Positions 1 through 64,000 of a DNA stretch of 64,000 bases are shown here, piece after piece. Position numbers and translations under genes: made by a program. This stretch comes from Herbidospora sakaeratensis (GTDB taxonomy: Bacteria; Actinomycetota; Actinomycetes; Streptosporangiales; Streptosporangiaceae). Where the stretch lies: positions 269,458-333,457 of the forward strand of contig NZ_BBXC01000014.1 of assembly GCF_001570525.1 (NCBI RefSeq). The letters are read 5' to 3'. The notes beneath the pieces are model-generated. The model had not been told where the DNA came from, searched no databases, and was given only the letters and a program-made list of their open reading frames with translations. Position 1 is the stretch's first letter. Each line of letters starts with the position of its first letter.

Positions 1-815
1 GTGACGTCCACGCCGCCTGGACCGCCCTGCTGGCCTGGCGCGATGACGCCGCGGCCGCGCGCGAACAGGAGGCCGAGCAGGCCGAGGCGCGGTTCGAGCG
101 GGCCCGGGCGACCGCGCAGGAGGCCCGCCGGGTGCTGGCCGAGCGGGTCGCCGAGCACGGCGTCGTGGTGAACGCGGGCGACCGGATCGCCGAGCAGGTC
201 GCCCGGGCCGCCGCGCAGGCCGACGAGAGGCTCGCCCGGGTCAGGGAGGCGCGCGAGCGCGCCGCCGACCTGGCCGAGCGGGTTGCCGGCCATGAGGGGG
301 AGGCGCGGGTCGCCCACGAGCTGGCGCTGCTGCTGCGGGCCAACCAGTTCGAGCGCTGGCTCTGCGCCGAGGCGCTCGAACTGCTCGTCGCGGCCGCGTC
401 CGAGACGCTCAAGGATCTGTCCGACGGCCAGTACGAGCTCGTGCTCGGCGCCAGGGGCGACATCGAGGTCGTCGACTACGCCGAGGCGGGGTTGCGCCGC
501 AGCGCCCGGACCCTGTCCGGCGGGGAGACCTTCCAGGCCTCCCTGGCCCTCGCGCTGGCGCTGTCCGACCAGGTCGCGGGGCTCGCGGCGGCGGCCGCCC
601 GGAGCCTCGACTCGATCTTCCTCGACGAGGGGTTCGGCACCCTCGACCCGGCCACGCTCGACACGGTGGCCGCGACGCTGGAGAAGCTCGCCTCCGGCCA
701 TGAACGCATGATCGGCGTCGTCACCCACGTTCCGGCCCTGGCCGACCGGGTTCCGGTCCGGTTCGAGGTCTCCCGCGACGCCTCCGGCTCCCACGTCAGA
801 AAGGTGGTTCGGTGA
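1..815 (+). CDS. sbcC: SbcC-type exonuclease ATPase subunit, C-terminal part (5' truncated)
   Basis: The frame is open from base 3, so the gene begins upstream of the window. What is visible is the end of a coiled-coil arm (Ala/Glu/Arg-rich, to about base 300) followed by the C-terminal half of an ABC-type ATPase head. The head has the signature motif LSGGETFQASLALALALSD (about 507-563) and a Walker B/D-loop FLDEGFGTLD (about 619-648), then an H-loop context VVTHVPALADRVP. This arrangement is that of SbcC/Rad50, which with SbcD (Mre11) forms the MR complex that processes double-strand breaks and hairpin ends. sbcD would be expected upstream, outside the window. Its stop overlaps the next start by 4 nt (GTGA), which implies translational coupling to the NurA-like gene. 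Confidence 0.9.
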   Translation, partial: DVHAAWTALLAWRDDAAAAREQEAEQAEARFERARATAQEARRVLAERVAEHGVVVNAGDRIAEQVARAAAQADERLARVREARERAADLAERVAGHEGEARVAHELALLLRANQFERWLCAEALELLVAAASETLKDLSDGQYELVLGARGDIEVVDYAEAGLRRSARTLSGGETFQASLALALALSDQVAGLAAAAARSLDSIFLDEGFGTLDPATLDTVAATLEKLASGHERMIGVVTHVPALADRVPVRFEVSRDASGSHVRKVVR

Positions 816-1768
816 CCACCACGTACCACGCCCCCGGGTTCAGCGTCGATCCCTGGGACCCCGGCTACGGCGCGAGCCTGGCCTTCGAGGCCGAGATGGA
901 GGGCAGCAGCGCCGCCCTCACCCTCGACGTCGAGATCCCCGTCCTCCAATGGCGGCCGATCACCCCCGGCGCGACGGCGAAGGCGCCCGAGACGCTGCTG
1001 ATCGCCGACGGCGTGCGCCGGATCGACGCCCGGGTCTGGGTCGACGACCCCGAGGGCGGCTTCCCCGCGCCCGGCATCGCGGCCTCCTACGCCGCCGGGA
1101 TCGTCCGGTGCGGCGAGGGGGCCGAGCCCGTCGCGGTCGAGGTCAGGCGGGGGGTGTTCAGCCCGGCCAAAGGGGTGGCCGACCTGGTGGCGGGGCCGGT
1201 GACGTACACCTCCCACGAGGTGACCGGCGACGACGACGGGTCACTGGCGCTGCAGCAGAAACTGACCGAGCTCGAAGTCGACCTGGCCCTCAAATACCGC
1301 GCGCAGTCGGGGCATGAGGAACTGCTGGTCGTCGACGGGCCGCTGCGGGGGCGCACCCATCTGCCCAACGCGGTCGGCTACGTGAAGACCCACCACACGT
1401 CCTACCTGCCGCCGGCCCAGTCGGCCGTGGTGTCCGACCTCAAGCCGGGCCAGCGCACCCCGGTCTTCTTCATGGGCACGAACTGGAGCCGCTACGCCTG
1501 GTACCTGCGGCTGCCCACGATCTCGACGGCCCCGTGGGCCGGCATCGCCCGCTGCGAGGCCGGCGCCGACCTGTCGGCCGAGGACGCCGCCGAGCTCGCC
1601 GACCGGGTCACGCTCGCGCTGCCGCCGATGGCGGGGGTCGACTACAAAGACCCGAGGGCGCCGCAGAACCTGGTGCCGATCGGCGGGCTGGAGAAGCTGC
1701 TGCGCCACCGGCTAGGCGACGCGCGTCTGCTTTACCGCGCCCTCCGCGCGGCCGCCGTCGCCGGGTGA
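812..1768 (+). CDS. NurA-like nuclease-domain protein
   Basis: A 318-aa soluble protein with a GTG start overlapping the sbcC stop by 4 nt. Conserved-looking blocks are an early acidic motif LLIADGVRRIDARVWVD (about residues 63-79), ELLVVDGPLRG (about 170-180), VGYVKTHHTSYLPP, GQRTPVFF with SRYAWYLRLP, and a C-terminal PQNLVPIGGLEKLLRHRLGD. Two DG-containing acidic motifs followed by a VGYVK block and a late His/Arg block match the layout of the NurA 5'-3' nuclease family. I recall similar actinobacterial proteins usually annotated as hypothetical or NurA-domain. NurA normally works with the HerA ATPase in end resection; no HerA is visible here. Coupling to SbcC supports a DNA repair role. 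The family call is by motif memory, not by a search. Confidence 0.6.
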   Translation: MTTTYHAPGFSVDPWDPGYGASLAFEAEMEGSSAALTLDVEIPVLQWRPITPGATAKAPETLLIADGVRRIDARVWVDDPEGGFPAPGIAASYAAGIVRCGEGAEPVAVEVRRGVFSPAKGVADLVAGPVTYTSHEVTGDDDGSLALQQKLTELEVDLALKYRAQSGHEELLVVDGPLRGRTHLPNAVGYVKTHHTSYLPPAQSAVVSDLKPGQRTPVFFMGTNWSRYAWYLRLPTISTAPWAGIARCEAGADLSAEDAAELADRVTLALPPMAGVDYKDPRAPQNLVPIGGLEKLLRHRLGDARLLYRALRAAAVAG

Positions 1769-3817
1769 GGGCCCGTCGAGCTGGATGGCCCTGATCCCGG
1801 CGCTCAAAACCAGCGGCACCGCCAGGGCCAGGGCCATCGACAACACGGCCGCGCCCGAGTCGTTCACCAGCATGCCGACACCGCCGCTGACCAGCGCGCC
1901 GAGCAGGCCCGCCTTCAGCATGGGCGCCCGCTCGAACGCCACCGGCAGCACCCCGGCCGTCGCCGCGCCCGGCCGCAGCACCGCGAAGACCAGGAACGCC
2001 ACGGCGGCGATGACGACGGGCATCAGGTTGGGGCTGAGCAGGGTGCCCAGCATGGCGTCGAGCTTGCGCGCGATGACCGGCCAGAACGTGCCGTCGAAGA
2101 TCTGCCCGACGAACCGGCCCAGGTGGGTGCGCGACCCGGGCGGACGCCGGTAGTCGAGGTAGGCGATGGCCAGCACGGTCACGCCGCCGGCGACGCAGAA
2201 CAGGCCGAGCTTCCAGATCGACACCCGCCGCCCGGCCACGATGAGCGCGGCGACCGCGATGCCGGGCACGAACGCGATCACGCCGCCGAAGTCGCTGCCG
2301 ACGCCGGGCCAGCCGCCGAGGATCATCGCGAACACCCCCAGCCCGGCGATCAGGCCGACCGCGAGCGGCCGGCGGCCGTGCCGGACCAGCGTGTCGGCGA
2401 CGGCCGTGGCGACCAGCAGCACCGCCGTGGCCAGCAGCGCGAACGGGATGTTGCCCAGGCCGTAGTAGCGCGCCCCGACCACGCCGGTGTAGCCCATGAC
2501 GCTGTTGAGCTGCAGATGCGTACCGGAGAGGAGGTCGCCGAGCAGGACGGCGGCGGTGACGCCCGCGACGACGATGAGCGGCGCGAGGATGTTCTCCGGC
2601 CGGGTGAGCCGGGCCGCCCGCAACGCGACTACGCTCAGCACGACGTCGCCGGCGACCAGCCCGCCGACCAGGGTGAGCGTCGGGGCGGGGCCGGTCTCCC
2701 AGGGCGTGAGGTTGACCAGGTAGGTCGACACCGGGATCGACGCCAGCGCCACGGCGGCCACCCTGACCAGGCCCAGCGCCGAGCGGCGGCGCAGCAGGAG
2801 GAACGCCGCGCCGTAGAAGAGCACCTGCAGCACGGCCAGCGTGGTGAAGAAGACGCCGCCCATGTTCCGGATCGTCTGCCCGGCGGTGTCGGCGTTCCTG
2901 AGCCGGTCGACGGCCTCGTCGAGCGGGATCGGCGCGCCCGCCTTCAACGGCTGCCCGATGACGGTCGGCGGGATGGCGGCGGCCTGGCCGACGGCGTCGA
3001 ACAGGGTCGCGGTCAGGTCGGGCAGGATGATCATGTCGTCGCGGTGGGTCGAGCCCGACCCGAGCAGGCTGGTGCCGGTCGTGCCGGGCGCCCGCATCAT
3101 GGCCACCCGCAGGTGGGGCACCGAGCCGTGGTCGGCCAGGCCCGCGACCAGCACGGTCGCCGTGGCGGGCAGCTGGGCCAGCACCGCGCCCACCTGGGCG
3201 TCGGCCTGCCGGACCGCCGCCGCCCGGTCGGTCGCGGCGAGCGGCTCGGGCTCCTTCGACACCTTGCCGTCGGCGGCGATGTAGGGCCGGATCAGCGTGT
3301 CGACGTCGACCGCGATGACCGGCGCCGTCCAGTCGGCGACCTCCTCGACCGTGGCGTGGTAGCGGCCGACGGCGCCCTGGCCGTCGGACAGCGCCAGCAC
3401 CCCGCCCGGACCGACCGCCATCGTGCCGGTCAGCCGTCCGACCGACCCCGCGGTGGGCACCCCGGCGACCGAGGCGAACCAGCCGAACTCGTGGAGCCGG
3501 GTGGTGCCCTCGACCGGCTCGGGCGGCAGCCCGCACCGCTGGCCGACGGCCGACCTTACCCCCGCCGACACCGTCAGCCATCCGTCGTAGGGGCAGGTGA
3601 TCGTGCCGACCGCCTTCACCGACAACGACCCGACGGCGCTCTCGCCGGCCAGCCGCCACAGGTTGGGGGTGTCACTCTCGGTGACGTCGCTCCACATCAG
3701 GCCGGGCACCCCGATGAGCGCCACCTGCCCGGGGCCTTCCGCGCGGGCCGCCGCCGGCGCCCCCCACACGATCGCGACCAGCATGGCCGTGACCATCCCC
3801 GCAGCCCACCGCCGCAC
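1712..3817 (-). CDS. Secreted/membrane protein: alkaline-phosphatase-like N-domain plus polytopic membrane C-domain
   Basis: About 701 aa from the preferred GTG start, which is preceded by an AGAGGGGGAC ribosome binding site; an upstream in-frame GTG at 3850 is less likely. The N-terminus is a signal peptide or anchor (RRWAAGMVTAMLVAIVWGAPAAARA). An extracytoplasmic domain of about 300 residues follows, with the sequence VALIGVPGLMWSDVTESDTPNLWRL and a later THRDDMIILPDLTATLFD, reminiscent of the alkaline-phosphatase superfamily. The C-terminal half holds about nine hydrophobic segments and the block GARYYGLGNIPFALL, a GR[FY]YG[IL]GN-type motif I associate with a family of uncharacterised bacterial membrane proteins. 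The gene is convergent with the NurA-like gene and overlaps its 3' end by 57 bp. Substrate and role are unknown; cell-envelope polymer modification is a guess. Confidence 0.65.
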   Translation of the reverse strand: MRRWAAGMVTAMLVAIVWGAPAAARAEGPGQVALIGVPGLMWSDVTESDTPNLWRLAGESAVGSLSVKAVGTITCPYDGWLTVSAGVRSAVGQRCGLPPEPVEGTTRLHEFGWFASVAGVPTAGSVGRLTGTMAVGPGGVLALSDGQGAVGRYHATVEEVADWTAPVIAVDVDTLIRPYIAADGKVSKEPEPLAATDRAAAVRQADAQVGAVLAQLPATATVLVAGLADHGSVPHLRVAMMRAPGTTGTSLLGSGSTHRDDMIILPDLTATLFDAVGQAAAIPPTVIGQPLKAGAPIPLDEAVDRLRNADTAGQTIRNMGGVFFTTLAVLQVLFYGAAFLLLRRRSALGLVRVAAVALASIPVSTYLVNLTPWETGPAPTLTLVGGLVAGDVVLSVVALRAARLTRPENILAPLIVVAGVTAAVLLGDLLSGTHLQLNSVMGYTGVVGARYYGLGNIPFALLATAVLLVATAVADTLVRHGRRPLAVGLIAGLGVFAMILGGWPGVGSDFGGVIAFVPGIAVAALIVAGRRVSIWKLGLFCVAGGVTVLAIAYLDYRRPPGSRTHLGRFVGQIFDGTFWPVIARKLDAMLGTLLSPNLMPVVIAAVAFLVFAVLRPGAATAGVLPVAFERAPMLKAGLLGALVSGGVGMLVNDSGAAVLSMALALAVPLVLSAGIRAIQLDGPSPGDGGRAEGAVKQTRVA

Positions 3818-3919
3818 GGTGTCCCCCTCTGTCGACGCCACCAGGCACACGGCACCGTAGGGGGTCGGCGTGCGCCGCGTCCAGCGTCAACGTCGGCTGA
3901 TCGTGGAAGGGTTCCGATC

Positions 3920-4816
3920 ATGCGACTAGGACTCGGCCTGCCGTCCATCGGCCACCTCGCCTCACCCGGCTTCATCTCCTCGGTCGCCCGGAGCGCCGAG
4001 GCGCTCGGCTACCACTCGTTGTGGGTGGGCGAGCGCCTGCTCGACCCGGTCAAACCACGCAGCCGTTATCCCGGCACCCGTGACGGCGGCCTCCCGGAGG
4101 CCATGAAGATCGCCTACGACCCGATCACGACGCTGGCCTTCGCCGCCGCCGTGACCTCCCGGATCACGCTCGGCACCAGCGTCCTGTGCATGTTGCTGCA
4201 CAACCCCGTCGTGCTGGCCAAGCAGCTGGCCACGCTCGACGTGCTGAGCGGCGGCCGGTTGCGGGCGGGCCTGGGCCAGGGCTGGTCGCTCGACGAGATC
4301 GAGGCGGCCGGGAACGCGCCCGGCGGCCAGGGGCGGCGCAGCGAGGAGTTCGTGACGGTGCTCCGGGGGTTGTGGAGCGCCGGGAGGACGTCGTACACGG
4401 GGGAGTTCTTCACCGTGCCCGAGACGGCCTTCGAGCCGACGCCGGCGTCCTCCCCGCCCATCTATCTGGGGGTGTACGCCCCCCGCGCCGTCGAACGGGC
4501 CGGCCGCCTGGCCGACGGGTGGCTGCCGGGAGGGTTGCCGCTGGAGATGCTGCTGCCCCTGCGCGACACCCTGTTCGCGAGCGCCCGGAAGGCGGGGCGG
4601 CCGGAGCCGGAGGTGATCGTGCGGGCCAACGTGCGCTTCACCGGGACTAGGCGGCGGCCCTTCCAGGGCACGTGGGAGCAGGTCGCGGCCGACCTGGCGG
4701 CGTTCCGGGACGCGGGCGTCGACGAGGTCTTCCTCGACTTCGTCATGGACGACCCGAGCCTCACGGAGGAGGGCTTCGTCGAGCGCATGGAGCGGGCGGC
4801 GCGGATGGGGGAGTGA
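3920..4816 (+). CDS. LLM-class F420-dependent oxidoreductase
   Basis: 298 aa, ATG start with GGAAGG nine bases upstream. The sequence is a single TIM-barrel of the bacterial luciferase-like family: MRLGLGLPSIGHLASPGF at the N-terminus, SLWVGERLL, RITLGTSVLCMLLHNPVVLAKQLATLDVLSGGRLRAGLGQGW in the centre, and PPIYLGVYAPRAVERAGRLADGWLPGG towards the C-terminus. These are typical of actinobacterial F420-dependent members (the LLM class, also called the N5,N10-methylene-H4MPT reductase-like group). The substrate cannot be inferred. The gene stands alone between a convergent membrane protein and the blaI-like repressor; its stop TGA directly abuts the reverse-strand stop of that repressor. Confidence 0.88.
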   Translation: MRLGLGLPSIGHLASPGFISSVARSAEALGYHSLWVGERLLDPVKPRSRYPGTRDGGLPEAMKIAYDPITTLAFAAAVTSRITLGTSVLCMLLHNPVVLAKQLATLDVLSGGRLRAGLGQGWSLDEIEAAGNAPGGQGRRSEEFVTVLRGLWSAGRTSYTGEFFTVPETAFEPTPASSPPIYLGVYAPRAVERAGRLADGWLPGGLPLEMLLPLRDTLFASARKAGRPEPEVIVRANVRFTGTRRRPFQGTWEQVAADLAAFRDAGVDEVFLDFVMDDPSLTEEGFVERMERAARMGE

Positions 4817-5197
4817 TCAGTCGTCGTCGAGGAGGCGGCGCAGCAGGGCCTCGTCCTCCTCGGCCAGGTCGTCGACGAACCTGCGCAGCACGCCCGAGCG
4901 GTCGGACTCGCCCTGGAGCAGGGCGGTCATGCGCTGGGCGACCAGGTCGGCCGGGTCGACCAGGGCGCCGTAGCGGTGGGAGCGGCCCTCGCGCCTGCGG
5001 GTGACCGCCTGCTTCTTGTGCAGCCGGGTCAGCGTGGTGACCACGGCGCTGTAGGACAGCCCGCCCTCGGGGGCGACCAGGTCTCTGACCTGGCCCGGGG
5101 TGAGGGAGCGGCCGGCCTCGCGCAGGGCCGTCAGGATCGCCGCCTCCAGACCGCCGGGCGGGCGGCGGGCGTCGCGGTCACCGGGGTCCGTGTTCAT
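4817..5197 (-). CDS. BlaI/MecI/CopY-family transcriptional repressor
   Basis: 126 aa with an N-terminal winged helix (ILTALREAGRSLTPGQVRDLV ... GLSYSAVVTTLTRLHKKQAVTRRREGRSHRYGAL) and a short acidic C-terminal dimerisation/cleavage region (FVDDLAEEDEALLRRLLDDD). This is the standard BlaI layout. It is divergent from an M56 peptidase gene 66 bp away. BlaI-type repressors usually control themselves and their cognate M56 partner, and the peptidase relieves repression by cleaving the repressor. The inducing signal is unknown. No beta-lactamase or PBP gene lies nearby. Confidence 0.88.
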   Translation of the reverse strand: MNTDPGDRDARRPPGGLEAAILTALREAGRSLTPGQVRDLVAPEGGLSYSAVVTTLTRLHKKQAVTRRREGRSHRYGALVDPADLVAQRMTALLQGESDRSGVLRRFVDDLAEEDEALLRRLLDDD

Positions 5198-5263
5198 CGG
5201 ACCATCACCCTATATCGGGATGTTCCGGATCTAGTGGGAGGCTGAGGGCCGGGAGGTGCGGGG
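5198..5263. promoter_or_regulatory. Divergent promoter region with candidate BlaI-type operator
   Basis: 66 bp between the divergent repressor and peptidase starts. It contains the imperfect palindrome CCCTATATCGGG (5208-5219; 10 of 12 positions symmetrical), AT-rich in an otherwise very GC-rich context. That is the expected place for an operator repressing both genes. The site is inferred from symmetry and position only. Confidence 0.45.
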
Positions 5264-6178
5264 ATGTTCGATCACTTCGTGGTCTCGGTGGTGGTCGTGC
5301 CGCCGCTGGCCGTGCTCGTGGCCGCGCTGGTCGCGGGGCGGCTCGCCCCGGCGCTGGCCGCGCGGGTGCTGGCCTGGTCGGCCGTGGTGGTCGCGGTGGC
5401 CGGGACCGCCAACCTGCTGGTGTTCGCCCTGCACGCGGTCGCCGAGGTCCCGACCGTGGCGCATCTGATGGGGTGGTCCGACCGTGTCGTGCGGGCCGAC
5501 GTCGCCGAGGTGCCGTGGGTGTCGTGGGGGTCGGCGCCGCTGCTGGCGGCGGTGGTCGCCTCGACGGTGTGGACGCACCGGCGGCACCGCCGCGATCTGC
5601 GGGCCGGGCGGTCGTTCCCGCGCCCCGACGGCGACGTCCTGGTGGTCGACGACCCCGCCGTGACGGCCTTCGCGGTGCCCGGGCGGCCGGGCTGGGTGGT
5701 GGTCACCAGCGGCATGCGCGCGGCCCTGGACGACCGGCAGTACGCCGCGCTGCTGGCCCACGAACACGCTCATCTCGACGGCGCGCACCACCGGCTGGTG
5801 CGGCTCGCGGAGCTGGCCGGGGCCGCCCATCCGGCGCTGCGCTGGGTGAGCGCCAAGGTCGGCTTCCTGGTGGAACGGGCCGCCGACGAGCGGGCGGCGG
5901 CCGAGGTGGGCGACCGGCGGCTGGTGGCCCGGGCGGTGGGCCAGGCGGCGCTGGTGGCGGCGGGCCGCCCCGCGCTGGAGCGGGTGCCGAGTGTGCTGCA
6001 CGCGGCGGCGGGGGCGGTGCCCCGGCGGGTCGCGGCGCTGCTGGCGCCGGAGCGGCGGACGTCCACGCTGCCGGCCCTGCTGCCGATCCTGGTGGCGGTG
6101 GGCACGGTCGTGTGGACCGGCGAGGCCGTCGAGGACCTGCGGGAACTGCTGGAACAGGCGGCCGGCTGGCTTGGTTAG
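5264..6178 (+). CDS. M56-family membrane metallopeptidase (BlaR1-like, no sensor domain)
   Basis: 304 aa, ATG start with GGGAGGTG upstream. Two hydrophobic segments at the N-terminus (about residues 5-25 and 35-60) and one near 90-100 precede a cytosolic zinc-protease domain. The catalytic HExxH is H166-E167-H168-A169-H170 (in LLAHEHAHLDGAHH), followed by the zinc-binding acidic helix in ERAADERAAAEVGDRR. A final hydrophobic stretch (LPALLPILVAVGTVVW) lies near the C-terminus. No penicillin-binding sensor domain is present, so it is the short actinobacterial version of BlaR1/MecR1. With the divergent BlaI repressor it forms a two-gene signal-responsive switch. The stop codon lies inside the efe iron box. 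Confidence 0.85.
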   Translation: MFDHFVVSVVVVPPLAVLVAALVAGRLAPALAARVLAWSAVVVAVAGTANLLVFALHAVAEVPTVAHLMGWSDRVVRADVAEVPWVSWGSAPLLAAVVASTVWTHRRHRRDLRAGRSFPRPDGDVLVVDDPAVTAFAVPGRPGWVVVTSGMRAALDDRQYAALLAHEHAHLDGAHHRLVRLAELAGAAHPALRWVSAKVGFLVERAADERAAAEVGDRRLVARAVGQAALVAAGRPALERVPSVLHAAAGAVPRRVAALLAPERRTSTLPALLPILVAVGTVVWTGEAVEDLRELLEQAAGWLG

Positions 6179-6193
6179 GTGAGCCTATGTTAA
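6175..6193. promoter_or_regulatory. Iron box (IdeR/DtxR/DmdR operator) of the efeUOB operon
   Basis: TTAGGTGAGCCTATGTTAA matches 15 of 19 positions of the DtxR consensus TTAGGTTAGCCTAACCTAA as I recall it. It lies 37 bp before the efeU start. The first bases overlap the stop codon of the M56 gene. Iron-loaded IdeR/DtxR would repress the operon when iron is sufficient. Confidence 0.75.
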
Positions 6194-6229
6194 CTTCTAC
6201 CGCGTGTAGCTGAGCGGTGGGAGTCTCCT

Positions 6230-7054
6230 TTGTTCGCGAGTTATCTGATCGGCCTGCGTGAGGGCCTGGAGGCGACCCTCGTCGTCTCGGTCCTGGTCGC
6301 CTTCCTGGTCAAGAGCGACCGCACCGACCGGTTGCCGCACGTCTGGGCCGGCGTGTTCGCGGCCGTGGCGCTGTCGGTCGGCTTCGGCGCGGTGCTGACC
6401 TTCACCGCCGCCAACCTGGGCCACACCGGCCAGGAGCTGTTCGACGCGGTCACCTCGTTGCTGGCGGTCGTCTTCGTCACCTGGATGATCTTCTGGATGC
6501 GGCGGGCCGCCCGCATGCTCTCGGGTGAGCTGCGCGGCAAGTTGTCCGAGGCGCTGGAGCTGGGCTCCCTGGCCGTCGTCGTCATGGCGTTCCTGGCCGT
6601 GGCGCGCGAGGGGCTGGAGACGGCGTTGTTGTTCTTCGCCTCCGTGCAGGGCGCGACCACCTCGGCGCAGCCGCTGGTCGGCATCACGCTGGGCCTGCTC
6701 ACCTCGGTGGCGCTCGGCTACGCCCTCTACAGGTCGGCCGTGCGGATCAACCTCACGACGTTCTTCACCTGGACCGGCCTGCTGCTGATCCTGGTCGCCG
6801 CGGGGATCTTCAAGTACGGCGTCCACGACCTGCAGGAGGCGAACATCCTGCCCGGCCTGAGCACCTACGCCTTCGACGTCACGGGCGCGCTGCCGCCCGA
6901 CTCCTGGTACGGCGCGCTGCTCGCCGGGATGCTCAACATCACCCCGCAGCCCAGCGTCCTGGAGACCCTCGCCTGGGCGGTCTACCTGCTGCCGACCCTC
7001 TACCTCTTCCTCCGGCCGTCCCGGCCGCAGCTCGCCCCCGCCCGCGTGGCCTGA
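6230..7054 (+). CDS. efeU: FTR1-family iron permease EfeU
   Basis: 274 aa integral membrane protein with about seven hydrophobic segments. It carries the two REGLE iron-binding motifs that define FTR1/EfeU permeases: LREGLEATLVVS at residues 8-19 and AREGLETALLFF at about 124-135. The start is TTG with GGTGGGAG upstream; family members begin at this point (MFASYLIGLREGLEA), so the start is well supported. First gene of an efeUOB operon, with EfeO 11 bp downstream. It imports iron delivered by the periplasmic or extracytoplasmic partners EfeO and EfeB. Confidence 0.95.
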   Translation: MFASYLIGLREGLEATLVVSVLVAFLVKSDRTDRLPHVWAGVFAAVALSVGFGAVLTFTAANLGHTGQELFDAVTSLLAVVFVTWMIFWMRRAARMLSGELRGKLSEALELGSLAVVVMAFLAVAREGLETALLFFASVQGATTSAQPLVGITLGLLTSVALGYALYRSAVRINLTTFFTWTGLLLILVAAGIFKYGVHDLQEANILPGLSTYAFDVTGALPPDSWYGALLAGMLNITPQPSVLETLAWAVYLLPTLYLFLRPSRPQLAPARVA

Positions 7055-7065
7055 ACAGGAGCACC

Positions 7066-8205
7066 ATGTCCGCCATCACCCGTCTCGCCGCCGGCGTGCT
7101 CGCCCTGGCCGCCCTGACGGCCTGCTCGGCCGAAGAACCGGGAGGCCCCGCCACGGCGCAGGCCCCGGCGAAGACCGGCAAGGTCACGGTCGCCGCCAGC
7201 GACACCGCGTGCGAGGTCGGCGTCACGGAGCTCGCCGCGGGCACCAGCACGTTCGCCATCACCAACGGCGGCAGCAAGGTCACCGAGTTCTACGTCTACG
7301 CCCCGGGCGACCGCGTCATGGCCGAGGTCGAGAACATCGTGCCCGGCCTGACCCGCGAGCTGATCGCCGAGCTGCCCGCCGGGACCTACGAGACCGCCTG
7401 CAAGCCCGGCATGGTCGGCAAGGGCATCCGCAACGCGCTGACCGTCACCGGCGAGCACAAGCCGCTGACCGCCGACGCCGCGCTCGCCGAGGCCACGGCC
7501 AGCTACAAGCGCTACGTGAAGACCCAGAGCGACACCCTGCTGGTCAAGACGCAGGAGTTCGTCGACGCGGTCAAGGCGGGCGAGATCGACGAGGCCAAGG
7601 CGCTGTTCCCGGTCGCGCGCACCTACTGGGAGCGCATCGAGCCGGTCGCCGAGATCTTCGGCGACCTCGACCCCGCCATCGACGCCCGCGAGGCCGACCT
7701 GGCCGAGGGCGAGGAGTGGACCGGCTTCCACAAGATCGAGAAAGACCTCTGGATCACCAAGGACATCAGCCAGGACGGCCCGATCGCCGACAAGCTGATC
7801 ACCGACGTGAAGACCATCGTCGACAAGGCCAACGCGGCCGAGCTCACCCCGCTCAACCTGGCCAACGGCGCCAAGGAACTGCTCGACGAGGTCGCCACCG
7901 GCAAGATCACCGGCGAGGAGGACATCTGGTCCCACACCGACCTGTGGGACTTCGCCGCCAACCTGGCCGGGTCGAAGGCGGCGGTCCAGTCGCTGCGCCC
8001 GGTGCTGGAGGAGCGCGACGCCGACCTGGTCGCCACGCTCGACGAGAAGTTCGCCGCCGCCGAGGCCGAGCTGGGCGCGCACCAGAAGGGCGACGGCTGG
8101 CGGCTGCACGACGAGCTGTCCAAGGACGAGCTGAAGCGGCTCTCCGACGTGATCAACGCGCTGGCCGAGCCGATCAGCAAGATCGCGCCCCTGGTGGCCC
8201 ACTAG
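7066..8205 (+). CDS. efeO: EfeO iron-uptake lipoprotein (cupredoxin plus M75/imelysin domain)
   Basis: 379 aa. The N-terminus is a lipoprotein signal ending in the lipobox LTAC (residues 16-19). A cupredoxin-like domain follows (about 35-135, VAASDTACEVGVTELAAGTSTFAITN). The rest is an imelysin/peptidase-M75 helical domain with the metal-associated motif GFHKIEKDLW (HxxE). Length and order match full-length EfeO. It is thought to bind iron outside the membrane and pass it to EfeU. Its TAG stop is directly followed by the efeB ATG, with no spacer. Confidence 0.95.
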   Translation: MSAITRLAAGVLALAALTACSAEEPGGPATAQAPAKTGKVTVAASDTACEVGVTELAAGTSTFAITNGGSKVTEFYVYAPGDRVMAEVENIVPGLTRELIAELPAGTYETACKPGMVGKGIRNALTVTGEHKPLTADAALAEATASYKRYVKTQSDTLLVKTQEFVDAVKAGEIDEAKALFPVARTYWERIEPVAEIFGDLDPAIDAREADLAEGEEWTGFHKIEKDLWITKDISQDGPIADKLITDVKTIVDKANAAELTPLNLANGAKELLDEVATGKITGEEDIWSHTDLWDFAANLAGSKAAVQSLRPVLEERDADLVATLDEKFAAAEAELGAHQKGDGWRLHDELSKDELKRLSDVINALAEPISKIAPLVAH

Positions 8206-9420
8206 ATGATCAGTCGTCGGCAGGTCTTCGGACTGGGGGCGGCCGGGGCCGTCGCGGCGGGCGCGGGCGCGCTCGCCGCCCGCACGCTGCCCGAGGAGCC
8301 CCCGGCCAGGGCCCACGTCGAGGAGGTCTTCCCCTTCTACGGCGAGCACCAGTCGGGCATCGTCACCCCCGCGCAGGACCGGCTCCACTTCGTCGCCTTC
8401 GACGTCACCACGACCGACCGCGCCGAACTGGCCGAACTGCTCCAGGAGTGGACGGCCGCCGCCGCCCGCCTCACCCAGGGCAAGGAGGCGGGCGCCTTCG
8501 GCGCGACCGGCGGCTCCCGCGAGGCCGCGCCCGACGACACCGGCGAGGCGCTCGGCCTGCCGCCCTCGGGTCTGACCCTGACGGTCGGCTTCGGCCCGTC
8601 GTTGTTCGACGACCGCTTCGGCCTGGCCGCCAAGCGCCCGGCGGCGCTGGCCGACCTGCCGAAGTTCTCCGGCGAGACGCTGATCCCCGAGATCTCGGGC
8701 GGCGACGTCTGCGTCCAGGCGTGCGCCCACGACCCTCAGGTGGCCGTGCACGCCATCCGCAACCTGGCCCGGATCGGCTTCGGCCGGGTCTCGGTGCGGT
8801 ATTCGCAACTCGGCTTCGGCCGCACCTCCTCGACCTCCCGCGCCCAGGCCACCGCCCGCAACCTGATGGGCTTCAAAGACGGCACCAACAACCTCAAGCT
8901 GGAGGACGCCGACCTGCTGCGTGAGCAGCTCTGGGCCGCCCCCGGCGACGGCGCGGCCTGGATGGCCGGCGGCAGCTACCTGGTCACCCGGAAGATCCGG
9001 ATGACCGTCGAGACCTGGGACCGCACCTCGCTGCGCGAGCAGGAGGAGATCTTCGGCCGCGACAAGGGCGAGGGCGCCCCCGTGGGCAAGCAGCACGAGT
9101 TCGACCCGGTCGACCTGACCGCGATGCGCCCCGACGCGCACGTCCGGCTGGCCCACCCGTCGGCCCACGGCGACGCCCACCTGCTGCGGCGCGGCTACAA
9201 CTACGTCGACGGCTCCGACGGCCTGGGCCGCCTCGACGCCGGCTTGTTCTTCATCGCCTACCAGCGCGACCCGCGCACCCAGTTCGTGCCGATCCAGGAG
9301 ACCCTGGCCAAGTCCGACCCGCTGAACGAGTACATCCGGCACGTGTCGAGCGGCCTGTTCGCCTGCCCGCCCGGGGTCGCGGACGCCGGCGACTACTGGG
9401 GCCGCACGCTGTTCGCCTGA
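8206..9420 (+). CDS. efeB: EfeB, Tat-exported DyP-type haem peroxidase/deferrochelatase
   Basis: 404 aa. The N-terminus is a twin-arginine signal (SRRQVFGLGAAGAVAAGAG). The mature protein has the DyP signature GFKDGTNN (GxxDG with the distal Asp), the proximal-haem region (HVRLAHPSAHGDAHLLRRGYNY) and the distal Arg in RRGYNY. DyP-type EfeB works with EfeU and EfeO, oxidising iron or releasing it from haem. Last gene of the operon; a bidirectional hairpin follows at once. Confidence 0.95.
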   Translation: MISRRQVFGLGAAGAVAAGAGALAARTLPEEPPARAHVEEVFPFYGEHQSGIVTPAQDRLHFVAFDVTTTDRAELAELLQEWTAAAARLTQGKEAGAFGATGGSREAAPDDTGEALGLPPSGLTLTVGFGPSLFDDRFGLAAKRPAALADLPKFSGETLIPEISGGDVCVQACAHDPQVAVHAIRNLARIGFGRVSVRYSQLGFGRTSSTSRAQATARNLMGFKDGTNNLKLEDADLLREQLWAAPGDGAAWMAGGSYLVTRKIRMTVETWDRTSLREQEEIFGRDKGEGAPVGKQHEFDPVDLTAMRPDAHVRLAHPSAHGDAHLLRRGYNYVDGSDGLGRLDAGLFFIAYQRDPRTQFVPIQETLAKSDPLNEYIRHVSSGLFACPPGVADAGDYWGRTLFA

Positions 9421-9426
9421 CGGGGA

Positions 9427-9456
9427 GGGCCGTGCCGGGTGGCATCGGCACGGCCC
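9427..9456. terminator. Bidirectional hairpin terminator between efeB and the convergent glycosidase
   Basis: Stem GGGCCGTGCCG / CGGCACGGCCC (11 bp, perfect) with an 8-nt loop, sitting in the 43-bp gap between two convergent genes. No long T-tract on either side, as is common in high-GC actinobacteria. Confidence 0.65.
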
Positions 9457-9463
9457 CGCCGCG

Positions 9464-11848
9464 TCAGGAGGAGTAGACCTCCAGCTCCGACAGCTGCCCC
9501 GCCGGCCAGCCGGTGTTGCCGGTGAACCGCAGCCGCACGTACCGCTGGGCCGAGGCGGTGAAGGAGACCGTCACGGTGTTGCCCGAGGCGGGGTTGAACG
9601 TCCGCCCCGAGGCCGCCGAGAGGGTCGAGAAGGCCGAGCCGTTGGTGCTGCCCTGGACCTCGATCGTCTGGGTCCGGGTCTGCCACGCCGAGGCCGGCGG
9701 CAGCTTCAGCACCACCCGGGAGACCGACGTGGCCGCCCCCAGGTCGACCTGGACCCACTGCGGGAACGCGTTGTTCGGCGACTCCCAGTAGGAGCCCGCG
9801 TTGCCGTCGACGACGTTGCCCGACCCGTAGTTCTGCACGTGGCCGCTCTCGGAGGTCGGCTTCCCGGCCGCCAGGTTCACGTTCGCGGCCGGGTCGGTCG
9901 TCACGGTCACCGCGCCCGAGGGCTGCGAGAGGGAGTTCTGGCCGTCGCGGGCCCGCACCGTGAACGTGTAGGCGGTGTTCGGGGCCAGGCCGGTGACCGT
10001 GTGGGTCAGCCCGGTCGGCGAGGCGACCGGCTCGCCGTTCTGGAGCACCTGGTAGCCCGTCACCGCGACGTTGTCGACCGAGGCCGTCCACGACAACGAC
10101 ACGCTGGTGGCGGTCTTGCCGGTGACGGTCAGGTTGCCCGGGGGAGTGGGGGGAGTGTTCTCCACCGCGTCGGTCGCGTAGACCTCCAGCTCCGACAGCT
10201 GCGCGGCGGGCCAGCCGGTGTTCGCGCTGATCGTCACCCGCACGTAGCGGGCGCTCAGCGCGGGGATCGTGATCGTCGCCTGGTTGCCGGTCGCGGCGTT
10301 GAAGGTGACGCCGATCGGGCCGGTGACCGTCGTCCAGGTGCTGCCGTTGGAGCTCACGGCGAGGGTGAGCGTCTGCACCCGCGACCCCCACGCCGCGTTC
10401 GGCGGCAGCTTGAGCACGGCCCGGCCGAGGATCGAGGCGGCTCCGAGGTCGACCTGGAACCACTGCGGCAGGGCGCCGGAGCTCTCCCAGTAGGTGGAGG
10501 CGTTGCCGTCGACGGCGTTGGCGGGCACGAAGCCGTTGTTGGTGCTGCTGGCGCTCGTCGCCTTGTTCAGCGCCAGGTTGCTGTCGCCGCCGGGCGGCGG
10601 GCCGCCGGTCGTCGGCTGGGTCGGGCGGATCGCCGTCAGCGCGATCTGGCCCTTCAGCATGCGCCCGCCGTCGGCGGTGATGCGCAGGTAGTAGTCGGAG
10701 GAGCAGAACGTGCCGTCCTCGTCGAGCGCCAGGATGCCCGACCCGGCGGGCACCCACGCCTGGGTCTCGGCGGTCTTGGCGATCTGGTTGCCCTCGTTGT
10801 ACTCGTCGAACATCGAGATGTAGATGCCGTGCGACCCGGCGCGGATGGTGTTGTAGAACATCCGCCACATGAAGTCGCCGTGGGCGCGGGCCCGCGACTG
10901 GAGATCACCGGGCATCACGCAGGGCTGGTAGTCGATGCCCAGCGCGTTGCACTCGGCGACGTCGCCGACGGTGGCGTTGGCGTAGTAGCTGTCGAGCTCG
11001 GCGATGGTCCTGGCCCGGCCGACCATCCACGGCGAGATCATGTTGAAGGCGCGGTAGACGTTCTCGAAGCCGGGGCGCGAGTCGTTGATGCCCTGCCGCC
11101 ACCAGGTGGGCACGCCGCCGATGACGTAGCAGCCCTGCGCCTTGAACCAGTTGATCACTTCGAGGCAGGGGGCCGGGGTGAACGGGCGGCTCGGCTCGCT
11201 GAAGCCGAAACCCCAGATGCACACGACGGGCTTGCCGTTCTGCCGGGCGTACATGGGGCTCTGGGTGTATGCCGACATCTTCGTCGTCCAGTCGGTCTTG
11301 ATCTCCGATTGGAAGGCGAGCCAGTCGGTGACGTCGTACATGATGTAGAACTTGCGGCCGAACGCCTCGGCGGCCTGGCGCACCTTGGCGGTCATGCCGT
11401 CGCGGATCGGCCCCTCGGCGCCGTTGGGGTTGAAGCGCTGCAGGGCGGCGGTGTCGCAGCCGTTGTCGCGCATCCAGCGGAAGTGGGTGTCGATCGTCTG
11501 CTGGTCCCAGGAGGAGAACAGGCTGGCGGTCTGGCCGTTGTTCAGGTTCTGGTAGAGCGTCGGGTAGGTGCGTGTGTAGTCGCGGTTGTCCGGCCACGAC
11601 ACGATCGTGGTGTTCGACGGCGAGGGCGGGACCGTGTTGTCGTGGCCGCTCCAGTGCCACCACCGGTCGATCGGCGAGCCGTCGCCCCGGCAGGCGAACC
11701 AGCCCTGGTAGCCGACGGTGATCTTGCCCACCACGTCGCCGGGTGGACTGGCCGCATACGCCGGGCCGCTGGTCAGATGGGTCGAGGTCGCCGCGATGGC
11801 GGACGCCGAGATGGCCGAGGCGAGGAAACTACGGCGCGAGACAGCCAC
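9464..11848 (-). CDS. Secreted GH71/99-like glycoside hydrolase with discoidin-FN3-discoidin tail
   Basis: 794 aa, GTG start. It has a Tat signal (SRRSFLASAIS ... GPAYA, cleavage near residue 32). The catalytic domain is about 37-410, with GYQGWFACRGDG, ALQRFNPNG, FYIMYDVTDW, KPVVCIWGFGF and YISMFDEYNEGNQI. The DEYNEG Glu is a likely catalytic acid, as in GH99-like enzymes. It is followed by a discoidin/F5-8C (CBM32-like) domain (about 423-564), a fibronectin type III domain (565-655) and a second discoidin domain (656-794). The two discoidin domains are clearly related (NLALNKATS... and NLAAGKPTS..., each ending in QLSELEVY). Probably degrades an extracellular mannan- or xylan-like polysaccharide; the exact substrate is unknown. 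The leader has a striking inverted repeat. Confidence 0.82.
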   Translation of the reverse strand: MAVSRRSFLASAISASAIAATSTHLTSGPAYAASPPGDVVGKITVGYQGWFACRGDGSPIDRWWHWSGHDNTVPPSPSNTTIVSWPDNRDYTRTYPTLYQNLNNGQTASLFSSWDQQTIDTHFRWMRDNGCDTAALQRFNPNGAEGPIRDGMTAKVRQAAEAFGRKFYIMYDVTDWLAFQSEIKTDWTTKMSAYTQSPMYARQNGKPVVCIWGFGFSEPSRPFTPAPCLEVINWFKAQGCYVIGGVPTWWRQGINDSRPGFENVYRAFNMISPWMVGRARTIAELDSYYANATVGDVAECNALGIDYQPCVMPGDLQSRARAHGDFMWRMFYNTIRAGSHGIYISMFDEYNEGNQIAKTAETQAWVPAGSGILALDEDGTFCSSDYYLRITADGGRMLKGQIALTAIRPTQPTTGGPPPGGDSNLALNKATSASSTNNGFVPANAVDGNASTYWESSGALPQWFQVDLGAASILGRAVLKLPPNAAWGSRVQTLTLAVSSNGSTWTTVTGPIGVTFNAATGNQATITIPALSARYVRVTISANTGWPAAQLSELEVYATDAVENTPPTPPGNLTVTGKTATSVSLSWTASVDNVAVTGYQVLQNGEPVASPTGLTHTVTGLAPNTAYTFTVRARDGQNSLSQPSGAVTVTTDPAANVNLAAGKPTSESGHVQNYGSGNVVDGNAGSYWESPNNAFPQWVQVDLGAATSVSRVVLKLPPASAWQTRTQTIEVQGSTNGSAFSTLSAASGRTFNPASGNTVTVSFTASAQRYVRLRFTGNTGWPAGQLSELEVYSS

Positions 11849-11934
11849 GTCCGATGATCCTTTCTGGCAAGGACCGGGCGGACGCTACCCGGTGAGGGGG
11901 GTGCCCTCATCCTGACAGGATCGGATCATCGGAC
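11849..11934 (-). promoter_or_regulatory. Leader of the glycosidase gene with a 12-bp inverted repeat pair
   Basis: GTCCGATGATCC (11849-11860) and its exact complement GGATCATCGGAC (11923-11934) enclose 62 bp. On the minus strand the second arm ends directly at the GTG start and overlaps the AAAGGATC ribosome-binding region. The loop contains a smaller hairpin TGAGGG/CCCTCA (11893-11909). It may be an SD-sequestering RNA fold or a pair of operator half-sites. Confidence 0.45.
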
Positions 11935-11982
11935 GCAATAACTGAGCAAAAACTTGCAACTTTTTGGAGGCAGATTCAGGGC

Positions 11983-12019
11983 GCGAGCCACGGCCGGCCT
12001 GCGGCCGTCCGCGTCTCGC
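11983..12019 (-). repeat. Intergenic hairpin repeat, copy E
   Basis: Read on the minus strand, the arms are GCGAGACGCGGACGGCC and GGCCGGCCGTGGCTCGC around a GCA triloop, followed by a tail containing GAATCTGCC. It starts one base after the TAA stop of the GHL10 gene. It belongs to the same family as the copies at 15951, 29773, 29833 and 46020. Confidence 0.8.
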
Positions 12020-12020
12020 T

Positions 12021-13523
12021 TTATCCCACGCGTGCGGAGGCGGGTGTGCTCTCGTTGTAGAGGCGGTCGAGCGAGGTCACCTGGTAGGCGCCGTTGGCGC
12101 GGGTCTGGAACGACGAGCGCGTCGTCACCGCGACCAGCTCGCACGAGTTGCCCGAGCCCCGGTAGACCGCGTAGGCGCGGGCCCCCGGCACGCCCGTCCA
12201 GGTCAGCGTGCCGCCCGCGGCGCGCAGGTTCTTCACCGGGCCGAGCGGCCTGGTGGGCAGCCCCTTGATCAGCGGCAGCAGCGCCGGGCGCTGGTAGTAC
12301 TGCTCCTGGATCCGGGTCATCACCTTCAGCGGGTTCTGCACGACCTGCTTGGCGCTGAAGTAGACGTCGCCCTCGATCTCGGGGTAGCGCTTGTTGACCG
12401 CCAGGTGCGACGGGATCTCGTTGGGCCGGTTCCAGGCCCCGCCGGTGCCGATCTGGTAGAGCCCCTGGCCGATGTAGAGGTCGACGCCGCTGCCCTTGAC
12501 CGCGTTGGCCCACCAGGGCGCCAGCACGTCGTAGTCGGCCGCGGCGAAGCCCCGGTTCCAGTAGAGCTGCGGGGTCAGGTAGTCGACCGTGCCCGCCTTG
12601 ATCCACGCCTTCGGGTCGGCGTAGATCGCGTCGTAGGCCGACATGCCGGTGGTCTTGGAGCCGGTCGGGTCGTTGCTCTTGTTGCGCCAGATCCCGAACG
12701 GGCTGATGCCGAACTTCAGGTAGGGCTTGGCCCGGTGGACGGCCTTGTCGACCTGCGCCACCAGCTGGTTGACGTTGGCGCGCCGCCAGTTGGCCAGCGA
12801 CTTGCCCTCGCCGAACTTGTTGTAGGCGGCGGTGTCGTTGAACTTCGTGCCCTGGCCCGGATAGGGGTAGAAGTAGTCGTCGAAGTGCACGCCGTCGATG
12901 TCGTAGCGGTTGACCACGTCCATGATCACCTTGGTGACGTGGTCGCGGACCGACGGAAGCCCGGGGTTGTAGTAGAGCCGCCCCTCGTGCTTGACCACCC
13001 AGCCCGGGTGCTGCCGGGCCGGATGGTTGGCCGGCAGGGCGGCGATGTTGTCGCTGTAGGCGGCCCGGTAGGGGTTGAACCAGGCGTGGAACTCCATGCC
13101 CCGCTTGTGGGCCTCGCTGATCAGGAACGGCAGCGGGTCCCAGCCCGGGTTCTTGCCCGCCTTGCCGGTCAGGTACTGCGACCAGGGCTCGAGCGACGAC
13201 TTGTAGATGGCGTCGGAAGCCGGCCTGACCTGCACGAACACCGCGTTGATGCCGCGCGCGGCGGCGGTGTCGAGCATCTTGGCGTATTCGGCGCGCTGCG
13301 TGGCGGGCGACAGGCCCGCCTTCGACGGCCAGTCGATGTTCTGCGTCGTCGCGATCCACATGCCGCGCATCTGGCGTTTGGCCGCCGGGCAAACGTCCTT
13401 CTTGGCCGCGGTCACGTAGCTGGCACGCTCCAATTCCGGCTGGGACGCCTCCGGGACGAGCAGGTAGGCCCCCGCGGAAGCGGTCGCGGCCACGGCGACG
13501 CCGGCGATCAACTGTCGTTTCAC
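12021..13523 (-). CDS. GHL10-type glycoside hydrolase (family 10-like, YngK-like), secreted
   Basis: 500 aa from a GTG start preceded by GGGAGGGCAA, which is much better than the upstream in-frame ATG. The N-terminus is a signal peptide or anchor (KRQLIAGVAVAATASAGAYLL). The catalytic domain begins at QMRGMWIATTQNIDWPS and has INAVFVQVRPASDAIY, GMEFHAWFNPYR, YDIDGVHFDDYFYPYPG and a late FGISPFGIWRN. This is the GHL10 (formerly DUF187) layout. A C-terminal FN3-like segment is likely (about 415-500). Family members act on extracellular or cell-wall glycans. No operon partner; it shares strand with the neighbouring glycosidase. Confidence 0.85.
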   Translation of the reverse strand: MKRQLIAGVAVAATASAGAYLLVPEASQPELERASYVTAAKKDVCPAAKRQMRGMWIATTQNIDWPSKAGLSPATQRAEYAKMLDTAAARGINAVFVQVRPASDAIYKSSLEPWSQYLTGKAGKNPGWDPLPFLISEAHKRGMEFHAWFNPYRAAYSDNIAALPANHPARQHPGWVVKHEGRLYYNPGLPSVRDHVTKVIMDVVNRYDIDGVHFDDYFYPYPGQGTKFNDTAAYNKFGEGKSLANWRRANVNQLVAQVDKAVHRAKPYLKFGISPFGIWRNKSNDPTGSKTTGMSAYDAIYADPKAWIKAGTVDYLTPQLYWNRGFAAADYDVLAPWWANAVKGSGVDLYIGQGLYQIGTGGAWNRPNEIPSHLAVNKRYPEIEGDVYFSAKQVVQNPLKVMTRIQEQYYQRPALLPLIKGLPTRPLGPVKNLRAAGGTLTWTGVPGARAYAVYRGSGNSCELVAVTTRSSFQTRANGAYQVTSLDRLYNESTPASARVG

Positions 13524-13642
13524 TTGCCCTCCCCGAACGCGATGGCTGTCACAGTCTGGCATCGCATTGGCAATGCTTCGCCCGTATAGCGAAATTCGTC
13601 ATACGAGGCGGATGTGACTCCACACAACGCGCGGGGAAATGC

Positions 13643-13677
13643 CCCGGCGCCGTTCAGATGAAACGAACGGCGCCGGG
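13643..13677 (-). terminator. Hairpin terminator downstream of the EF-G2 gene
   Basis: Perfect 13-bp stem CCCGGCGCCGTTC / GAACGGCGCCGGG with a 9-nt loop, starting 7 bp after the stop of the minus-strand EF-G2 gene. The T-tract is weak. Confidence 0.6.
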
Positions 13678-13683
13678 AACCCG

Positions 13684-15801
13684 CTAATCAGCGGGGGTGG
13701 CGACCTTTCCGGCGAGGTGGGACGGCAATGGTTCATAACGCAGGAAAGCGCGGGTGAACGTGCCGGTTCCGTGTGACATCGACCGTAGATCTATTGCGTA
13801 TCGGGTGATTTCCAGTTCCGGCACCTCGGCCCGGACCAGCGTCCGGCCGACCCCCACGGGCTCGGTGCCCAGCACCCGTCCGCGCCGCGACGACAGGTCG
13901 CTCATGACGTTGCCGACGTAGTCGTCGTCGACCAGGACCGACACCTCGTCGACCGGTTCGAGCAGCAGCGCCGGCACCTTCGCGGCGGCCTCGCGCAGGG
14001 CCAGCCCGCCCGCGATCTGGAACGCCATGTCGCTGGAGTCGACCGAGTGGGCCTTGCCGTCGTACAGGGTGACCCTGATGTCGACCATCGGGTAGCCGGC
14101 CACCACGCCGCGCTCCATCTGGCTGCGCACGCCCTTCTCGACCGACGGGATGAACTGGCGCGGCACCACACCGCCGACGATCTTGTCGACGAACTCGAAC
14201 CCCGAGCCCGAGGGCAGCGGCTCGATCTCCAGGTGGCAGATGGCGTACTGGCCGTGGCCGCCGGTCTGCTTGACGTTGCGGCCCATGCCCTGGGCCCTGC
14301 CGCCGAAGGTCTCGCGCAGCGGCACCCGCAGGTCGATCTTCTCCACCTCGACTCCGTGACGCCGCGAGAGCCGGTCGAGCAGCACGTCGGCGTGGGCCTC
14401 GCCCATGCACCAGAGCACCAGCTGCCGGGTCTCGGCGTTGTTCTCCAGGCGCAGCGTCGGATCTTCGGCCACCAGGCGGTTCAGCGCCTGGGAGAGCTTG
14501 TCCTCGTCGGCCTTCGACCTGGCCCTGATGGCGATCGGGAGCAGCGGCTCGGGCATCTGCCAGGGCTCCATGAGCAGCGGGTTGTCCTTCTCGGACAGGG
14601 TGTCGCCGGTCTCGGCGTGGCCGAGCTTGGCCACCGCGACCACGTCGCCGGCCACGCACTTGCCCACCGGCCGCTGGGTCTTGCCCAGGGGCGAGGACAA
14701 CGCGCCGACGCGCTCGTCGATGTCGTGCTCGTGCTGCGGCACGTGCCCCGAGACGTGCACGGTCATGTCGGGCCGCAGGGTGCCCGAGAAGACGCGCACC
14801 AGGCTGATGCGACCCACGTAGGGGTCGCTGGTCGTCTTGACCACCTCGGCCACCAGCGGCCCGTCGGGGTCGCAGCGGCACACCTTGACGCTCGTGCCGT
14901 CTATGGTCGTGACCTCCGGCAGCCGGTGCTCGGGCGGGCACGGGAACCCCTGGGTGATCACTTCGAGCAGTTCGGGCATGCCCACGCCCGGCGCGGTCAC
15001 CAGCACCGGGTGGAAACTGGCCCGCGCGACCGCCTTCTCCAGGTCGTCGATGAGGACCTTGGTGTCGATCTCCTCGCCTTCGAGGTAGCGGTCCATGAGC
15101 GATTCGTCCTCGCTCTCCTGGATGATCCCCTCGATGAGCGACCCCCGGTACATCTCGATCAGCTCGACCTGGTCGGGATCGGGTTCCCTCTCGGTACGGG
15201 CGCCGCCCGCGTAGTCGAACACGCGCTGCGACAGCAGGCCCACGAGCGCGTCGCCGCCCACCGGCAGGTAGAGCGGCGCGACCCCCTCGCCGAAGGCGTC
15301 CTGGCAGGCGGTGAGGACCGCGTCGAAGTCGGCCCGCTGATGGTCGATCTTGGTGATGACGACCGCGCGCGGCATGCCCACGCTCGCGCACTCGTCCCAG
15401 AGCTGCCGGGTCAGCCCGTCGACCCCGTCGGTGGCGGCGACGACGAACAGCGCCGCGTCGGCGGCCCGCAGGCCGGCCCGCAGGTCCCCGACGAAGTCGG
15501 CGTACCCGGGCGTGTCGAGCAGGTTGATCTTTATCCCGTTGTGGGTCAGCGGCGCGAGGGCCAGGTTCACCGACCGCTGCTGGCGGACCTCGACCTCGTC
15601 GAAGTCGCTGATGGTGGTGCCGTCTTCGACCCTGCCCGTGCGCGGGATGGTGCCGGTCGCCGCGAGCAGCGCCTCCACCAGGGTCGTCTTCCCCGATCCG
15701 GAGTGGCCGACGAGCACGACGTTGCGCACCATGTCCGGCTGGTCGGCCGATGGTGCCCTGCCCGCGGCTCCCGATGTCCCTCCGTTTGCCTTCTCCGCCA
15801 C
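13684..15801 (-). CDS. EF-G-like translational GTPase, EF-G2 type
   Basis: 705 aa from a GTG start with AGGAGGCGAAA upstream. The G-domain has G1 GHSGSGKTTL, G3 DTPGYADF and a variant G4 TKID in place of the usual NKxD. The switch I region lacks the RGITI element and reads QRSVNLALAPL. Domains II-V follow, including GMGRNVKQTGGHGQYA, an EF-G domain IV feature. This matches actinobacterial EF-G2 (FusA2), not the essential FusA. From memory, mycobacterial EF-G2 binds GTP but lacks ribosome-dependent GTPase activity, so its role is unsettled. It is divergent from pgsA across a 229-bp gap holding a hairpin repeat. Confidence 0.88.
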   Translation of the reverse strand: MAEKANGGTSGAAGRAPSADQPDMVRNVVLVGHSGSGKTTLVEALLAATGTIPRTGRVEDGTTISDFDEVEVRQQRSVNLALAPLTHNGIKINLLDTPGYADFVGDLRAGLRAADAALFVVAATDGVDGLTRQLWDECASVGMPRAVVITKIDHQRADFDAVLTACQDAFGEGVAPLYLPVGGDALVGLLSQRVFDYAGGARTEREPDPDQVELIEMYRGSLIEGIIQESEDESLMDRYLEGEEIDTKVLIDDLEKAVARASFHPVLVTAPGVGMPELLEVITQGFPCPPEHRLPEVTTIDGTSVKVCRCDPDGPLVAEVVKTTSDPYVGRISLVRVFSGTLRPDMTVHVSGHVPQHEHDIDERVGALSSPLGKTQRPVGKCVAGDVVAVAKLGHAETGDTLSEKDNPLLMEPWQMPEPLLPIAIRARSKADEDKLSQALNRLVAEDPTLRLENNAETRQLVLWCMGEAHADVLLDRLSRRHGVEVEKIDLRVPLRETFGGRAQGMGRNVKQTGGHGQYAICHLEIEPLPSGSGFEFVDKIVGGVVPRQFIPSVEKGVRSQMERGVVAGYPMVDIRVTLYDGKAHSVDSSDMAFQIAGGLALREAAAKVPALLLEPVDEVSVLVDDDYVGNVMSDLSSRRGRVLGTEPVGVGRTLVRAEVPELEITRYAIDLRSMSHGTGTFTRAFLRYEPLPSHLAGKVATPAD

Positions 15802-15950
15802 TTTCGCCTCCTGGATTGGAGGGGAGGCCGCAGGCCGCGTGAGCGACCGGCGGCCGCCCGGCCGCCTGCTGTGACGCGCCCCCGCACCCCGATCGGAAAG
15901 GCGCGTGTAACCCACCCTTAACCGATGTGGCCCAGATCACAAGGGCTCAA

Positions 15951-15987
15951 GCGAGATATGGGCGGCCGAAGGCCGTCCGTATCTCGC
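15951..15987 (+). repeat. Intergenic hairpin repeat, copy D
   Basis: Arms GCGAGATATGGGCGGCC and GGCCGTCCGTATCTCGC around a GAA triloop, then a tail TTATGAACCTGA. This copy has the best-paired stem of the family: ATA/TAT replaces ACG/GTG seen elsewhere, so two base pairs are compensatory or better paired. It lies upstream of pgsA in the divergent gap after the EF-G2 gene start. Confidence 0.8.
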
Positions 15988-16030
15988 GTTATGAACCTGA
16001 CGGGGGCGATGCCCTACGATCAGGACCGCC

Positions 16031-16636
16031 ATGCTGAACGTTCTGCGTCCCGCCATGACCAGGCTGATGAGCCCGCTGGGCCGGTTCCTCGCGCGCCATG
16101 GCGTCACTCCCAACATGATCACCGCCGCCGGCACGCTCGGCACGGTGGCCTCGTCCCTGTGGTTCTACCCACGGGGAGAACTCATCCTGGGCAGCTGGGT
16201 GATCACCTTCTTCGTGCTGGCCGACCTGCTCGACGGCATCCTGGCCCGGATGACCAAGGGCTCGACCTGGGGCGCCTTCCTCGACTCGACCCTCGACCGG
16301 GTCGCCGACGCGGGCGTCTTCTCCGGCCTGATCATCTATCTGGTCCTCGACGGCCAGCGGGTGCTGGCCCTGGGCGGCCTGCTCTGCCTGGTCGGCGGCG
16401 CGGTCGTCTCCTACGCCAAGGCGCGGGCCGAGGGGCTCGGCATGACCGCCAACGTCGGCATCGCCGAGCGCGGAGAGCGATTGCTCGTCGTGCTCGTGGT
16501 GGCCTTCCTCGACGGATTGGGCGTGCCGTACGTTCTGGCTGTGGGTCTTTGGGGGCTGGCCGTCGCCAGCGTGATCACTGTGGGGCAGCGCATGCACGTC
16601 GTCTACCGGCAGGCGGTGGAGCATGACGCTCACTGA
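16031..16636 (+). CDS. pgsA: Phosphatidylinositol phosphate synthase (CDP-alcohol phosphotransferase)
   Basis: 201 aa with about five or six membrane segments. The CDP-alcohol phosphotransferase motif is complete: DLLDGILAR followed by GAFLDSTLD, giving the DxxDGxxAR-G-xxxDxxxD pattern in the second membrane segment. Together with the downstream patA and pimA genes, it is the actinobacterial enzyme that joins CDP-diacylglycerol and inositol phosphate to give phosphatidylinositol phosphate. Start ATG; the 3' end overlaps patA by 14 nt. Confidence 0.92.
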   Translation: MLNVLRPAMTRLMSPLGRFLARHGVTPNMITAAGTLGTVASSLWFYPRGELILGSWVITFFVLADLLDGILARMTKGSTWGAFLDSTLDRVADAGVFSGLIIYLVLDGQRVLALGGLLCLVGGAVVSYAKARAEGLGMTANVGIAERGERLLVVLVVAFLDGLGVPYVLAVGLWGLAVASVITVGQRMHVVYRQAVEHDAH

Positions 16637-17537
16637 CCGGATCGTCGCGTCGGCCTACATGGTCGGCTGGGCCATCGTCCGCCACGTCCCGGAGAAGGCC
16701 GCCGCCGTGGTGTTCCGGGCGATCGCCGACGTCATGTGGCGGCGCCGGGGCAAGTCGGTCAGGCGGCTGGAGTCGAACCTGGCCCGGGTGACCGGCGGCG
16801 ACGAGGCCTCGCTCCGCGCGCTCTCGAAACAGGGCCTGCGGTCCTACATGCGTTACTGGATGGAGGTCTTCCGGCTGCCGAGCATGGATCCCCAGCAGAT
16901 CCACGCCCGCACCCACTCCCACGGCGAGAACCTCATCTTCGACACCGTCGCCTCCGGGCGCGGGGTCGTGATCGCGCTGCCCCACATGGGCAACTGGGAC
17001 GCCGCCGGGATCTGGCTCGTGCAGAGCGGCCACCCGTTCACGACCGTGATGGAGCGCCTCAAGCCCGAGATCCTCTTCGAGCGGTTCGTCGCCTTCCGGA
17101 CCGCCATCGGGATGGAGGTGCTGCCGCTGACCGCCAAGGGCGGCGGCACCGCCCACGCCTTCGGCACCCTGGCCCAGCGCACCCGCGCCGGTGGCGTGGT
17201 CTGCCTCCCGGCCGACCGCGACCTGACCGAGAGCGGGGTCGAGGTCGACTTCTTCGGCGCCCGCACCCGCATGGCCGCCGGGCCCGCCCTGCTGGCGCTC
17301 CAGACCGGGGCGGCGCTGCTGCCGGTGATCGTCTACTTCGACGGCGCCGACTGGGGTTTAGACGTTCATCCGGAAGTGCCCGTGCCGGACGAGGGGACCC
17401 GGCAGGAGAAGGCGGCCGCGCTCACGCAGGGCATGGCGGCGGCCTTCGAGAAGGGCATCGCGGAACACCCTGACGACTGGCACATGCTCCAGCGGCTCTG
17501 GCTCGACGACCTGGAACCGAGGGAGCCCCGCCCGTGA
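16623..17537 (+). CDS. patA: Phosphatidylinositol mannoside acyltransferase PatA
   Basis: 304 aa, ATG start inside the end of pgsA. It belongs to the LpxL/HtrB-like lipid acyltransferase family, with the catalytic HX4D motif as H-MGNW-D in ALPHMGNWDAAG (about residue 120). LPADRDLTESGVEVDFFG matches the second conserved block. In actinobacteria this enzyme acylates the mannose of PIM1 or PIM2 on the cytosolic face of the membrane. It overlaps pimA by 4 nt (GTGA), so the set is translationally coupled. Confidence 0.92.
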   Translation: MTLTDRIVASAYMVGWAIVRHVPEKAAAVVFRAIADVMWRRRGKSVRRLESNLARVTGGDEASLRALSKQGLRSYMRYWMEVFRLPSMDPQQIHARTHSHGENLIFDTVASGRGVVIALPHMGNWDAAGIWLVQSGHPFTTVMERLKPEILFERFVAFRTAIGMEVLPLTAKGGGTAHAFGTLAQRTRAGGVVCLPADRDLTESGVEVDFFGARTRMAAGPALLALQTGAALLPVIVYFDGADWGLDVHPEVPVPDEGTRQEKAAALTQGMAAAFEKGIAEHPDDWHMLQRLWLDDLEPREPRP

Positions 17538-18661
17538 GGATCGGGATCGTCTGCCCGTACATGTGGGACGTCCCGGGAGGCGTGCAGGCCCACGTGCGCG
17601 ATCTGGCCGAGGCGCTGATCGACGACGGGCACCGGGTCTCGGTCATGGCGCCGGCCGGTGACGACGCGCCGCTCCCGGCCTACGTGGTGTCGGCCGGGCG
17701 GGCCGTGCCGGTGCCCTACAACGGGTCGGTGGCCCGGCTCACCTTCGGGTTCCTGTCGGCCAACCGGGTCCGCAAGTGGATCCGCGAGGGCCGCTTCGAC
17801 GTGCTCCACGTCCACGAGCCGGCCGTGCCGTCGGTGGGTCTGCTGGCCTGCTGGGTCGCCCGGGGCCCGATCGTGGCGACCTTCCACGCCTCCTACGAAC
17901 GCTCGCGGGCCGTCTCGGTGACCGCGCCCGTGCTGCACACCGCCCTGGAGAAGATCACCGGCCGGATCGCCGTCTCCGACGCGGCCCGCAAGACCCTGGT
18001 CGAGCACATGGGCGGCGACGCCGTGCTGATCCCCAACGGGGTCACCGTCGACCGCTACGCCGAGGCCGAGCCCCTCCCGGGCTGGGGCCCCGACGGGACC
18101 GTCCTGGGCTTCCTGGGGCGCATGGACGAACCCCGCAAGGGCCTGGCCGTGCTGCTGGAGGCGTTCGCGAAGCTGGGGGAGGAGCGGCCCGGCGTGCGGC
18201 TGCTGGTCGCGGGCCCCGGCGACGCCGACGACGTCTACGCCAAGCTGCCCAAGAGCCTGCATGACCGCGTCGAGCTGCTCGGCATGGTCAGCGAGGCCGA
18301 CAAGATCCGCGCCCTCCACTCCGTCGACGTCTTCGTCGCCCCCAACCTGGGCGGCGAGAGCTTCGGCATCGTGCTGACCGAGGCCATGTCGGCCGGCGCG
18401 ACCATCCTGGCCAGCGACATCCCGGCCTTCCGCAGGGTGCTGGGCGACGGCCAGGCCGGGGCCCTGTTCGCCACCGGCGACGCCGCCGCGCTGGCCCGCG
18501 AGGCGGGGAAGCTGCTCGACGACCCGCAGCGCCGGGCCAAGTACTCCGACGAGGCCCGCCTCGCGGTCCGCAAATACGACTGGTCGACCGTCGCCCGCGA
18601 CGTCCTGCGGGTCTACGAGACCGTCACCGGCGCCCCGGTCGGCGTGGAGGACGAGGAGTGA
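17534..18661 (+). CDS. pimA: GDP-mannose:phosphatidyl-myo-inositol mannosyltransferase PimA
   Basis: 375 aa GT4-family glycosyltransferase with a GT-B fold. The N-terminus MRIGIVCPYMWDVPGGVQAHVRDLAEAL has the Gly-rich acceptor loop. VLHVHEPAVPS and AGPGDADDV follow, and the donor-binding EX7E motif is in GESFGIVLTEAMSAG. It transfers the first mannose to phosphatidylinositol. The neighbours pgsA and patA fix the assignment. GTG start overlapping patA by 4 nt. Confidence 0.93.
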   Translation: MRIGIVCPYMWDVPGGVQAHVRDLAEALIDDGHRVSVMAPAGDDAPLPAYVVSAGRAVPVPYNGSVARLTFGFLSANRVRKWIREGRFDVLHVHEPAVPSVGLLACWVARGPIVATFHASYERSRAVSVTAPVLHTALEKITGRIAVSDAARKTLVEHMGGDAVLIPNGVTVDRYAEAEPLPGWGPDGTVLGFLGRMDEPRKGLAVLLEAFAKLGEERPGVRLLVAGPGDADDVYAKLPKSLHDRVELLGMVSEADKIRALHSVDVFVAPNLGGESFGIVLTEAMSAGATILASDIPAFRRVLGDGQAGALFATGDAAALAREAGKLLDDPQRRAKYSDEARLAVRKYDWSTVARDVLRVYETVTGAPVGVEDEE

Positions 18662-19185
18662 ACACCACGGTCATCCTGGTCGTCGGCGTGGTGATCGTGC
18701 TGACGGCCGTCTACATCTCGTGGCGGGCCGGGCGGCTCGACCGGCTGCACATCCGCCTGGAGACCGCCCACGCCGCCCTCGACGCCGCCCTGCTGCGGCG
18801 GGCCGCGGTCAGCCTGGAGCTGGCCGGCTCGCGGCTGCTCGACCCGGCCACGTCGCTGGTGCTGGCGGCGGCGGCCCACGAGGCGCGTACGGCCGGCCCC
18901 GACGAGCGCGAGCACGCCGAGAGCGACCTGTCGCGCACCCTGCGGGCGGTGGTCGACCAGGAGACCTTCGCCGAGAGGGTGCGGGCCCCAGAGCTGCTGG
19001 CCGAGCTCGACGCCTCGGTGGCCAAGGTCGTCTACTCGCGGCGGTTCTACAACAACGCCGTCGACGTCACCCGGGTCGCCCAGCGCCGCTTCCTGGCCCG
19101 GGTGCTGCGGCTGGCCGGGCACACGCCCTACCCCGAGTTCTTCGACATCGACGACGATCCTCCGAAGGCCATGGCGGGCGCCTGA
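18658..19185 (+). CDS. LemA-like single-pass membrane protein
   Basis: 175 aa, GTG start overlapping the pimA stop by 4 nt. One N-terminal membrane helix (TTVILVVGVVIVLTAVYISW) is followed by a helical cytosolic or extracytoplasmic domain. The segment YSRRFYNNAVDVTRVAQRRF resembles the conserved Arg-x-Tyr-Asn region of LemA-family proteins. A conserved membrane protein sits at the end of the pgsA-patA-pimA cluster in many actinobacteria. The function is unknown; the coupling suggests a link to PIM lipid synthesis. Confidence 0.65.
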   Translation: MNTTVILVVGVVIVLTAVYISWRAGRLDRLHIRLETAHAALDAALLRRAAVSLELAGSRLLDPATSLVLAAAAHEARTAGPDEREHAESDLSRTLRAVVDQETFAERVRAPELLAELDASVAKVVYSRRFYNNAVDVTRVAQRRFLARVLRLAGHTPYPEFFDIDDDPPKAMAGA

Positions 19186-19214
19186 CCGACTTGACGGACT
19201 CTGACCGAATTACC

Positions 19215-19239
19215 AGCTAGCGCCGGTAAGCTAGCGCCG
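19215..19239. repeat. Short direct repeat in the DUF3048 promoter region
   Basis: AGCTAGCGCCG occurs twice (19215-19225 and 19229-19239) with a 14-bp period, just upstream of the GGGAGGA ribosome binding site of the DUF3048 lipoprotein gene. It may be a regulator site or part of the promoter. No known consensus was recognised. Confidence 0.4.
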
Positions 19240-19267
19240 ATTTTTCGGGACTCGGGAGGAGTTGTCC

Positions 19268-20278
19268 GTGCGGGCACATCGGATGGGCGTTCTCATGCTC
19301 GCGGCGGCGACCCTGCTGACCACCGCGTGCTCGTCGGGGGGCGAGAGCGGCAACCCCGGCACGACGCCGCAGGCCGCCGATGTCGCCGCGTCGGCCTCGC
19401 CGACCAAGCCCCCGGAGCACCCCTTCACCGGCATGCCCGTCGCCGCCCGCAAGCCGGTCCTGGCCGTCAAGATCGAGAACACCCACTCGGGCAAGCCGCA
19501 GATCGGCGTGAAGTCCGCCGACATCGTCTACGTCGAGCAGGTCGAGGGCGGCCTGACCCGGCTGATGGCGATCTTCTCCTCGAAGCTGCCCAAGGAGGTC
19601 GGCCCGGTCCGCTCGGCCCGCATCTCCGACCTGCACATCCTGCCGATGTTCGGCAAGCCCGCCCTGGCCTACTCGGGCGTGCAGACCAAGATGATCCCGT
19701 TCGTGCAGCAGGCGTCGCTGGTCGACGTGTCGGACAGCTCGGCCCCCGGCGCCTACTTCCGCTACCCGGGCCGGGTGGCGCCCTACAACCTGGTCGGCCG
19801 CCCCGCCCAGCTGCTGAAGCAGGCCAAGGCGACCAAGGCCAAGGACATCGGCTTCACCTTCTCCGACGAGGCGCCGGAAGGCGGCGTGCCGAAGAAGTTG
19901 TACACGGTGAAGTACCCGGCCGCGACCTTCACCTTCCAGTGGAACGCGAACGCGAAGAAGTGGGCCGTCATCCAGGACGGCGAGAAGGACATGGCCGCCG
20001 AGGGCGGCCAGATCGCCCCCGCGACCGTGGTCGTGCAGTACACCAAGACCGAGCGGTCGCAGTTCCACGACTTCACCGGCAGCTACACGCCATTGGTCCA
20101 CTCGACCGGCAAGGGCACCGGCATCGTGCTGCGCGACGGGCAGGCGTACAAGGTCAGGTGGAAGCGGCCGACGGAGGAGGACGGCACCACGTTCACGCTG
20201 GCCGACGGCACCCCGATGCCCTTCGCCCGGGGCCAGGTCTGGGTCGTGCTCGCGTCCAGGACGCCGATCGCGCCGTAG
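19268..20278 (+). CDS. DUF3048 domain lipoprotein (YerB-like)
   Basis: 336 aa from a GTG start 7 bp after GGAGGA; a TTG at 19262 is only 1 bp from the same site and was rejected. The N-terminus is a lipoprotein signal with the lipobox TTAC. The body is the two-part DUF3048 fold: KPVLAVKIENTHSGKPQIGVKSADIVYVEQVEGGLTRLMAIF and VGPVRSARISDLHILPMFGKPALAYSGVQ in the first half, and a C-terminal part with HDFTGSYTPLVHSTGKGTGIVLRDGQAYKVRW. Function in Gram-positives is not established; it is secreted and membrane-anchored. The gene stands alone between the PIM cluster and pdxST. Confidence 0.87.
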   Translation: MRAHRMGVLMLAAATLLTTACSSGGESGNPGTTPQAADVAASASPTKPPEHPFTGMPVAARKPVLAVKIENTHSGKPQIGVKSADIVYVEQVEGGLTRLMAIFSSKLPKEVGPVRSARISDLHILPMFGKPALAYSGVQTKMIPFVQQASLVDVSDSSAPGAYFRYPGRVAPYNLVGRPAQLLKQAKATKAKDIGFTFSDEAPEGGVPKKLYTVKYPAATFTFQWNANAKKWAVIQDGEKDMAAEGGQIAPATVVVQYTKTERSQFHDFTGSYTPLVHSTGKGTGIVLRDGQAYKVRWKRPTEEDGTTFTLADGTPMPFARGQVWVVLASRTPIAP

Positions 20279-20280
20279 CC

Positions 20281-20389
20281 GGACTGTCCGGTTCCGCCAG
20301 TCTTTCGGTACGAAATGGACTGTCGTTTTGGTTCGCTCGGACGCCTAATATAGAACCAATTCACCAGTCCCCTCGAGTGAGGTAGCGCC
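20281..20389 (+). promoter_or_regulatory. pdxST promoter region with direct and inverted repeats
   Basis: A near-consensus -10 box TAATAT is at 20346-20351. A direct repeat GGACTGTC occurs at 20281-20288 and 20317-20324, each followed by a GGTTC-containing stretch. An inverted pair TTGGTTC (20328-20334) / GAACCAA (20353-20359) brackets the -10. The arrangement suggests a regulator site, perhaps a PdxR-like MocR protein, but no pdxR lies in the window. Confidence 0.5.
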
Positions 20390-21292
20390 GTGTCCAGCCC
20401 CGAAACGACCCCGTCCGTCGGCACCGCGCGCGTGAAGCGCGGCATGGCCGAAATGCTCAAGGGCGGCGTGATCATGGACGTCGTCACGCCCGACCAGGCC
20501 AAGATCGCCGAAGACGCCGGCGCGGTCGCGGTCATGGCCCTGGAGCGGGTGCCCGCCGACATCCGCGCGCAGGGCGGCGTGTCCCGCATGAGCGACCCCG
20601 ACATGATCGACGGCATCATCGCCGCCGTCTCGATCCCGGTCATGGCCAAGGCCCGCATCGGCCACTTCGCCGAGGCCCAGGTCCTCCAGTCGCTCGGCGT
20701 CGACTACGTCGACGAGTCGGAGGTGCTCACCCCGGCCGACTACGCCAACCACATCGACAAGTGGCGCTTCACCGTGCCCTTCGTGTGCGGCGCCACCAAC
20801 CTGGGCGAGGCCCTGCGCCGCATCACCGAGGGCGCGGCCATGATCCGCTCCAAGGGCGAGGCCGGCACCGGCGACGTCTCCAACGCCGTCACCCACATGC
20901 GCACCATCCGCGCCGAGCTCCGCCGTCTCCAGGGCCTGCCCGAAGACGAGCTCTACGTCGCCGCCAAGGAGCTCCAGGCCCCCTACGAGCTGGTCGCCGA
21001 GGTCGCCCGCGAGGGCAAGCTGCCGGTCGTGCTGTTCACCGCGGGCGGCATCGCCACCCCGGCCGACGCCGCGATGATGATGCAGCTCGGCGCCGAGGGC
21101 GTGTTCGTCGGCTCCGGCATCTTCAAGTCGGGCAACCCCGCCCAGCGGGCCGCCGCGATCGTCAAGGCCACCACGTTCTTCGACGACCCCGACGTGATCG
21201 CCAAGGTCTCGCGCGGCCTCGGCGAGGCCATGGTCGGCATCAACGTCGACGACATCCCGGTGCCCCACCGCCTGGCCGAGCGCGGCTGGTGA
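20390..21292 (+). CDS. pdxS: Pyridoxal 5'-phosphate synthase, synthase subunit PdxS
   Basis: 300 aa (beta/alpha)8 barrel, very highly conserved. [56 protein letters not shown] is diagnostic, with catalytic lysines in MAKARIGH and LKGGVIMDV. It combines ribose 5-phosphate, glyceraldehyde 3-phosphate and ammonia supplied by PdxT to make pyridoxal phosphate directly. GTG start with a GTGAGGTA ribosome binding site; 4-nt overlap with pdxT. Confidence 0.97.
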
Positions 21293-21870
21293 GCACACCC
21301 ACGATCGGCGTGCTCGCGCTCCAGGGCGACGTCCGCGAGCACGCCCGTGCCCTGGTGGAGTCGGGCGCCGTGGCGGTGGCGGTCCGCCGCCCCGAGGAGC
21401 TCGACCAGGTCGACGCCCTGGTCATCCCGGGCGGCGAGTCGACCACGATGTGGAAACTCGCGGTGGCGTTCGAGATGTTCGACCCCATCCAGCAGCGGGT
21501 GAAGGCGGGCATGCCCGCCTACGGCTCCTGCGCTGGCATGATCATGCTGGCCGACCGCATCGAGGGCGGCATCGAGGGTCAGCAGACCCTCGGCGGCCTC
21601 GACATGGTCGTGCGCCGCAACGCCTTCGGGCGCCAGGTCGACTCCTTCGAGTACGATCTGGACCTCCCGGGGATTCAGGGCTTCCGGGCGATCTTCATCC
21701 GGGCGCCCTGGGTCGAGTCCGTCGGAAACGATGTCGAAGTGCTGGCCCGCGCCGGGGATAGGATCGTCGCGGTCCGCCAAGGCCCGTTGCTCGCCACCTC
21801 GTTCCATCCGGAACTGACCGGCGACGCGCGGGTCCATTCGTATTTCGTTGAGATGGTAAGGGAGCTCTAG
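21289..21870 (+). CDS. pdxT: Pyridoxal 5'-phosphate synthase, glutaminase subunit PdxT
   Basis: 193 aa class I glutamine amidotransferase. [18 protein letters not shown] and [13 protein letters not shown] are typical of PdxT. The catalytic triad is visible as Cys in YGSCAGMIM (nucleophile) and His/Glu in SFHPELTGD. It releases ammonia from glutamine and channels it to PdxS. GTG start coupled to the pdxS stop (GTGA); yebC follows after 3 bp, forming a pdxS-pdxT-yebC operon as in other actinobacteria. Confidence 0.96.
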
Positions 21871-21873
21871 CCG

Positions 21874-22653
21874 ATGTCCGGCCACTCCAAATGGGCGACG
21901 ACGAAGCACAAGAAGGCCGCGCTCGACGCCAAGCGCGGGAAGCTGTTCGCCAAGCTCATCAAGAACATCGAAGTGGCGGCCAGGACCGGTGGCCCCGATC
22001 CTGAGGGCAACCCGACCCTCTACGACGCCATCACCAAGGCCCGCAAGAGCTCGGTCCCGGTCGACAACATCGAGCGCGCCCGCAAGCGCGGCGGCGGCCT
22101 GGAGGCCGGTGGCGCCGACTGGCAGACGATCATGTACGAGGGCTACGGCCCCAGCGGCGTCGCCATGCTCATCGAGTGCCTCACCGACAACCGCAACCGC
22201 GCGGCGTCCGAGGTCCGGGTCGCGCTGACCCGCAACGGCGGCTCGCTGGCCGACCCCAACTCGGTGTCCTACATGTTCAACCGCAAGGGCGTCATCCTGG
22301 TGCCCAAGCTGGTGTCGGAGACCAAGGCCGGCCGCGTCGAGATCAGCGAGGACCAGGTCCTCGAAGTGGTGCTCGAAGCGGGCGCCGAAGAGGTCAACGA
22401 CCTGGGCGAGTCGTTCGAGATCGTGACCGAGGCCAGCGACCTCGTGCCGGTCCGCAAGGCCCTCCAGGACGCCGGCATCGACTACGACTCGGCCGACAGC
22501 AGCTTCCTGCCGACGATCAACGTCCCGGTCGACGAGGACACGGCCCGCAAGGTCTTCAAGCTGATCGACGCGCTCGAAGACAGCGACGACGTGCAGAACG
22601 TCTACGCCAACGCCGACGTCTCCGACGAGATCCTGGCCAAGCTCGACGCCTAA
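21874..22653 (+). CDS. yebC: YebC/PmpR-family DNA/ribosome-associated regulatory protein
   Basis: 259 aa. The opening [37 protein letters not shown] is the family hallmark. Three-domain length is normal, with the acidic patch in [28 protein letters not shown]. YebC proteins were long called transcription regulators; some members are now linked to ribosome stalling relief. It is the last gene of the pdxST operon, 3 bp after pdxT, in the usual neighbourhood of ruvCAB. Confidence 0.95.
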
Positions 22654-22702
22654 TTTCGACTGGATTGCGCGGTTCCACGGGGCCTGCGTAGGTTGTGGTT
22701 CC

Positions 22703-23851
22703 GTGGATATCCGTGATCTCGGCGAAGACGATCTCGACGCGGTGCTCGACAACCGCAAGCGGGCCTTCGGGCCACTCTCGGCGTCCGACGCCGCGATCTG
22801 GCGCCGCATGGTCACGCCGTTGTTGTCCCAGGGGCGCTGCCTGGGCGTCTTCGACGGCGCCCGCCTGGTCGCGACCGCCCGGCTCAACCCCTTCACGCAG
22901 TGGTGGCACGGCCGCCCGCAGCCCATGGGCGGCGTGGCCGGCGTCACCGTCGCGCCCGAAGACCGGGGGAGGGGCGTCGGCCGACTGCTGATGACCGCCG
23001 TGCTCGACCGCTGCTCCGAGCTCGGCTCGGCGGTCTCCGCGCTCTACCCGGCGACCACCCCGGTCTACCGGAGCGCCGGTTTCGAGCACGCAGGCAGCCG
23101 CCTGATCGCGACCCTCCCCACCGAGGCGCTGCGCACGATCGCCCCCGGCGCGCCGGTCGGGCTGCGCCGCATGGGTCCCGCCGACACCGACGAGCTGGTG
23201 TCGCTGATCGGCCGCGTCCACGCCGCCACCCGCGCCTCCGGGCCCCTGTCGTACACGCCGGAGACCTGGCGGGTGTGGCTGGAGGACGACGACGACTTCT
23301 GCTACCTCGCCGACGACGGCTACGTGATCTACCGCTGGTCGGGCGGCGACATCGAGGTCGACGGCCTCCTGGCCGCCTCCGAGGCGACCACACGCGCCCT
23401 GTGGGCCCTCGTCGGCACCTCCTCGTCGGTCGCCAAGCGGGTCACCGCCACCATCGCGCCCGACGACCCGGTCCTGTGGCTGCTGCGCGAACGCTCCACC
23501 GACGTCGTGACGCCCACCCGCTGGATGTTCCGCGTCGTCGACCCCGCCGACGCCGTCGCCCGGCGCGGCTACCCCACGGCGGTGACCGCGGCGGTCCCCT
23601 TCGAACTCACCGACCCGGCCCGCCCCGCCAACGACGGCACCTGGCTCCTGGAGGTCGCCGACGGCACGGGCGCCCTGTCGAAGGGCGCGGGAACCGGCCC
23701 GGCCCTCACGATCAACGCCCTCTCGGCCCTGTACGCCGGCGTGCCCGCCGCCACTCTGCGCATGTCGGGCGGGCTGACCGGCCCCACGGTGTTCGACGAC
23801 ACGTTGGACGCGGTGTTCGCGGCGAAGGCGTACCTGCTCGACTACTTCTAG
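22703..23851 (+). CDS. Eis-like GNAT N-acetyltransferase with C-terminal SCP2-like domain
   Basis: 382 aa, GTG start. The N-terminal GNAT domain has VAGVTVAPEDRGRGVGRLLMTAVLDRC, the acetyl-CoA loop (Arg/Gly-x-Gly/Ala). A second GNAT-like half follows, and the C-terminal part resembles a sterol-carrier-protein-2 fold ending in a free carboxylate (AYLLDYF). This tripartite build and length of about 400 aa are typical of Eis. Mycobacterial Eis acetylates aminoglycosides at several positions and also proteins; the substrate here is unknown. It sits between yebC and ruvC, transcribed alone. Confidence 0.88.
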   Translation: MDIRDLGEDDLDAVLDNRKRAFGPLSASDAAIWRRMVTPLLSQGRCLGVFDGARLVATARLNPFTQWWHGRPQPMGGVAGVTVAPEDRGRGVGRLLMTAVLDRCSELGSAVSALYPATTPVYRSAGFEHAGSRLIATLPTEALRTIAPGAPVGLRRMGPADTDELVSLIGRVHAATRASGPLSYTPETWRVWLEDDDDFCYLADDGYVIYRWSGGDIEVDGLLAASEATTRALWALVGTSSSVAKRVTATIAPDDPVLWLLRERSTDVVTPTRWMFRVVDPADAVARRGYPTAVTAAVPFELTDPARPANDGTWLLEVADGTGALSKGAGTGPALTINALSALYAGVPAATLRMSGGLTGPTVFDDTLDAVFAAKAYLLDYF

Positions 23852-23861
23852 TGTAAGATCG

Positions 23862-23877
23862 CCGAACACATGTTCGG
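23862..23877. promoter_or_regulatory. LexA/SOS box of the ruvCAB operon
   Basis: CCGAACACATGTTCGG has perfect 6-bp arms (CCGAAC/GTTCGG) and the GAAC-N4-GTTC core of the Gram-positive/actinobacterial LexA box. It lies 18 bp before the ruvC start and just downstream of a -10-like TAAGAT (23854-23859), so LexA would sit over the start point of transcription. Confidence 0.85.
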
Positions 23878-23895
23878 AGCGGAAGGGGGCCGCCG

Positions 23896-24426
23896 GTGCG
23901 CGTGCTGGGTGTCGACCCCGGGCTCACCCGCTGCGGCGTCGGCGTCGTCGAGGGCCGCCCCGGATCGCCCGCCCGCCTGGTGGCCGTCGGCGTGATCCGC
24001 ACCCCGGCCGACGACGAGATCGGCGCCCGCCTGGTGGCGATCGAGCAGGGCCTCGAGAAGTGGCTCGACGAGACCGCGCCCGACGCGGTGGCCGTCGAGC
24101 GGGTGTTCGCGCAGCACAACGTCCGGACCGTCATGGGCACCGCCCAGTCGGCCGCCCTGGCCATCCTGTGCGCGGCCCGCCGCGGGCTGCCCGTGGCGCT
24201 CCACACCCCCTCCGAGGTCAAGGCCGCCGTCACCGGCAGCGGCACCGCCGACAAGAAGCAGGTCGGCGCCATGGTCACCCGCATCCTCCGCCTCGACGCC
24301 ATGCCCAAGCCCGCCGACGCCGCCGACGCGCTGGCGCTGGCCATCTGCCACGTGTGGCGCGGCGGCATGCAGAACCGCCTGGCCACGGCCGCCGCGACCG
24401 CCCGGGCCGGCCGGGGTCCCCGGTGA
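23896..24426 (+). CDS. ruvC: Holliday junction endonuclease RuvC
   Basis: 176 aa, GTG start. It has the RNase H-like fold with catalytic acidic residues in [15 protein letters not shown] (Asp7), [19 protein letters not shown] (Glu) and [14 protein letters not shown] (two Asp). Cuts Holliday junctions resolved with RuvAB. The SOS box upstream implies damage-inducible expression. ruvA follows after 97 bp. Confidence 0.96.
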
Positions 24427-24523
24427 TCGCCGCCGACGGGGGTCGCGAAGTGGCCGCCGGGTCGTCCGTCCGTCCGGGCCGGGATGTCCCTCCGGTCCTC
24501 GTCCGCAATCCCGGGAGCGCCTG

Positions 24524-25144
24524 ATGATCGCCTCGGTGTCCGGTCTGGTCACCGCCATCGCCCCTGACGCCGCGGTGGTGGAGGTCGGGGGAGTGGGCGT
24601 CCTCGTCCACTGCACGCCTGGAACGCTGGGTCTGCTGCGGGTGGGGGAGAGCGGCCGGTTGTCGACCTCGCTGGTCGTCCGGGAGGAGTCGCTGACCCTT
24701 TACGGGTTCGCCTCCGACGACGAGCGGGTGGTGTTCGAGATGCTGCAGACCGCCAGCGGCATCGGGCCCCGGCTCGCGCTGGCGATGCTCGCCGTCCACT
24801 CGCCCAACGCGCTGCGTGTCGCGGTGGCCTCCGGCGACCTCAAGGCCCTGCAGATGGTGCCGGGCATCGGCCAGAAGGGCGCACAACGGCTCGTGCTGGA
24901 GCTCAAGGGCAAGCTGGGCACCCCGGAAGAGGTCGTCAACGCCGCGATCAACGGGCCCGCCCGCGAGGCCCTCTGGCGCGAGCAGGTGCATTCGGGCCTC
25001 GTCGGGCTGGGCTACTCCGCCCGCGACGCCGACGACGCCCTCGCCGTGGTGACCCCCGACGCCGAGGCCGAACTGGCCGCCGGACGCCAGCCCCAGATCG
25101 CGCCGCTGCTGAAGGCGGCCCTGCGGGCGCTGAGCGTGCGATGA
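24524..25144 (+). CDS. ruvA: Holliday junction branch migration protein RuvA
   Basis: 206 aa, ATG start. OB-fold N-domain [29 protein letters not shown], then HhH motifs ([16 protein letters not shown] and [24 protein letters not shown]), a linker and a C-terminal UBA-like domain ([18 protein letters not shown]) that contacts RuvB. Binds the four-way junction and loads RuvB. 4-nt overlap with ruvB (ATGA). Confidence 0.97.
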
Positions 25145-26316
25145 AAGATTCACTTGAGCCGTCCCGCGATCGTGACGACCTGGTGCCCGGTTCGGTCGGC
25201 GGGTTCCGCGAGGGTTCGATCCACGAGTCCGGCGACGGGTCCTATGAGGTCGAGATCGTCGGTTCCTTCGAGCGGGAGCTGGTGTCGGCCGACGTCCAGG
25301 GCGACGAGCGGCTGATCGAGGCGGCGCTGCGGCCCAAGCGGCTGGCCGAGTTCATCGGGCAGCCGAGGGTCAGGGAGCAACTGTCCCTGGTGCTCGAAGG
25401 GGCGCTGCGGCGCAACCGGCCGCCCGACCACGTGCTGATGAGCGGGCCGCCCGGCCTCGGCAAGACCACCCTCGCCATGATCATCGCCGCCGAGCTCGGC
25501 GCCCCGCTGCGGGTGACCTCGGGCCCGGCGCTGGAGCGGGCCGGCGACCTGGCCGCCATCCTGTCGACCCTGACCGACGGCGAAGTGCTCTTCATCGACG
25601 AGATCCACCGCATGGCGCGGCCCGCCGAGGAGATGCTCTACCTGGCGATGGAGGACTTCCGGGTCGACATCGTCGTCGGCAAGGGGCCGGGGGCCACCGC
25701 GATCCCGCTGGAGGTCGCGCCGTTCACCCTCGTCGGGGCGACCACCCGGGCGGGCCTGCTGCCGGCGCCGCTGCGCGACCGGTTCGGGTTCACCGCCCAC
25801 ATGGAGTTCTACGACGAGGCCGAGCTCGAGACCGTGCTCCACCGCTCGGCCCGGCTGCTCGGCGTCCACCTGCCAGAAGAGGGGGCCGCCGAGATCGCCG
25901 GCCGCTCCCGGGGCACCCCCCGCATCGCCAACCGGCTGCTGCGCCGGGTGCGCGACTTCGCCGAGGTGCGCGCCGACGGGCTGATCACCCGGGAGATCGC
26001 CGCGGCCGCGCTGAATCTTTACGAAGTCGACGCCGAGGGCCTCGACCGGCTCGACCGTGCCGTCCTGGGCGCGCTGCTGCGCAAGTTCGGCGGCGGGCCC
26101 GTCGGGTTGTCGACACTCGCCGTAGCCGTCGGCGAGGAGCCCGAGACCGTCGAGGTGGTCGCCGAGCCGTTCCTGGTCCGCCAGGGGCTGCTCGCCCGCA
26201 CCCCGCGCGGGCGCGTCGCCACGGCCGCCGCCTGGGTGCATCTGGGGCTGGTCCCGCCGCCCGACGCGTTCGGGGCCGGCGTCGTCTTCGACGACCCTCC
26301 TGATAACCCACAGTGA
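25141..26316 (+). CDS. ruvB: Holliday junction branch migration ATPase RuvB
   Basis: 391 aa from the ATG that overlaps ruvA. AAA+ motor with Walker [14 protein letters not shown], Walker [12 protein letters not shown], sensor 1 [11 protein letters not shown] with arginine finger region [10 protein letters not shown], and a winged helix at the C-terminus. The first 60 or so residues ([11 protein letters not shown]...) precede the usual RuvB start near [22 protein letters not shown] at 25282 would give a standard-length protein but has a poorly spaced ribosome binding site. Confidence 0.95.
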
Positions 26317-26436
26317 TGCCGGAAAGGGCCTTGGGGATCACGGAATGGTTGCAATAGGCGTGAAAACGGAACTTTCCCGCGCGGCGGATCGTGGCTTCGT
26401 TGCCGGGGTTCTGACAGCTCGCCTACACTGCGTGGC

Positions 26437-26464
26437 TTGGCTGGGTGGCTAGGCTCGCTATGTA
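26437..26464 (+). promoter_or_regulatory. Candidate promoter for yajC-secD-secF
   Basis: TTGGCT (26437-26442), 16-bp spacer, TATGTA (26459-26464), in the 241-bp gap after ruvB. The yajC ribosome binding site AAGGAGAG is about 85 bp further on. Nothing else of note was seen in this gap. Confidence 0.45.
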
Positions 26465-26557
26465 AGGTGACGTGCCGAGCGTGTGGCCCGGACCGGCGTC
26501 AAACCTCGTGTGACCTCCGGCGAATGGCCGGTCATCTCTTCAACGAAGGAGAGCCCC

Positions 26558-26929
26558 GTGGAAGGGCTTGCGCAGCTACTCCCGATCGTCCTGCTCTTCG
26601 TGGTCTTCTACTTCCTGCTCATCCGCCCGCAGCGGAAGCGGCAGCAGGAGCAGGTCGCGATGCAGAACTCGCTCAGCGTGGGTTCCCGCGTGATGACCAC
26701 AACGGGACTGTTCGGCACCGTGGTCGGATTCGCCGACGAGGACGTCATCCTCGAGGTGGCGCCCGGCGTCGAGACCCGCTGGGTCAAGGCCGCCATCGGC
26801 CGTGTGCTCACCGACGAGCCCGGTTACGGCGACGGCCCGGTCGACTCCACCGAGACCGACGAGAAGACCGACGGCGACAACGTCGCGGAAAGCCCGGAGA
26901 CTGGAGACTCCAGCACCCGCAAGTCCTGA
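26558..26929 (+). CDS. yajC: Preprotein translocase subunit YajC
   Basis: 123 aa from a GTG with AAGGAGAG upstream. One membrane helix (LLPIVLLFVVFYFLLI) is followed by the family motif RPQRKRQQEQ and the conserved LSVGSRVMTTTGLFGTVVGF. The C-terminal tail is acidic. YajC associates with SecDF at the Sec translocon. First gene of yajC-secD-secF. Confidence 0.95.
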   Translation: MEGLAQLLPIVLLFVVFYFLLIRPQRKRQQEQVAMQNSLSVGSRVMTTTGLFGTVVGFADEDVILEVAPGVETRWVKAAIGRVLTDEPGYGDGPVDSTETDEKTDGDNVAESPETGDSSTRKS

Positions 26930-26970
26930 GTACCCTCATTGAAGACCCCTTGACGAAAGACTGACCACCA

Positions 26971-28761
26971 GTGGCCCCACCGACCAGCAGCCAGATCAAG
27001 CCGGGACGCACGCTCCTGCTTCTTCTGGCGATCATCGCCGCCATGGGCGCGGCCGTGGTCCTGCAGAACGCGTACATCCCGAAGTTCGGTCTCGACCTCG
27101 CGGGCGGCACGACAGTCACGCTCTCGCCCGAGACCCTCGACAACAAGGCGCCCTCGCAAGAGAGCCTCGATCGGGCCGTCAACATCATCCGTGACCGCGT
27201 CAACGGGCAGGGCATCTCCGACGCCCAGGTCGCGAGGGCCAGTGACAACATCCTGATCCAGATCCCGGGCGCGGGTCAGGAAGAGGCGTTGAAGCTGGTG
27301 GCCACGACCGCCGAGCTCCGCTTCCGCCAGGTGCTCGCCGTCGCCCCGGCCCAGGAGCAGCCGGCCGCGCTGCCCAGCGACGCGGCCTCGCCGGCCCCGT
27401 CGGGCTCGCTCCCGGCCGTGACGCCCTCGGCCGCCGCCTCTCCGGCCGCCAGCCCGGCGGGCCGGGCGGTCTCCAAGGCCCTCCAGGCGCCCTCGCCGAC
27501 CGCGAGCGCCGAGGCGGGCCAGGGGAACAAGCAGGGCGACAACCAGGGTGACAACCAGCAGGGCAACGGCAAGAAGAAGAACGCCGAGCCCAGCCCGGCC
27601 GCCTCGCCGCTGGTGACGACGCAGCCCTCGGCCGACCCGAACGCCGCCGCCGACCCGCTGGCGGGCCAGGATCTGTCCGGCATCGACCCGGCCGTCCTGC
27701 AGCAGTTCAAGGACCTCAAGTGCACGGCCAACAACAAGGGCGCGGGCGTCCTCGACGACCCGACCAAGCAGTTCGCCGCGTGTGACGAGAGCGGCACCGC
27801 GAAGTACATCCTCGACGTGGCCGCGGTCCAGGGTTCGGAGATCAGCACCGCCTCGTCCGGCGTGCGCCAGGACACCGGCGAGTGGGTCGTCAACCTCGAC
27901 TTCAAGAGCGCGGGCGCCACGAAGTGGTCCGAGCTCACCAACAAGACCTTCAACAGCCAGCCGCCGCGCAACCAGATCGGCGCGGTGCTCGACGGCGTGG
28001 TCGTGACGGCCCCGGTCTCCAACGGCCGCATCACCGGCGGCAAGACCGAGATCTCGGGCAGCTTCACCTCGCAGACGGCGACCGAGCTGGCCGACCAGCT
28101 GAAGTACGGCGCGCTGCCGCTGAAGTTCAAGGTCAGCTCGACGGTGTCGGTCTCCTCGACCCTCGGCGCCGACCAGCTGCGCGGCGGTCTGATCGCGGGC
28201 GGCATCGGCCTCATCATCGTCATGCTCTACCTGCTGCTCTACTACCGCGGCCTCGGCGTGGTCGGCATCGCCAGCCTCCTGGTCGCGACGGTCGTCACCT
28301 ACCTGTCGGTGGTGGTGCTCAGCGCCAACGCGGGCTTCCGCCTGTCGCTGCCGCACATCATCGGCCTGGTGGTCTCGATCGGCATCACCGCCGACTCCTT
28401 CATCGTCTACTTCGAGCGAATCCGAGACGAGATGAAGGAGGGCCGGCGCAGTCTGCGCACGGCCGTCGAGGTGGCCTGGAAGCGGGCCCGCCGCACGATC
28501 CTCGTGGCCGACGCGGTCATGTTCATCGCGGCCCTGGTGCTCTACTTCCTGGCCGTGGGCGACGTCGCCGGCTTCGCCTTCGCGATGGGCCTGACGACCG
28601 TCATCGACATCGTGGTGGTGTTCCTCTTCACCAAGCCGCTCATGTCGCTGGTGGCGCGCATGAAGTTCTTCGCCAAGGGCCACCCGCTGTCCGGACTCGA
28701 CGCCGAGCGCATGGCGCGCACCGACTCGTCGTCCACCTCGACCACCCTCCAGGAGGCGTGA
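26971..28761 (+). CDS. secD: Protein-export membrane protein SecD
   Basis: 596 aa, GTG start. TM1 at about 14-33, then the P1 region (FGLDLAGGTTVTLSPET and NIIRDRVNGQGISDAQVARAS). A long low-complexity segment rich in Ala/Pro/Ser/Gln/Asn lies at about 120-230 (contains NKQGDNQGDNQQGNG). The five C-terminal membrane segments follow, including IGLVVSIGITADSFIVYFERIRDE. With SecF it uses the proton gradient to finish secretion. It overlaps secF by 1 nt (TGATG). Confidence 0.96.
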   Translation: MAPPTSSQIKPGRTLLLLLAIIAAMGAAVVLQNAYIPKFGLDLAGGTTVTLSPETLDNKAPSQESLDRAVNIIRDRVNGQGISDAQVARASDNILIQIPGAGQEEALKLVATTAELRFRQVLAVAPAQEQPAALPSDAASPAPSGSLPAVTPSAAASPAASPAGRAVSKALQAPSPTASAEAGQGNKQGDNQGDNQQGNGKKKNAEPSPAASPLVTTQPSADPNAAADPLAGQDLSGIDPAVLQQFKDLKCTANNKGAGVLDDPTKQFAACDESGTAKYILDVAAVQGSEISTASSGVRQDTGEWVVNLDFKSAGATKWSELTNKTFNSQPPRNQIGAVLDGVVVTAPVSNGRITGGKTEISGSFTSQTATELADQLKYGALPLKFKVSSTVSVSSTLGADQLRGGLIAGGIGLIIVMLYLLLYYRGLGVVGIASLLVATVVTYLSVVVLSANAGFRLSLPHIIGLVVSIGITADSFIVYFERIRDEMKEGRRSLRTAVEVAWKRARRTILVADAVMFIAALVLYFLAVGDVAGFAFAMGLTTVIDIVVVFLFTKPLMSLVARMKFFAKGHPLSGLDAERMARTDSSSTSTTLQEA

Positions 28762-29768
28762 TGGCCGCCGGCCTCGCGCGCCGCCTCTACCGCGGCGACA
28801 TCGACATCGACTTCGTCGGTAAGCGCAAGCTCTGGTACGGCCTGTCGCTCACGCTGCTGATCATCTCGATCGCCGGTCTGTTCATCAAGCCGCTCAACCT
28901 GGGCGTCGAGTTCACCGGCGGTTCGGTCTTCGACTTCACCCGTACGCCCGGCTCGTCGATCGAGCAGGTGCGCGAGGTGGTCGGTTCGGCCGGTCCGCAC
29001 CAGGTGATCGTCCAGGAGGCCGGGCCCAACTGGCGGGTGACCACCGAGAGCCTCGAGGGCTCCGAGGTCACCAAGGTCCAGCAGACCGTGGCCGACGAGT
29101 ACAAGATCCAGCCCAACGACGTCAGCACCCAGGTCATCGGGGCGACGTGGGGTGGTGAGGTCTCGACCAAGGCCTGGATCGGCCTGATCGTCTTCATGAT
29201 CGCGATCATGCTCTACCTGAGCATGGCGTTCGAGTGGCGGATGGCGCTGGCGGCGATCGTCGCGCTCATCCACGACCTCGTGATCACGGCCGGCATCTAC
29301 TCCTGGTCGGGCTTCGAGGTCACCCCGGCGACCATGCTGGGCTTCCTGACCATCCTCGGTTATTCGCTCTACGACGCGGTCGTCGTGTTCGACATGATCA
29401 AGGAGGTCACGACCCCGCTGAAGACGTCGGCGAAGATGACCTACACCCAGGCGGCCAACAACGCCCTCAGCCACACCCTGATCCGGTCGCTGAACACCTC
29501 GCTGGTGGCGATCCTGCCGGTGGCGGCGATCCTGTTCATCGGGACCACGCTGCTCGGCGCGGGTGTGCTGAAGGACCTCTCGCTGGCCCTCTTCGTCGGC
29601 ATGCTCGTCGGCACCTACTCCTCCCTGTGCGTGGCGACGCCGATCCTGGTGTCGCTCAAGGAGCGCGAACCCCAGTGGATCGCCCTCGCCAAGAGAGTGC
29701 AACAGCGCGAGGCCTCCGAGGCCAAGCAGGCCTCCGCCAAGGAGAAGAAGGAACACGCGAAGAAGTAG
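28761..29768 (+). CDS. secF: Protein-export membrane protein SecF
   Basis: 335 aa, ATG start coupled to the secD stop with AGGAGG just upstream. Six membrane segments. NLGVEFTGGSVFDF in the periplasmic loop and GYSLYDAVVVFDMIKE with THTLIRSLNTSLVAILPVAAILF are SecF hallmarks. The C-terminus is a basic Lys/Ala-rich tail. The gene is followed by two tandem hairpin repeats and a terminator. Confidence 0.96.
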   Translation: MAAGLARRLYRGDIDIDFVGKRKLWYGLSLTLLIISIAGLFIKPLNLGVEFTGGSVFDFTRTPGSSIEQVREVVGSAGPHQVIVQEAGPNWRVTTESLEGSEVTKVQQTVADEYKIQPNDVSTQVIGATWGGEVSTKAWIGLIVFMIAIMLYLSMAFEWRMALAAIVALIHDLVITAGIYSWSGFEVTPATMLGFLTILGYSLYDAVVVFDMIKEVTTPLKTSAKMTYTQAANNALSHTLIRSLNTSLVAILPVAAILFIGTTLLGAGVLKDLSLALFVGMLVGTYSSLCVATPILVSLKEREPQWIALAKRVQQREASEAKQASAKEKKEHAKK

Positions 29769-29772
29769 CAGA

Positions 29773-29892
29773 GCGAGACGCGGCCGGCCGAAGGCCGGTC
29801 GTGGCTCGCGTTGGGAATCTGCCCAATAGACACGAGACGCGGCCGGCCGAAGGCCGGTCGTGGCTCGCGTGGGGAATCTGCCCAATAGACAC
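29773..29892 (+). repeat. 59-bp tandem repeat: hairpin repeat copies A and B
   Basis: Two copies with a 59-bp period that differ at one base (29812 T versus 29871 G). Each has a hairpin (29773-29809 and about 29833-29867) with arms GCGAGACGCGGCCGGCC and GGCCGGTCGTGGCTCGC around GAA, then a tail GGGAATCTGCCCAATAGACAC. Copy A starts 4 bp after the secF stop. Same family as 11983, 15951 and 46020. Confidence 0.9.
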
Positions 29893-29895
29893 GCG

Positions 29896-29949
29896 AACGC
29901 CCTGCGGGATCCGGGGAAGATCCGGAGCCCGCGGGGCGTTTCGCTTTTT
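29896..29949 (+). terminator. Rho-independent terminator after secF and the repeats
   Basis: Stem AACGCCCTGCGGG / CCCGCGGGGCGTT (13 bp, one G-U) with a 19-nt loop, then TTTCGCTTTTT. Ends the yajC-secDF transcript before apt. Confidence 0.8.
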
Positions 29950-30020
29950 GTGGCGGGCGTGATTCGTGGCCGGCCCGGGTCCCGAAGCGTCTGGCCCTGA
30001 GCAGCCATTAAAGTTGGCAG

Positions 30021-30527
30021 GTGACCGAGTGGATCTCGCTGATCAGGGATATTCCCGACTATCCGCAGCCTGGCATCCTGTTCAAGGACATCACCCCCCT
30101 GCTGGCCGACCCGGCCGCGTTCACGACGGTCGTCGACGACCTGGCTGAGGGGTTCTCCTTCGACAAGGTGGTCGGCATCGAGGCCAGGGGTTTCATCCTG
30201 GCCGCTCCCGTGGCCCTCAGAAGGGGCGCGGGCTTCGTCCCGGTACGCAAGAAGGGCAAACTGCCCGCCGAGACGCTTGAGGCGTCCTACGATCTGGAAT
30301 ACGGCTCGGCGACGATCGAGGTCCACGCCGACGCGTTCGCCCCGGGCGAGCGGGTCCTGGTGGTCGACGACGTCCTGGCCACCGGCGGCACCGCGGCCGC
30401 CGCGGTCGACCTGGTGCGGCGCGCGGGCGCCGAAGTGGTGGCCGTGTCCTTCCTGATGGAGCTGTCCTTCCTCCCCGGCAGGGAGAGGCTGCCCGATCTC
30501 GACGTCAGAGCTTTGGTTACCGTTTGA
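30021..30527 (+). CDS. apt: Adenine phosphoribosyltransferase
   Basis: 168 aa, GTG start. IRDIPDYPQPGILFKDITPLLAD at the N-terminus is typical of Apt. The PRPP-binding loop is RVLVVDDVLATGGTAAAA. It salvages adenine to AMP. Order secF-apt-rel is conserved in actinobacteria. The gene follows a terminator and so probably has its own promoter, but no clear one was seen. Confidence 0.95.
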   Translation: MTEWISLIRDIPDYPQPGILFKDITPLLADPAAFTTVVDDLAEGFSFDKVVGIEARGFILAAPVALRRGAGFVPVRKKGKLPAETLEASYDLEYGSATIEVHADAFAPGERVLVVDDVLATGGTAAAAVDLVRRAGAEVVAVSFLMELSFLPGRERLPDLDVRALVTV

Positions 30528-30567
30528 CCTACACTGAGTGATCTGGACTCGAATGTGAGGAGTCTGA

Positions 30568-32901
30568 GTGCCCCGTGAAGTGGCCCCCGGCAACGCGCCC
30601 GTCGAAGCACCCGGCGCGCCGGTTCCCGATGTGCCCGCAGAGGCGGCGCCCCCGGAGAAGGGGACGGCCGTCCGGCGCAGGCTGGGCCGGTTCGGGGGGC
30701 AGTGGGGTGCGATGAACCCCGTCCTCGAGCCCCTGTTCAAGACGGTCCGGGCCACCCACCCGAAGGCCGACCTCCGGCTGATCGAGCGGGCCTACGAGAC
30801 GGCGGCCTACCACCACCGCGACCAGAAGCGGAAGAGCGGTGACCCCTACATCACCCATCCGCTGGCCGTGGCGACCATCCTGGCCGAGCTCGGCACCGAC
30901 GACGAGACCCTGTGCGCGGCGCTCCTCCACGACACCGTGGAGGACACCGCCTACGGGCTCGACGAGCTGCGCGCCGACTTCGGCGAGAACATCGCGCTGC
31001 TCGTCGACGGGGTGACCAAGCTCGACAAGGTCAAGTTCGGCGACGCCGCCCAGGCCGAGACGGTCCGCAAGATGGTCGTGGCGATGAGCCGCGACATCCG
31101 GGTGCTGGTCATCAAGCTGGCCGACCGGCTCCACAACATGCGCACCATGCGCTACATGCCCGAGCACAAGCGGCAGCAGAAGTCCCGCGAGACGCTGGAG
31201 ATCTTCGCGCCGCTGGCCCACCGCCTGGGCATGAACACGATCAAGTGGGAGCTGGAGGACCTCGCGTTCACCATGCTCTTCCCCAAGCGCTACGACGAGA
31301 TCGCCCGCATGGTCTCCGAGCGGGCCCCCCGGCGCGACCTGTTCCTGCAGGAAGTGATCGAGAACGTCCACTCCGACCTGCGGGAGCAGAAGATCCGGGC
31401 GACCGTGAAGGGCCGCCCGAAGCACTACTACTCGATCTACCAGAAGATGATCGCCAAGGGCGTCGCCTTCGACGACATCTACGACCTGGTCGGCATCCGG
31501 GTCCTGGTCGACACGGTCCGCGACTGCTACGCCGCGCTCGGAACGATCCACGCTCGGTGGAACCCGGTGCCCGGCCGGTTCAAAGACTACATAGCGATGC
31601 CCAAGTTCAACATGTACCAGTCGCTCCACACGACGGTCATCGGGCCCGAGGGCAAGCCGGTCGAGCTGCAGATCCGCACCCGCGCGATGCACCACCGCGC
31701 CGAATACGGCGTCGCCGCCCACTGGAAGTACAAGGAGGAGATGGTCGCCTCCAACCCGGGTGGCAAGGTCAAGGACGTCAACGACATGGCGTGGCTGCGC
31801 CAGCTGCTCGACTGGCAGAAGGAGACCTCCGACCCGGGCGAGTTCCTCGAGTCGCTGCGCTTCGACCTGTCGGTCTCCGAGGTGTTCGTCTTCACCCCGC
31901 GCGGCCAGGTCATCGCGCTGCCCGACGGCGCGACCCCGGTCGACTTCGCCTACGCCGTGCACACCGAGGTCGGCCACCGCTGCATCGGGGCCCGGGTCAA
32001 CGGGCGGCTGGTGCCGCTGGAGTCGCGCCTGGGCAACGGCGACACGGTCGAGATCTTCACCTCGAAGTCGCCCGACGCCGGGCCCTCGCGCGACTGGCTG
32101 AAGTTCGTCAAGTCGGGCCGGGCCCGCAACAAGATCCGCCAGTGGTTCTCCAAGGAGCGCCGCGAGACCGCGATCGAGGCCGGCAAGGAGGCCATCGGGC
32201 GGGCGATGCGCAAGCAGGGCCTGCCGCTCCAGCGGCTCATGTCGGGCGAGGCGCTGCTCGCCTTGGCGCGTGATCTCCACTACGCCGACGTGTCGGCGCT
32301 CTACGCGGCGGTGGGCGAAGGGCACATCGCGGCCCAGGCGGTCGTCCAGAAGCTCGTACAGGCCCTGGGAGGGGTCGAGGGGGCCGAGGAGGACATCGCC
32401 GAGGCGGCGCTGCCCACGCAGCTCAAGGGACGTCCCAGGGCCGGCACCAACGCGGGCGTCACGGTGGCGGGCGACCCCGACGTGTGGGTACGGCTGTCGC
32501 GCTGCTGCACGCCCGTCCCGGGCGACGACATCACCGGCTTCGTGACCCGGGGCCACGGCGTCTCGGTGCACCGGGTCGACTGCGCCAACGTCGGGCAGCT
32601 CCAGGAGCAGCCCGAGCGGCTCGTCGAGGTGGCCTGGTCGGCCGGCGACGACTCGGTGTTCCTGGTGGCGATCCAGGTCGAGGCGCTCGACCGGCCCCGT
32701 CTGCTGTCCGACGTGACCCGGACCCTGTCCGACCACCACGTCAATATCCTGTCGGCGTCGGTGACGACCTCGCGCGACCGGGTGGCGGTCAGCAAGTTCA
32801 CCTTCGAGATGGGCGACCCCAAGCACCTGGGCCACGTGCTCAAGGCCGTGCGCAACATCCCGGGCGTCTACGACGTCTACCGGGTGACCAGCGGCGCCTG
32901 A
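30568..32901 (+). CDS. rel: Bifunctional (p)ppGpp synthetase/hydrolase Rel
   Basis: 777 aa, GTG start 5 bp after GAGGAG. The N-terminal extension is Pro/Ala-rich. The HD hydrolase domain (about 75-230) has HDTVEDT and [13 protein letters not shown], the active form of the motif. The synthetase domain (about 260-400) has [24 protein letters not shown] and [26 protein letters not shown] ([34 protein letters not shown]), a Cys/His-rich CC domain ([12 protein letters not shown]) and a C-terminal ACT domain follow. Both catalytic halves look intact, so it can make and degrade the alarmone. 40 bp after apt. Confidence 0.97.
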
Positions 32902-32921
32902 CCCTTCATGGGTCAGGCGCC
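32893..32921. terminator. Perfect hairpin between convergent rel and the DUF349 gene
   Basis: GGCGCCTGACCC / GGGTCAGGCGCC, a 12-bp perfect stem with a TTCAT loop. It includes the rel stop codon (32899-32901) and lies 15 bp from the end of the opposing gene, so it can serve both directions. Confidence 0.65.
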
Positions 32922-32935
32922 GCGGGCACGACCTG

Positions 32936-34159
32936 CTAGGAGAACTCGGCGAGCGTGCGCTCGGCCTCTTCGAGCCAGGAGCGGCGGGCGGCGATGCCCT
33001 CCTCGGCCTCCTTGGCCTGCTTGCTGCCCGGCTGGGCCTTGGCCAGCCGGGTCTCCAGCTGCTCGATCGAGCGGCGGAGCTGGTTGACCGTGTCCTGCGC
33101 CCGCGCGCGGGCCTCGGGGTTGGAGCGCTTCCACTCCGCCTCTTCGGCCTTGCGGACCGCGTCGTCGATCTTCCGCAGGCCGCCCTCGAGCCGGTCGCGC
33201 TGCTCGCGCGGCACCGGGCCGACGGCCTCCCACCGCTCGACCAGCGCGCGGAGCTGACCGCGCGCCGCGCGGACGTCGGTCACCGGGAGGATCTTCTCCG
33301 CCTCGACGAGCAGCAGCTCCTTGGCGTCGGCGTTGGCCGCGAACGACGCGTCGCGCTCGGCGAACACCGTCGAGCGGGCCTGGAAGAACTGGTCCTGGGC
33401 GCCCTTGAAGCGGTTCCAGAGCTCGTCCTCGGCCTCGCGGGAGGCCCGGCCGGCCGCCTTCCAGCGACGCATCAGCTCGCGGTAGGCCGCGGCCGTGGCG
33501 TTCCAGTCGGTCGAGCTCGACAGCTCCTCGGCCTCGGTCACGATGCGCTCCTTGGCGGAACGCACCTGGTCGCGCTGCTCGTCGAGCGAGGAGAAGTAGG
33601 CCTTGCGGCGCTTGGCGAAGGCCGTGCGGGCCGTGGACAGGCGCTTCCACAGCGCCGCCTCGGTCGCGCGGTCGATCCGCTCGGCGGCCTTCCACTCCTC
33701 GACGAGCTGGCGCAGCCGCTCGCCGCCGGACTTCCAGTGAGTGGCGTCCTCGGCGATGCGCTCGGCCTCGCCGACGATCCGCTCCTTGATCTCCTTGGCC
33801 TGGCCGCGGGCGACCTCGCGGGCCGCCTTCACTTCCTCGCGGCGCTTGCCGACCATCTCGGAGAGGGCCTGGAGCCGGTTGTTCAGCGAGTCGAGGTCAC
33901 CGACCGCGTTCGCCCCGGTGATCGCCTCGCGCAGCTTCAGGATGCCGGCCTCCGCCTGGGCGGGCGGCAGGTCGGTGCCCTTCACCCGCTGTTCGAGCAG
34001 CTGGACCTGACCGGCCAGCTCGTCGAACTTGCGGTGGAAGTAGGCCAGCGCCTCTTCCGGTTCCCCGGCCTGCCAGGACCCGACGGCCCGTTCTCCCTCA
34101 GCCGTACGCACGTAGACGGTGCCGTCGTCGTCTACCCGGCCCCACGGGTCGGTGGTCAC
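32936..34159 (-). CDS. DUF349 coiled-coil protein
   Basis: 407 aa from a GTG 5 bp after GGGAGG; a GTG five codons upstream is weaker. The N-terminus TTDPWGRVDDDGTVYVRTAEGERAVGSWQAGEPEEALAYFHRKFDEL is conserved in actinobacterial members. The body is a chain of DUF349 repeats with the WK(A/S)...R pattern (LVEEWKAAERIDRATEAALWKRLSTAR, LMRRWKAAGRASREAEDELWNRFKGAQ). Length and repeats are family-normal. Function unknown; the acidic/basic helical repeats suggest binding to nucleic acid or protein. Confidence 0.9.
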   Translation of the reverse strand: MTTDPWGRVDDDGTVYVRTAEGERAVGSWQAGEPEEALAYFHRKFDELAGQVQLLEQRVKGTDLPPAQAEAGILKLREAITGANAVGDLDSLNNRLQALSEMVGKRREEVKAAREVARGQAKEIKERIVGEAERIAEDATHWKSGGERLRQLVEEWKAAERIDRATEAALWKRLSTARTAFAKRRKAYFSSLDEQRDQVRSAKERIVTEAEELSSSTDWNATAAAYRELMRRWKAAGRASREAEDELWNRFKGAQDQFFQARSTVFAERDASFAANADAKELLLVEAEKILPVTDVRAARGQLRALVERWEAVGPVPREQRDRLEGGLRKIDDAVRKAEEAEWKRSNPEARARAQDTVNQLRRSIEQLETRLAKAQPGSKQAKEAEEGIAARRSWLEEAERTLAEFS

Positions 34160-34216
34160 CGTGTCCTCCCGCACTCGAATCAGCCTCCAGGGCGTTTAGC
34201 CCTTGGTTGTATTACG

Positions 34217-35059
34217 TCAGCTCTTGCCGGTAATTGTCACGTCTTTGATTTCGACAGCCTGCTTCGGCGTACCGTCGCCGCCGCCGCCCTCGACGCCCGC
34301 CTTGGCCACCTTGTCGACGAGGTCCAGGCCCTTGGTGATCGTGCCGAAGGGCGTGTACGAGTCGGGCAGGGTGTCGGTCTCGTCGCCGTAGACGATGAAG
34401 AACTGGCTGCCGTTGGTGTTCGGGCCGCTGTTGGCCATGGCCAGCACGCCCCGCTTGTAGCTGGCGCCCTCGAGGTTCTCGTCGACGAAGCGGTAGCCGG
34501 GGCCGCCGCTGCCCGTGGCGGTCGGGTCGCCGCACTGGAGCACCTTGATGCCCTCGGTCGTGAGGCGGTGGCACTTCGTGTTGGCGAAGTAGCCCTTGCT
34601 CGCCAGGTGGGTGAACGAGCCGACCGTGCACGGCGCCTTGGCACCGTCGAGGTCGGCCTCGATGACGCCCAGGTTGGTGTCGATCTTCATGACCGCCGGC
34701 GCCGCCGCGACCTTCGGGTCGGGCTTGCCGACGTCCTTGGCCCCGCCCGCCGGGTCGCTCACGTAGTCGCACCTGCCCGTGCCCTTGTCGAAGGGCAGGG
34801 GCTCCGCGGGGGCCGCCGCCGCGCTCTCGGCCGGATTGGCCGAGGCCGACGCCGCCGCCGTGGCCGGGTCGGCGTCGTCACTGCCGCCCGTCAGGAAGAT
34901 CGCCGCCGCCACGATGCCCGCGATGACGACCACGACACCGGCGGTGGTCCCGATCGCGGCGTTGCGCTTCGCGGCGCGCTCACGTTGGAGGCGTGCGGCC
35001 TGCTGGCGCTCGTGGTGTTCGCGCGCGAGTTGCTTCTGCCGGTCCTTCCCGGTGACCAC
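34217..35059 (-). CDS. Membrane-anchored cyclophilin-type peptidyl-prolyl isomerase
   Basis: 280 aa from a GTG 5 bp after GGGAGG. A basic cytosolic start (KDRQKQLAREHHERQQAARLQRERAAKRN) precedes one membrane helix (AAIGTTAGVVVVIAGIVAAAIFL). An Ala/Pro linker and an extracytoplasmic cyclophilin domain follow, with CHRLTTEGIKVLQCGDPTATGSGGPGYRF, ANSGPNTNGSQFFIVYGD and FGTITKGLDLVDKV. Folds secreted proteins. A related lipoprotein cyclophilin lies at 39867-40730. Confidence 0.92.
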   Translation of the reverse strand: MVTGKDRQKQLAREHHERQQAARLQRERAAKRNAAIGTTAGVVVVIAGIVAAAIFLTGGSDDADPATAAASASANPAESAAAAPAEPLPFDKGTGRCDYVSDPAGGAKDVGKPDPKVAAAPAVMKIDTNLGVIEADLDGAKAPCTVGSFTHLASKGYFANTKCHRLTTEGIKVLQCGDPTATGSGGPGYRFVDENLEGASYKRGVLAMANSGPNTNGSQFFIVYGDETDTLPDSYTPFGTITKGLDLVDKVAKAGVEGGGGDGTPKQAVEIKDVTITGKS

Positions 35060-35205
35060 TTCGTCCTCCCGACTGTCCAAGAATGACTATTGAGGTGGGC
35101 GAATCGTATCGGCACACGGGTATTGGTTCGCAGCCCGCCGACCCGCACCGGTACCCTTCGGTTACATTCGCTCGCTCAATCCTTTGAGACATCGAGGCCG
35201 CTCCG

Positions 35206-35877
35206 TTGTTGATCGCCGGGTTCCCAGCCGGGTCTTTCCAGACCAACTGCTACGTCGTCGCGCCCGCCGCCGGCGCGGAGTGCGTGGTCGTCGACCCAGG
35301 TCAGAACGCTGAAGACGGCCTCGACGAGCTGATCCGCGAGCACCGGCTGAAGCCGGTCGCGGTGGTCCTGACCCACGGGCACATCGACCACATGTGGTCG
35401 GTCGGTCCGGTTTGCGGAGCTCGTGAAATTCCTGCCTGGATTCATCCCGATGATCGGGTTCTGCTGAGCGATCCGGGCCGTGGATTCGGCGCGATGAGCA
35501 AACAGCTGTTCGGAGGGCTGGAGTTCAGCGAGCCCGACGACGTCCGCGAGCTCGCCGACGGCGCCGTTTTGGAGCTGGCCGGCCTCGAGCTGGTCGTCGA
35601 CCACCGGCCGGGCCATACCGGGGGGTCGGTGACCTTCAGGCTCGACGACGAACACGTGCTGTTCAGCGGCGACCTGTTGTTCCGCGACTCCATCGGCCGC
35701 ACCGATCTGCCGGGCGGCGACCATTCCGCGATGCTCAGCAGCCTCGCCAAGACGTTGACGCTGCCAGACCAAACGGTGGTTCTCCCCGGTCACGGACCCC
35801 AGACGACCATCGGCCGCGAGCGCGCCTCGAACCCCTTCTTGAAGGACGCGGCGCCCGGCCCGACACGAGGACTGTGA
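35206..35877 (+). CDS. MBL-fold metallohydrolase (glyoxalase II-like)
   Basis: 223 aa, TTG start. The metal motif HxHxDH is in [15 protein letters not shown], with further ligands in [19 protein letters not shown] and LPGHGPQTT. The profile matches the glyoxalase-II-like hydrolases that precede hisS in actinobacteria. The substrate may be an S-glycolyl thiol conjugate (for example of mycothiol), but this is not shown. Its TGA overlaps the hisS start. Confidence 0.88.
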
Positions 35878-37133
35878 TGACCTTCCAGGCGCCCAAGGGC
35901 GTTAGCGAATACGCGCCGCCCCGTTCGGCGGCGTTCCGGCGGGCGATCGACACCTTCGCCGCCGCGGTGACCAAGGCCGGTTACGGCTACCTCGAACTGC
36001 CGGTGTTCGAGGACACCCAGCTCTACGCGCGCGGCGTCGGCGAGTCGACCGACGTCGTGACCAAGGAGATGTACACCTTCCAGGACCGGGGCGGCCGTTC
36101 GGTCACGCTGCGGCCCGAGTTCACCGCCGGCGTGCTGCGGTCGGTGCTGGAGAACGGCCTGCACAACGGCCAGCTGCCCGCGAAGGTGTGGGCCGTCGGC
36201 CCCGCCTTCCGCTACGAGCGGCCCCAGGCCGGGCGTTACCGGCAGTTCTACCAGGTCGACCTCGAGGCGATCGGCAGCGACGACCCGCTCGTCGACGCCG
36301 AGACGATCGCCATCGCGTGGGACTGGTACCAGCAGCTGGGCCTGCAGCGGCTGACGCTGCTGCTGAACACGCTGGGCTGCGCCGAGTGCCGCCCGATCTA
36401 CCGGGCCGCGCTGCAGGACTTCCTGCGCGCCCTCGACCTCGACGAGGCCACCCGCGCCCGCGTCGAGATCAACCCGCTGCGCGTCCTCGACGACAAGCGG
36501 CCCGAGGTGAAGGCCCAGCTCGAAGGGGCGCCGCTGGTCACCGACCACCTGTGCGCCTCCTGCAAGGCCCACCACGACCAGGTGCGCACCGCCCTGGCCG
36601 ACCTGTCGATCCCGTGGACCGACAACCCGCGCCTGGTGCGCGGCCTCGACTACTACACCCGCACCACCTTCGAGTTCGACCACCCGCTCCTGGGGGCGCA
36701 GTCGGCCGTCGGCGGGGGCGGCCGCTACGACGGGCTCTCGGAGTCCATCGGCGGGCCGCCGCTGCCCGGCATCGGCTTCGGGCTCGGCCTCGACCGCACC
36801 GTGCTGGCCATGGAGGCCGAAGAGGTCGCCGCGGCCGCCGTCTCGACGGTCGACGTCTACGCCGTGCCCCTGGGCGAGGAGGCCCGCCGCCGCGCGTTCG
36901 GGCTGCTGACCGAGCTGCGCCGGGCGGGGCTCGCGGCCGACATGGCCTACGGCTCCCGGGGGCTCAAGGGGTCCATGAAGGCGGCGTCGAAGTCGGGGGC
37001 CAGGTATGCGCTGATCATCGGTGAGCGCGACCTGGAGGCGGGGGCCGTACAGCTGAAGGACCTGGAAACCGCTGAACAGACCGAGGTGTCCCTCGCCTCT
37101 GTCGTCGACACCCTGAAAGGGAAACTCTTGTGA
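35877..37133 (+). CDS. hisS: Histidyl-tRNA synthetase
   Basis: 418 aa from the ATG overlapping the previous stop (TGATG); the GTG three bases earlier is closer to GAGGA and less likely. Class II motifs: [22 protein letters not shown] (motif 2 region start), [38 protein letters not shown] (His-specific HisA motif) and GGGGRYDGL with [10 protein letters not shown] (motif 3). Charges tRNA-His. Forms a tightly packed pair with aspS, 4-nt overlap. Confidence 0.96.
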
Positions 37134-38857
37134 TCCGCACCCACCAGGCCGGGACGTTGCGCCCCGAGCACGCCGGCCAACAGGTGACGCTGGCCGGATG
37201 GGTCGCCCGCCGTCGTGACCACGGCGGCGTGGTCTTCATCGACCTGCGCGACTCCTCCGGCTCCGCCCAGGTCGTCTTCCGCGAGGAGGACGACGCCCAC
37301 GGCCTGCGCTCCGAATACTGCGTGAAGGTCGTCGGAGAGGTCCGGGTGCGGCCCGAGGGCAACGAGAATCCCGACATCCCCACCGGCGGGATCGAGGTCG
37401 TGGCCACCGAGGTCGAGGTGCTGAGCGAGGCGGCCCCGCTGCCGTTCCCGATCGAGGGCGCCTCGGGCGTCTCCGAGGAGGCCCGGCTCAAGTACCGCTA
37501 CCTCGACATCCGCCGCCAGCAGCTCGGCGACGCGCTGCGCATCCGGTCGAAGGCGACCTACCTGGTCAACGAGGTGATGAACGAGCGCGGGTTCGTCTAC
37601 GTCGAGACGCCGAACCTGACCCGGTCGACCCCCGAGGGCGCCCGCGACTTCCTGGTGCCGGTGCGGCTCCAGCCGGGCAACTGGTACGCCCTGCCCCAGT
37701 CGCCCCAGCTGTTCAAGCAGCTGCTCATGGTGGCCGGCCTGGAGCGCTACTACCAGCTGACCAAGTGCTTCCGCGACGAAGACCTGCGGGCCGACCGTCA
37801 GCCGGAGTTCACCCAGATCGACATCGAGATGTCGTTCGTCGACCAGGACGACGTCATGGAGCTCGGCGAGGCCATCATCGGCCGGGTGTGGAAGGAGACG
37901 CTCGGCTACGAGCTGCCCTCCCCGCTGCCCCGCATGACCTACGCCGACGCGATGGCCCGCTTCGGCTCCGACAAGCCCGACCTGCGCTTCGGCGTCGAAC
38001 TGGTCGACCTGACCGACTACTTCAAGGACACCACCTTCCGGGTGTTCCAGAACGAGTACGTCGGCGCGGTCGTCATGCCCGGCGGCGCGTCGCAGACCCG
38101 CAAGGAGCTCGACGGCTGGCAGGAGTGGGCCAAGTCGCGCGGCGCGCGCGGGCTCGCCTACGTGCTCGTCCAGGAAGACGGGTTCGGCGGCCCGGTGGCC
38201 AAGAACCTGTCCGAGACCGAGACCGCCGGGCTGCGCGCGGCGACCGGCGCCGAGGTCGGCGACGCGATCTTCTTCGCGGCCGGCGCCCGGCACGCCTCGC
38301 GCGAGCTGCTCGGCGCGGCCCGGCTGGAGATCGGCCGCCGCAAGGAGCTGATCGACGAGTCGCAGTGGTCGTTCCTGTGGGTCGTCGACGCGCCCATGTT
38401 CGAAGACGACGGCGAAGGCGGCTGGACGGCCGTGCACCACCCGTTCACCGGCCCGAAGCCCGAGTGGAACGACAACTTCCAGGACCACCCGGGCGAGGCC
38501 CTGGCCTACGCCTACGACATGGTCTGCAACGGCATGGAGATCGGCGGCGGCTCGATCCGAATCCACCGCGCCGAGATGCAGCAGCGCGTCTTCGACGTGC
38601 TGGGCATCTCCAAGGAGGAGGCCGAGAGCAAGTTCGGCTTCCTGCTGGAGGCGTTCAAGTACGGCCCGCCGCCGCACGGCGGCATCGCCTACGGCTGGGA
38701 CCGCGTCTGCATGCTGCTGGCGGGCGGCGACTCGATCCGCGACGTGATCGCGTTCCCGAAGACGGCCTCCGGCTTCGACCCGCTGACCGCCGCGCCCACG
38801 CCGATCACCCCGGCGCAGCGCAAGGAGGCGGGCGTCGACGCCACGCCCAAGGCCTAG
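37130..38857 (+). CDS. aspS: Aspartyl-tRNA synthetase, probably non-discriminating (Asp/Asn)
   Basis: 575 aa class II synthetase with bacterial GAD insertion. OB-fold at the N-terminus ([19 protein letters not shown]), motif 1 region RYLDIRRQQ, flipping-loop/motif 2 [23 protein letters not shown], and motif 3 [16 protein letters not shown]. His31 in RRRDHGG is the residue reported for non-discriminating bacterial AspRS (E. coli has Leu there). This suggests it also makes Asp-tRNA-Asn for GatCAB. GTG start coupled to hisS; a clear terminator follows. Confidence 0.95.
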
Positions 38858-38865
38858 CAACGAAG

Positions 38866-38896
38866 AAGGCCGGTCCGAATAGGGCCGGCCTTTTTT
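38866..38896 (+). terminator. Rho-independent terminator of hisS-aspS
   Basis: Stem AAGGCCGGTCC / GGGCCGGCCTT (11 bp, one G-U) with a GAATA loop, followed by a T6 run. Confidence 0.88.
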
Positions 38897-38899
38897 GTT

Positions 38900-39715
38900 T
38901 TACCTGACCCGTCCGACGGCCCCGAAGAAGCCGGCCTTGCGGGGGTCGGCGTCGGCCAGCCCCGTGATCTCCGGCCGCCAGACCCCCACTTGGACGATCC
39001 CCGGCTCCAGCAGCTCCATGCCCTCGAAGTAGGCCGCGACCTGCGCCGAGTTGCGGGCCGTGATGTTCCCGCTGGTGGTCTGCCGGTACGTCTGGTACAC
39101 GACCTGCTGGAGATCGGGGTCGACCTCGCCCATGTGGCCGTGGGACATGACCAGGTAGCTGCCCGGCACCATCGGCACCCGCAGCTCCCGCACGATCCGG
39201 GACGCCTCGTCGTCGTCGGGCACGAAGTGCACTATGGCCAGCAGCATGATCGCCACCGGCTGGGAGAAGTCGATGAGGGCCCGCACCTCGGGGTGGTCGA
39301 GGATGCCCTTGGGGTCGTGCAGGTCGGCCCGGACGACGGCGGTGTTGCGGTTCTTGGCCAGCAGGGCCCGCCCGTGGGCCAGCACGATGGGGTCGTTGTC
39401 GACGTAGACGACGCGGGCGTCGGGGGCGACCGCCTGGGCGACCTGGTGGGTGTTCTCCCGGGTCGGCAGGCCCGAGCCGATGTCGAGGAACTGCCGGATG
39501 CCCTGCGCGGCCAGCAGGCGCACGACGCGGGATAAGAACGCGCGGTTCTCCCGGGTGAAGTCCCGGACGTAGGGCATGCGGGCCAGGATCTCGTCGGCGG
39601 CTTCCCGGTCGGCGGCGAAGTTGTCCTTGCCGCCCAGGTAGTAGTCGTACATCCGGGCGACGCTGGGCTTGTGCGGGTCGATGACCCACGACGGTGCCGG
39701 CTCGTGCTCGGACAA
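38900..39715 (-). CDS. DUF574-family SAM-dependent methyltransferase
   Basis: 271 aa from a TTG 7 bp after GGAGG; this start gives the familiar opening APSWVIDPHKPSVARMYDYYLGGKDNFAADR. The SAM-binding region is IRQFLDIGSGLPTRENTHQVAQ, then ARVVYVDNDPIVLAHGRALL. This family (Methyltransf_19) is expanded in Streptomyces and Streptosporangiales; substrates are unknown. Its 3' end nearly touches the aspS terminator. Confidence 0.9.
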   Translation of the reverse strand: MSEHEPAPSWVIDPHKPSVARMYDYYLGGKDNFAADREAADEILARMPYVRDFTRENRAFLSRVVRLLAAQGIRQFLDIGSGLPTRENTHQVAQAVAPDARVVYVDNDPIVLAHGRALLAKNRNTAVVRADLHDPKGILDHPEVRALIDFSQPVAIMLLAIVHFVPDDDEASRIVRELRVPMVPGSYLVMSHGHMGEVDPDLQQVVYQTYRQTTSGNITARNSAQVAAYFEGMELLEPGIVQVGVWRPEITGLADADPRKAGFFGAVGRVR

Positions 39716-39819
39716 CGTGTCGCCTCCGGTCAGGGGAATGGCAATCGCATGCGGAATTTGCCTGAGGAATCGCCTTTCGCGAGATTCTAGGGGTTCTGTT
39801 GGGATTCGTGTCGCCCGAA

Positions 39820-39859
39820 ACACCGAAGGGCGGGTCCGGATGGACCCGCCCTTCGGTGT
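39820..39859 (-). terminator. Long perfect hairpin terminator of the cyclophilin lipoprotein gene
   Basis: 18-bp perfect stem (ACACCGAAGGGCGGGTCC with its complement) and a GGAT loop, starting 8 bp beyond the stop of the gene at 39867-40730. A short T-tract (TTTCGGG) follows on the minus strand. Confidence 0.8.
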
Positions 39860-39866
39860 GAAACGC

Positions 39867-40730
39867 CTACTTGACGATGACGTCCTTGATCTCCACGCGC
39901 ATCTTCGGCGCGTTGGAGCCGCCGTCCTCCGACAGGATGTCGTCCTCGTTCTTGATGACGCCGCCCGCGGCGATCTTGTCGACGATCTCGATGCCCTTGG
40001 TCACCACACCGAACGGCGTGTACGCCGCCGGGAGCTGGGCCGCCTCGTCGCTGTAGGAGATGGCGAACTGGCTGCCGTTGGAGTTGGCCGCGTCGCCGCC
40101 CTGGGCCATGAAGACCACGCCGCGCGTGTACTGCGGGCCGAGGTTCTCGTCGGGGAACAGGTAGCCGGGGCCGCCGGTGCCGTCGGTCTTGTTCTTGCCG
40201 TCGCCCTTGGCCTGCGGGTCACCGCACTGCAGCAGGTCGAGGCCGTTGCTATCGGCCGTGGTGAGCCGGTGGCACAGGGTGTTGTCGAAGTAGTTCTTCT
40301 TCGCCAGGAAGTAGAACGAGTTGACCGTGCACGGCGTCGACTCGGGCACCAGCTCGATGACGATGTCGCCCTGGTTGGTCTTGAGCGTCATGTTCTTGGC
40401 GGCCAGCGCGGCCTTCATCGGCTTGGCCGGCGGCATGCCCACGAACTTGCTCGGGACGCCGGTGTCGTCCTTGCGGTACTCGCACTTCACGTTCTTGGGG
40501 TCGACCGGCGTCGGGGGAGCGGTCGGCGCGTCGGGCAGCTTGGAGGGGATCGAGGTGATCGACGGGGCGGCCGACGCCGGCGGGGGCTCCTCGCCGGGGG
40601 CCGCCGTGTTGCCATCTGCGCTGTTGCAGCCCGTCACCGCGAAGAGCGAGAGGATCACTGCACCGACCCCCAACCGGACGCGACGGGCCTGGCCCAGGGC
40701 CAGGGGTTTCTGCCGATTCGTGTGGGTCAC
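39867..40730 (-). CDS. Lipoprotein cyclophilin-type peptidyl-prolyl isomerase
   Basis: 287 aa, GTG start with AGGGAAGG upstream. Lipoprotein signal with the lipobox VTGC. A Pro/Ala/Ser linker leads to a cyclophilin domain with PCTVNSFYFLAKKNYFDNTLCHRLTT, GGPGYLFPDEN, GSQFAISYSD and FGVVTKGIEIVDKI. The catalytic Arg of the FHR motif is replaced in part by CHRL, which is common in this actinobacterial subgroup. Paralogue of the gene at 34217-35059. Confidence 0.9.
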   Translation of the reverse strand: MTHTNRQKPLALGQARRVRLGVGAVILSLFAVTGCNSADGNTAAPGEEPPPASAAPSITSIPSKLPDAPTAPPTPVDPKNVKCEYRKDDTGVPSKFVGMPPAKPMKAALAAKNMTLKTNQGDIVIELVPESTPCTVNSFYFLAKKNYFDNTLCHRLTTADSNGLDLLQCGDPQAKGDGKNKTDGTGGPGYLFPDENLGPQYTRGVVFMAQGGDAANSNGSQFAISYSDEAAQLPAAYTPFGVVTKGIEIVDKIAAGGVIKNEDDILSEDGGSNAPKMRVEIKDVIVK

Positions 40731-40838
40731 TGCGTTGCCTTCCCTTTATTCGTCCATTGCTGAAGTTTCGCGTCACTCTATCCGTGATCGTGTTCGCTTC
40801 GTGTAAGACCAGTCCCAGGCGCCCCATGCGTAACGATC

Positions 40839-40866
40839 TTGCCTTCGGCAGGGCTGGGATTAGCAT
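40839..40866 (+). promoter_or_regulatory. Candidate promoter giving a leaderless tricorn mRNA
   Basis: TTGCCT (40839-40844), 16-bp spacer, TAGCAT (40861-40866). The expected start point about 7 bp further on coincides with the GTG start at 40874. Confidence 0.5.
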
Positions 40867-40873
40867 TGTGGGG

Positions 40874-43800
40874 GTGCCTAGCAGGTCATACCTCCGGTTT
40901 CCGCACATCCGTCGCGATCTCCTGACGTTCGTCGCGGAGGACGACGTGTGGATCGCTCCGCTCGACGGCGGGCGGGCCTGGCGCCTCACGGTCGAGCAGG
41001 TGGGCGCCGCCCACCCGCGCCTGTCGCCCGACGGCGCCATGGTGGCCTGGCAGGGCGGGCGCATCCCCGCCGAGGTGCACGTCGCGCCGGTCGACGGCGG
41101 CGGCATCGAGCAGCTCACCCACTGGGGCGGCAACGGCGCGCGGGTGCACGGCTGGCTCGACGACCAGACGGTGATCGCCGGCAGCTCCCACGACCAGCCC
41201 TTCGCCCACTGGACGTGGGCGCGCACGGTGCCGCTCGACGGCGGCCCGGGGGAGCGGCTGCCCTACGGCCCGGTCAGCGACCTCGACCTGCGCGAGGGCC
41301 GCACCCTGCTGCTGACCGCCTCGGCCGGTCACGACCCCGCCCACTGGAAGCGCTACCGGGGCGGCGGCATGGGTCGCCTGTGGCTCGACGGGAACCGCCT
41401 GCTGGCCGGCCACGAGGGCCAGCTCGCCGCGCCGATGCTCGTCGGCGGCCGGATCGTGTTCCTCTCCGACCACGAGGGGACCGGAAACCTCTATTCGGTC
41501 CGGTACGACGGAGGCGACCTCAGGAAGCACACGAGCCACGAGGACTTCTACGCCCGCCAGGCGGCCACCGACGGAACCCGGATCGTCTACGCGCGGGCCG
41601 GCAGCCTGTGGTTGCTGCCCGGCCTCGACGCCGAGCCCGAACCGCTGGAGGTGCGCCTCGGCGGCGCCGGCCGGGGACGCCAGCCCTTCTGGGCCAGCCC
41701 ACAGCCCGAGGACGTCGCCTGCGACACCACCGGCCGGGCCAGCGCCGTCGAGGTGGGCGGCGCCGTCCACTGGGTGACCCACGAGGACGGCCCGGTCCGG
41801 CTCCTGTCCGGGCGCGGCCGGGCCCGGTTGCCCATCGTGCTCGGCCGGTTCGACCGCGCCGACGACGCCGAGCCCGACGACCTGGGCAAACGGGTGAACG
41901 GCCCGGCCGCCTGGGTGACCGACGCGGGCGGAGAGGACGCCATCGAGCTGGGCACGCCCGGCCGCCCCACCCGGACGGTCGCCGCCGGGGAGCTCGGCCA
42001 GGTCGAGGAGATGGAGGCCGCCCCCGACGGCTCGGTGATCGCGGTCGCCTCCCACGACGGCCGCCTGCTCCTGGTCGACCCGGAGACCGGCACGGTCACC
42101 GAGCTCACCCGCACCGACCACGGGGTGATCAGCGACCTCGGGTTCGACCCGCGCTCCCAGTGGCTGGTGTGGTGCCACCCGGTCTCCCGGGGCTACGCCA
42201 TCCGGATGGCCCGCCTCCAGCGCCCCGGAGCGCCGGAGGACGACGACCCCGACTCGGGCGCCGAGGTGACCGAGACCCCCGCCCCGGAGACCCCGGCGAG
42301 TGAGATCGTGCACGTCACCGACGGCCGGTTCACCGACATGTCGCCCGCCTTCACCGGCGACGGCCGCAACCTGGTCTTCCTGTCGCTGCGCGGCTTCGAG
42401 ATGATCCGCGACTCCCACAGCTTCGACCTGGTGATCACCCACGGCACCCGCCCCTACCTGGTGCCGCTCGCGGCCGGCGCGCCCTCGCCGTTCGCCCCCT
42501 CGGTCGAGGGCAAGTCGGCCGACGGCGGCGACTCCGGCGACGGGCCCGTCACCGTCGACCTGGCCGGGCTCGACGGGCGGATCGTGCCGCTGCCGGTGCC
42601 CGAGGCCCACTACTGGTCGTTGCGGCCGGTCAAGGGCGGGCTGGTCTGGTGCCGGGGCACGACCGGCGAGCCGACCGTGCTCGAACGTTTCGACCTCGAC
42701 AAGCGCAAGACCGAGGAGCTCGCCACCGACGTGCACTTCTTCTCCGTCAGCGGAGACGGCTCCCGGATCGTCGTGCGCGACGCCTCGGAGCTGCGGGTGA
42801 TCTCCGCGACGAGCAAGAACGGCGACGGCGTGAGCGTCGACCTCGAACGCGTCCGGGTGCGCATCGACCCGGGCCGGCGCTGGCGGCAGGCGTACGCCGA
42901 GGCCGGGCGCATCATGCGCGACCACTTCTGGGTCGCCGACATGGCCGGGGTCGACTGGCCCGAGGTGCTGGAGACCTACCGGCCCTGGCTCGACCGGGTC
43001 GGCGGCCCGGAGGACTTCGCCGACCTCGTCGGCGAGGTCGTCGGCGAGCTCGGCGCCTCCCACGCCTACGTCTACGCCGCCCGCCACCACTGGCGCAGCC
43101 CCACCGGCCGACTGGGCGCCGACATCGGGCCCGACACCGACGGCCTGTGGCGGGTCCGGCGCATCTTCCCCTCCGAGCTCTCCGACACCGCCGCCCGCTC
43201 GCCGCTCCAGGGGTCCGGCGTCCGGGCCGGCGACGCGATCCTGGCCGTCGACGGCGTGCCGGTCGACCCGGTGACCGGGCCCGCGCCGCTGCTCTGGGCC
43301 GCGTACGGGCACCCGGTCGAGCTGACCGTCGAGTCGGGCGCCCGCGTCTTCCGGGTGGCCGTGGTCCCGCTGGTCAACGACCGGCGGCTGCGCTACCACT
43401 CCTGGGTGGCCGACCGGCGGAGGCTGGTCCGCCACCGGTCCGGCGGGCGGATCGGCTACCTGCACGTGCCCGACATGGACCGGGCGGGCTGGGCGCAGCT
43501 GCACCGCGACCTGTCCCACGAGCTGGCCAAGGAGGCCGTGATCGTCGACGTGCGGGCCAACCAGGGCGGCAACACCTCCCAGCTGGTGGTGGAGAAGCTG
43601 TCCCGCCGCATCGTCGGCTGGAAGTTGTCGCGGCGGGAGGAGCCCAGGAGCTATCCCATGGACGCCCCGCGCGGCCCCGTCGTGGTGCTGTGCGACGAGG
43701 AGACCTCCTCCGACGGCGACATCATCACCGCCGCCGTCCAGGCCCTCGGCCTCGGCCCGGTCATCGGGACCCGCACCTGGGGCGGGGTCATCGGCATCCG

Positions 43801-44074
43801 GGGCGTCTACCGGCTGGCCGACGGCACCCGGATGCGGGTGCCCGGCTTCGCCCACTGGAGCGAGAACTACGGCTGGGAACTGGAGAACCGGGGCGCGACC
43901 CCCGACGAGGAGGTGCTGATCACCCCCGCCGACTGGGCCCGGGGGGCCGACCCCCAGCTCGACGCGGCGGTGCGGCACGCCCTGAGGGCGATGGAGGGCC
44001 GCCCGGTCAGCGTGCCGCCCGACCCGGCCACCCGCCCCTTCCGCGGCCGGGTCAGAGCCGACGGGCGCGGTTGA
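40874..44074 (+). CDS. Tricorn-type protease (S41 family)
   Basis: 1066 aa from the GTG at 40874 (a GTG at 40868 is an alternative). N-terminal six- and seven-bladed beta-propellers (PHIRRDLLTFVAEDDVWIAPLDGGRAWRLT and WD-like repeats to about 630). Then a C1 helical domain, a PDZ domain (SGVRAGDAILAVDGVPVDP) and a C2 catalytic domain. The catalytic set is visible: Ser729-His730 in LGASHAYVY, nucleophile Ser946-Asp947 in EETSSDGDI, and Glu near 1012 in TPDEEV. Degrades peptides released by the proteasome or other proteases. The family length of about 1070 aa matches. No clear operon partner. Confidence 0.93.
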   Translation: MPSRSYLRFPHIRRDLLTFVAEDDVWIAPLDGGRAWRLTVEQVGAAHPRLSPDGAMVAWQGGRIPAEVHVAPVDGGGIEQLTHWGGNGARVHGWLDDQTVIAGSSHDQPFAHWTWARTVPLDGGPGERLPYGPVSDLDLREGRTLLLTASAGHDPAHWKRYRGGGMGRLWLDGNRLLAGHEGQLAAPMLVGGRIVFLSDHEGTGNLYSVRYDGGDLRKHTSHEDFYARQAATDGTRIVYARAGSLWLLPGLDAEPEPLEVRLGGAGRGRQPFWASPQPEDVACDTTGRASAVEVGGAVHWVTHEDGPVRLLSGRGRARLPIVLGRFDRADDAEPDDLGKRVNGPAAWVTDAGGEDAIELGTPGRPTRTVAAGELGQVEEMEAAPDGSVIAVASHDGRLLLVDPETGTVTELTRTDHGVISDLGFDPRSQWLVWCHPVSRGYAIRMARLQRPGAPEDDDPDSGAEVTETPAPETPASEIVHVTDGRFTDMSPAFTGDGRNLVFLSLRGFEMIRDSHSFDLVITHGTRPYLVPLAAGAPSPFAPSVEGKSADGGDSGDGPVTVDLAGLDGRIVPLPVPEAHYWSLRPVKGGLVWCRGTTGEPTVLERFDLDKRKTEELATDVHFFSVSGDGSRIVVRDASELRVISATSKNGDGVSVDLERVRVRIDPGRRWRQAYAEAGRIMRDHFWVADMAGVDWPEVLETYRPWLDRVGGPEDFADLVGEVVGELGASHAYVYAARHHWRSPTGRLGADIGPDTDGLWRVRRIFPSELSDTAARSPLQGSGVRAGDAILAVDGVPVDPVTGPAPLLWAAYGHPVELTVESGARVFRVAVVPLVNDRRLRYHSWVADRRRLVRHRSGGRIGYLHVPDMDRAGWAQLHRDLSHELAKEAVIVDVRANQGGNTSQLVVEKLSRRIVGWKLSRREEPRSYPMDAPRGPVVVLCDEETSSDGDIITAAVQALGLGPVIGTRTWGGVIGIRGVYRLADGTRMRVPGFAHWSENYGWELENRGATPDEEVLITPADWARGADPQLDAAVRHALRAMEGRPVSVPPDPATRPFRGRVRADGRG

Positions 44075-44161
44075 GCGCTCTCATCCCGCTCTCAGATCCA
44101 TCTGGGAACCTGCGCGTTGTCGCTCCGGTATCAAGTGGATGACGAAGGAGATGTCCCCAGC

Positions 44162-44614
44162 ATGTTCGACTCCGTTTTCGGCCTTCCCCTGCATCCGCTG
44201 GTCGTGCACGCCGCGGTGGTCTTCACCCCGCTGCTGGCCGCCGTCGCCGTCGCCTACGCCGTGCTGCCCCGCTTCCGCGCCCGGCTCGACTGGGCCGTGG
44301 TGCTGCTGGCCGTCGCCGCGCCGATCAGCGTCTTCGCCGCCCGGATGAGCGGCGAGGCGCTCAAGGAGTCGCGGTACGGCGCCCAGGCGCCCGCGCCGGT
44401 CGCCGAGCACGAGTCGTTCGCCCTCCCGCTGCTGCTGACCTCGATCGCCCTCGCGGTGGTCGCGCTGGTGCTGGTCTGGGCGGTGAGCAAGGGCCGCAGC
44501 GGGGCCCTGACCACGGTCCTGTCGGTGCTGACCGTCGTGGGCGCGCTGGCCGTCACCTTCTACGTCGTCCGCGCCGGGCACACCGGGGCCACCGCCGTCT
44601 GGGGCCTAGGCTAG
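44162..44614 (+). CDS. DUF2231 small membrane protein
   Basis: 150 aa from the ATG; GAAGGAG lies 12 bp upstream. Four hydrophobic segments. The N-terminal motif FGLPLHPLVVHAAVVFTPLLA and the C-terminal VRAGHTGATAVWG (two conserved His) define DUF2231, a family with likely metal- or haem-binding histidines. Function unknown. rarA starts 6 bp downstream. Confidence 0.85.
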   Translation: MFDSVFGLPLHPLVVHAAVVFTPLLAAVAVAYAVLPRFRARLDWAVVLLAVAAPISVFAARMSGEALKESRYGAQAPAPVAEHESFALPLLLTSIALAVVALVLVWAVSKGRSGALTTVLSVLTVVGALAVTFYVVRAGHTGATAVWGLG

Positions 44615-44620
44615 GGGTTT

Positions 44621-45925
44621 GTGGAGAGCCTGTTCGATTCGGCCGCGCGCGACAACACGCCCGAGCCCCTCGCCGTGCGCATGCGCCCGCGCACCCTCGA
44701 CGAGGTCATCGGCCAGCGCCACCTGCTCGGCCCCGGCACCCCCCTGCGGCGGCTGGTGGAGAGCGAGGCCCCCATGTCGTTGTTCCTGTGGGGGCCGCCC
44801 GGCACCGGCAAGACCACGCTGGCCTACGTCGTGTCCAACGTCACCAAACGCCGGTTCGTCGAGGTCTCGGCCGTCTCGGCGGGGGTCAAGGACGTGCGTA
44901 CGGCCATCGAGAACGCGCGCCGGGAACTGGGCATGACCGGGCGGCAGACCGTCCTGTTCGTCGACGAGGTCCATCGCTTCAACAAGGCCCAGCAGGACGC
45001 GCTGCTCCCGGCGGTGGAGAACCGCTGGGTCACCTTCATCGGCGCCACCACCGAGAACCCGTTCTTCTCCGTCATCTCGCCGCTGCTGTCGCGCTCGCTG
45101 CTGCTGACCCTCGAGTCGCTCACCGACGACGACGTCGGGGCCGTCCTCGACCGCGCCGTGACCGACGAACGCGGCCTGAACGGCACGGTCACCCTCCGGC
45201 CCGAGGCCAGGGAGCAGCTGGTCCGGCTGGCCGGGGGAGACGCCCGGCGCTCCCTCACCTACCTGGAGGCCGCCGCCCTCCTGGCCGACGACGTCACCGT
45301 CGAGGTGGTCGAGAAGGCCGTCGACAAGGCCGCCGTCCGCTACGACCGCCAGGGCGACCAGCACTACGACGTCATCAGCGCCTTCATCAAGAGCATGCGC
45401 GGCTCCGACGCCGACGCCGCACTCCACTACCTGGCCCGCATGGTCGAGGCGGGGGAGGACCCCCGCTTCATCGCCCGCCGGATCGTCATCTTCGCCTCCG
45501 AGGACGTCGGCATGGCCGACCCGACCGCCCTCCAGGTGGCCGTGGCCGCCGCCCAGGCCGTCGAGTTCATCGGCCTGCCCGAGGGGCGCATCAACCTGGC
45601 CCAGGCGGTCATCCACTGCGCGCTGGCCCCCAAGTCGAACGCCGTCGTGAAGGCCATCGGCGCGGCCCAGGCCGACGTGCGGGCCGGGCTCATCGGGCAG
45701 GTCCCGGCCCACCTGCGCGACGCCCACTATCCGGGCGCGAAGAAGCTGGGGCACGGGGAGGCGTACCGCTACCCCCACGACTTCGACCACGGCGTGGTGC
45801 GCCAGGACTACGCGCCCGAGGAGGTGCGCGACCGGCGCTACTACGAGCCGACCACCCACGGCGCCGAGGCCCCGGTCGCCGAGCGGTGGGCGAAGCTGCG
45901 CGCCTTCCTGCGCGGCGAACGCTGA
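44621..45925 (+). CDS. rarA: Replication-associated recombination ATPase RarA/MgsA
   Basis: 434 aa, GTG start. AAA+ clamp-loader-like ATPase: opening [25 protein letters not shown], Walker [12 protein letters not shown], Walker [21 protein letters not shown], sensor 1 [13 protein letters not shown], arginine finger region [11 protein letters not shown], and a MgsA C-terminal domain with [20 protein letters not shown]. Acts at stalled replication forks. The gene is followed by hairpin repeat copy C. Confidence 0.95.
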
Positions 45926-46019
45926 CCCGAACACGCATGCCCGGCCATCGCCGTGGCAGAAGGCGGACCTGGAATACGCGATAGGGTTTCTGCCATTCAA
46001 CGCAGGGGCCCCGCCCGAA

Positions 46020-46056
46020 GCGAGACGCGGACTGCCGAAGGCAGGCTGTGGCTCGC
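46020..46056 (+). repeat. Intergenic hairpin repeat, copy C
   Basis: Arms GCGAGACGCGGACTGCC and GGCAGGCTGTGGCTCGC around a GAA triloop, tail GGTGAATGTGCC. It shows a compensatory T-A pair (CTGCC/GGCAG) where other copies have G-C (CGGCC/GGCCG). It lies in the 164-bp gap between rarA and the DUF948 gene, 18 bp before the GAAGGAG ribosome binding site. Confidence 0.8.
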
Positions 46057-46089
46057 GCTGGTGAATGTGCCTTATGAAGGAGTTCGCCC

Positions 46090-46467
46090 ATGCTCACCGC
46101 CGGAGAGGTCGCAGGCCTGATCGTCGCCATGTTCTGGGCGATCCTCGTCTGCTTCCTGGCCTACGTGCTGATCAAGCTGGCGCGGCTGCTGACGGCCACC
46201 ACCAAGGTCGTCAACGAGCTGGGCGACAAGGTCGTGCCCCTGCTGAACGAGGTCAGCTACACCGTCAGCGAGACCAACCGGCAGCTCGTCGCGGTGGAGG
46301 CCATCGCCTCCAACGTGAAAGAGGTCAGCGACGACGTCGCCAAGATCACCGGGCTCGCCTCGACGGTCGTGACCGGCCCGATCATCAAGGTCTCCTCGTT
46401 CGCCCACGGCCTGCGCCACGCCCTGTCGCGGCGCGGCCGCCGTCGGGCCGTGGAGCGCCGGCCGTGA
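46090..46467 (+). CDS. DUF948 membrane protein
   Basis: 125 aa, ATG start after GAAGGAG. One membrane helix (AGLIVAMFWAILVCFLAYVLI) followed by an amphipathic coiled-coil region (LARLLTATTKVVNELGDKVVPLLNEVSYTVSETNRQLVAVEAIASNVKEVSDDVAKITG), typical of DUF948. Such genes precede alaS in actinobacteria. Function unknown; possibly envelope or stress related. Confidence 0.85.
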   Translation: MLTAGEVAGLIVAMFWAILVCFLAYVLIKLARLLTATTKVVNELGDKVVPLLNEVSYTVSETNRQLVAVEAIASNVKEVSDDVAKITGLASTVVTGPIIKVSSFAHGLRHALSRRGRRRAVERRP

Positions 46468-46694
46468 TCCGCCGCCTCTTCTACATGACGCTGGGCGCCT
46501 CGCTGGCGGTCTGGGTCATGCGCAAACTGGAGTCACTGAGGCCCGACCACGTCGCGCGGCGCACCGCCCACCAGGTGCGCGACTTCGCCGACGACGTGCG
46601 CGCCACGGCGGCGAACAGGGAAAACGAGTTGCGGGCCCGGCACGGGCTCGGAACAGTCGGACATATCACCAACGACGTAAAGGACGGCCGCTGA
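46464..46694 (+). CDS. Small hypothetical membrane-associated protein upstream of alaS
   Basis: 76 aa, GTG start overlapping the DUF948 stop by 4 nt. Hydrophobic N-terminus ([21 protein letters not shown]) and a charged helical tail ([34 protein letters not shown]). It corresponds to the small protein conserved between the DUF948 gene and alaS in related genomes. No function is known. alaS starts 2 bp later. Confidence 0.8.
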
Positions 46695-46695
46695 A

Positions 46696-49359
<2,664 letters not shown>

Positions 49360-49363
49360 CGTC

Positions 49364-49852
49364 ATGAGACGGGGCACACGACTCGGCGTCGACGCCGGGT
49401 CGGTCCGCATCGGCGTGGCCCGCAGCGACCCTTCGGGGCTGCTGGCCACGCCGGTCGAGACGGTGAAGCGCGGCAGGGGCGACCTCGATCGCCTGGCCGC
49501 GCTCGTCGCCGAACACGAGGTCGTCGAGGTCGTCGTCGGCCTCCCCACCTCCCTGTCGGGCCGCGAGTCCCACGCGGCCGGGGCCGCCCGCGAGTTCGCG
49601 GCGGCGCTGGCCGCCCGGGTCGCGCCGGTCCCGGTCCGCCTCTACGACGAGCGCCTGACCACCGTGACCGCGCAGGCCAACCTGCGCCAGAGCGGCCGCA
49701 AGGCCAAGAACCAGCGCGACGTCATCGACCAGGCGGCGGCCGTGGTGCTGCTCCAGGCCGCCCTCGACGGCGAGCGCGCGTCCGGCAAACCACCAGGTCA
49801 TCCCCTCGACCCACCATCCGGTGGAGAAACGAGTCCCGGGACCGGCCGGTGA
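49364..49852 (+). CDS. ruvX: Putative pre-16S rRNA nuclease / Holliday junction resolvase RuvX (YqgF)
   Basis: 162 aa from the ATG 4 bp after alaS. YqgF fold: [17 protein letters not shown] (first Asp), [32 protein letters not shown] (Glu) and [18 protein letters not shown] (Asp). Gene order alaS-ruvX-mltG-aroE is conserved. Overlaps mltG by 4 nt (GTGA). Confidence 0.93.
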
Positions 49853-50940
49853 GCCCGCAGGAGTGGGACACGTTCCTGCTGGCGGGTGAGGCCGAACCCG
49901 TCGACCACGAAGTCCGCCGCGACCGCACCCGGAAGATCGTCTACGCCGGGCTGGCCGCGGTGGCGACCGCCGGCGTCGTCGGCCTCTACACGCTGACCCG
50001 CCCGTTCCTGGCGCCCGACGACTTCGAGGGCGCCGGGACCGGCCCGGTCGTGGTCCGCATCAGCGCCGGTGAGAGCGCCGTCCAGATCGCCGAGACGCTC
50101 GCCAAGGCGGGCGTGGTGGCCAGTTCCGGGGCGTTCGTCCGCGAGGTGGAGGCCCGCGCCAAGTCGGGCAGCCTCCGGCCGGGCGACTACCGGCTGAACA
50201 AGGGCATGGCCGCCGCGGTCGCGCTCGACCGGCTGCTCGACCGCGACTCGCGGGTGTCCCGGCGGGTGACCATCCCCGAGGGGCTGCGCGCCAAGGAGGT
50301 GTACGTCCGCCTCTCGGCCGCCTCCGGTTTCCCGGTCGCCGAGTTCGAGAAGGCGGCGGCGCAGCCGGCCACGCTCGGCCTGCCGTCCTATGCCGCATCG
50401 GTCGAGGGCTTCCTGTTCCCGGCGACCTACGAGGTCGAGCCGTCGAGCACCGCCAAGAGCCTGCTGCGCGACATGGCCGCCCAGTTCGGCCGGGTCGCCG
50501 AGCGCCTCGGGATCGAGGGCCGCGAGGGCATGACGCCGCTCGACGTGGTGACCACGGCCAGCATCGTGCAGGCCGAGGGCGGGCGTGACGACGACTATCC
50601 CAAGATCGCTAGAGTGATCTACAACCGCCTCAAAAAGGGCGGGCGCCTTGAGATGGACACCACGGTGCTCTACGCGCAGAACCGCCGGACGCTGAACGTC
50701 TCCGAGAAGGACACGCAGGTGCGCTCCCCGTACAACACCTATCGGATCGATGGTCTACCGCCCGGTCCGATCGGAAACCCCGGTGAGCAGGCACTTCGCG
50801 CGGCCCTGATGCCGGCGAAGGGTGATTGGTACTGGTTTGTCACTACGGATCCAGGCCGTAGAATCACCAAATTCACTGACAACGAAGGCGAGTTCGTGAA
50901 ATATCGGGAAGAGCTGAACAGGTACCTCGGGACGAACTAG
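49849..50940 (+). CDS. mltG: Endolytic murein transglycosylase MltG, first copy
   Basis: 363 aa, GTG start. Short cytosolic N-terminus, one membrane helix ([20 protein letters not shown]), a LysM-like domain ([23 protein letters not shown]), then the YceG/MltG catalytic domain with the active-site Glu in [11 protein letters not shown] and [25 protein letters not shown]. Cleaves nascent peptidoglycan strands. A second mltG follows 121 bp later. Confidence 0.93.
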
Positions 50941-51061
50941 GCCGAACGATGACCGACGGTCCGCGTGTCGGGCCGAGATCCATACCGAAGCTTGATCCCC
51001 CCTCGGTTTGGCGCATCGCTTGACGCGAGGCCAGTCCTACCGAGAGATTGGCCAGCGCACT

Positions 51062-52201
51062 ATGAACGACCTCGACATGGACTCTTTGCTCGGCGCCTCC
51101 GACGAGGGGGGGTCGCGGCGTTCCCGCAAACAGCAGAGCCGCAGCCGGCGCCGCCGACGGCGCACCAGGCGCAAGGGCGCCGCCGCGTCCGTGATCGCGA
51201 TCGTGATCATCGTCGGCATCCTGGGCGGCGGCGGTTATGTGGGCTACAAGTGGATCAGCGACGCCGTGACGGCCGACGACTACACCGGCTCTGGCACCGG
51301 TGAAGTGGTCATCGTGATCGAAGAGGGCGCCTCCGCCGGCGACGTCGCCGCCGAACTGGAGAAGGAGGACGTCGTGGCCAGCGCCCGTGCCTTCATCCAG
51401 GCCGTCGACGCCGCGGGCAAGGGCGGCTCGCTCCAGCCCGGCCACTACGCGATGAAGAAGCAGATGTCGGCCGCCGCCGCCGTCGGGCTGCTCGACCCCG
51501 ACAAGCGCCTGCGCGACAGCCTGACCATCCCCGAGGGCTACCGCGCCACCCGCGTCTACGACACCCTCGCCGACGCCACCGGCATCCCCGCCAAGGAGTT
51601 CGCCGACGCGGCCAAGGGCGACATCGGCCTGCCGTCCTACGCCAAGGGCAAGGCCGAGGGCTTCCTGTTCCCGGCCACCTACGAACTGCCGCCGAAGATC
51701 ACCGCGACCGAGATCCTCACCCGGATGACCGACCGCTTCAACGAGACGGCCGACAAGTTCGACCTGAGCGCCGAGGCCAGGCGGCTCGGCTTCACCCCGA
51801 TGGAGATCATGACCATCGCGAGTATCGTGCAGGCCGAGTCGGGCACCCCCGACGACATGGGCAAGGTGGCCCGGGTCATCTACAACCGGCTGGCGCTCAA
51901 CCCGCCGATGAAGCTCCAGATGGACTCCACCACCATGTACGCCCTCAACAAGTACGGCATCGCGGCCACGTTCGAGGAGATCAAGAGCAAGTCGCCGTAC
52001 AACACCTACTACGTCGACGGACTGCCGCCCGGCCCGATCGCCAACCCCGGCGACCACGCCATCGAGGCCGCGCTGAAGCCGACCAAGGGCGACTGGCTCT
52101 TCTTCGTGACCACCGACCCCGACAACGGCGTCACCGAGTTCACCGCCAGCGCGACCGAGTTCGAGCGGCTGCGCGCGAAGTTCAACGCCACCCAGAATTG
52201 A
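51062..52201 (+). CDS. mltG: Endolytic murein transglycosylase MltG, second copy
   Basis: 379 aa from an internal ATG; upstream codons in frame have no better ribosome binding site. A very basic cytosolic N-terminus (SRRSRKQQSRSRRRRRRTRRKG) is followed by a membrane helix (ASVIAIVIIVGILGGGGYVGY), a LysM-like domain and the MltG domain with active-site Glu in TIASIVQAESG and [25 protein letters not shown]. Paralogue of the preceding gene with a distinct cytosolic region. Ends 4 bp before aroE. Confidence 0.92.
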   Translation: MNDLDMDSLLGASDEGGSRRSRKQQSRSRRRRRRTRRKGAAASVIAIVIIVGILGGGGYVGYKWISDAVTADDYTGSGTGEVVIVIEEGASAGDVAAELEKEDVVASARAFIQAVDAAGKGGSLQPGHYAMKKQMSAAAAVGLLDPDKRLRDSLTIPEGYRATRVYDTLADATGIPAKEFADAAKGDIGLPSYAKGKAEGFLFPATYELPPKITATEILTRMTDRFNETADKFDLSAEARRLGFTPMEIMTIASIVQAESGTPDDMGKVARVIYNRLALNPPMKLQMDSTTMYALNKYGIAATFEEIKSKSPYNTYYVDGLPPGPIANPGDHAIEAALKPTKGDWLFFVTTDPDNGVTEFTASATEFERLRAKFNATQN

Positions 52202-52205
52202 CCCC

Positions 52206-53006
52206 GTGAACAAGAGAGCAGCCGTCCTCGGCTTCCCGGTCGTCCACTCGTTGTCGCCGCACCTCCACCGCGCGGCCTACGCCGCGCTCGGGCTGACCGG
52301 CTGGCGCTACGACGCGATCGAGTGCCGCGAGGAGGAACTGGCCGCCTTCGTCGGCGGCCTCGGCCCCGAGTGGGCCGGGCTGTCGCTGACGATGCCGCTC
52401 AAGCGGGTGGTGTTCCCGCTGCTCGACACGGTCACGCCGCTGGCGGTCGAGGTCGGCGCGGCCAACACGGTGGTCATCCGCGACGGCGCCCGGCACGGCG
52501 CCAACACCGACGTCCACGGCATCGTCGCGGCCCTGGCCGAGGCGGGGGTCCCGGCGCCGGCGAGCGCGGTCGTCCTCGGGGGCGGCGCCACCGCCGCCTC
52601 CGCGCTGGCCGCCCTGCGCGAGCTCGGGCTGCGCGAGGCGACCCTGGTGGTACGCGACCCGCGCCGCGCCGGCGAGACCCTGGAGGTGGCCGACCGGCTG
52701 GGAATGTCGGTGGCCACCCGGGCGTTCGAGCAGTTCGACGCAGACGTGGATCTGCTGATCTCCACACTGCCCTCGGGCGCCGCCGACGGATTCGCCGGCG
52801 AGGCCGCGCGGGCACGGGCGGTCTTCGACGTCGTCTACTCGCCCTGGCCGACCACGCTGGCCCAGGCCGTGGCGAAGGAGGGCGGGACGGTCGTCGGCGG
52901 GTTCTCGATGCTGCTGCACCAGGCGGTGAAGCAGGTCGAGCTGATGACCGGGCGCTCGCCCGCACCCGTGGAGGCCATGCGATCCGCGGGTGAGTCGGCG
53001 TTGTAA
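52206..53006 (+). CDS. aroE: Shikimate dehydrogenase
   Basis: 266 aa, GTG start. Substrate-binding N-domain (AVLGFPVVHSLSPHLHRAAYAALGL), catalytic Lys in LTMPLKRVVF, Asp in GANTDVHGIV, and NADP-binding loop VVLGGGATAASALAAL with NTV nearby. Reduces 3-dehydroshikimate in aromatic amino acid synthesis. Its TAA is followed at once by the infC promoter/leader. Confidence 0.94.
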   Translation: MNKRAAVLGFPVVHSLSPHLHRAAYAALGLTGWRYDAIECREEELAAFVGGLGPEWAGLSLTMPLKRVVFPLLDTVTPLAVEVGAANTVVIRDGARHGANTDVHGIVAALAEAGVPAPASAVVLGGGATAASALAALRELGLREATLVVRDPRRAGETLEVADRLGMSVATRAFEQFDADVDLLISTLPSGAADGFAGEAARARAVFDVVYSPWPTTLAQAVAKEGGTVVGGFSMLLHQAVKQVELMTGRSPAPVEAMRSAGESAL

Positions 53007-53213
53007 CCGTGCTAAACTAAACAACCGATCGGTCCGGCACGTGCCGGACGCGCAAGCGGAGGTCCTCCTCCCACCTGATCAGCCGCGAGGCAGACGGGTT
53101 CAAGGATCACAATCGAGTTCTCGGACTCAGTGGCCCCGCATGCGTGACGTGCCGGGGTCTATTCGTGTTTCCGGCACGGTCGAGCACACAGGCGAAGGTC
53201 CCTTGGAGGTCCC
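53007..53213 (+). promoter_or_regulatory. infC operon leader with alternative base-pairing
   Basis: 207 bp upstream of infC. It contains the perfect palindrome GTCCGGCACGTGCCGGAC (53032-53049) and a later hairpin CGTGCCGG (53148-53155) / CCGGCACG (53171-53178) with a 15-nt loop. The 5' half of the first can pair with the 5' arm of the second, and the 3' half of the first with the 3' arm of the second, each over 8 bp. GGAGGTCCTCC and a TAAACT -10-like box (53012-53018 region) are also present. Confidence 0.6.
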
Positions 53214-53810
53214 ATCAGCACCGAGCCCCGCATCAACGATCGTATTCGTGTCCCCGAGGTCCGCCTCGTCGGCCCGAACGGCGAGCAGGTCGGCATCGTC
53301 TCCATCCACGATGCGCTGAAGCTCGCCCAGGAGGCCGACCTCGACCTCGTCGAGGTCGCGGCGACGGCACGCCCGCCCGTCTGCAAGCTCATGGACTACG
53401 GCAAGTTCAAGTACGAGTCGGCCATGAAGGCGCGCGAAGCCCGCCGCAACCAGGCACACACGATCATCAAGGAGATCAAGCTCCGGCCGAAGATCGACCC
53501 GCACGACTACGAGACCAAGAAGGGTCACGTCGTGCGCTTCCTCAAGGCGGGGGACAAGGTCAAGGTCACGATCATGTTCCGTGGACGTGAGCAGTCCCGT
53601 CCCGAACTGGGCTTCCGGCTCCTGCAGCGGCTCGCTGAGGATGTCACCGAGCTGGGCTTCGTGGAGTCACAGCCCAAGCAGGACGGCCGAAACATGATCA
53701 TGGTGATCGGCCCGCACAAGAAGAAAGCCGAGGCCAAGGCCGAAAAGGCGGCGGCCCGGGCGACCCGCGACGACGACTCGGTGGCCGACGCGGTCGCCGC
53801 CGAGGAATAA
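53214..53810 (+). CDS. infC: Translation initiation factor IF-3 with ATC start codon
   Basis: 198 aa starting at ATC (53214), 4 bp after GGAGG. The frame back to the TGA at 53145 holds no ATG, GTG or TTG, and the next such codon is ATG at 53391, which would delete the first 59 residues. The protein begins [20 protein letters not shown], as in Streptomyces, and contains [13 protein letters not shown] and [15 protein letters not shown]. coli infC starts at AUU and is autoregulated through that codon. First gene of infC-rpmI-rplT. Confidence 0.96.
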
Positions 53811-53880
53811 AAGCCGCTGCGCGGACGCAGAGACTGGGAGCCCGTTTTTCGCGGCTCTTGCGAGTCAGGAACGCCGGTTA

Positions 53881-53904
53881 CCCGGCCCCCCTTGCGGGGC
53901 CGGG
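53881..53904 (+). promoter_or_regulatory. GC-rich hairpin in the infC-rpmI gap
   Basis: CCCGGCCCC / GGGGCCGGG (9 bp) with a CCTTGC loop, 36 bp before rpmI. No T-tract. Possibly part of an L20-type autoregulatory site or an RNA-processing element. Confidence 0.4.
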
Positions 53905-53940
53905 AGATCGGCTTGGAACAACGAGGGAGAGACGGCTGAG

Positions 53941-54135
53941 ATGCCGAAGATGAAGACGCACAGCGGTGCGAAGAAGCGCTTCCGGGTCACCGGCTCCGGC
54001 AAGATCGTGCGCCGCCGCGCCAACCGGAAGCACCTTTTCGAGCACAAGCCGTCCACCCGCACGCGCAGGCTTGAGAACGACGTGGTCATGTCCGACGCGG
54101 ACACCAAGAAGATCAAGAAGCTGCTCGCTAAGTAA
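53941..54135 (+). CDS. rpmI: 50S ribosomal protein L35
   Basis: 64 aa, ATG start. [22 protein letters not shown] and the basic [13 protein letters not shown] are diagnostic for L35. Length normal. rplT follows after 24 bp. Confidence 0.97.
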
Positions 54136-54159
54136 CGACCCCCGGGGAGATAGAACAAC

Positions 54160-54540
54160 ATGGCACGCGTGAAGCGGGCGCTCAACGCCAAGAAGAAGCG
54201 CAGGGTCGTCCTCGAGCGGGCGAGCGGTTACCGGGGTCAGCGGTCGCGTCTGTACCGCAAGGCCAAGGAGCAGATGCTCCACTCGATGACCTATGCGTAC
54301 GCCCACCGCAAGGACAAGAAGGGCGCGTTCCGCCGCCTCTGGATCCAGCGGATCAACGCCGCGGCGCGGCAGAACGGCATGACCTACAACCGGCTCATCC
54401 AGGGTCTGCGCCTGGCCGGCATCGAGGTCGACCGCAAGATCCTCGCCGATCTCGCGGTGAACGACTCGCAGACCTTCGCCACGCTGGTCGAGGCCGCCAA
54501 GAAGGCGCTCCCGTCCGACGTGAACGCTCCGGTCGCCTAA
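54160..54540 (+). CDS. rplT: 50S ribosomal protein L20
   Basis: 126 aa, ATG start after [46 protein letters not shown] and [27 protein letters not shown] are the L20 signature. Full length. L20 is an autoregulator of this operon in other bacteria. A terminator follows. Confidence 0.98.
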
Positions 54541-54559
54541 GCGATCACCAGCTTTCTGG

Positions 54560-54590
54560 AAGGGCTCACCGTGCCTGGTGGGCCCTTCTT
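54560..54590 (+). terminator. Rho-independent terminator of infC-rpmI-rplT
   Basis: AAGGGCTCACC / GGTGGGCCCTT (11 bp, one G-U), loop GTGCCT, followed by TTCTTCTC. Confidence 0.75.
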
Positions 54591-54616
54591 CTCATTCCGG
54601 AGGGAACCGTGACCGA

Positions 54617-55408
54617 GTGACCGAGCTGACCAACCCCAAGTCCCCGCGGGTCAAAGCCGCTCGGCGGCTGACCAAGCGGGCCTTCCGCGACCGCGACCGG
54701 GCCTTCCTCGCCGAGGGGCCGCAGGCGGTGCGGGAGGCGCTGGCGCTGCCCGGCGTGACGGTGGAGCTGTTCGCCACCGCCGAGGCCGAGACCCGGCACG
54801 CCGACATCGTCGAGGCGGCCGTGAGCGCCGGGGTGCCGGTGTTCCGGGCCAGCGGCGAGGTGATGGCCGAGCTCGCCCAGACGGTCACCCCGCAGGGGCT
54901 GATGGCGGTGTGCAAGTTCGTCCACGTCCCGCTCTCCTCGGTGGAGGAGACCCGGCTGGTGGCGGTGCTGGCGCACGTCCGCGACCCCGGCAACGCCGGC
55001 ACCGTGCTGCGCACGGCCGACGCCGCCGGAGCCGACGCGGTGGTGTTCACCGACGCGTCCGTCGACCCCTACAACGGCAAGTGTGTACGGGCCAGCGCGG
55101 GCAGCCTCTTCCACCTGCCCGTCGTGACCGGGCTGCCGGTCGACAAGGCCGTCGCCGCGTTGAAGGACCGCGGCCTGCGGATCCTGGCCGCCGACGGCAC
55201 CGGCAAGGCCACCCTCGACGACGTCGACCTCGCCGCCCCCACGGCCTGGGTGTTCGGCAACGAGGCGTGGGGCCTGCCGCCCGAGGTGCTGGCCCTGGCC
55301 GACGAGGTCGTCCGGGTGCCGATCTACGGCCGCGCCGAGAGCCTGAACCTGGCCACGGCCGCCGCGGTGTGCCTGTACGCCAGCGCGCGAGTTCTCCGGC
55401 AGATCTGA
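54617..55408 (+). CDS. TrmH/SpoU-family RNA 2'-O-methyltransferase
   Basis: 263 aa from the second of two tandem GTGACCGA octamers. An N-terminal substrate-binding domain (KAARRLTKRAFRDRDRAFLAEGPQAVREAL) precedes a SPOUT domain with the three SpoU motifs: NAGTVLRTADAAGADAVVFT, AWVFGNEAWGLPPEV and PIYGRAESLNLATAAAVCLY. It likely methylates rRNA or tRNA ribose; TsnR-like position after rplT. The first octamer GTG has ideal ribosome-binding spacing but hits a stop after three codons. Confidence 0.9.
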   Translation: MTELTNPKSPRVKAARRLTKRAFRDRDRAFLAEGPQAVREALALPGVTVELFATAEAETRHADIVEAAVSAGVPVFRASGEVMAELAQTVTPQGLMAVCKFVHVPLSSVEETRLVAVLAHVRDPGNAGTVLRTADAAGADAVVFTDASVDPYNGKCVRASAGSLFHLPVVTGLPVDKAVAALKDRGLRILAADGTGKATLDDVDLAAPTAWVFGNEAWGLPPEVLALADEVVRVPIYGRAESLNLATAAAVCLYASARVLRQI

Positions 55409-55516
55409 CATTCCGTGTAATAGGTGCGTACCCGGCCGGTGACGGGCTGCCGAAGGGCTCCGGAAACCCGCTATTGTCGGCGGAGACGGCTCGCGGAGCA
55501 CGGCTGGAGGGGTCCT

Positions 55517-56596
55517 TTGCGCGGCGAGAACACCCATGGACGGGTCGCCGACCCGTCGAGTGTGATCGCCATCGACGCCCTTCCCGACGGCGTCGTCGTG
55601 GTCGACGGCGACGGCGTCGTGATGGCCGTGAACAAGGCGGCCGAACGCCTGACCGGGCTGCACCGCAAGACGTCCCCCGGGCGTCACGTGGCCGACGTGC
55701 TCCCGTTGCGCGACGCCGAGGGGCGCGACTGGTGGAAGTGGCTCGACCCCCGGGGCGGCCTGTCCATCCGGTCCCGCCAGGTCGAGCTCCCGCTGCAGCT
55801 CGACGGCCGCGACCTGCTCGTCACGGCGGCGTTCGTGCGCATGCCCGCGCGGGCCGGCCGGGTGATGCGGGTGGTGATCACCCTGCGCGACGCCGCGGCC
55901 CGCCGCCGCCTGGAGCGCAGCCGGGCCGACCTCGTCTCGACCGTGGCCCACGAGCTGCGCTCACCCCTGACCAGCGTGAAGGGCTTCACCGCCACGCTGC
56001 TGGCCAAGTGGGACCGGTTCAACGACGCCCAGAAGCTCGTCATGCTCCAGACGGTCAACTCCGACGCCGACCGGGTGACCCGGCTGATCACCGACCTGCT
56101 CGACGTCTCCCGCATCGAGTCGGGCCGGGTGGAGATCCGGCGGCAGGTCGTCGACATCCCCGCCCGCGTGCGGCGGGTCGTCGCCGGCCGCGTGGCCGCA
56201 GGCGAGCCCGAAGACCGGTTCTCGCTCACCGTCGTGGGCGACCTGCCGGAGATGTGGCTCGACCAGGACAAGATGGATCAAATCCTCGGCAACCTGGTCG
56301 AAAACGCCGTGCGACACGGCGGCGGTAAGGTGACAATCGTTGTAGAGCCCGTCGAATGGGGAGTGACCGTGTCCGTGCGAGACCAGGGTGAGGGCGTCAA
56401 ACCCGAGCTGGCCTCGCGCGTCTTCCGCCAGTTCTGGCGCGGCAACGACCGCCGCCGCGGCGGCACCGGCCTCGGCCTCTTCATCGTGAAGGGCCTCGTG
56501 GAGGCCCACGGCGGCACCATCACCGTCGAACGCGCCCCCGGCGGCGGCGCGGAATTCCGATTTATCCTGCCCACCGGCGCCCCGGACTTCGCGTAA
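55517..56596 (+). CDS. Soluble PAS-domain sensor histidine kinase
   Basis: 359 aa from a TTG 4 bp after GGAGGGG. No membrane segments. A PAS-like sensor domain (IAIDALPDGVVVVDGDGVVMAVNKAAERLTG), then HisKA with the phospho-acceptor His in STVAHELRSPLTSVKG, and an HATPase domain with N-box NLVENAVRHGG, G1 DQGEGV and G2 GTGLGLFIVKGLVEAHGG. No response regulator gene is adjacent. The same position between a SpoU gene and pheS is seen in Streptomyces. Confidence 0.9.
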   Translation: MRGENTHGRVADPSSVIAIDALPDGVVVVDGDGVVMAVNKAAERLTGLHRKTSPGRHVADVLPLRDAEGRDWWKWLDPRGGLSIRSRQVELPLQLDGRDLLVTAAFVRMPARAGRVMRVVITLRDAAARRRLERSRADLVSTVAHELRSPLTSVKGFTATLLAKWDRFNDAQKLVMLQTVNSDADRVTRLITDLLDVSRIESGRVEIRRQVVDIPARVRRVVAGRVAAGEPEDRFSLTVVGDLPEMWLDQDKMDQILGNLVENAVRHGGGKVTIVVEPVEWGVTVSVRDQGEGVKPELASRVFRQFWRGNDRRRGGTGLGLFIVKGLVEAHGGTITVERAPGGGAEFRFILPTGAPDFA

Positions 56597-57999
<1,403 letters not shown>

Positions 58000-58000
<1 letters not shown>

Positions 58001-60552
58001 TGAAGGTCCCGCTTTCGTGGCTGCGGGAGTACGTCGATCTCCCGCCCGTCACCGCTCACGAGATCGCCGACAAGCTCACCGCCGCCGGTCTCAAGCTGGA
58101 GTCGATCGCCTCCCACGGTCACGACCTGAAGAACGTCGTCGTGGGCAAGGTCATCGAGATCGAGGAGCTGACCGGCTTCAAGAAGCCGATCCGCCACTGC
58201 CTGGTCGAGGTCGGCGAGGCCGAGCCGCGCGAGATCGTCTGCGGCGCGACCAACTTCGCGATCGGCGCGGTCGTCCCGGTCGCGCTGCCCGGCGCGGTGC
58301 TGCCGGGCGGGTTCGAGATCGCCTCCCGCACGACCTACGGCCGCCTGTCCGACGGCATGATCTGCTCCGAGGCCGAGCTCGGCATCGCCGAGTCGTCGCC
58401 CGGCATCCTGCTGCTGCCCGCCGACACCCCCCTCGGGGCCGACGTCGTCGAGCTGCTCGGGCTGCGTGACGACGTCCTGGAACTGGAGATCACCCCCGAC
58501 TGCGGCTACGCGTTGTCGATCCGCGGCGTGGCCCGCGAGGCGGCGACCGCGTTCGGCGTGCCGTTCCGCGACCCGGCCGCGCTGGAGCTCCCGGCCACGG
58601 AGGGCGTCACCCACCCCGCGGAGATCGGCGACCCGACGGCCTGCGACCGGTTCGTGCTGCGCGCGGTGTCGGGCTTCGACCCGTCCGCCGAGTCGCCGCT
58701 GTGGATGCGGGTGCGGCTCACGCGGGCCGGCATGCGCCCGGTCTCGCTGGCGGTCGACGTCACCAACTACGTGATGCTGGAGCTCGGCCAGCCGCTCCAC
58801 GCGTTCGACAGGAACACTATCCAGGGCGGCATCGTGGTGCGCCGCGCGCTGCCCGGCGAGCGCCTGGAGACCCTCGACCACGTCACCCGCGACCTGGCCG
58901 AAGACGACATCCTGATCACCGACGACTCGGGCGCGATCGGCCTGGCCGGCACCATGGGCGGCCTGTCGACCGAGATCTCCGACTCGACGACCGACATCGT
59001 CATCGAGGCGGCCCACTTCTCGGCCACCGGCGTGGCCCGCATGTCGCGGCGGCACAACCTGGTGTCCGAGGCGTCCAAGCGCTTCGAGCGCGGCGTCGAC
59101 CGCGAGCTGCCGCTGGCGGCGTCGTGGCGCGCGGTCCAGCTCCTCACCGAGCTGGGCGACGGCGTGGCCGAGCCCGGGGTGACCCACGCGCAGGCCGACG
59201 TCGCGCCCGTGTCGATCACCATCCCGTCGGGCCACCCGGCGCGGGTCGCGGGCGTGCCCTACAGCCGCGAGACCGTGGTCACCCGCCTGGAGCAGATCGG
59301 CTGCCGCGTCGTCGACGGCGTCGCCCCGGCCGCCGAGGGCGGTCGCGGCGTGGCCGCCACCGGCGTCGTGACCAGCGGCGACCTGGCGGCGAAGCTGGCC
59401 GTGACCGGCGACGACCCGATCACGGTCTACCCGCCGAGCTGGCGTCCCGACCTGACCGACCCCAACGACCTGGCCGAAGAGGTCATCCGGCTGGAGGGCT
59501 ACGACACGCTGCCCTCGATCCTGCCGGGGGCCCCGGCGGGCGCGGGCCTGACCGAGACCCAGCGGCTGCGCCGCCGGGTCGGCCGTTCGCTGGCGCTGTC
59601 GGGCTACGTCGAGGTGCTGTCCTACCCGTTCATCGGCGCGCGCGACCTCGACCACCTGCAGCTGCCCGAGGGCGACGACCGCCGCCGGGCGACGCGGCTG
59701 GTCAACCCGCTCAGCGAAGACGAGCCGTTCATGCGGACGACGCTGCTGCCGGGCCTGCTGAAGACCCTGGTCCGCAACGTGGGCCGCGGCTTCACCGACC
59801 TGGCCCTGTTCGAGACGGGCCTGGTCTACCGGCCGGGGGCCGACGCCCCGGAGACCGCGCCGATCCTGACGGTCGAGCGCCGCCCGACCGACGAGGAACT
59901 GGCGCGGTTCACCGCCGCCCTGCCCGTCCAGCCGGTCCGCGTCGCGGCCGTCCTGGCCGGGGAGTTCGAGCGGTCGGGCTGGTGGGGCCAGGGCCGCGCG
60001 GCGACCTGGGCCGACGCGATCGAGGCCGCCCGCGCGGTGGCCCGCGAGGCGGGCGTGTCGTTGGATATCCGCGCTGACCAGCACGAGCCGTGGCACCCGG
60101 GCCGCTGCGCCGCGCTCTACGTCGGCGAGGTGCTCGTCGGCCACGCCGGCGAGCTGCACCCGCGGGTGGTGGAGGCGTACGGCCTGCCGAAGCGCACGGC
60201 GGCGATGGAGCTCGAACTGTCCCGCCTGGCCGCACCGGTCCCGGCGCAGACCCCGTCGATCTCCGCCTACCCGGTGGCGACCCAGGACGTCGCGCTGATC
60301 GTCCCGGCCGACACGCCGGTGGCGTCGGTCGAGGCGGCGCTGCGCGACGGCGCGGGCGACCTGCTGGAGTCGGTCCGTCTCTTCGACGTCTACGAGGGCG
60401 CGCAGGCGGGCGAGGGCAACAAGTCCCTGGCCTACACGCTGCGCTTCCGCGCCCCCGACCGGACCCTGACCGCCGACGAGATCGCTGCCGCCCGCGACGC
60501 GGCCGTCGAGCTGGCCGCCGCCCAGGTCGGAGCCCGACTGCGCGGGGTGTGA
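58000..60552 (+). CDS. pheT: Phenylalanyl-tRNA synthetase beta subunit
   Basis: 850 aa, ATG start after GGAGGTC. Full domain set: N-terminal [21 protein letters not shown]-fold ([11 protein letters not shown] ... VVCGATNF-like [11 protein letters not shown]), B3/B4 editing region ([32 protein letters not shown]), B5 ([26 protein letters not shown]), catalytic-like core and a C-terminal anticodon-binding FDX domain ([34 protein letters not shown]). A strong terminator follows. Confidence 0.97.
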
Positions 60553-60567
60553 ACCCAGCCGTAGGGA

Positions 60568-60608
60568 GAGGGGCGACGGGGGCATTCCCCCCGTCGCCCC
60601 TCTTTTTT
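60568..60608 (+). terminator. Rho-independent terminator of pheST
   Basis: 15-bp stem GAGGGGCGACGGGGG / CCCCCGTCGCCCCTC with a short loop (CATTC) and a T6 run. The strongest terminator in the window. Confidence 0.93.
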
Positions 60609-60729
60609 CGTTTGGCACCCGGACGGAGAAAACGACTCCCGGGTGGAAGAGCTGTCCTCCTCCGATAGCAGGGAGCACCAAGAAGGCGCGAGGTCACCGG
60701 CCTACGATTGCCCGGCCAAGGGGAGGCAG

Positions 60730-62517
60730 GTGATTGTCGTGTCCGGAGACGGGCTCGTCGGCAGAGACGCCGACGTCGAGGGGATCGAGGAGGCCTTCCG
60801 GCACACCCGCCTGGTCACCCTGACCGGGCCTCCCGGTGCCGGAAAGACCGCGCTGGCGAGGGTCGTCGCGGCCCGCCGCGGCGCGCGGGTGGTCGACGCC
60901 GACGCGGGTCCCGCCGCACTGGCGCAGATCGGCGCGTCGGCCGACGAGTTCGTGGTCGTCGACGGGTGCGACCGGGCGCTGGAGCTGCTGGTGCCGTACA
61001 TCGGGGTGATGTTGCAGCGGCGCCCGGAGTTGTCGGTGCTGGCGACCTGCCGGCAGTCGCTGGCGCTGCCGGGGGAGCGGGTGGTCGCGCTGCGCGAGCT
61101 GGGCCCCGGCCACCGCGCCGAACTGCTCGAACGGCTGGGCGTGACCGCGCCCGACGAGCTGCTGCGGCGGGCCGACGGGCTGCCGCTGACGCTGGTGCTG
61201 CTGGCGGCGGCGCTGCGGCGCGGCGAGACCGAGGGGCCGCTGCTCGACCTGCTCTGGGATGCCGGTCACGACGGCCCGCCGCGCCACGCCGCCATGCGGA
61301 CCGCGATCGGCTGGAGCCACGAGCGCTGCACCCCCGGCGAGCGGCTCGTCTGGGCCCGCGCCTCGGTGTTCGACGGCGGCTTCGACCTGGAGGCCGCCCA
61401 GGCCGTCTGCGGCGACGACGACGTGACCCCCGCCGTGGCCGCGCTGGTCGACAAGTCGCTCCTGGTGCGGTCGGAGACCACCGAGGGCGTGCGGTTCCAC
61501 CTGCCCGCGACCGTCCGCGCGTTCGGCGCCGAGTGGCTCGGCCGGGCAGGTGAGCGCGCGGCCACCGAACACCTCCACTTTCGTCACTTTCGCGCCCTCG
61601 CCCGGCGGGCCGAGGCCGAATGGCAGGGCGGCCAGCTGCGCTGGTACCGGCGCATGCGCCTGGAACGCGGCAACCTCATCACCGCCCTCGACTCGCGCCT
61701 GACCGACCCCGGCGGCGCCGACGACGCCCAGGACCTCGCCGGCACCCTGTGGTTCCTGTGGGCCTGCTGCGGCCTGCAACGAGAGGGCGCCGACCAGTTG
61801 GCCCGCGTGCGCCGGGCGGGCGGCTCGCCCGGCCCGGAACAGGACAAGGCGCTCTGGACCGCCGCCTGGCTGCACGCCGCGCTCGGCGACCCCGACGCCG
61901 CCGAAGAGGCCCTCTACGCCTGTACGAACCAGGGCCCGCCCCGCCTGACCCAGGTCTCGGCGTGGGTGGCCGCCCAGCGCGGCGTGTTCCCCGAGGCGCT
62001 GCGGCTGATCAGAGACGCCCGCGAGGGCCACCGCAGAGACGCCGACCTGTTCCCCGGCTTCCTGCCGAGCTACACGGTCATCGCCACGACCCTGCTGCGT
62101 ATGGGCGACCTGCCCGGCGCGGCGCGGGTGCTGCGTGAGGGCCGCGAGTTGTGCGTGACGACCGGCGAGATCTGGACCCGCTCCCACCTCGACCACCTGC
62201 TCGCCCAGGTCGCGCTCCTCCGGGGCGACGTCCACGAGGCCCTGAGGTCGGCCCGCGAGGCCCTGGCGGTGGCCCGCCAGTTCGGCGACGCCGCCGCGTC
62301 GGCGGCCGGGGTGGAACTGGTCGGCGTGCTGACCCGGAACGGCGCGCTGCTGGCGTCCGCCGACCGGGCCTGGGCCGGAATGGAGGGGCTGCGCTCACCC
62401 GTCCTGGCCGAGATCAGAGACCGCGCCCCGGCGGTCGCCGCCGCGCCCGGTCTCGGGCTCGACGGCGCCGTCGACCTGGCCTTGACCGCAGACGAACCGA
62501 CGGGATGGGAGGCCTGA
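60730..62517 (+). CDS. STAND-type ATPase regulator without DNA-binding domain
   Basis: About 595 aa from a GTG just after GGGAGG; a GTG at 60739 is an alternative start with 12-bp spacing. The NB-ARC/AAA-like ATPase has Walker A TLTGPPGAGKTALARVV and a degenerate Walker B FVVVDGCDRALELL. A winged-helix-like region includes AIGWSHERCTPGERLVWARASVFDGGFDLEAAQAVC. The C-terminal third is helical, TPR-like. No HTH was seen at either end. It is coupled to the next gene (TGATG), which is a paralogue. Confidence 0.75.
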   Translation: MIVVSGDGLVGRDADVEGIEEAFRHTRLVTLTGPPGAGKTALARVVAARRGARVVDADAGPAALAQIGASADEFVVVDGCDRALELLVPYIGVMLQRRPELSVLATCRQSLALPGERVVALRELGPGHRAELLERLGVTAPDELLRRADGLPLTLVLLAAALRRGETEGPLLDLLWDAGHDGPPRHAAMRTAIGWSHERCTPGERLVWARASVFDGGFDLEAAQAVCGDDDVTPAVAALVDKSLLVRSETTEGVRFHLPATVRAFGAEWLGRAGERAATEHLHFRHFRALARRAEAEWQGGQLRWYRRMRLERGNLITALDSRLTDPGGADDAQDLAGTLWFLWACCGLQREGADQLARVRRAGGSPGPEQDKALWTAAWLHAALGDPDAAEEALYACTNQGPPRLTQVSAWVAAQRGVFPEALRLIRDAREGHRRDADLFPGFLPSYTVIATTLLRMGDLPGAARVLREGRELCVTTGEIWTRSHLDHLLAQVALLRGDVHEALRSAREALAVARQFGDAAASAAGVELVGVLTRNGALLASADRAWAGMEGLRSPVLAEIRDRAPAVAAAPGLGLDGAVDLALTADEPTGWEA

Positions 62518-64000
62518 TGACCGTCAGCCTGCCTGCTGAGACCAGCAGCTTCATCGGGCGCAAGGACGAGCTCGACCGGCTGGCCGGGCTGATGACCGAG
62601 TCGCGCCTGGTGACGGTCACCGGGCCGCCCGGGGTCGGCAAGACCCGCATCGCGCTGCGGGCCGCCGCCGACTGCGCCGAGGGGTATCCCGACGGGGCCT
62701 GGTTCGCCGAACTGTCCCCCGAGCAGGACGCCAACCTGCTGGCCAGCGTCGTGGCCCGGTCGCTGGGCCTGCGCGAGCAGTCGACCCGGCCCTACGAGCA
62801 GGTGCTGGCCGAATACCTGGCCGGCAAGCGGCTGCTGCTGGTGCTGGACACCTGCGAACACCTCGTCGGCGCCTGCGCCTCCCTCGTCGACGGCCTGCTC
62901 GACGTGGCGCCGGGCCTGCAGGTGCTGGCGACCAGCAGGGTCCCTCTCGACGTGCCGTCGGAGAAGATCCTGGAGGTCGCCCCCTTCGCCCGGCCCGAGC
63001 CCGAGTCCGACGACCTGCTCGGCTACGACGCGGTCCGCCTGTTCGTCGAGCGGGCGCGAGACCGGGTGCCCGGCTGGCAGGCCGGCGACAGCGCGCTCAT
63101 GGCGGTCGGACGGTTGTGCCGCCGCCTCGACGGCATCCCCCTCGGCATCGAGCTGGCCGCGGGCCACCTGCACGCCCTGTCGGCCGAGGAACTGGCCGAC
63201 CGGCTCACCGACCCCTTCGACCTGCTGACGGCCGGATACCGGGGCGGCCCGGCCCGGCACCGCAGCTTCCGCACCGCCGTCGGGTGGAGCCACGAGTTGT
63301 GCACCCCGCAGGAGCGGTTGTTGTGGGCCCGCCTGTCGGTGTTCGCCGGCTCGTTCGACGAGACGACCGCCCAGGCCGTCTGCGCCGACGACCGGCTGCC
63401 CGACGTGGGGCGGGTGCTGGCCGAACTGGTCCGCAAGTCGATCGTGGTCCGCACGGGCGACCGGCACCGGCTGCTCGACGGCATCCGCGAATACGGCCGC
63501 GAGTGGCTGCGCGAACTCGGCGAGGAACGGGTGATGCGCAGCGCCCACCTGGCCCACTACCGCATGATGGCCGCCCGCCTCGACCGCGAGTGGTACGGCC
63601 CCGACCAGCTCGGATGGGCCGACTGGGCGGAATCCGACCAGGCCGAGATCCGGCTCGCGCTCGACTACGGCATCAGCCACGGCGGCACCGCCTGCCTCGA
63701 CCTGGTCTCGTCGTGCTGGATCATCTGGGGCGCGCTCGGCCAGATGCGCGAGGGCCGCTACTTCGTCGAACGCGCCCTCGCCGTCGGCCCCCGCGAGGGC
63801 TCCTCCTACGCGCGGGCGTTGTGGGTCCTCGGCTGGATCACCCTGTTCCAGGGCGACATGGGCCTGGCCGAACGCAGCTCCCAGCAGTCCCTCGCCGAGG
63901 CCCGCCGCATCGGCGACGTCGAGGCGATGGGCCACGCGCTGGTCCGGCTCGGGGGAGTGCGCCTGTTCAGCGGCGCCCCGCAGAAGGTCGAGGAGGTCAT
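62517..64000 (+). CDS. STAND-type ATPase regulator, probably LuxR/AfsR-related (3' truncated)
   Basis: At least 494 residues; the frame runs off the window. ATG start overlapping the previous stop by 1 nt. SLPAETSSFIGRKDELDRLAGLM opening, Walker A TVTGPPGVGKTRIAL, Walker B LLLVLDTCEHLV, LATSRVPLDVPSEKILEVAPF, GIPLGIELAAG and AVGWSHELCTPQERLLWARLSVFAGSF. A TPR-like region begins near residue 330. Actinobacterial proteins with this opening often end in a LuxR HTH; that part would lie beyond the window. Clearly paralogous to the preceding gene. Confidence 0.82.
   Translation, partial: MTVSLPAETSSFIGRKDELDRLAGLMTESRLVTVTGPPGVGKTRIALRAAADCAEGYPDGAWFAELSPEQDANLLASVVARSLGLREQSTRPYEQVLAEYLAGKRLLLVLDTCEHLVGACASLVDGLLDVAPGLQVLATSRVPLDVPSEKILEVAPFARPEPESDDLLGYDAVRLFVERARDRVPGWQAGDSALMAVGRLCRRLDGIPLGIELAAGHLHALSAEELADRLTDPFDLLTAGYRGGPARHRSFRTAVGWSHELCTPQERLLWARLSVFAGSFDETTAQAVCADDRLPDVGRVLAELVRKSIVVRTGDRHRLLDGIREYGREWLRELGEERVMRSAHLAHYRMMAARLDREWYGPDQLGWADWAESDQAEIRLALDYGISHGGTACLDLVSSCWIIWGALGQMREGRYFVERALAVGPREGSSYARALWVLGWITLFQGDMGLAERSSQQSLAEARRIGDVEAMGHALVRLGGVRLFSGAPQKVEEV

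Follow-up and report, generated by a model that had tools for sequence, protein, structure and literature searches.

Hairpin copies in the window

The window, i.e. the whole analysed stretch of 64 kb, contains five copies of a hairpin followed on its 3′ side by a short tail. Copy 1 lies on the minus strand and consists of a hairpin with a GCA loop between the stem arms (11983–12019, 80.3 bits) and of a tail with an A-rich 3′ end (11961–11982), in which GAATCTGCC occupies positions 11969–11977. Copy 2 (15951–15987, plus strand, 58.8 bits) has a fully paired stem and a degenerate tail, GAACCTGAC, at 15993–16001 of the same strand, and is placed between the divergent genes of an EF-G-like protein (minus) and a CDP-alcohol phosphatidyltransferase (plus). 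Copies 3 and 4, both on the plus strand, form a head-to-tail pair. The hairpin of copy 3 (29773–29809) starts 4 nt past the stop codon of secF and is connected by its tail (29810–29831, with GAATCTGCC at 29815–29823) to the hairpin of copy 4 (29832–29868), which follows 59 nt after copy 3 and carries its own tail at 29869–29892 (GAATCTGCC at 29874–29882); a distinct terminator-like stem is found downstream of the pair. Copy 5 (46020–46056, plus strand, 72.4 bits) is followed by a tail at 46057–46077 with GAATGTGCC at 46063–46071. The initial annotation had located all five copies correctly, the fourth being better delimited by 29832–29868 than by 29833–29867. The two compensatory changes named there, T-A at stem position 7 in copy 2 and T-A at position 14 in copy 5, were likewise recovered, as was the folding of the hairpins, which was reproduced for all five copies as RNA and for copies 1, 2, 3 and 5, those folded in this form, also as DNA.

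The same sites are occupied differently in other Herbidospora genomes. Copy 1 is present in G004 and absent in G005, G001, G002 and G006, while G003 retains a tail scar from which the hairpin has been deleted. Copy 2 is degenerate in G003, and its hairpin is missing in G004, G001, G005, G006 and G002. At the locus of copies 3 and 4, only one unit is found in G004 and G006, and tail scars in G002 and G001. The site of copy 5 is filled in G004 and empty in G001, G002, G005 and G006; G003 is not covered there.

Architecture and covariation of the unit

The copy set read in detail comprises 124 copies, 66 from the genome of the window and 58 from other genomes. In order, the family unit of ca. 60 nt comprises (A)A, a 17-position stem that is imperfectly paired and closed by its loop, 5–6 nt, the GAATCTGCC tail and A-rich sequence at the end. 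The loop is mostly of the form C-GNA-G; GNA was found in 118 of the 124 copies, most of them retrieved with patterns already containing GNA, and in 13 of the 17 own-genome copies falling outside the stem-pattern search. A spacer of 4–8 nt and then GAATCTGCC (≤2 mismatches) follow the stem in 117 of the 124 copies, and the tail is present with the same tolerance in 46 of the 49 own-genome copies located by the stem alone. An ordinary intrinsic terminator was thus rejected, the stem being followed by spacer and GAATCTGCC and not by a T-run. Comparison of the flanks of different copies revealed no longer common element; the 48 local matches correspond to the tandem units themselves, to short stretches or to gene-level similarity (e.g. 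L031/L143). Terminal inverted repeats beyond the hairpin itself were not found.

The stem, initially described as 17 bp long, indeed spans 17 positions, of which 15 are standard pairs, whereas positions 6 and 12 are usually A·G mismatches (46 and 37 of 75 distinct stems, respectively). Position 8 is a G·T pair in 53 of the 75. Two-sided compensatory changes were counted in 50 cells, whereas none of 500 shuffles exceeded 26; the corresponding values are 31 versus 9 when positions 6 and 12 are left out, and 26 versus 8 for the own-genome copies alone. Stem changes are compensatory beyond the shuffles, while two A·G mismatches and one G·U pair persist. Of the two strands, the modelled one gave the better fold in both copies for which they were compared.

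Copy number and host range

The genome of the window (Herbidospora, Streptosporangiaceae; 8.6 Mb) contains at least 68 sense-strand sites according to the covariance model, a lower bound because the model scored 150 candidates only; the 83 rows obtained represent these 68 sites, 14 opposite-strand echoes and one separate weak site. The stem pattern (≤3 mismatches) matched 49 times in the genome and its reversed version not at all. The search of the genome and its relatives proposed in the initial annotation delivered far more than five copies, each of the seven Herbidospora genomes yielding between 38 and 85 matches to the model (85 in G003). The designation as REP-like made there is supported. 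Outside the genus, 53 genomes were searched with the model, of which six show one marginal match and the rest none. The pattern search gave one match in 5 of 193 genomes, compared to 2 of 200 for the reversed control pattern, and these five matches are unlike the family in the 3′ arm, the only arm compared. The hairpin family is confined to the genus Herbidospora within the genomes searched. A phage or plasmid origin was discarded after the exact stem pattern had no match in viral_contigs and blastn of copies 3/4 had none against plasmids and phages. A known RNA family was rejected as well, Rfam 15 giving no window match at the gathering score and, in L010 1400–1700, nothing beyond sub-threshold matches. 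A description of the family was not found in the literature searched.

Gene context

Sixty of the 66 own-genome copies reside outside called ORFs. Between co-directional genes, 22 copies are in sense and 16 in antisense orientation; 17 lie between divergent and 5 between convergent genes, and 6 are inside genes; among the 58 copies of other genomes, 12 are sense, 17 antisense and 15 divergent. The copies are without strand bias relative to genes. These distributions do not sustain the view of a 3′-UTR element as a rule, nor a general preference for the 3′ side of genes in the same orientation, copy 2 itself being situated between divergent genes. When the upstream gene is on the same strand, the head of the unit lies at −12 to +7 nt from its stop codon in 28 of 46 copies, and copies are found at the ends of secF and of two paralogous genes at L031/L143. 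Within ORFs, in-frame insertions were detected at three loci (L044/L126, L032 and L082); the copy at L044/L126 can be compared with the unoccupied L108, and that at L032 with three unoccupied relatives. Proteins assigned to PF04464 and DUF6875 carry the insert of 20 residues.

Empty sites and tandem arrays

At all 18 loci tested, one or more of the three relatives lack the unit. The alignment length deviates by ≤4 nt from that of the joined empty site at 15 of the 18 loci, and at 11 an extra 48–69 nt is present in at least one relative. Six of the places with such extra sequence were read; five contain the stem with ≤1 mismatch, and the sixth (L196) gave no match at 8 mismatches. Empty sites were read base by base, several junctions being too diverged for reading. 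Some absences are deletions and not empty sites, as indicated by tail scars at copy 1 (G003), at copies 3/4 (G002, G001) and at L179. Filled, empty, tandem and scarred states are thus displayed at identical sites, and judging from this species comparison insertions, losses and differences in tandem number have all occurred. The alternatives offered by the initial annotation, selection on folding or mobility of the hairpin, are both supported, the former by covariation and the latter by empty sites.

Close pairs (<300 nt) among the 124 copies are head-to-tail on the same strand in 14 of 14 cases and never inverted, which, together with the failure of RAYT to exceed its cut-off in any of the seven genomes, speaks against the proposed BIME type. 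Tandem arrays have a period of 58–60 nt, and orthologous loci differ by 1 versus 2 or 4 units. By sequence comparison, the family apparently moved after the Herbidospora species had parted, without RAYT and without inverted pairs.

A regular target-site duplication, as would flank a MITE, was not found in 98 single copies, and none is common to the empty sites read. The 98 copies show a weak excess beside the head (z 1.1–2.6 for words of 3–8 bases) and scattered values elsewhere of up to z 2.7; a duplication at the target may exist in a short or eroded form. A replication-strand signal, as expected for lagging-strand insertion of single-stranded DNA, was not significant; the strand changed within 18 of 45 pairs of neighbouring copies (p 0.116), and within 9 of 19 in G004.

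Candidate mobilising enzymes

None of Y1 transposase, RAYT, reverse transcriptase and IS110 is common to all seven Herbidospora genomes, and each was rejected as a genus-wide mobiliser. Y1 (PF01797) occurs in one genome, as an IS605-type gene of G002 with an adjoining TnpB gene. The RAYT check suggested initially was negative: NF047646, which in a control search matched 6 of 14 known genomes and exceeded the cut-off in one, gave no match over cut-off in the seven genomes and one weak sub-threshold match in the Y1 gene of G002. RVT_1 is found in two of the seven, with one gene in the window's genome and none in G003, and IS110 in three.

Discussion

We regard the family as a mobile, non-autonomous REP-like hairpin and not as an ordinary terminator because its stem changes are compensatory, its sites are found empty in relatives and its copies extend through the genus. 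The probability that these are non-autonomous mobile hairpin elements, REP-like yet of a distinct kind and within our search specific to Herbidospora, is estimated to be about 0.72. The moving unit would be a single hairpin plus tail of ca. 60 nt. One strand would fold while single-stranded, most likely as DNA, as suggested by the strand-specific G·T pairs and the GNA loop, and a protein might recognise the imperfect stem, the fixed A·G mismatches and the GAATCTGCC tail. New copies would then be inserted 3′ of short A-rich words, in many cases stop codons, and leave no regular duplication of the target. Repeated insertion or slippage may give rise to the head-to-tail arrays, and copies would persist chiefly outside genes, or within them where 20 codons are added in frame. 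Only tentatively do we go further and suggest that the single-hairpin element needs no transposase of a known family to move. The folded ca. 60-nt strand would be inserted at stop-codon-like sites either by the replication machinery or by a host or domesticated enzyme that has escaped recognition, and the unit could also be read there as 20 codons. If so, a new route would exist for palindromic repeat families to spread, and a new enzyme of this kind may be a compact tool for inserting single-stranded DNA.

Among the competing explanations, orphan REPs or IS200/IS605-derived scars, whose Y1 transposase was since lost in most species, fare best, albeit still unlikely. They share with the Herbidospora unit a mismatched hairpin, as noted for E. 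coli REPs in PMC8266576, and the abutment on stop codons, as noted for GTAG REPs in PMC3733652, as well as the lack of terminal inverted repeats beyond the hairpin; however, the single PF01797 gene adjoins TnpB, NF047646 stays below cut-off throughout, and within 6 nt of the stem GTAG or its complement is found in 2 and CGTC in 0 of the 124 copies. We consider it improbable that the family is a regulatory RNA element (a 3′-UTR stabiliser, processing site or terminator) selected at the transcript level. The compensatory changes including G·U pairs, the heads near stop codons and the copies ending secF and the paralogous L031/L143 genes would fit such a role, but not the absent strand bias, the tail without T-run, the orthologous loci managing without the unit and the separate terminator-like stem beyond copies 3/4. 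Retroposition, in which a reverse transcriptase copies a small structured RNA into DNA, would account for a strand-specific folded unit with a conserved 3′ tail and no regular target duplication, and a single RVT_1 gene exists in the genome of the window; yet the scarcity of RVT_1, its absence from G003 with the 85 matches and the lack of Rfam matches at the gathering score make it very improbable. Least probable of all is that the copies are DNA sites bound by a nucleoid, gyrase-like or repair protein and owe their spread and retention to selection on these sites. That the copies are dispersed, palindromic and strand-neutral relative to genes would fit this view, but a symmetric duplex binder should not fix A·G and G·T on one strand or a one-sided tail, and clean insertions of ca. 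60 nt require a mobile step regardless.

Comparison with known systems

The mobility of REP-like repeats is commonly attributed to RAYTs, and the moving unit is taken to be an inverted pair. The Herbidospora hairpin, with 37 nt and many intergenic copies, falls into the size range of REP palindromes (about 20–50 nt). GTAG REPs are portrayed in the literature as short imperfect palindromes with conserved stem mismatches and many intergenic copies, which abut stop codons and occasionally lie inside ORFs (PMC3733652, PMC8266576, PMC3116915). The Herbidospora hairpin resembles GTAG REPs, REPINs and BIMEs associated with RAYT in being imperfect, intergenic, stop-abutting and sometimes within ORFs. 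It differs from this group by lacking the GTAG tag (of 124 copies, one has GTAG ≤6 nt upstream of the stem and one its complement ≤6 nt downstream) and a RAYT over cut-off, and in that its unit is a single hairpin plus tail with direct, not inverted, neighbours. CGTC-tagged repeats, to which the Rickettsia palindromic elements (RPE) belong, are reported to lack a dedicated transposase and to include units coding amino acids inside ORFs (PMC3733652). The Herbidospora copies resemble this group in both respects, no mobilising enzyme having been found and in-frame units occurring at three loci. They differ from it in the host phylum, in having a tail that is conserved and in the absence of CGTC from the 6 nt next to the stem.

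Mycobacterial interspersed repetitive units (MIRU) are actinobacterial, occur as tandem direct units at gene ends and are strand-biased relative to transcription. The Herbidospora repeat shares the host group, the tandem direct units and the gene ends with MIRU, but not the transcription strand bias. IS200/IS605 elements are not known to generate a target-site duplication. At their ends lies a subterminal hairpin whose irregularities are recognised by the transposase (PMC8266576), and in this they resemble the Herbidospora unit, a folded hairpin with irregularities. In contrast to these ends and to the miniature elements derived from them, the Herbidospora copies share no longer element and a Y1 gene is found in one genome of seven. 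Herbidospora adds an example from the actinobacteria of palindromes that have become part of proteins, and the spread of untagged palindromic repeats becomes directly testable in this genus.

A hairpin family of the genus Herbidospora

The five intergenic hairpins reported in the initial annotation (copies 1–5 at 11983-12019 on the minus strand and 15951-15987, 29773-29809, 29832-29868 and 46020-46056 on the plus strand of the window) were all recovered and fold as described. Searching the window's own genome with the stem pattern, up to 3 mismatches allowed, gave 49 matches; the reversed pattern gave none. The covariance model built from the alignment of these 49 matches detected, with the best 150 of 21,145 candidates scored, at least 68 sense-strand sites in this genome (8.6 Mb, 35 contigs), including all five window copies. 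A further 14 matches are echoes on the opposite strand, and one more is a weak site apart from these. The search of close relatives proposed in the initial annotation shows that they carry the element as well: the model matched all seven Herbidospora genomes 38–85 times each (echoes counted; initially no more than 83 candidates were scored per genome). Outside the genus, a single marginal match (E between 2e-4 and 8e-4) turned up in each of 6 genomes out of 53. When named genome contigs were scanned with an exact pattern, all 42 stretches returned came from Herbidospora, and a looser pattern with fixed loop and tail and a free lower stem matched 220 times in the seven genomes (control pattern 0) and once each in 5 of 193 other genomes of the host family, the reversed control matching in 2 of 200. 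No match to the family was found in the viral, plasmid and phage collections searched. The hairpin family is real and, in the genomes searched, restricted to the genus Herbidospora.

Structure of the unit

Position-weight scanning of the retrieved loci yielded 124 distinct copies (66 own, 58 from other genomes; window copy 2 not included). The consensus reads, 5' to 3', A/G-A, GCGAGACGCGGACGGCC, GAA, GGCCGGCCGTGGCTCGC, a spacer, GAATCTGCC, a pyrimidine and, up to about +10, A-rich sequence. In the 117 tails remaining after exclusion of the 7 copies without a recognisable one, the spacer between stem and tail measures 5 nt in 100 and 6 nt in 14. Of the 49 own copies recovered through the stem pattern only, 46 carry the tail within 2 mismatches, so it is no artefact of the search. 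Four copies (L008, L013, L131 (4929) and L197), possibly a tail subfamily, have a variant tail in which TTTCTYAGACACG or TTCTTAGAC replaces GAATCTGCC. A GNA loop is present in 118 of 124 copies, two of the fetching patterns themselves containing GNA, and in 13 of the 17 own copies outside the GNA-containing stem pattern. In DNA, loops of the C-GNA-G type are highly stable.

The compensatory nature of the stem changes, originally claimed for the window copies, is borne out by 75 distinct stems with 50 two-sided changes, where shuffles gave 14.9 on average and at most 26; without positions 6 and 12 the count is 31 versus a maximum of 9, and 26 versus 8 for the own copies alone, but since the shuffles ignore relatedness these counts are not probabilities. 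Pairing reaches 88.5% at the true partner positions versus 29–38% when the partners are shifted by 1 or 2 positions, and at L143, L144, L147 and L148 the stems are widely altered yet paired, with an unchanged tail. A.G is the commonest state at stem positions 6 and 12, as is G.T at position 8. In two copies compared, the complementary strand folds worse than the modelled one.

Filled, empty and scarred sites

In place of the 61-nt insert found in the window at copy 5, the sequence in four relatives is GCC-AAGGAGG; the site is filled in G004. The copy 1 site is filled in G004, lacks a unit in G005, G001, G002 and G006, and retains only a tail scar in G003. Eighteen own loci, the first in order of 26 fragments with copies scoring >45, outside arrays and with no previously retrieved orthologue, were queried with the unit removed against G004, G003 and G005. 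The unit is missing from at least one relative at all 18; the alignment length lies within 4 nt of the joined site at 15, with L008, L012 and L024 off by at least 6, 7 and 12 nt. Extra 48–69 nt occur in at least one relative at 11 loci, and a stem with at most one mismatch was read in five of six such places. The sixth, L196 (G003:C66:24911-25190, the L005 locus in G003), holds ca. 69 extra bases without a stem match at up to 8 mismatches. Among 34 sites read by base, junctions are clean at, e.g., L013, L020, L029 and L032, the pre-insertion sequence of L020 and L032 being nearly identical across three relatives; elsewhere, as at L015, L017, L018 and L030, they have diverged, and L024 retains remnants of the tail. 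Clean junctions at some sites and tail remains at others therefore indicate that both gains and hairpin deletions occur. The family has moved after these species parted. No regular target duplication was seen at 98 single copies, where words adjoining the head recur on the right with a weak excess (z 1.1–2.6).

Unit number also varies between orthologous loci: one versus two at L021 and L026, one versus four at L037, and two units in the window's genome versus one each in G004 and G006 at copies 3/4. Ten of the 14 neighbouring pairs closer than 300 nt are spaced 58–60 nt.

Position relative to genes

Based on gene calls from a codon-usage script, the 66 own copies comprise 22 in sense and 16 in antisense between co-directional genes, 17 divergent, 5 convergent and 6 within called ORFs; the 58 others comprise 12, 17, 15, 7 and 6, respectively, with one unplaced. 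The proximity to stop codons noted for two window copies recurs: 28 of 46 copies with a same-strand upstream gene have their head at −12 to +7 nt from its stop and none at 8–35 nt, and 26 heads lie at −9 to +5 nt versus ca. 13 under uniform placement, tandem units and some orthologues being counted apart. No excess was found at gene starts (3/65 and 2/66 versus 3.2 and 4.1 expected) or on the tail side at convergent stops (13/45 versus 12.4). In the relatives without a unit at L031 and copy 1, the insertion point carries a TAG stop. The loci L031 and L143 hold two paralogous genes (ca. 70% identity over 425 bases), each with a copy 0–2 nt past the stop and with differing stems; the L031 site is empty in three relatives. 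Downstream of the secF stop and copies 3/4 lies a separate terminator-like inverted repeat (window 29890-29945), which also stands there in the five relatives read. A second copy of 10613-11850, 85–88% identical, occurs in at least six of the seven Herbidospora genomes; this segment belongs to a minus-strand gene encoding F5/8 type C and fibronectin III domains.

In-frame copies add 20 codons. L044 (own C9:52427-52497) lies in a 586-residue stop-to-stop ORF (PF04464) with a 20-residue insert, shared by a probable H. galbida (L126) and missing from the 566-residue orthologue of a probable H. mongoliensis (L108). L032 (own C21:55997-56068) lengthens by 60 in-frame nt a DUF6875 ORF that reads the unit on its other strand, and three relatives are unoccupied there. 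In the 693-residue ORF at L082 of a probable H. solisilvae, the unit is read in the frame used at L044. By eye, the remaining copies called inside ORFs look like C-terminal extensions or doubtful calls.

Search for the mobilising enzyme

The REP-associated transposase (RAYT) that the initial annotation proposed to look for was not detected: model NF047646 exceeded its cut-off in none of the seven genomes, the control set giving matches in 6 of 14 known genomes and exceeding it in one. PF01797 (Y1 transposase) matched in one genome; this sole match among the seven (L089, G002:C8:352081-352434), adjoined by a TnpB-like gene named by eye from its translation, is an IS605-type element. Reverse transcriptase (PF00078) occurs in two and IS110 (PF01548) in three genomes, and the window's genome has only the former of these four. 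Its RVT_1 gene (L201, own C17:175834-176370) has no match in five of the seven genomes. Strand segregation of copies along contigs was not significant. None of the four enzyme families is therefore a likely mobiliser for the whole genus. The strand-specific fold, loop and tail suggest that a folded single strand might serve as the intermediate.

Comparison with known palindromic repeats

The Herbidospora family is REP-like in its behaviour, which sustains that part of the original REP/BIME-type assignment, but the GTAG, RAYT and inverted-pair tests of REP membership were negative. REPINs are described as inverted pairs (PMC3116915), whereas all 14 close pairs among the 124 Herbidospora copies are direct and none is inverted, contrary to a BIME-type arrangement. 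GTAG REPs are reported to provide stop codons (PMC3733652), and E. coli REPs to have conserved stem mismatches required by their transposase (PMC8266576); the Herbidospora unit resembles both, with stop codons at the repeat and conserved mismatches in the stem. Most of its habits are already known singly from REPs and RPEs; what is new is that a single-hairpin unit, a long conserved tail and direct arrays occur together, with no enzyme known to move the unit.
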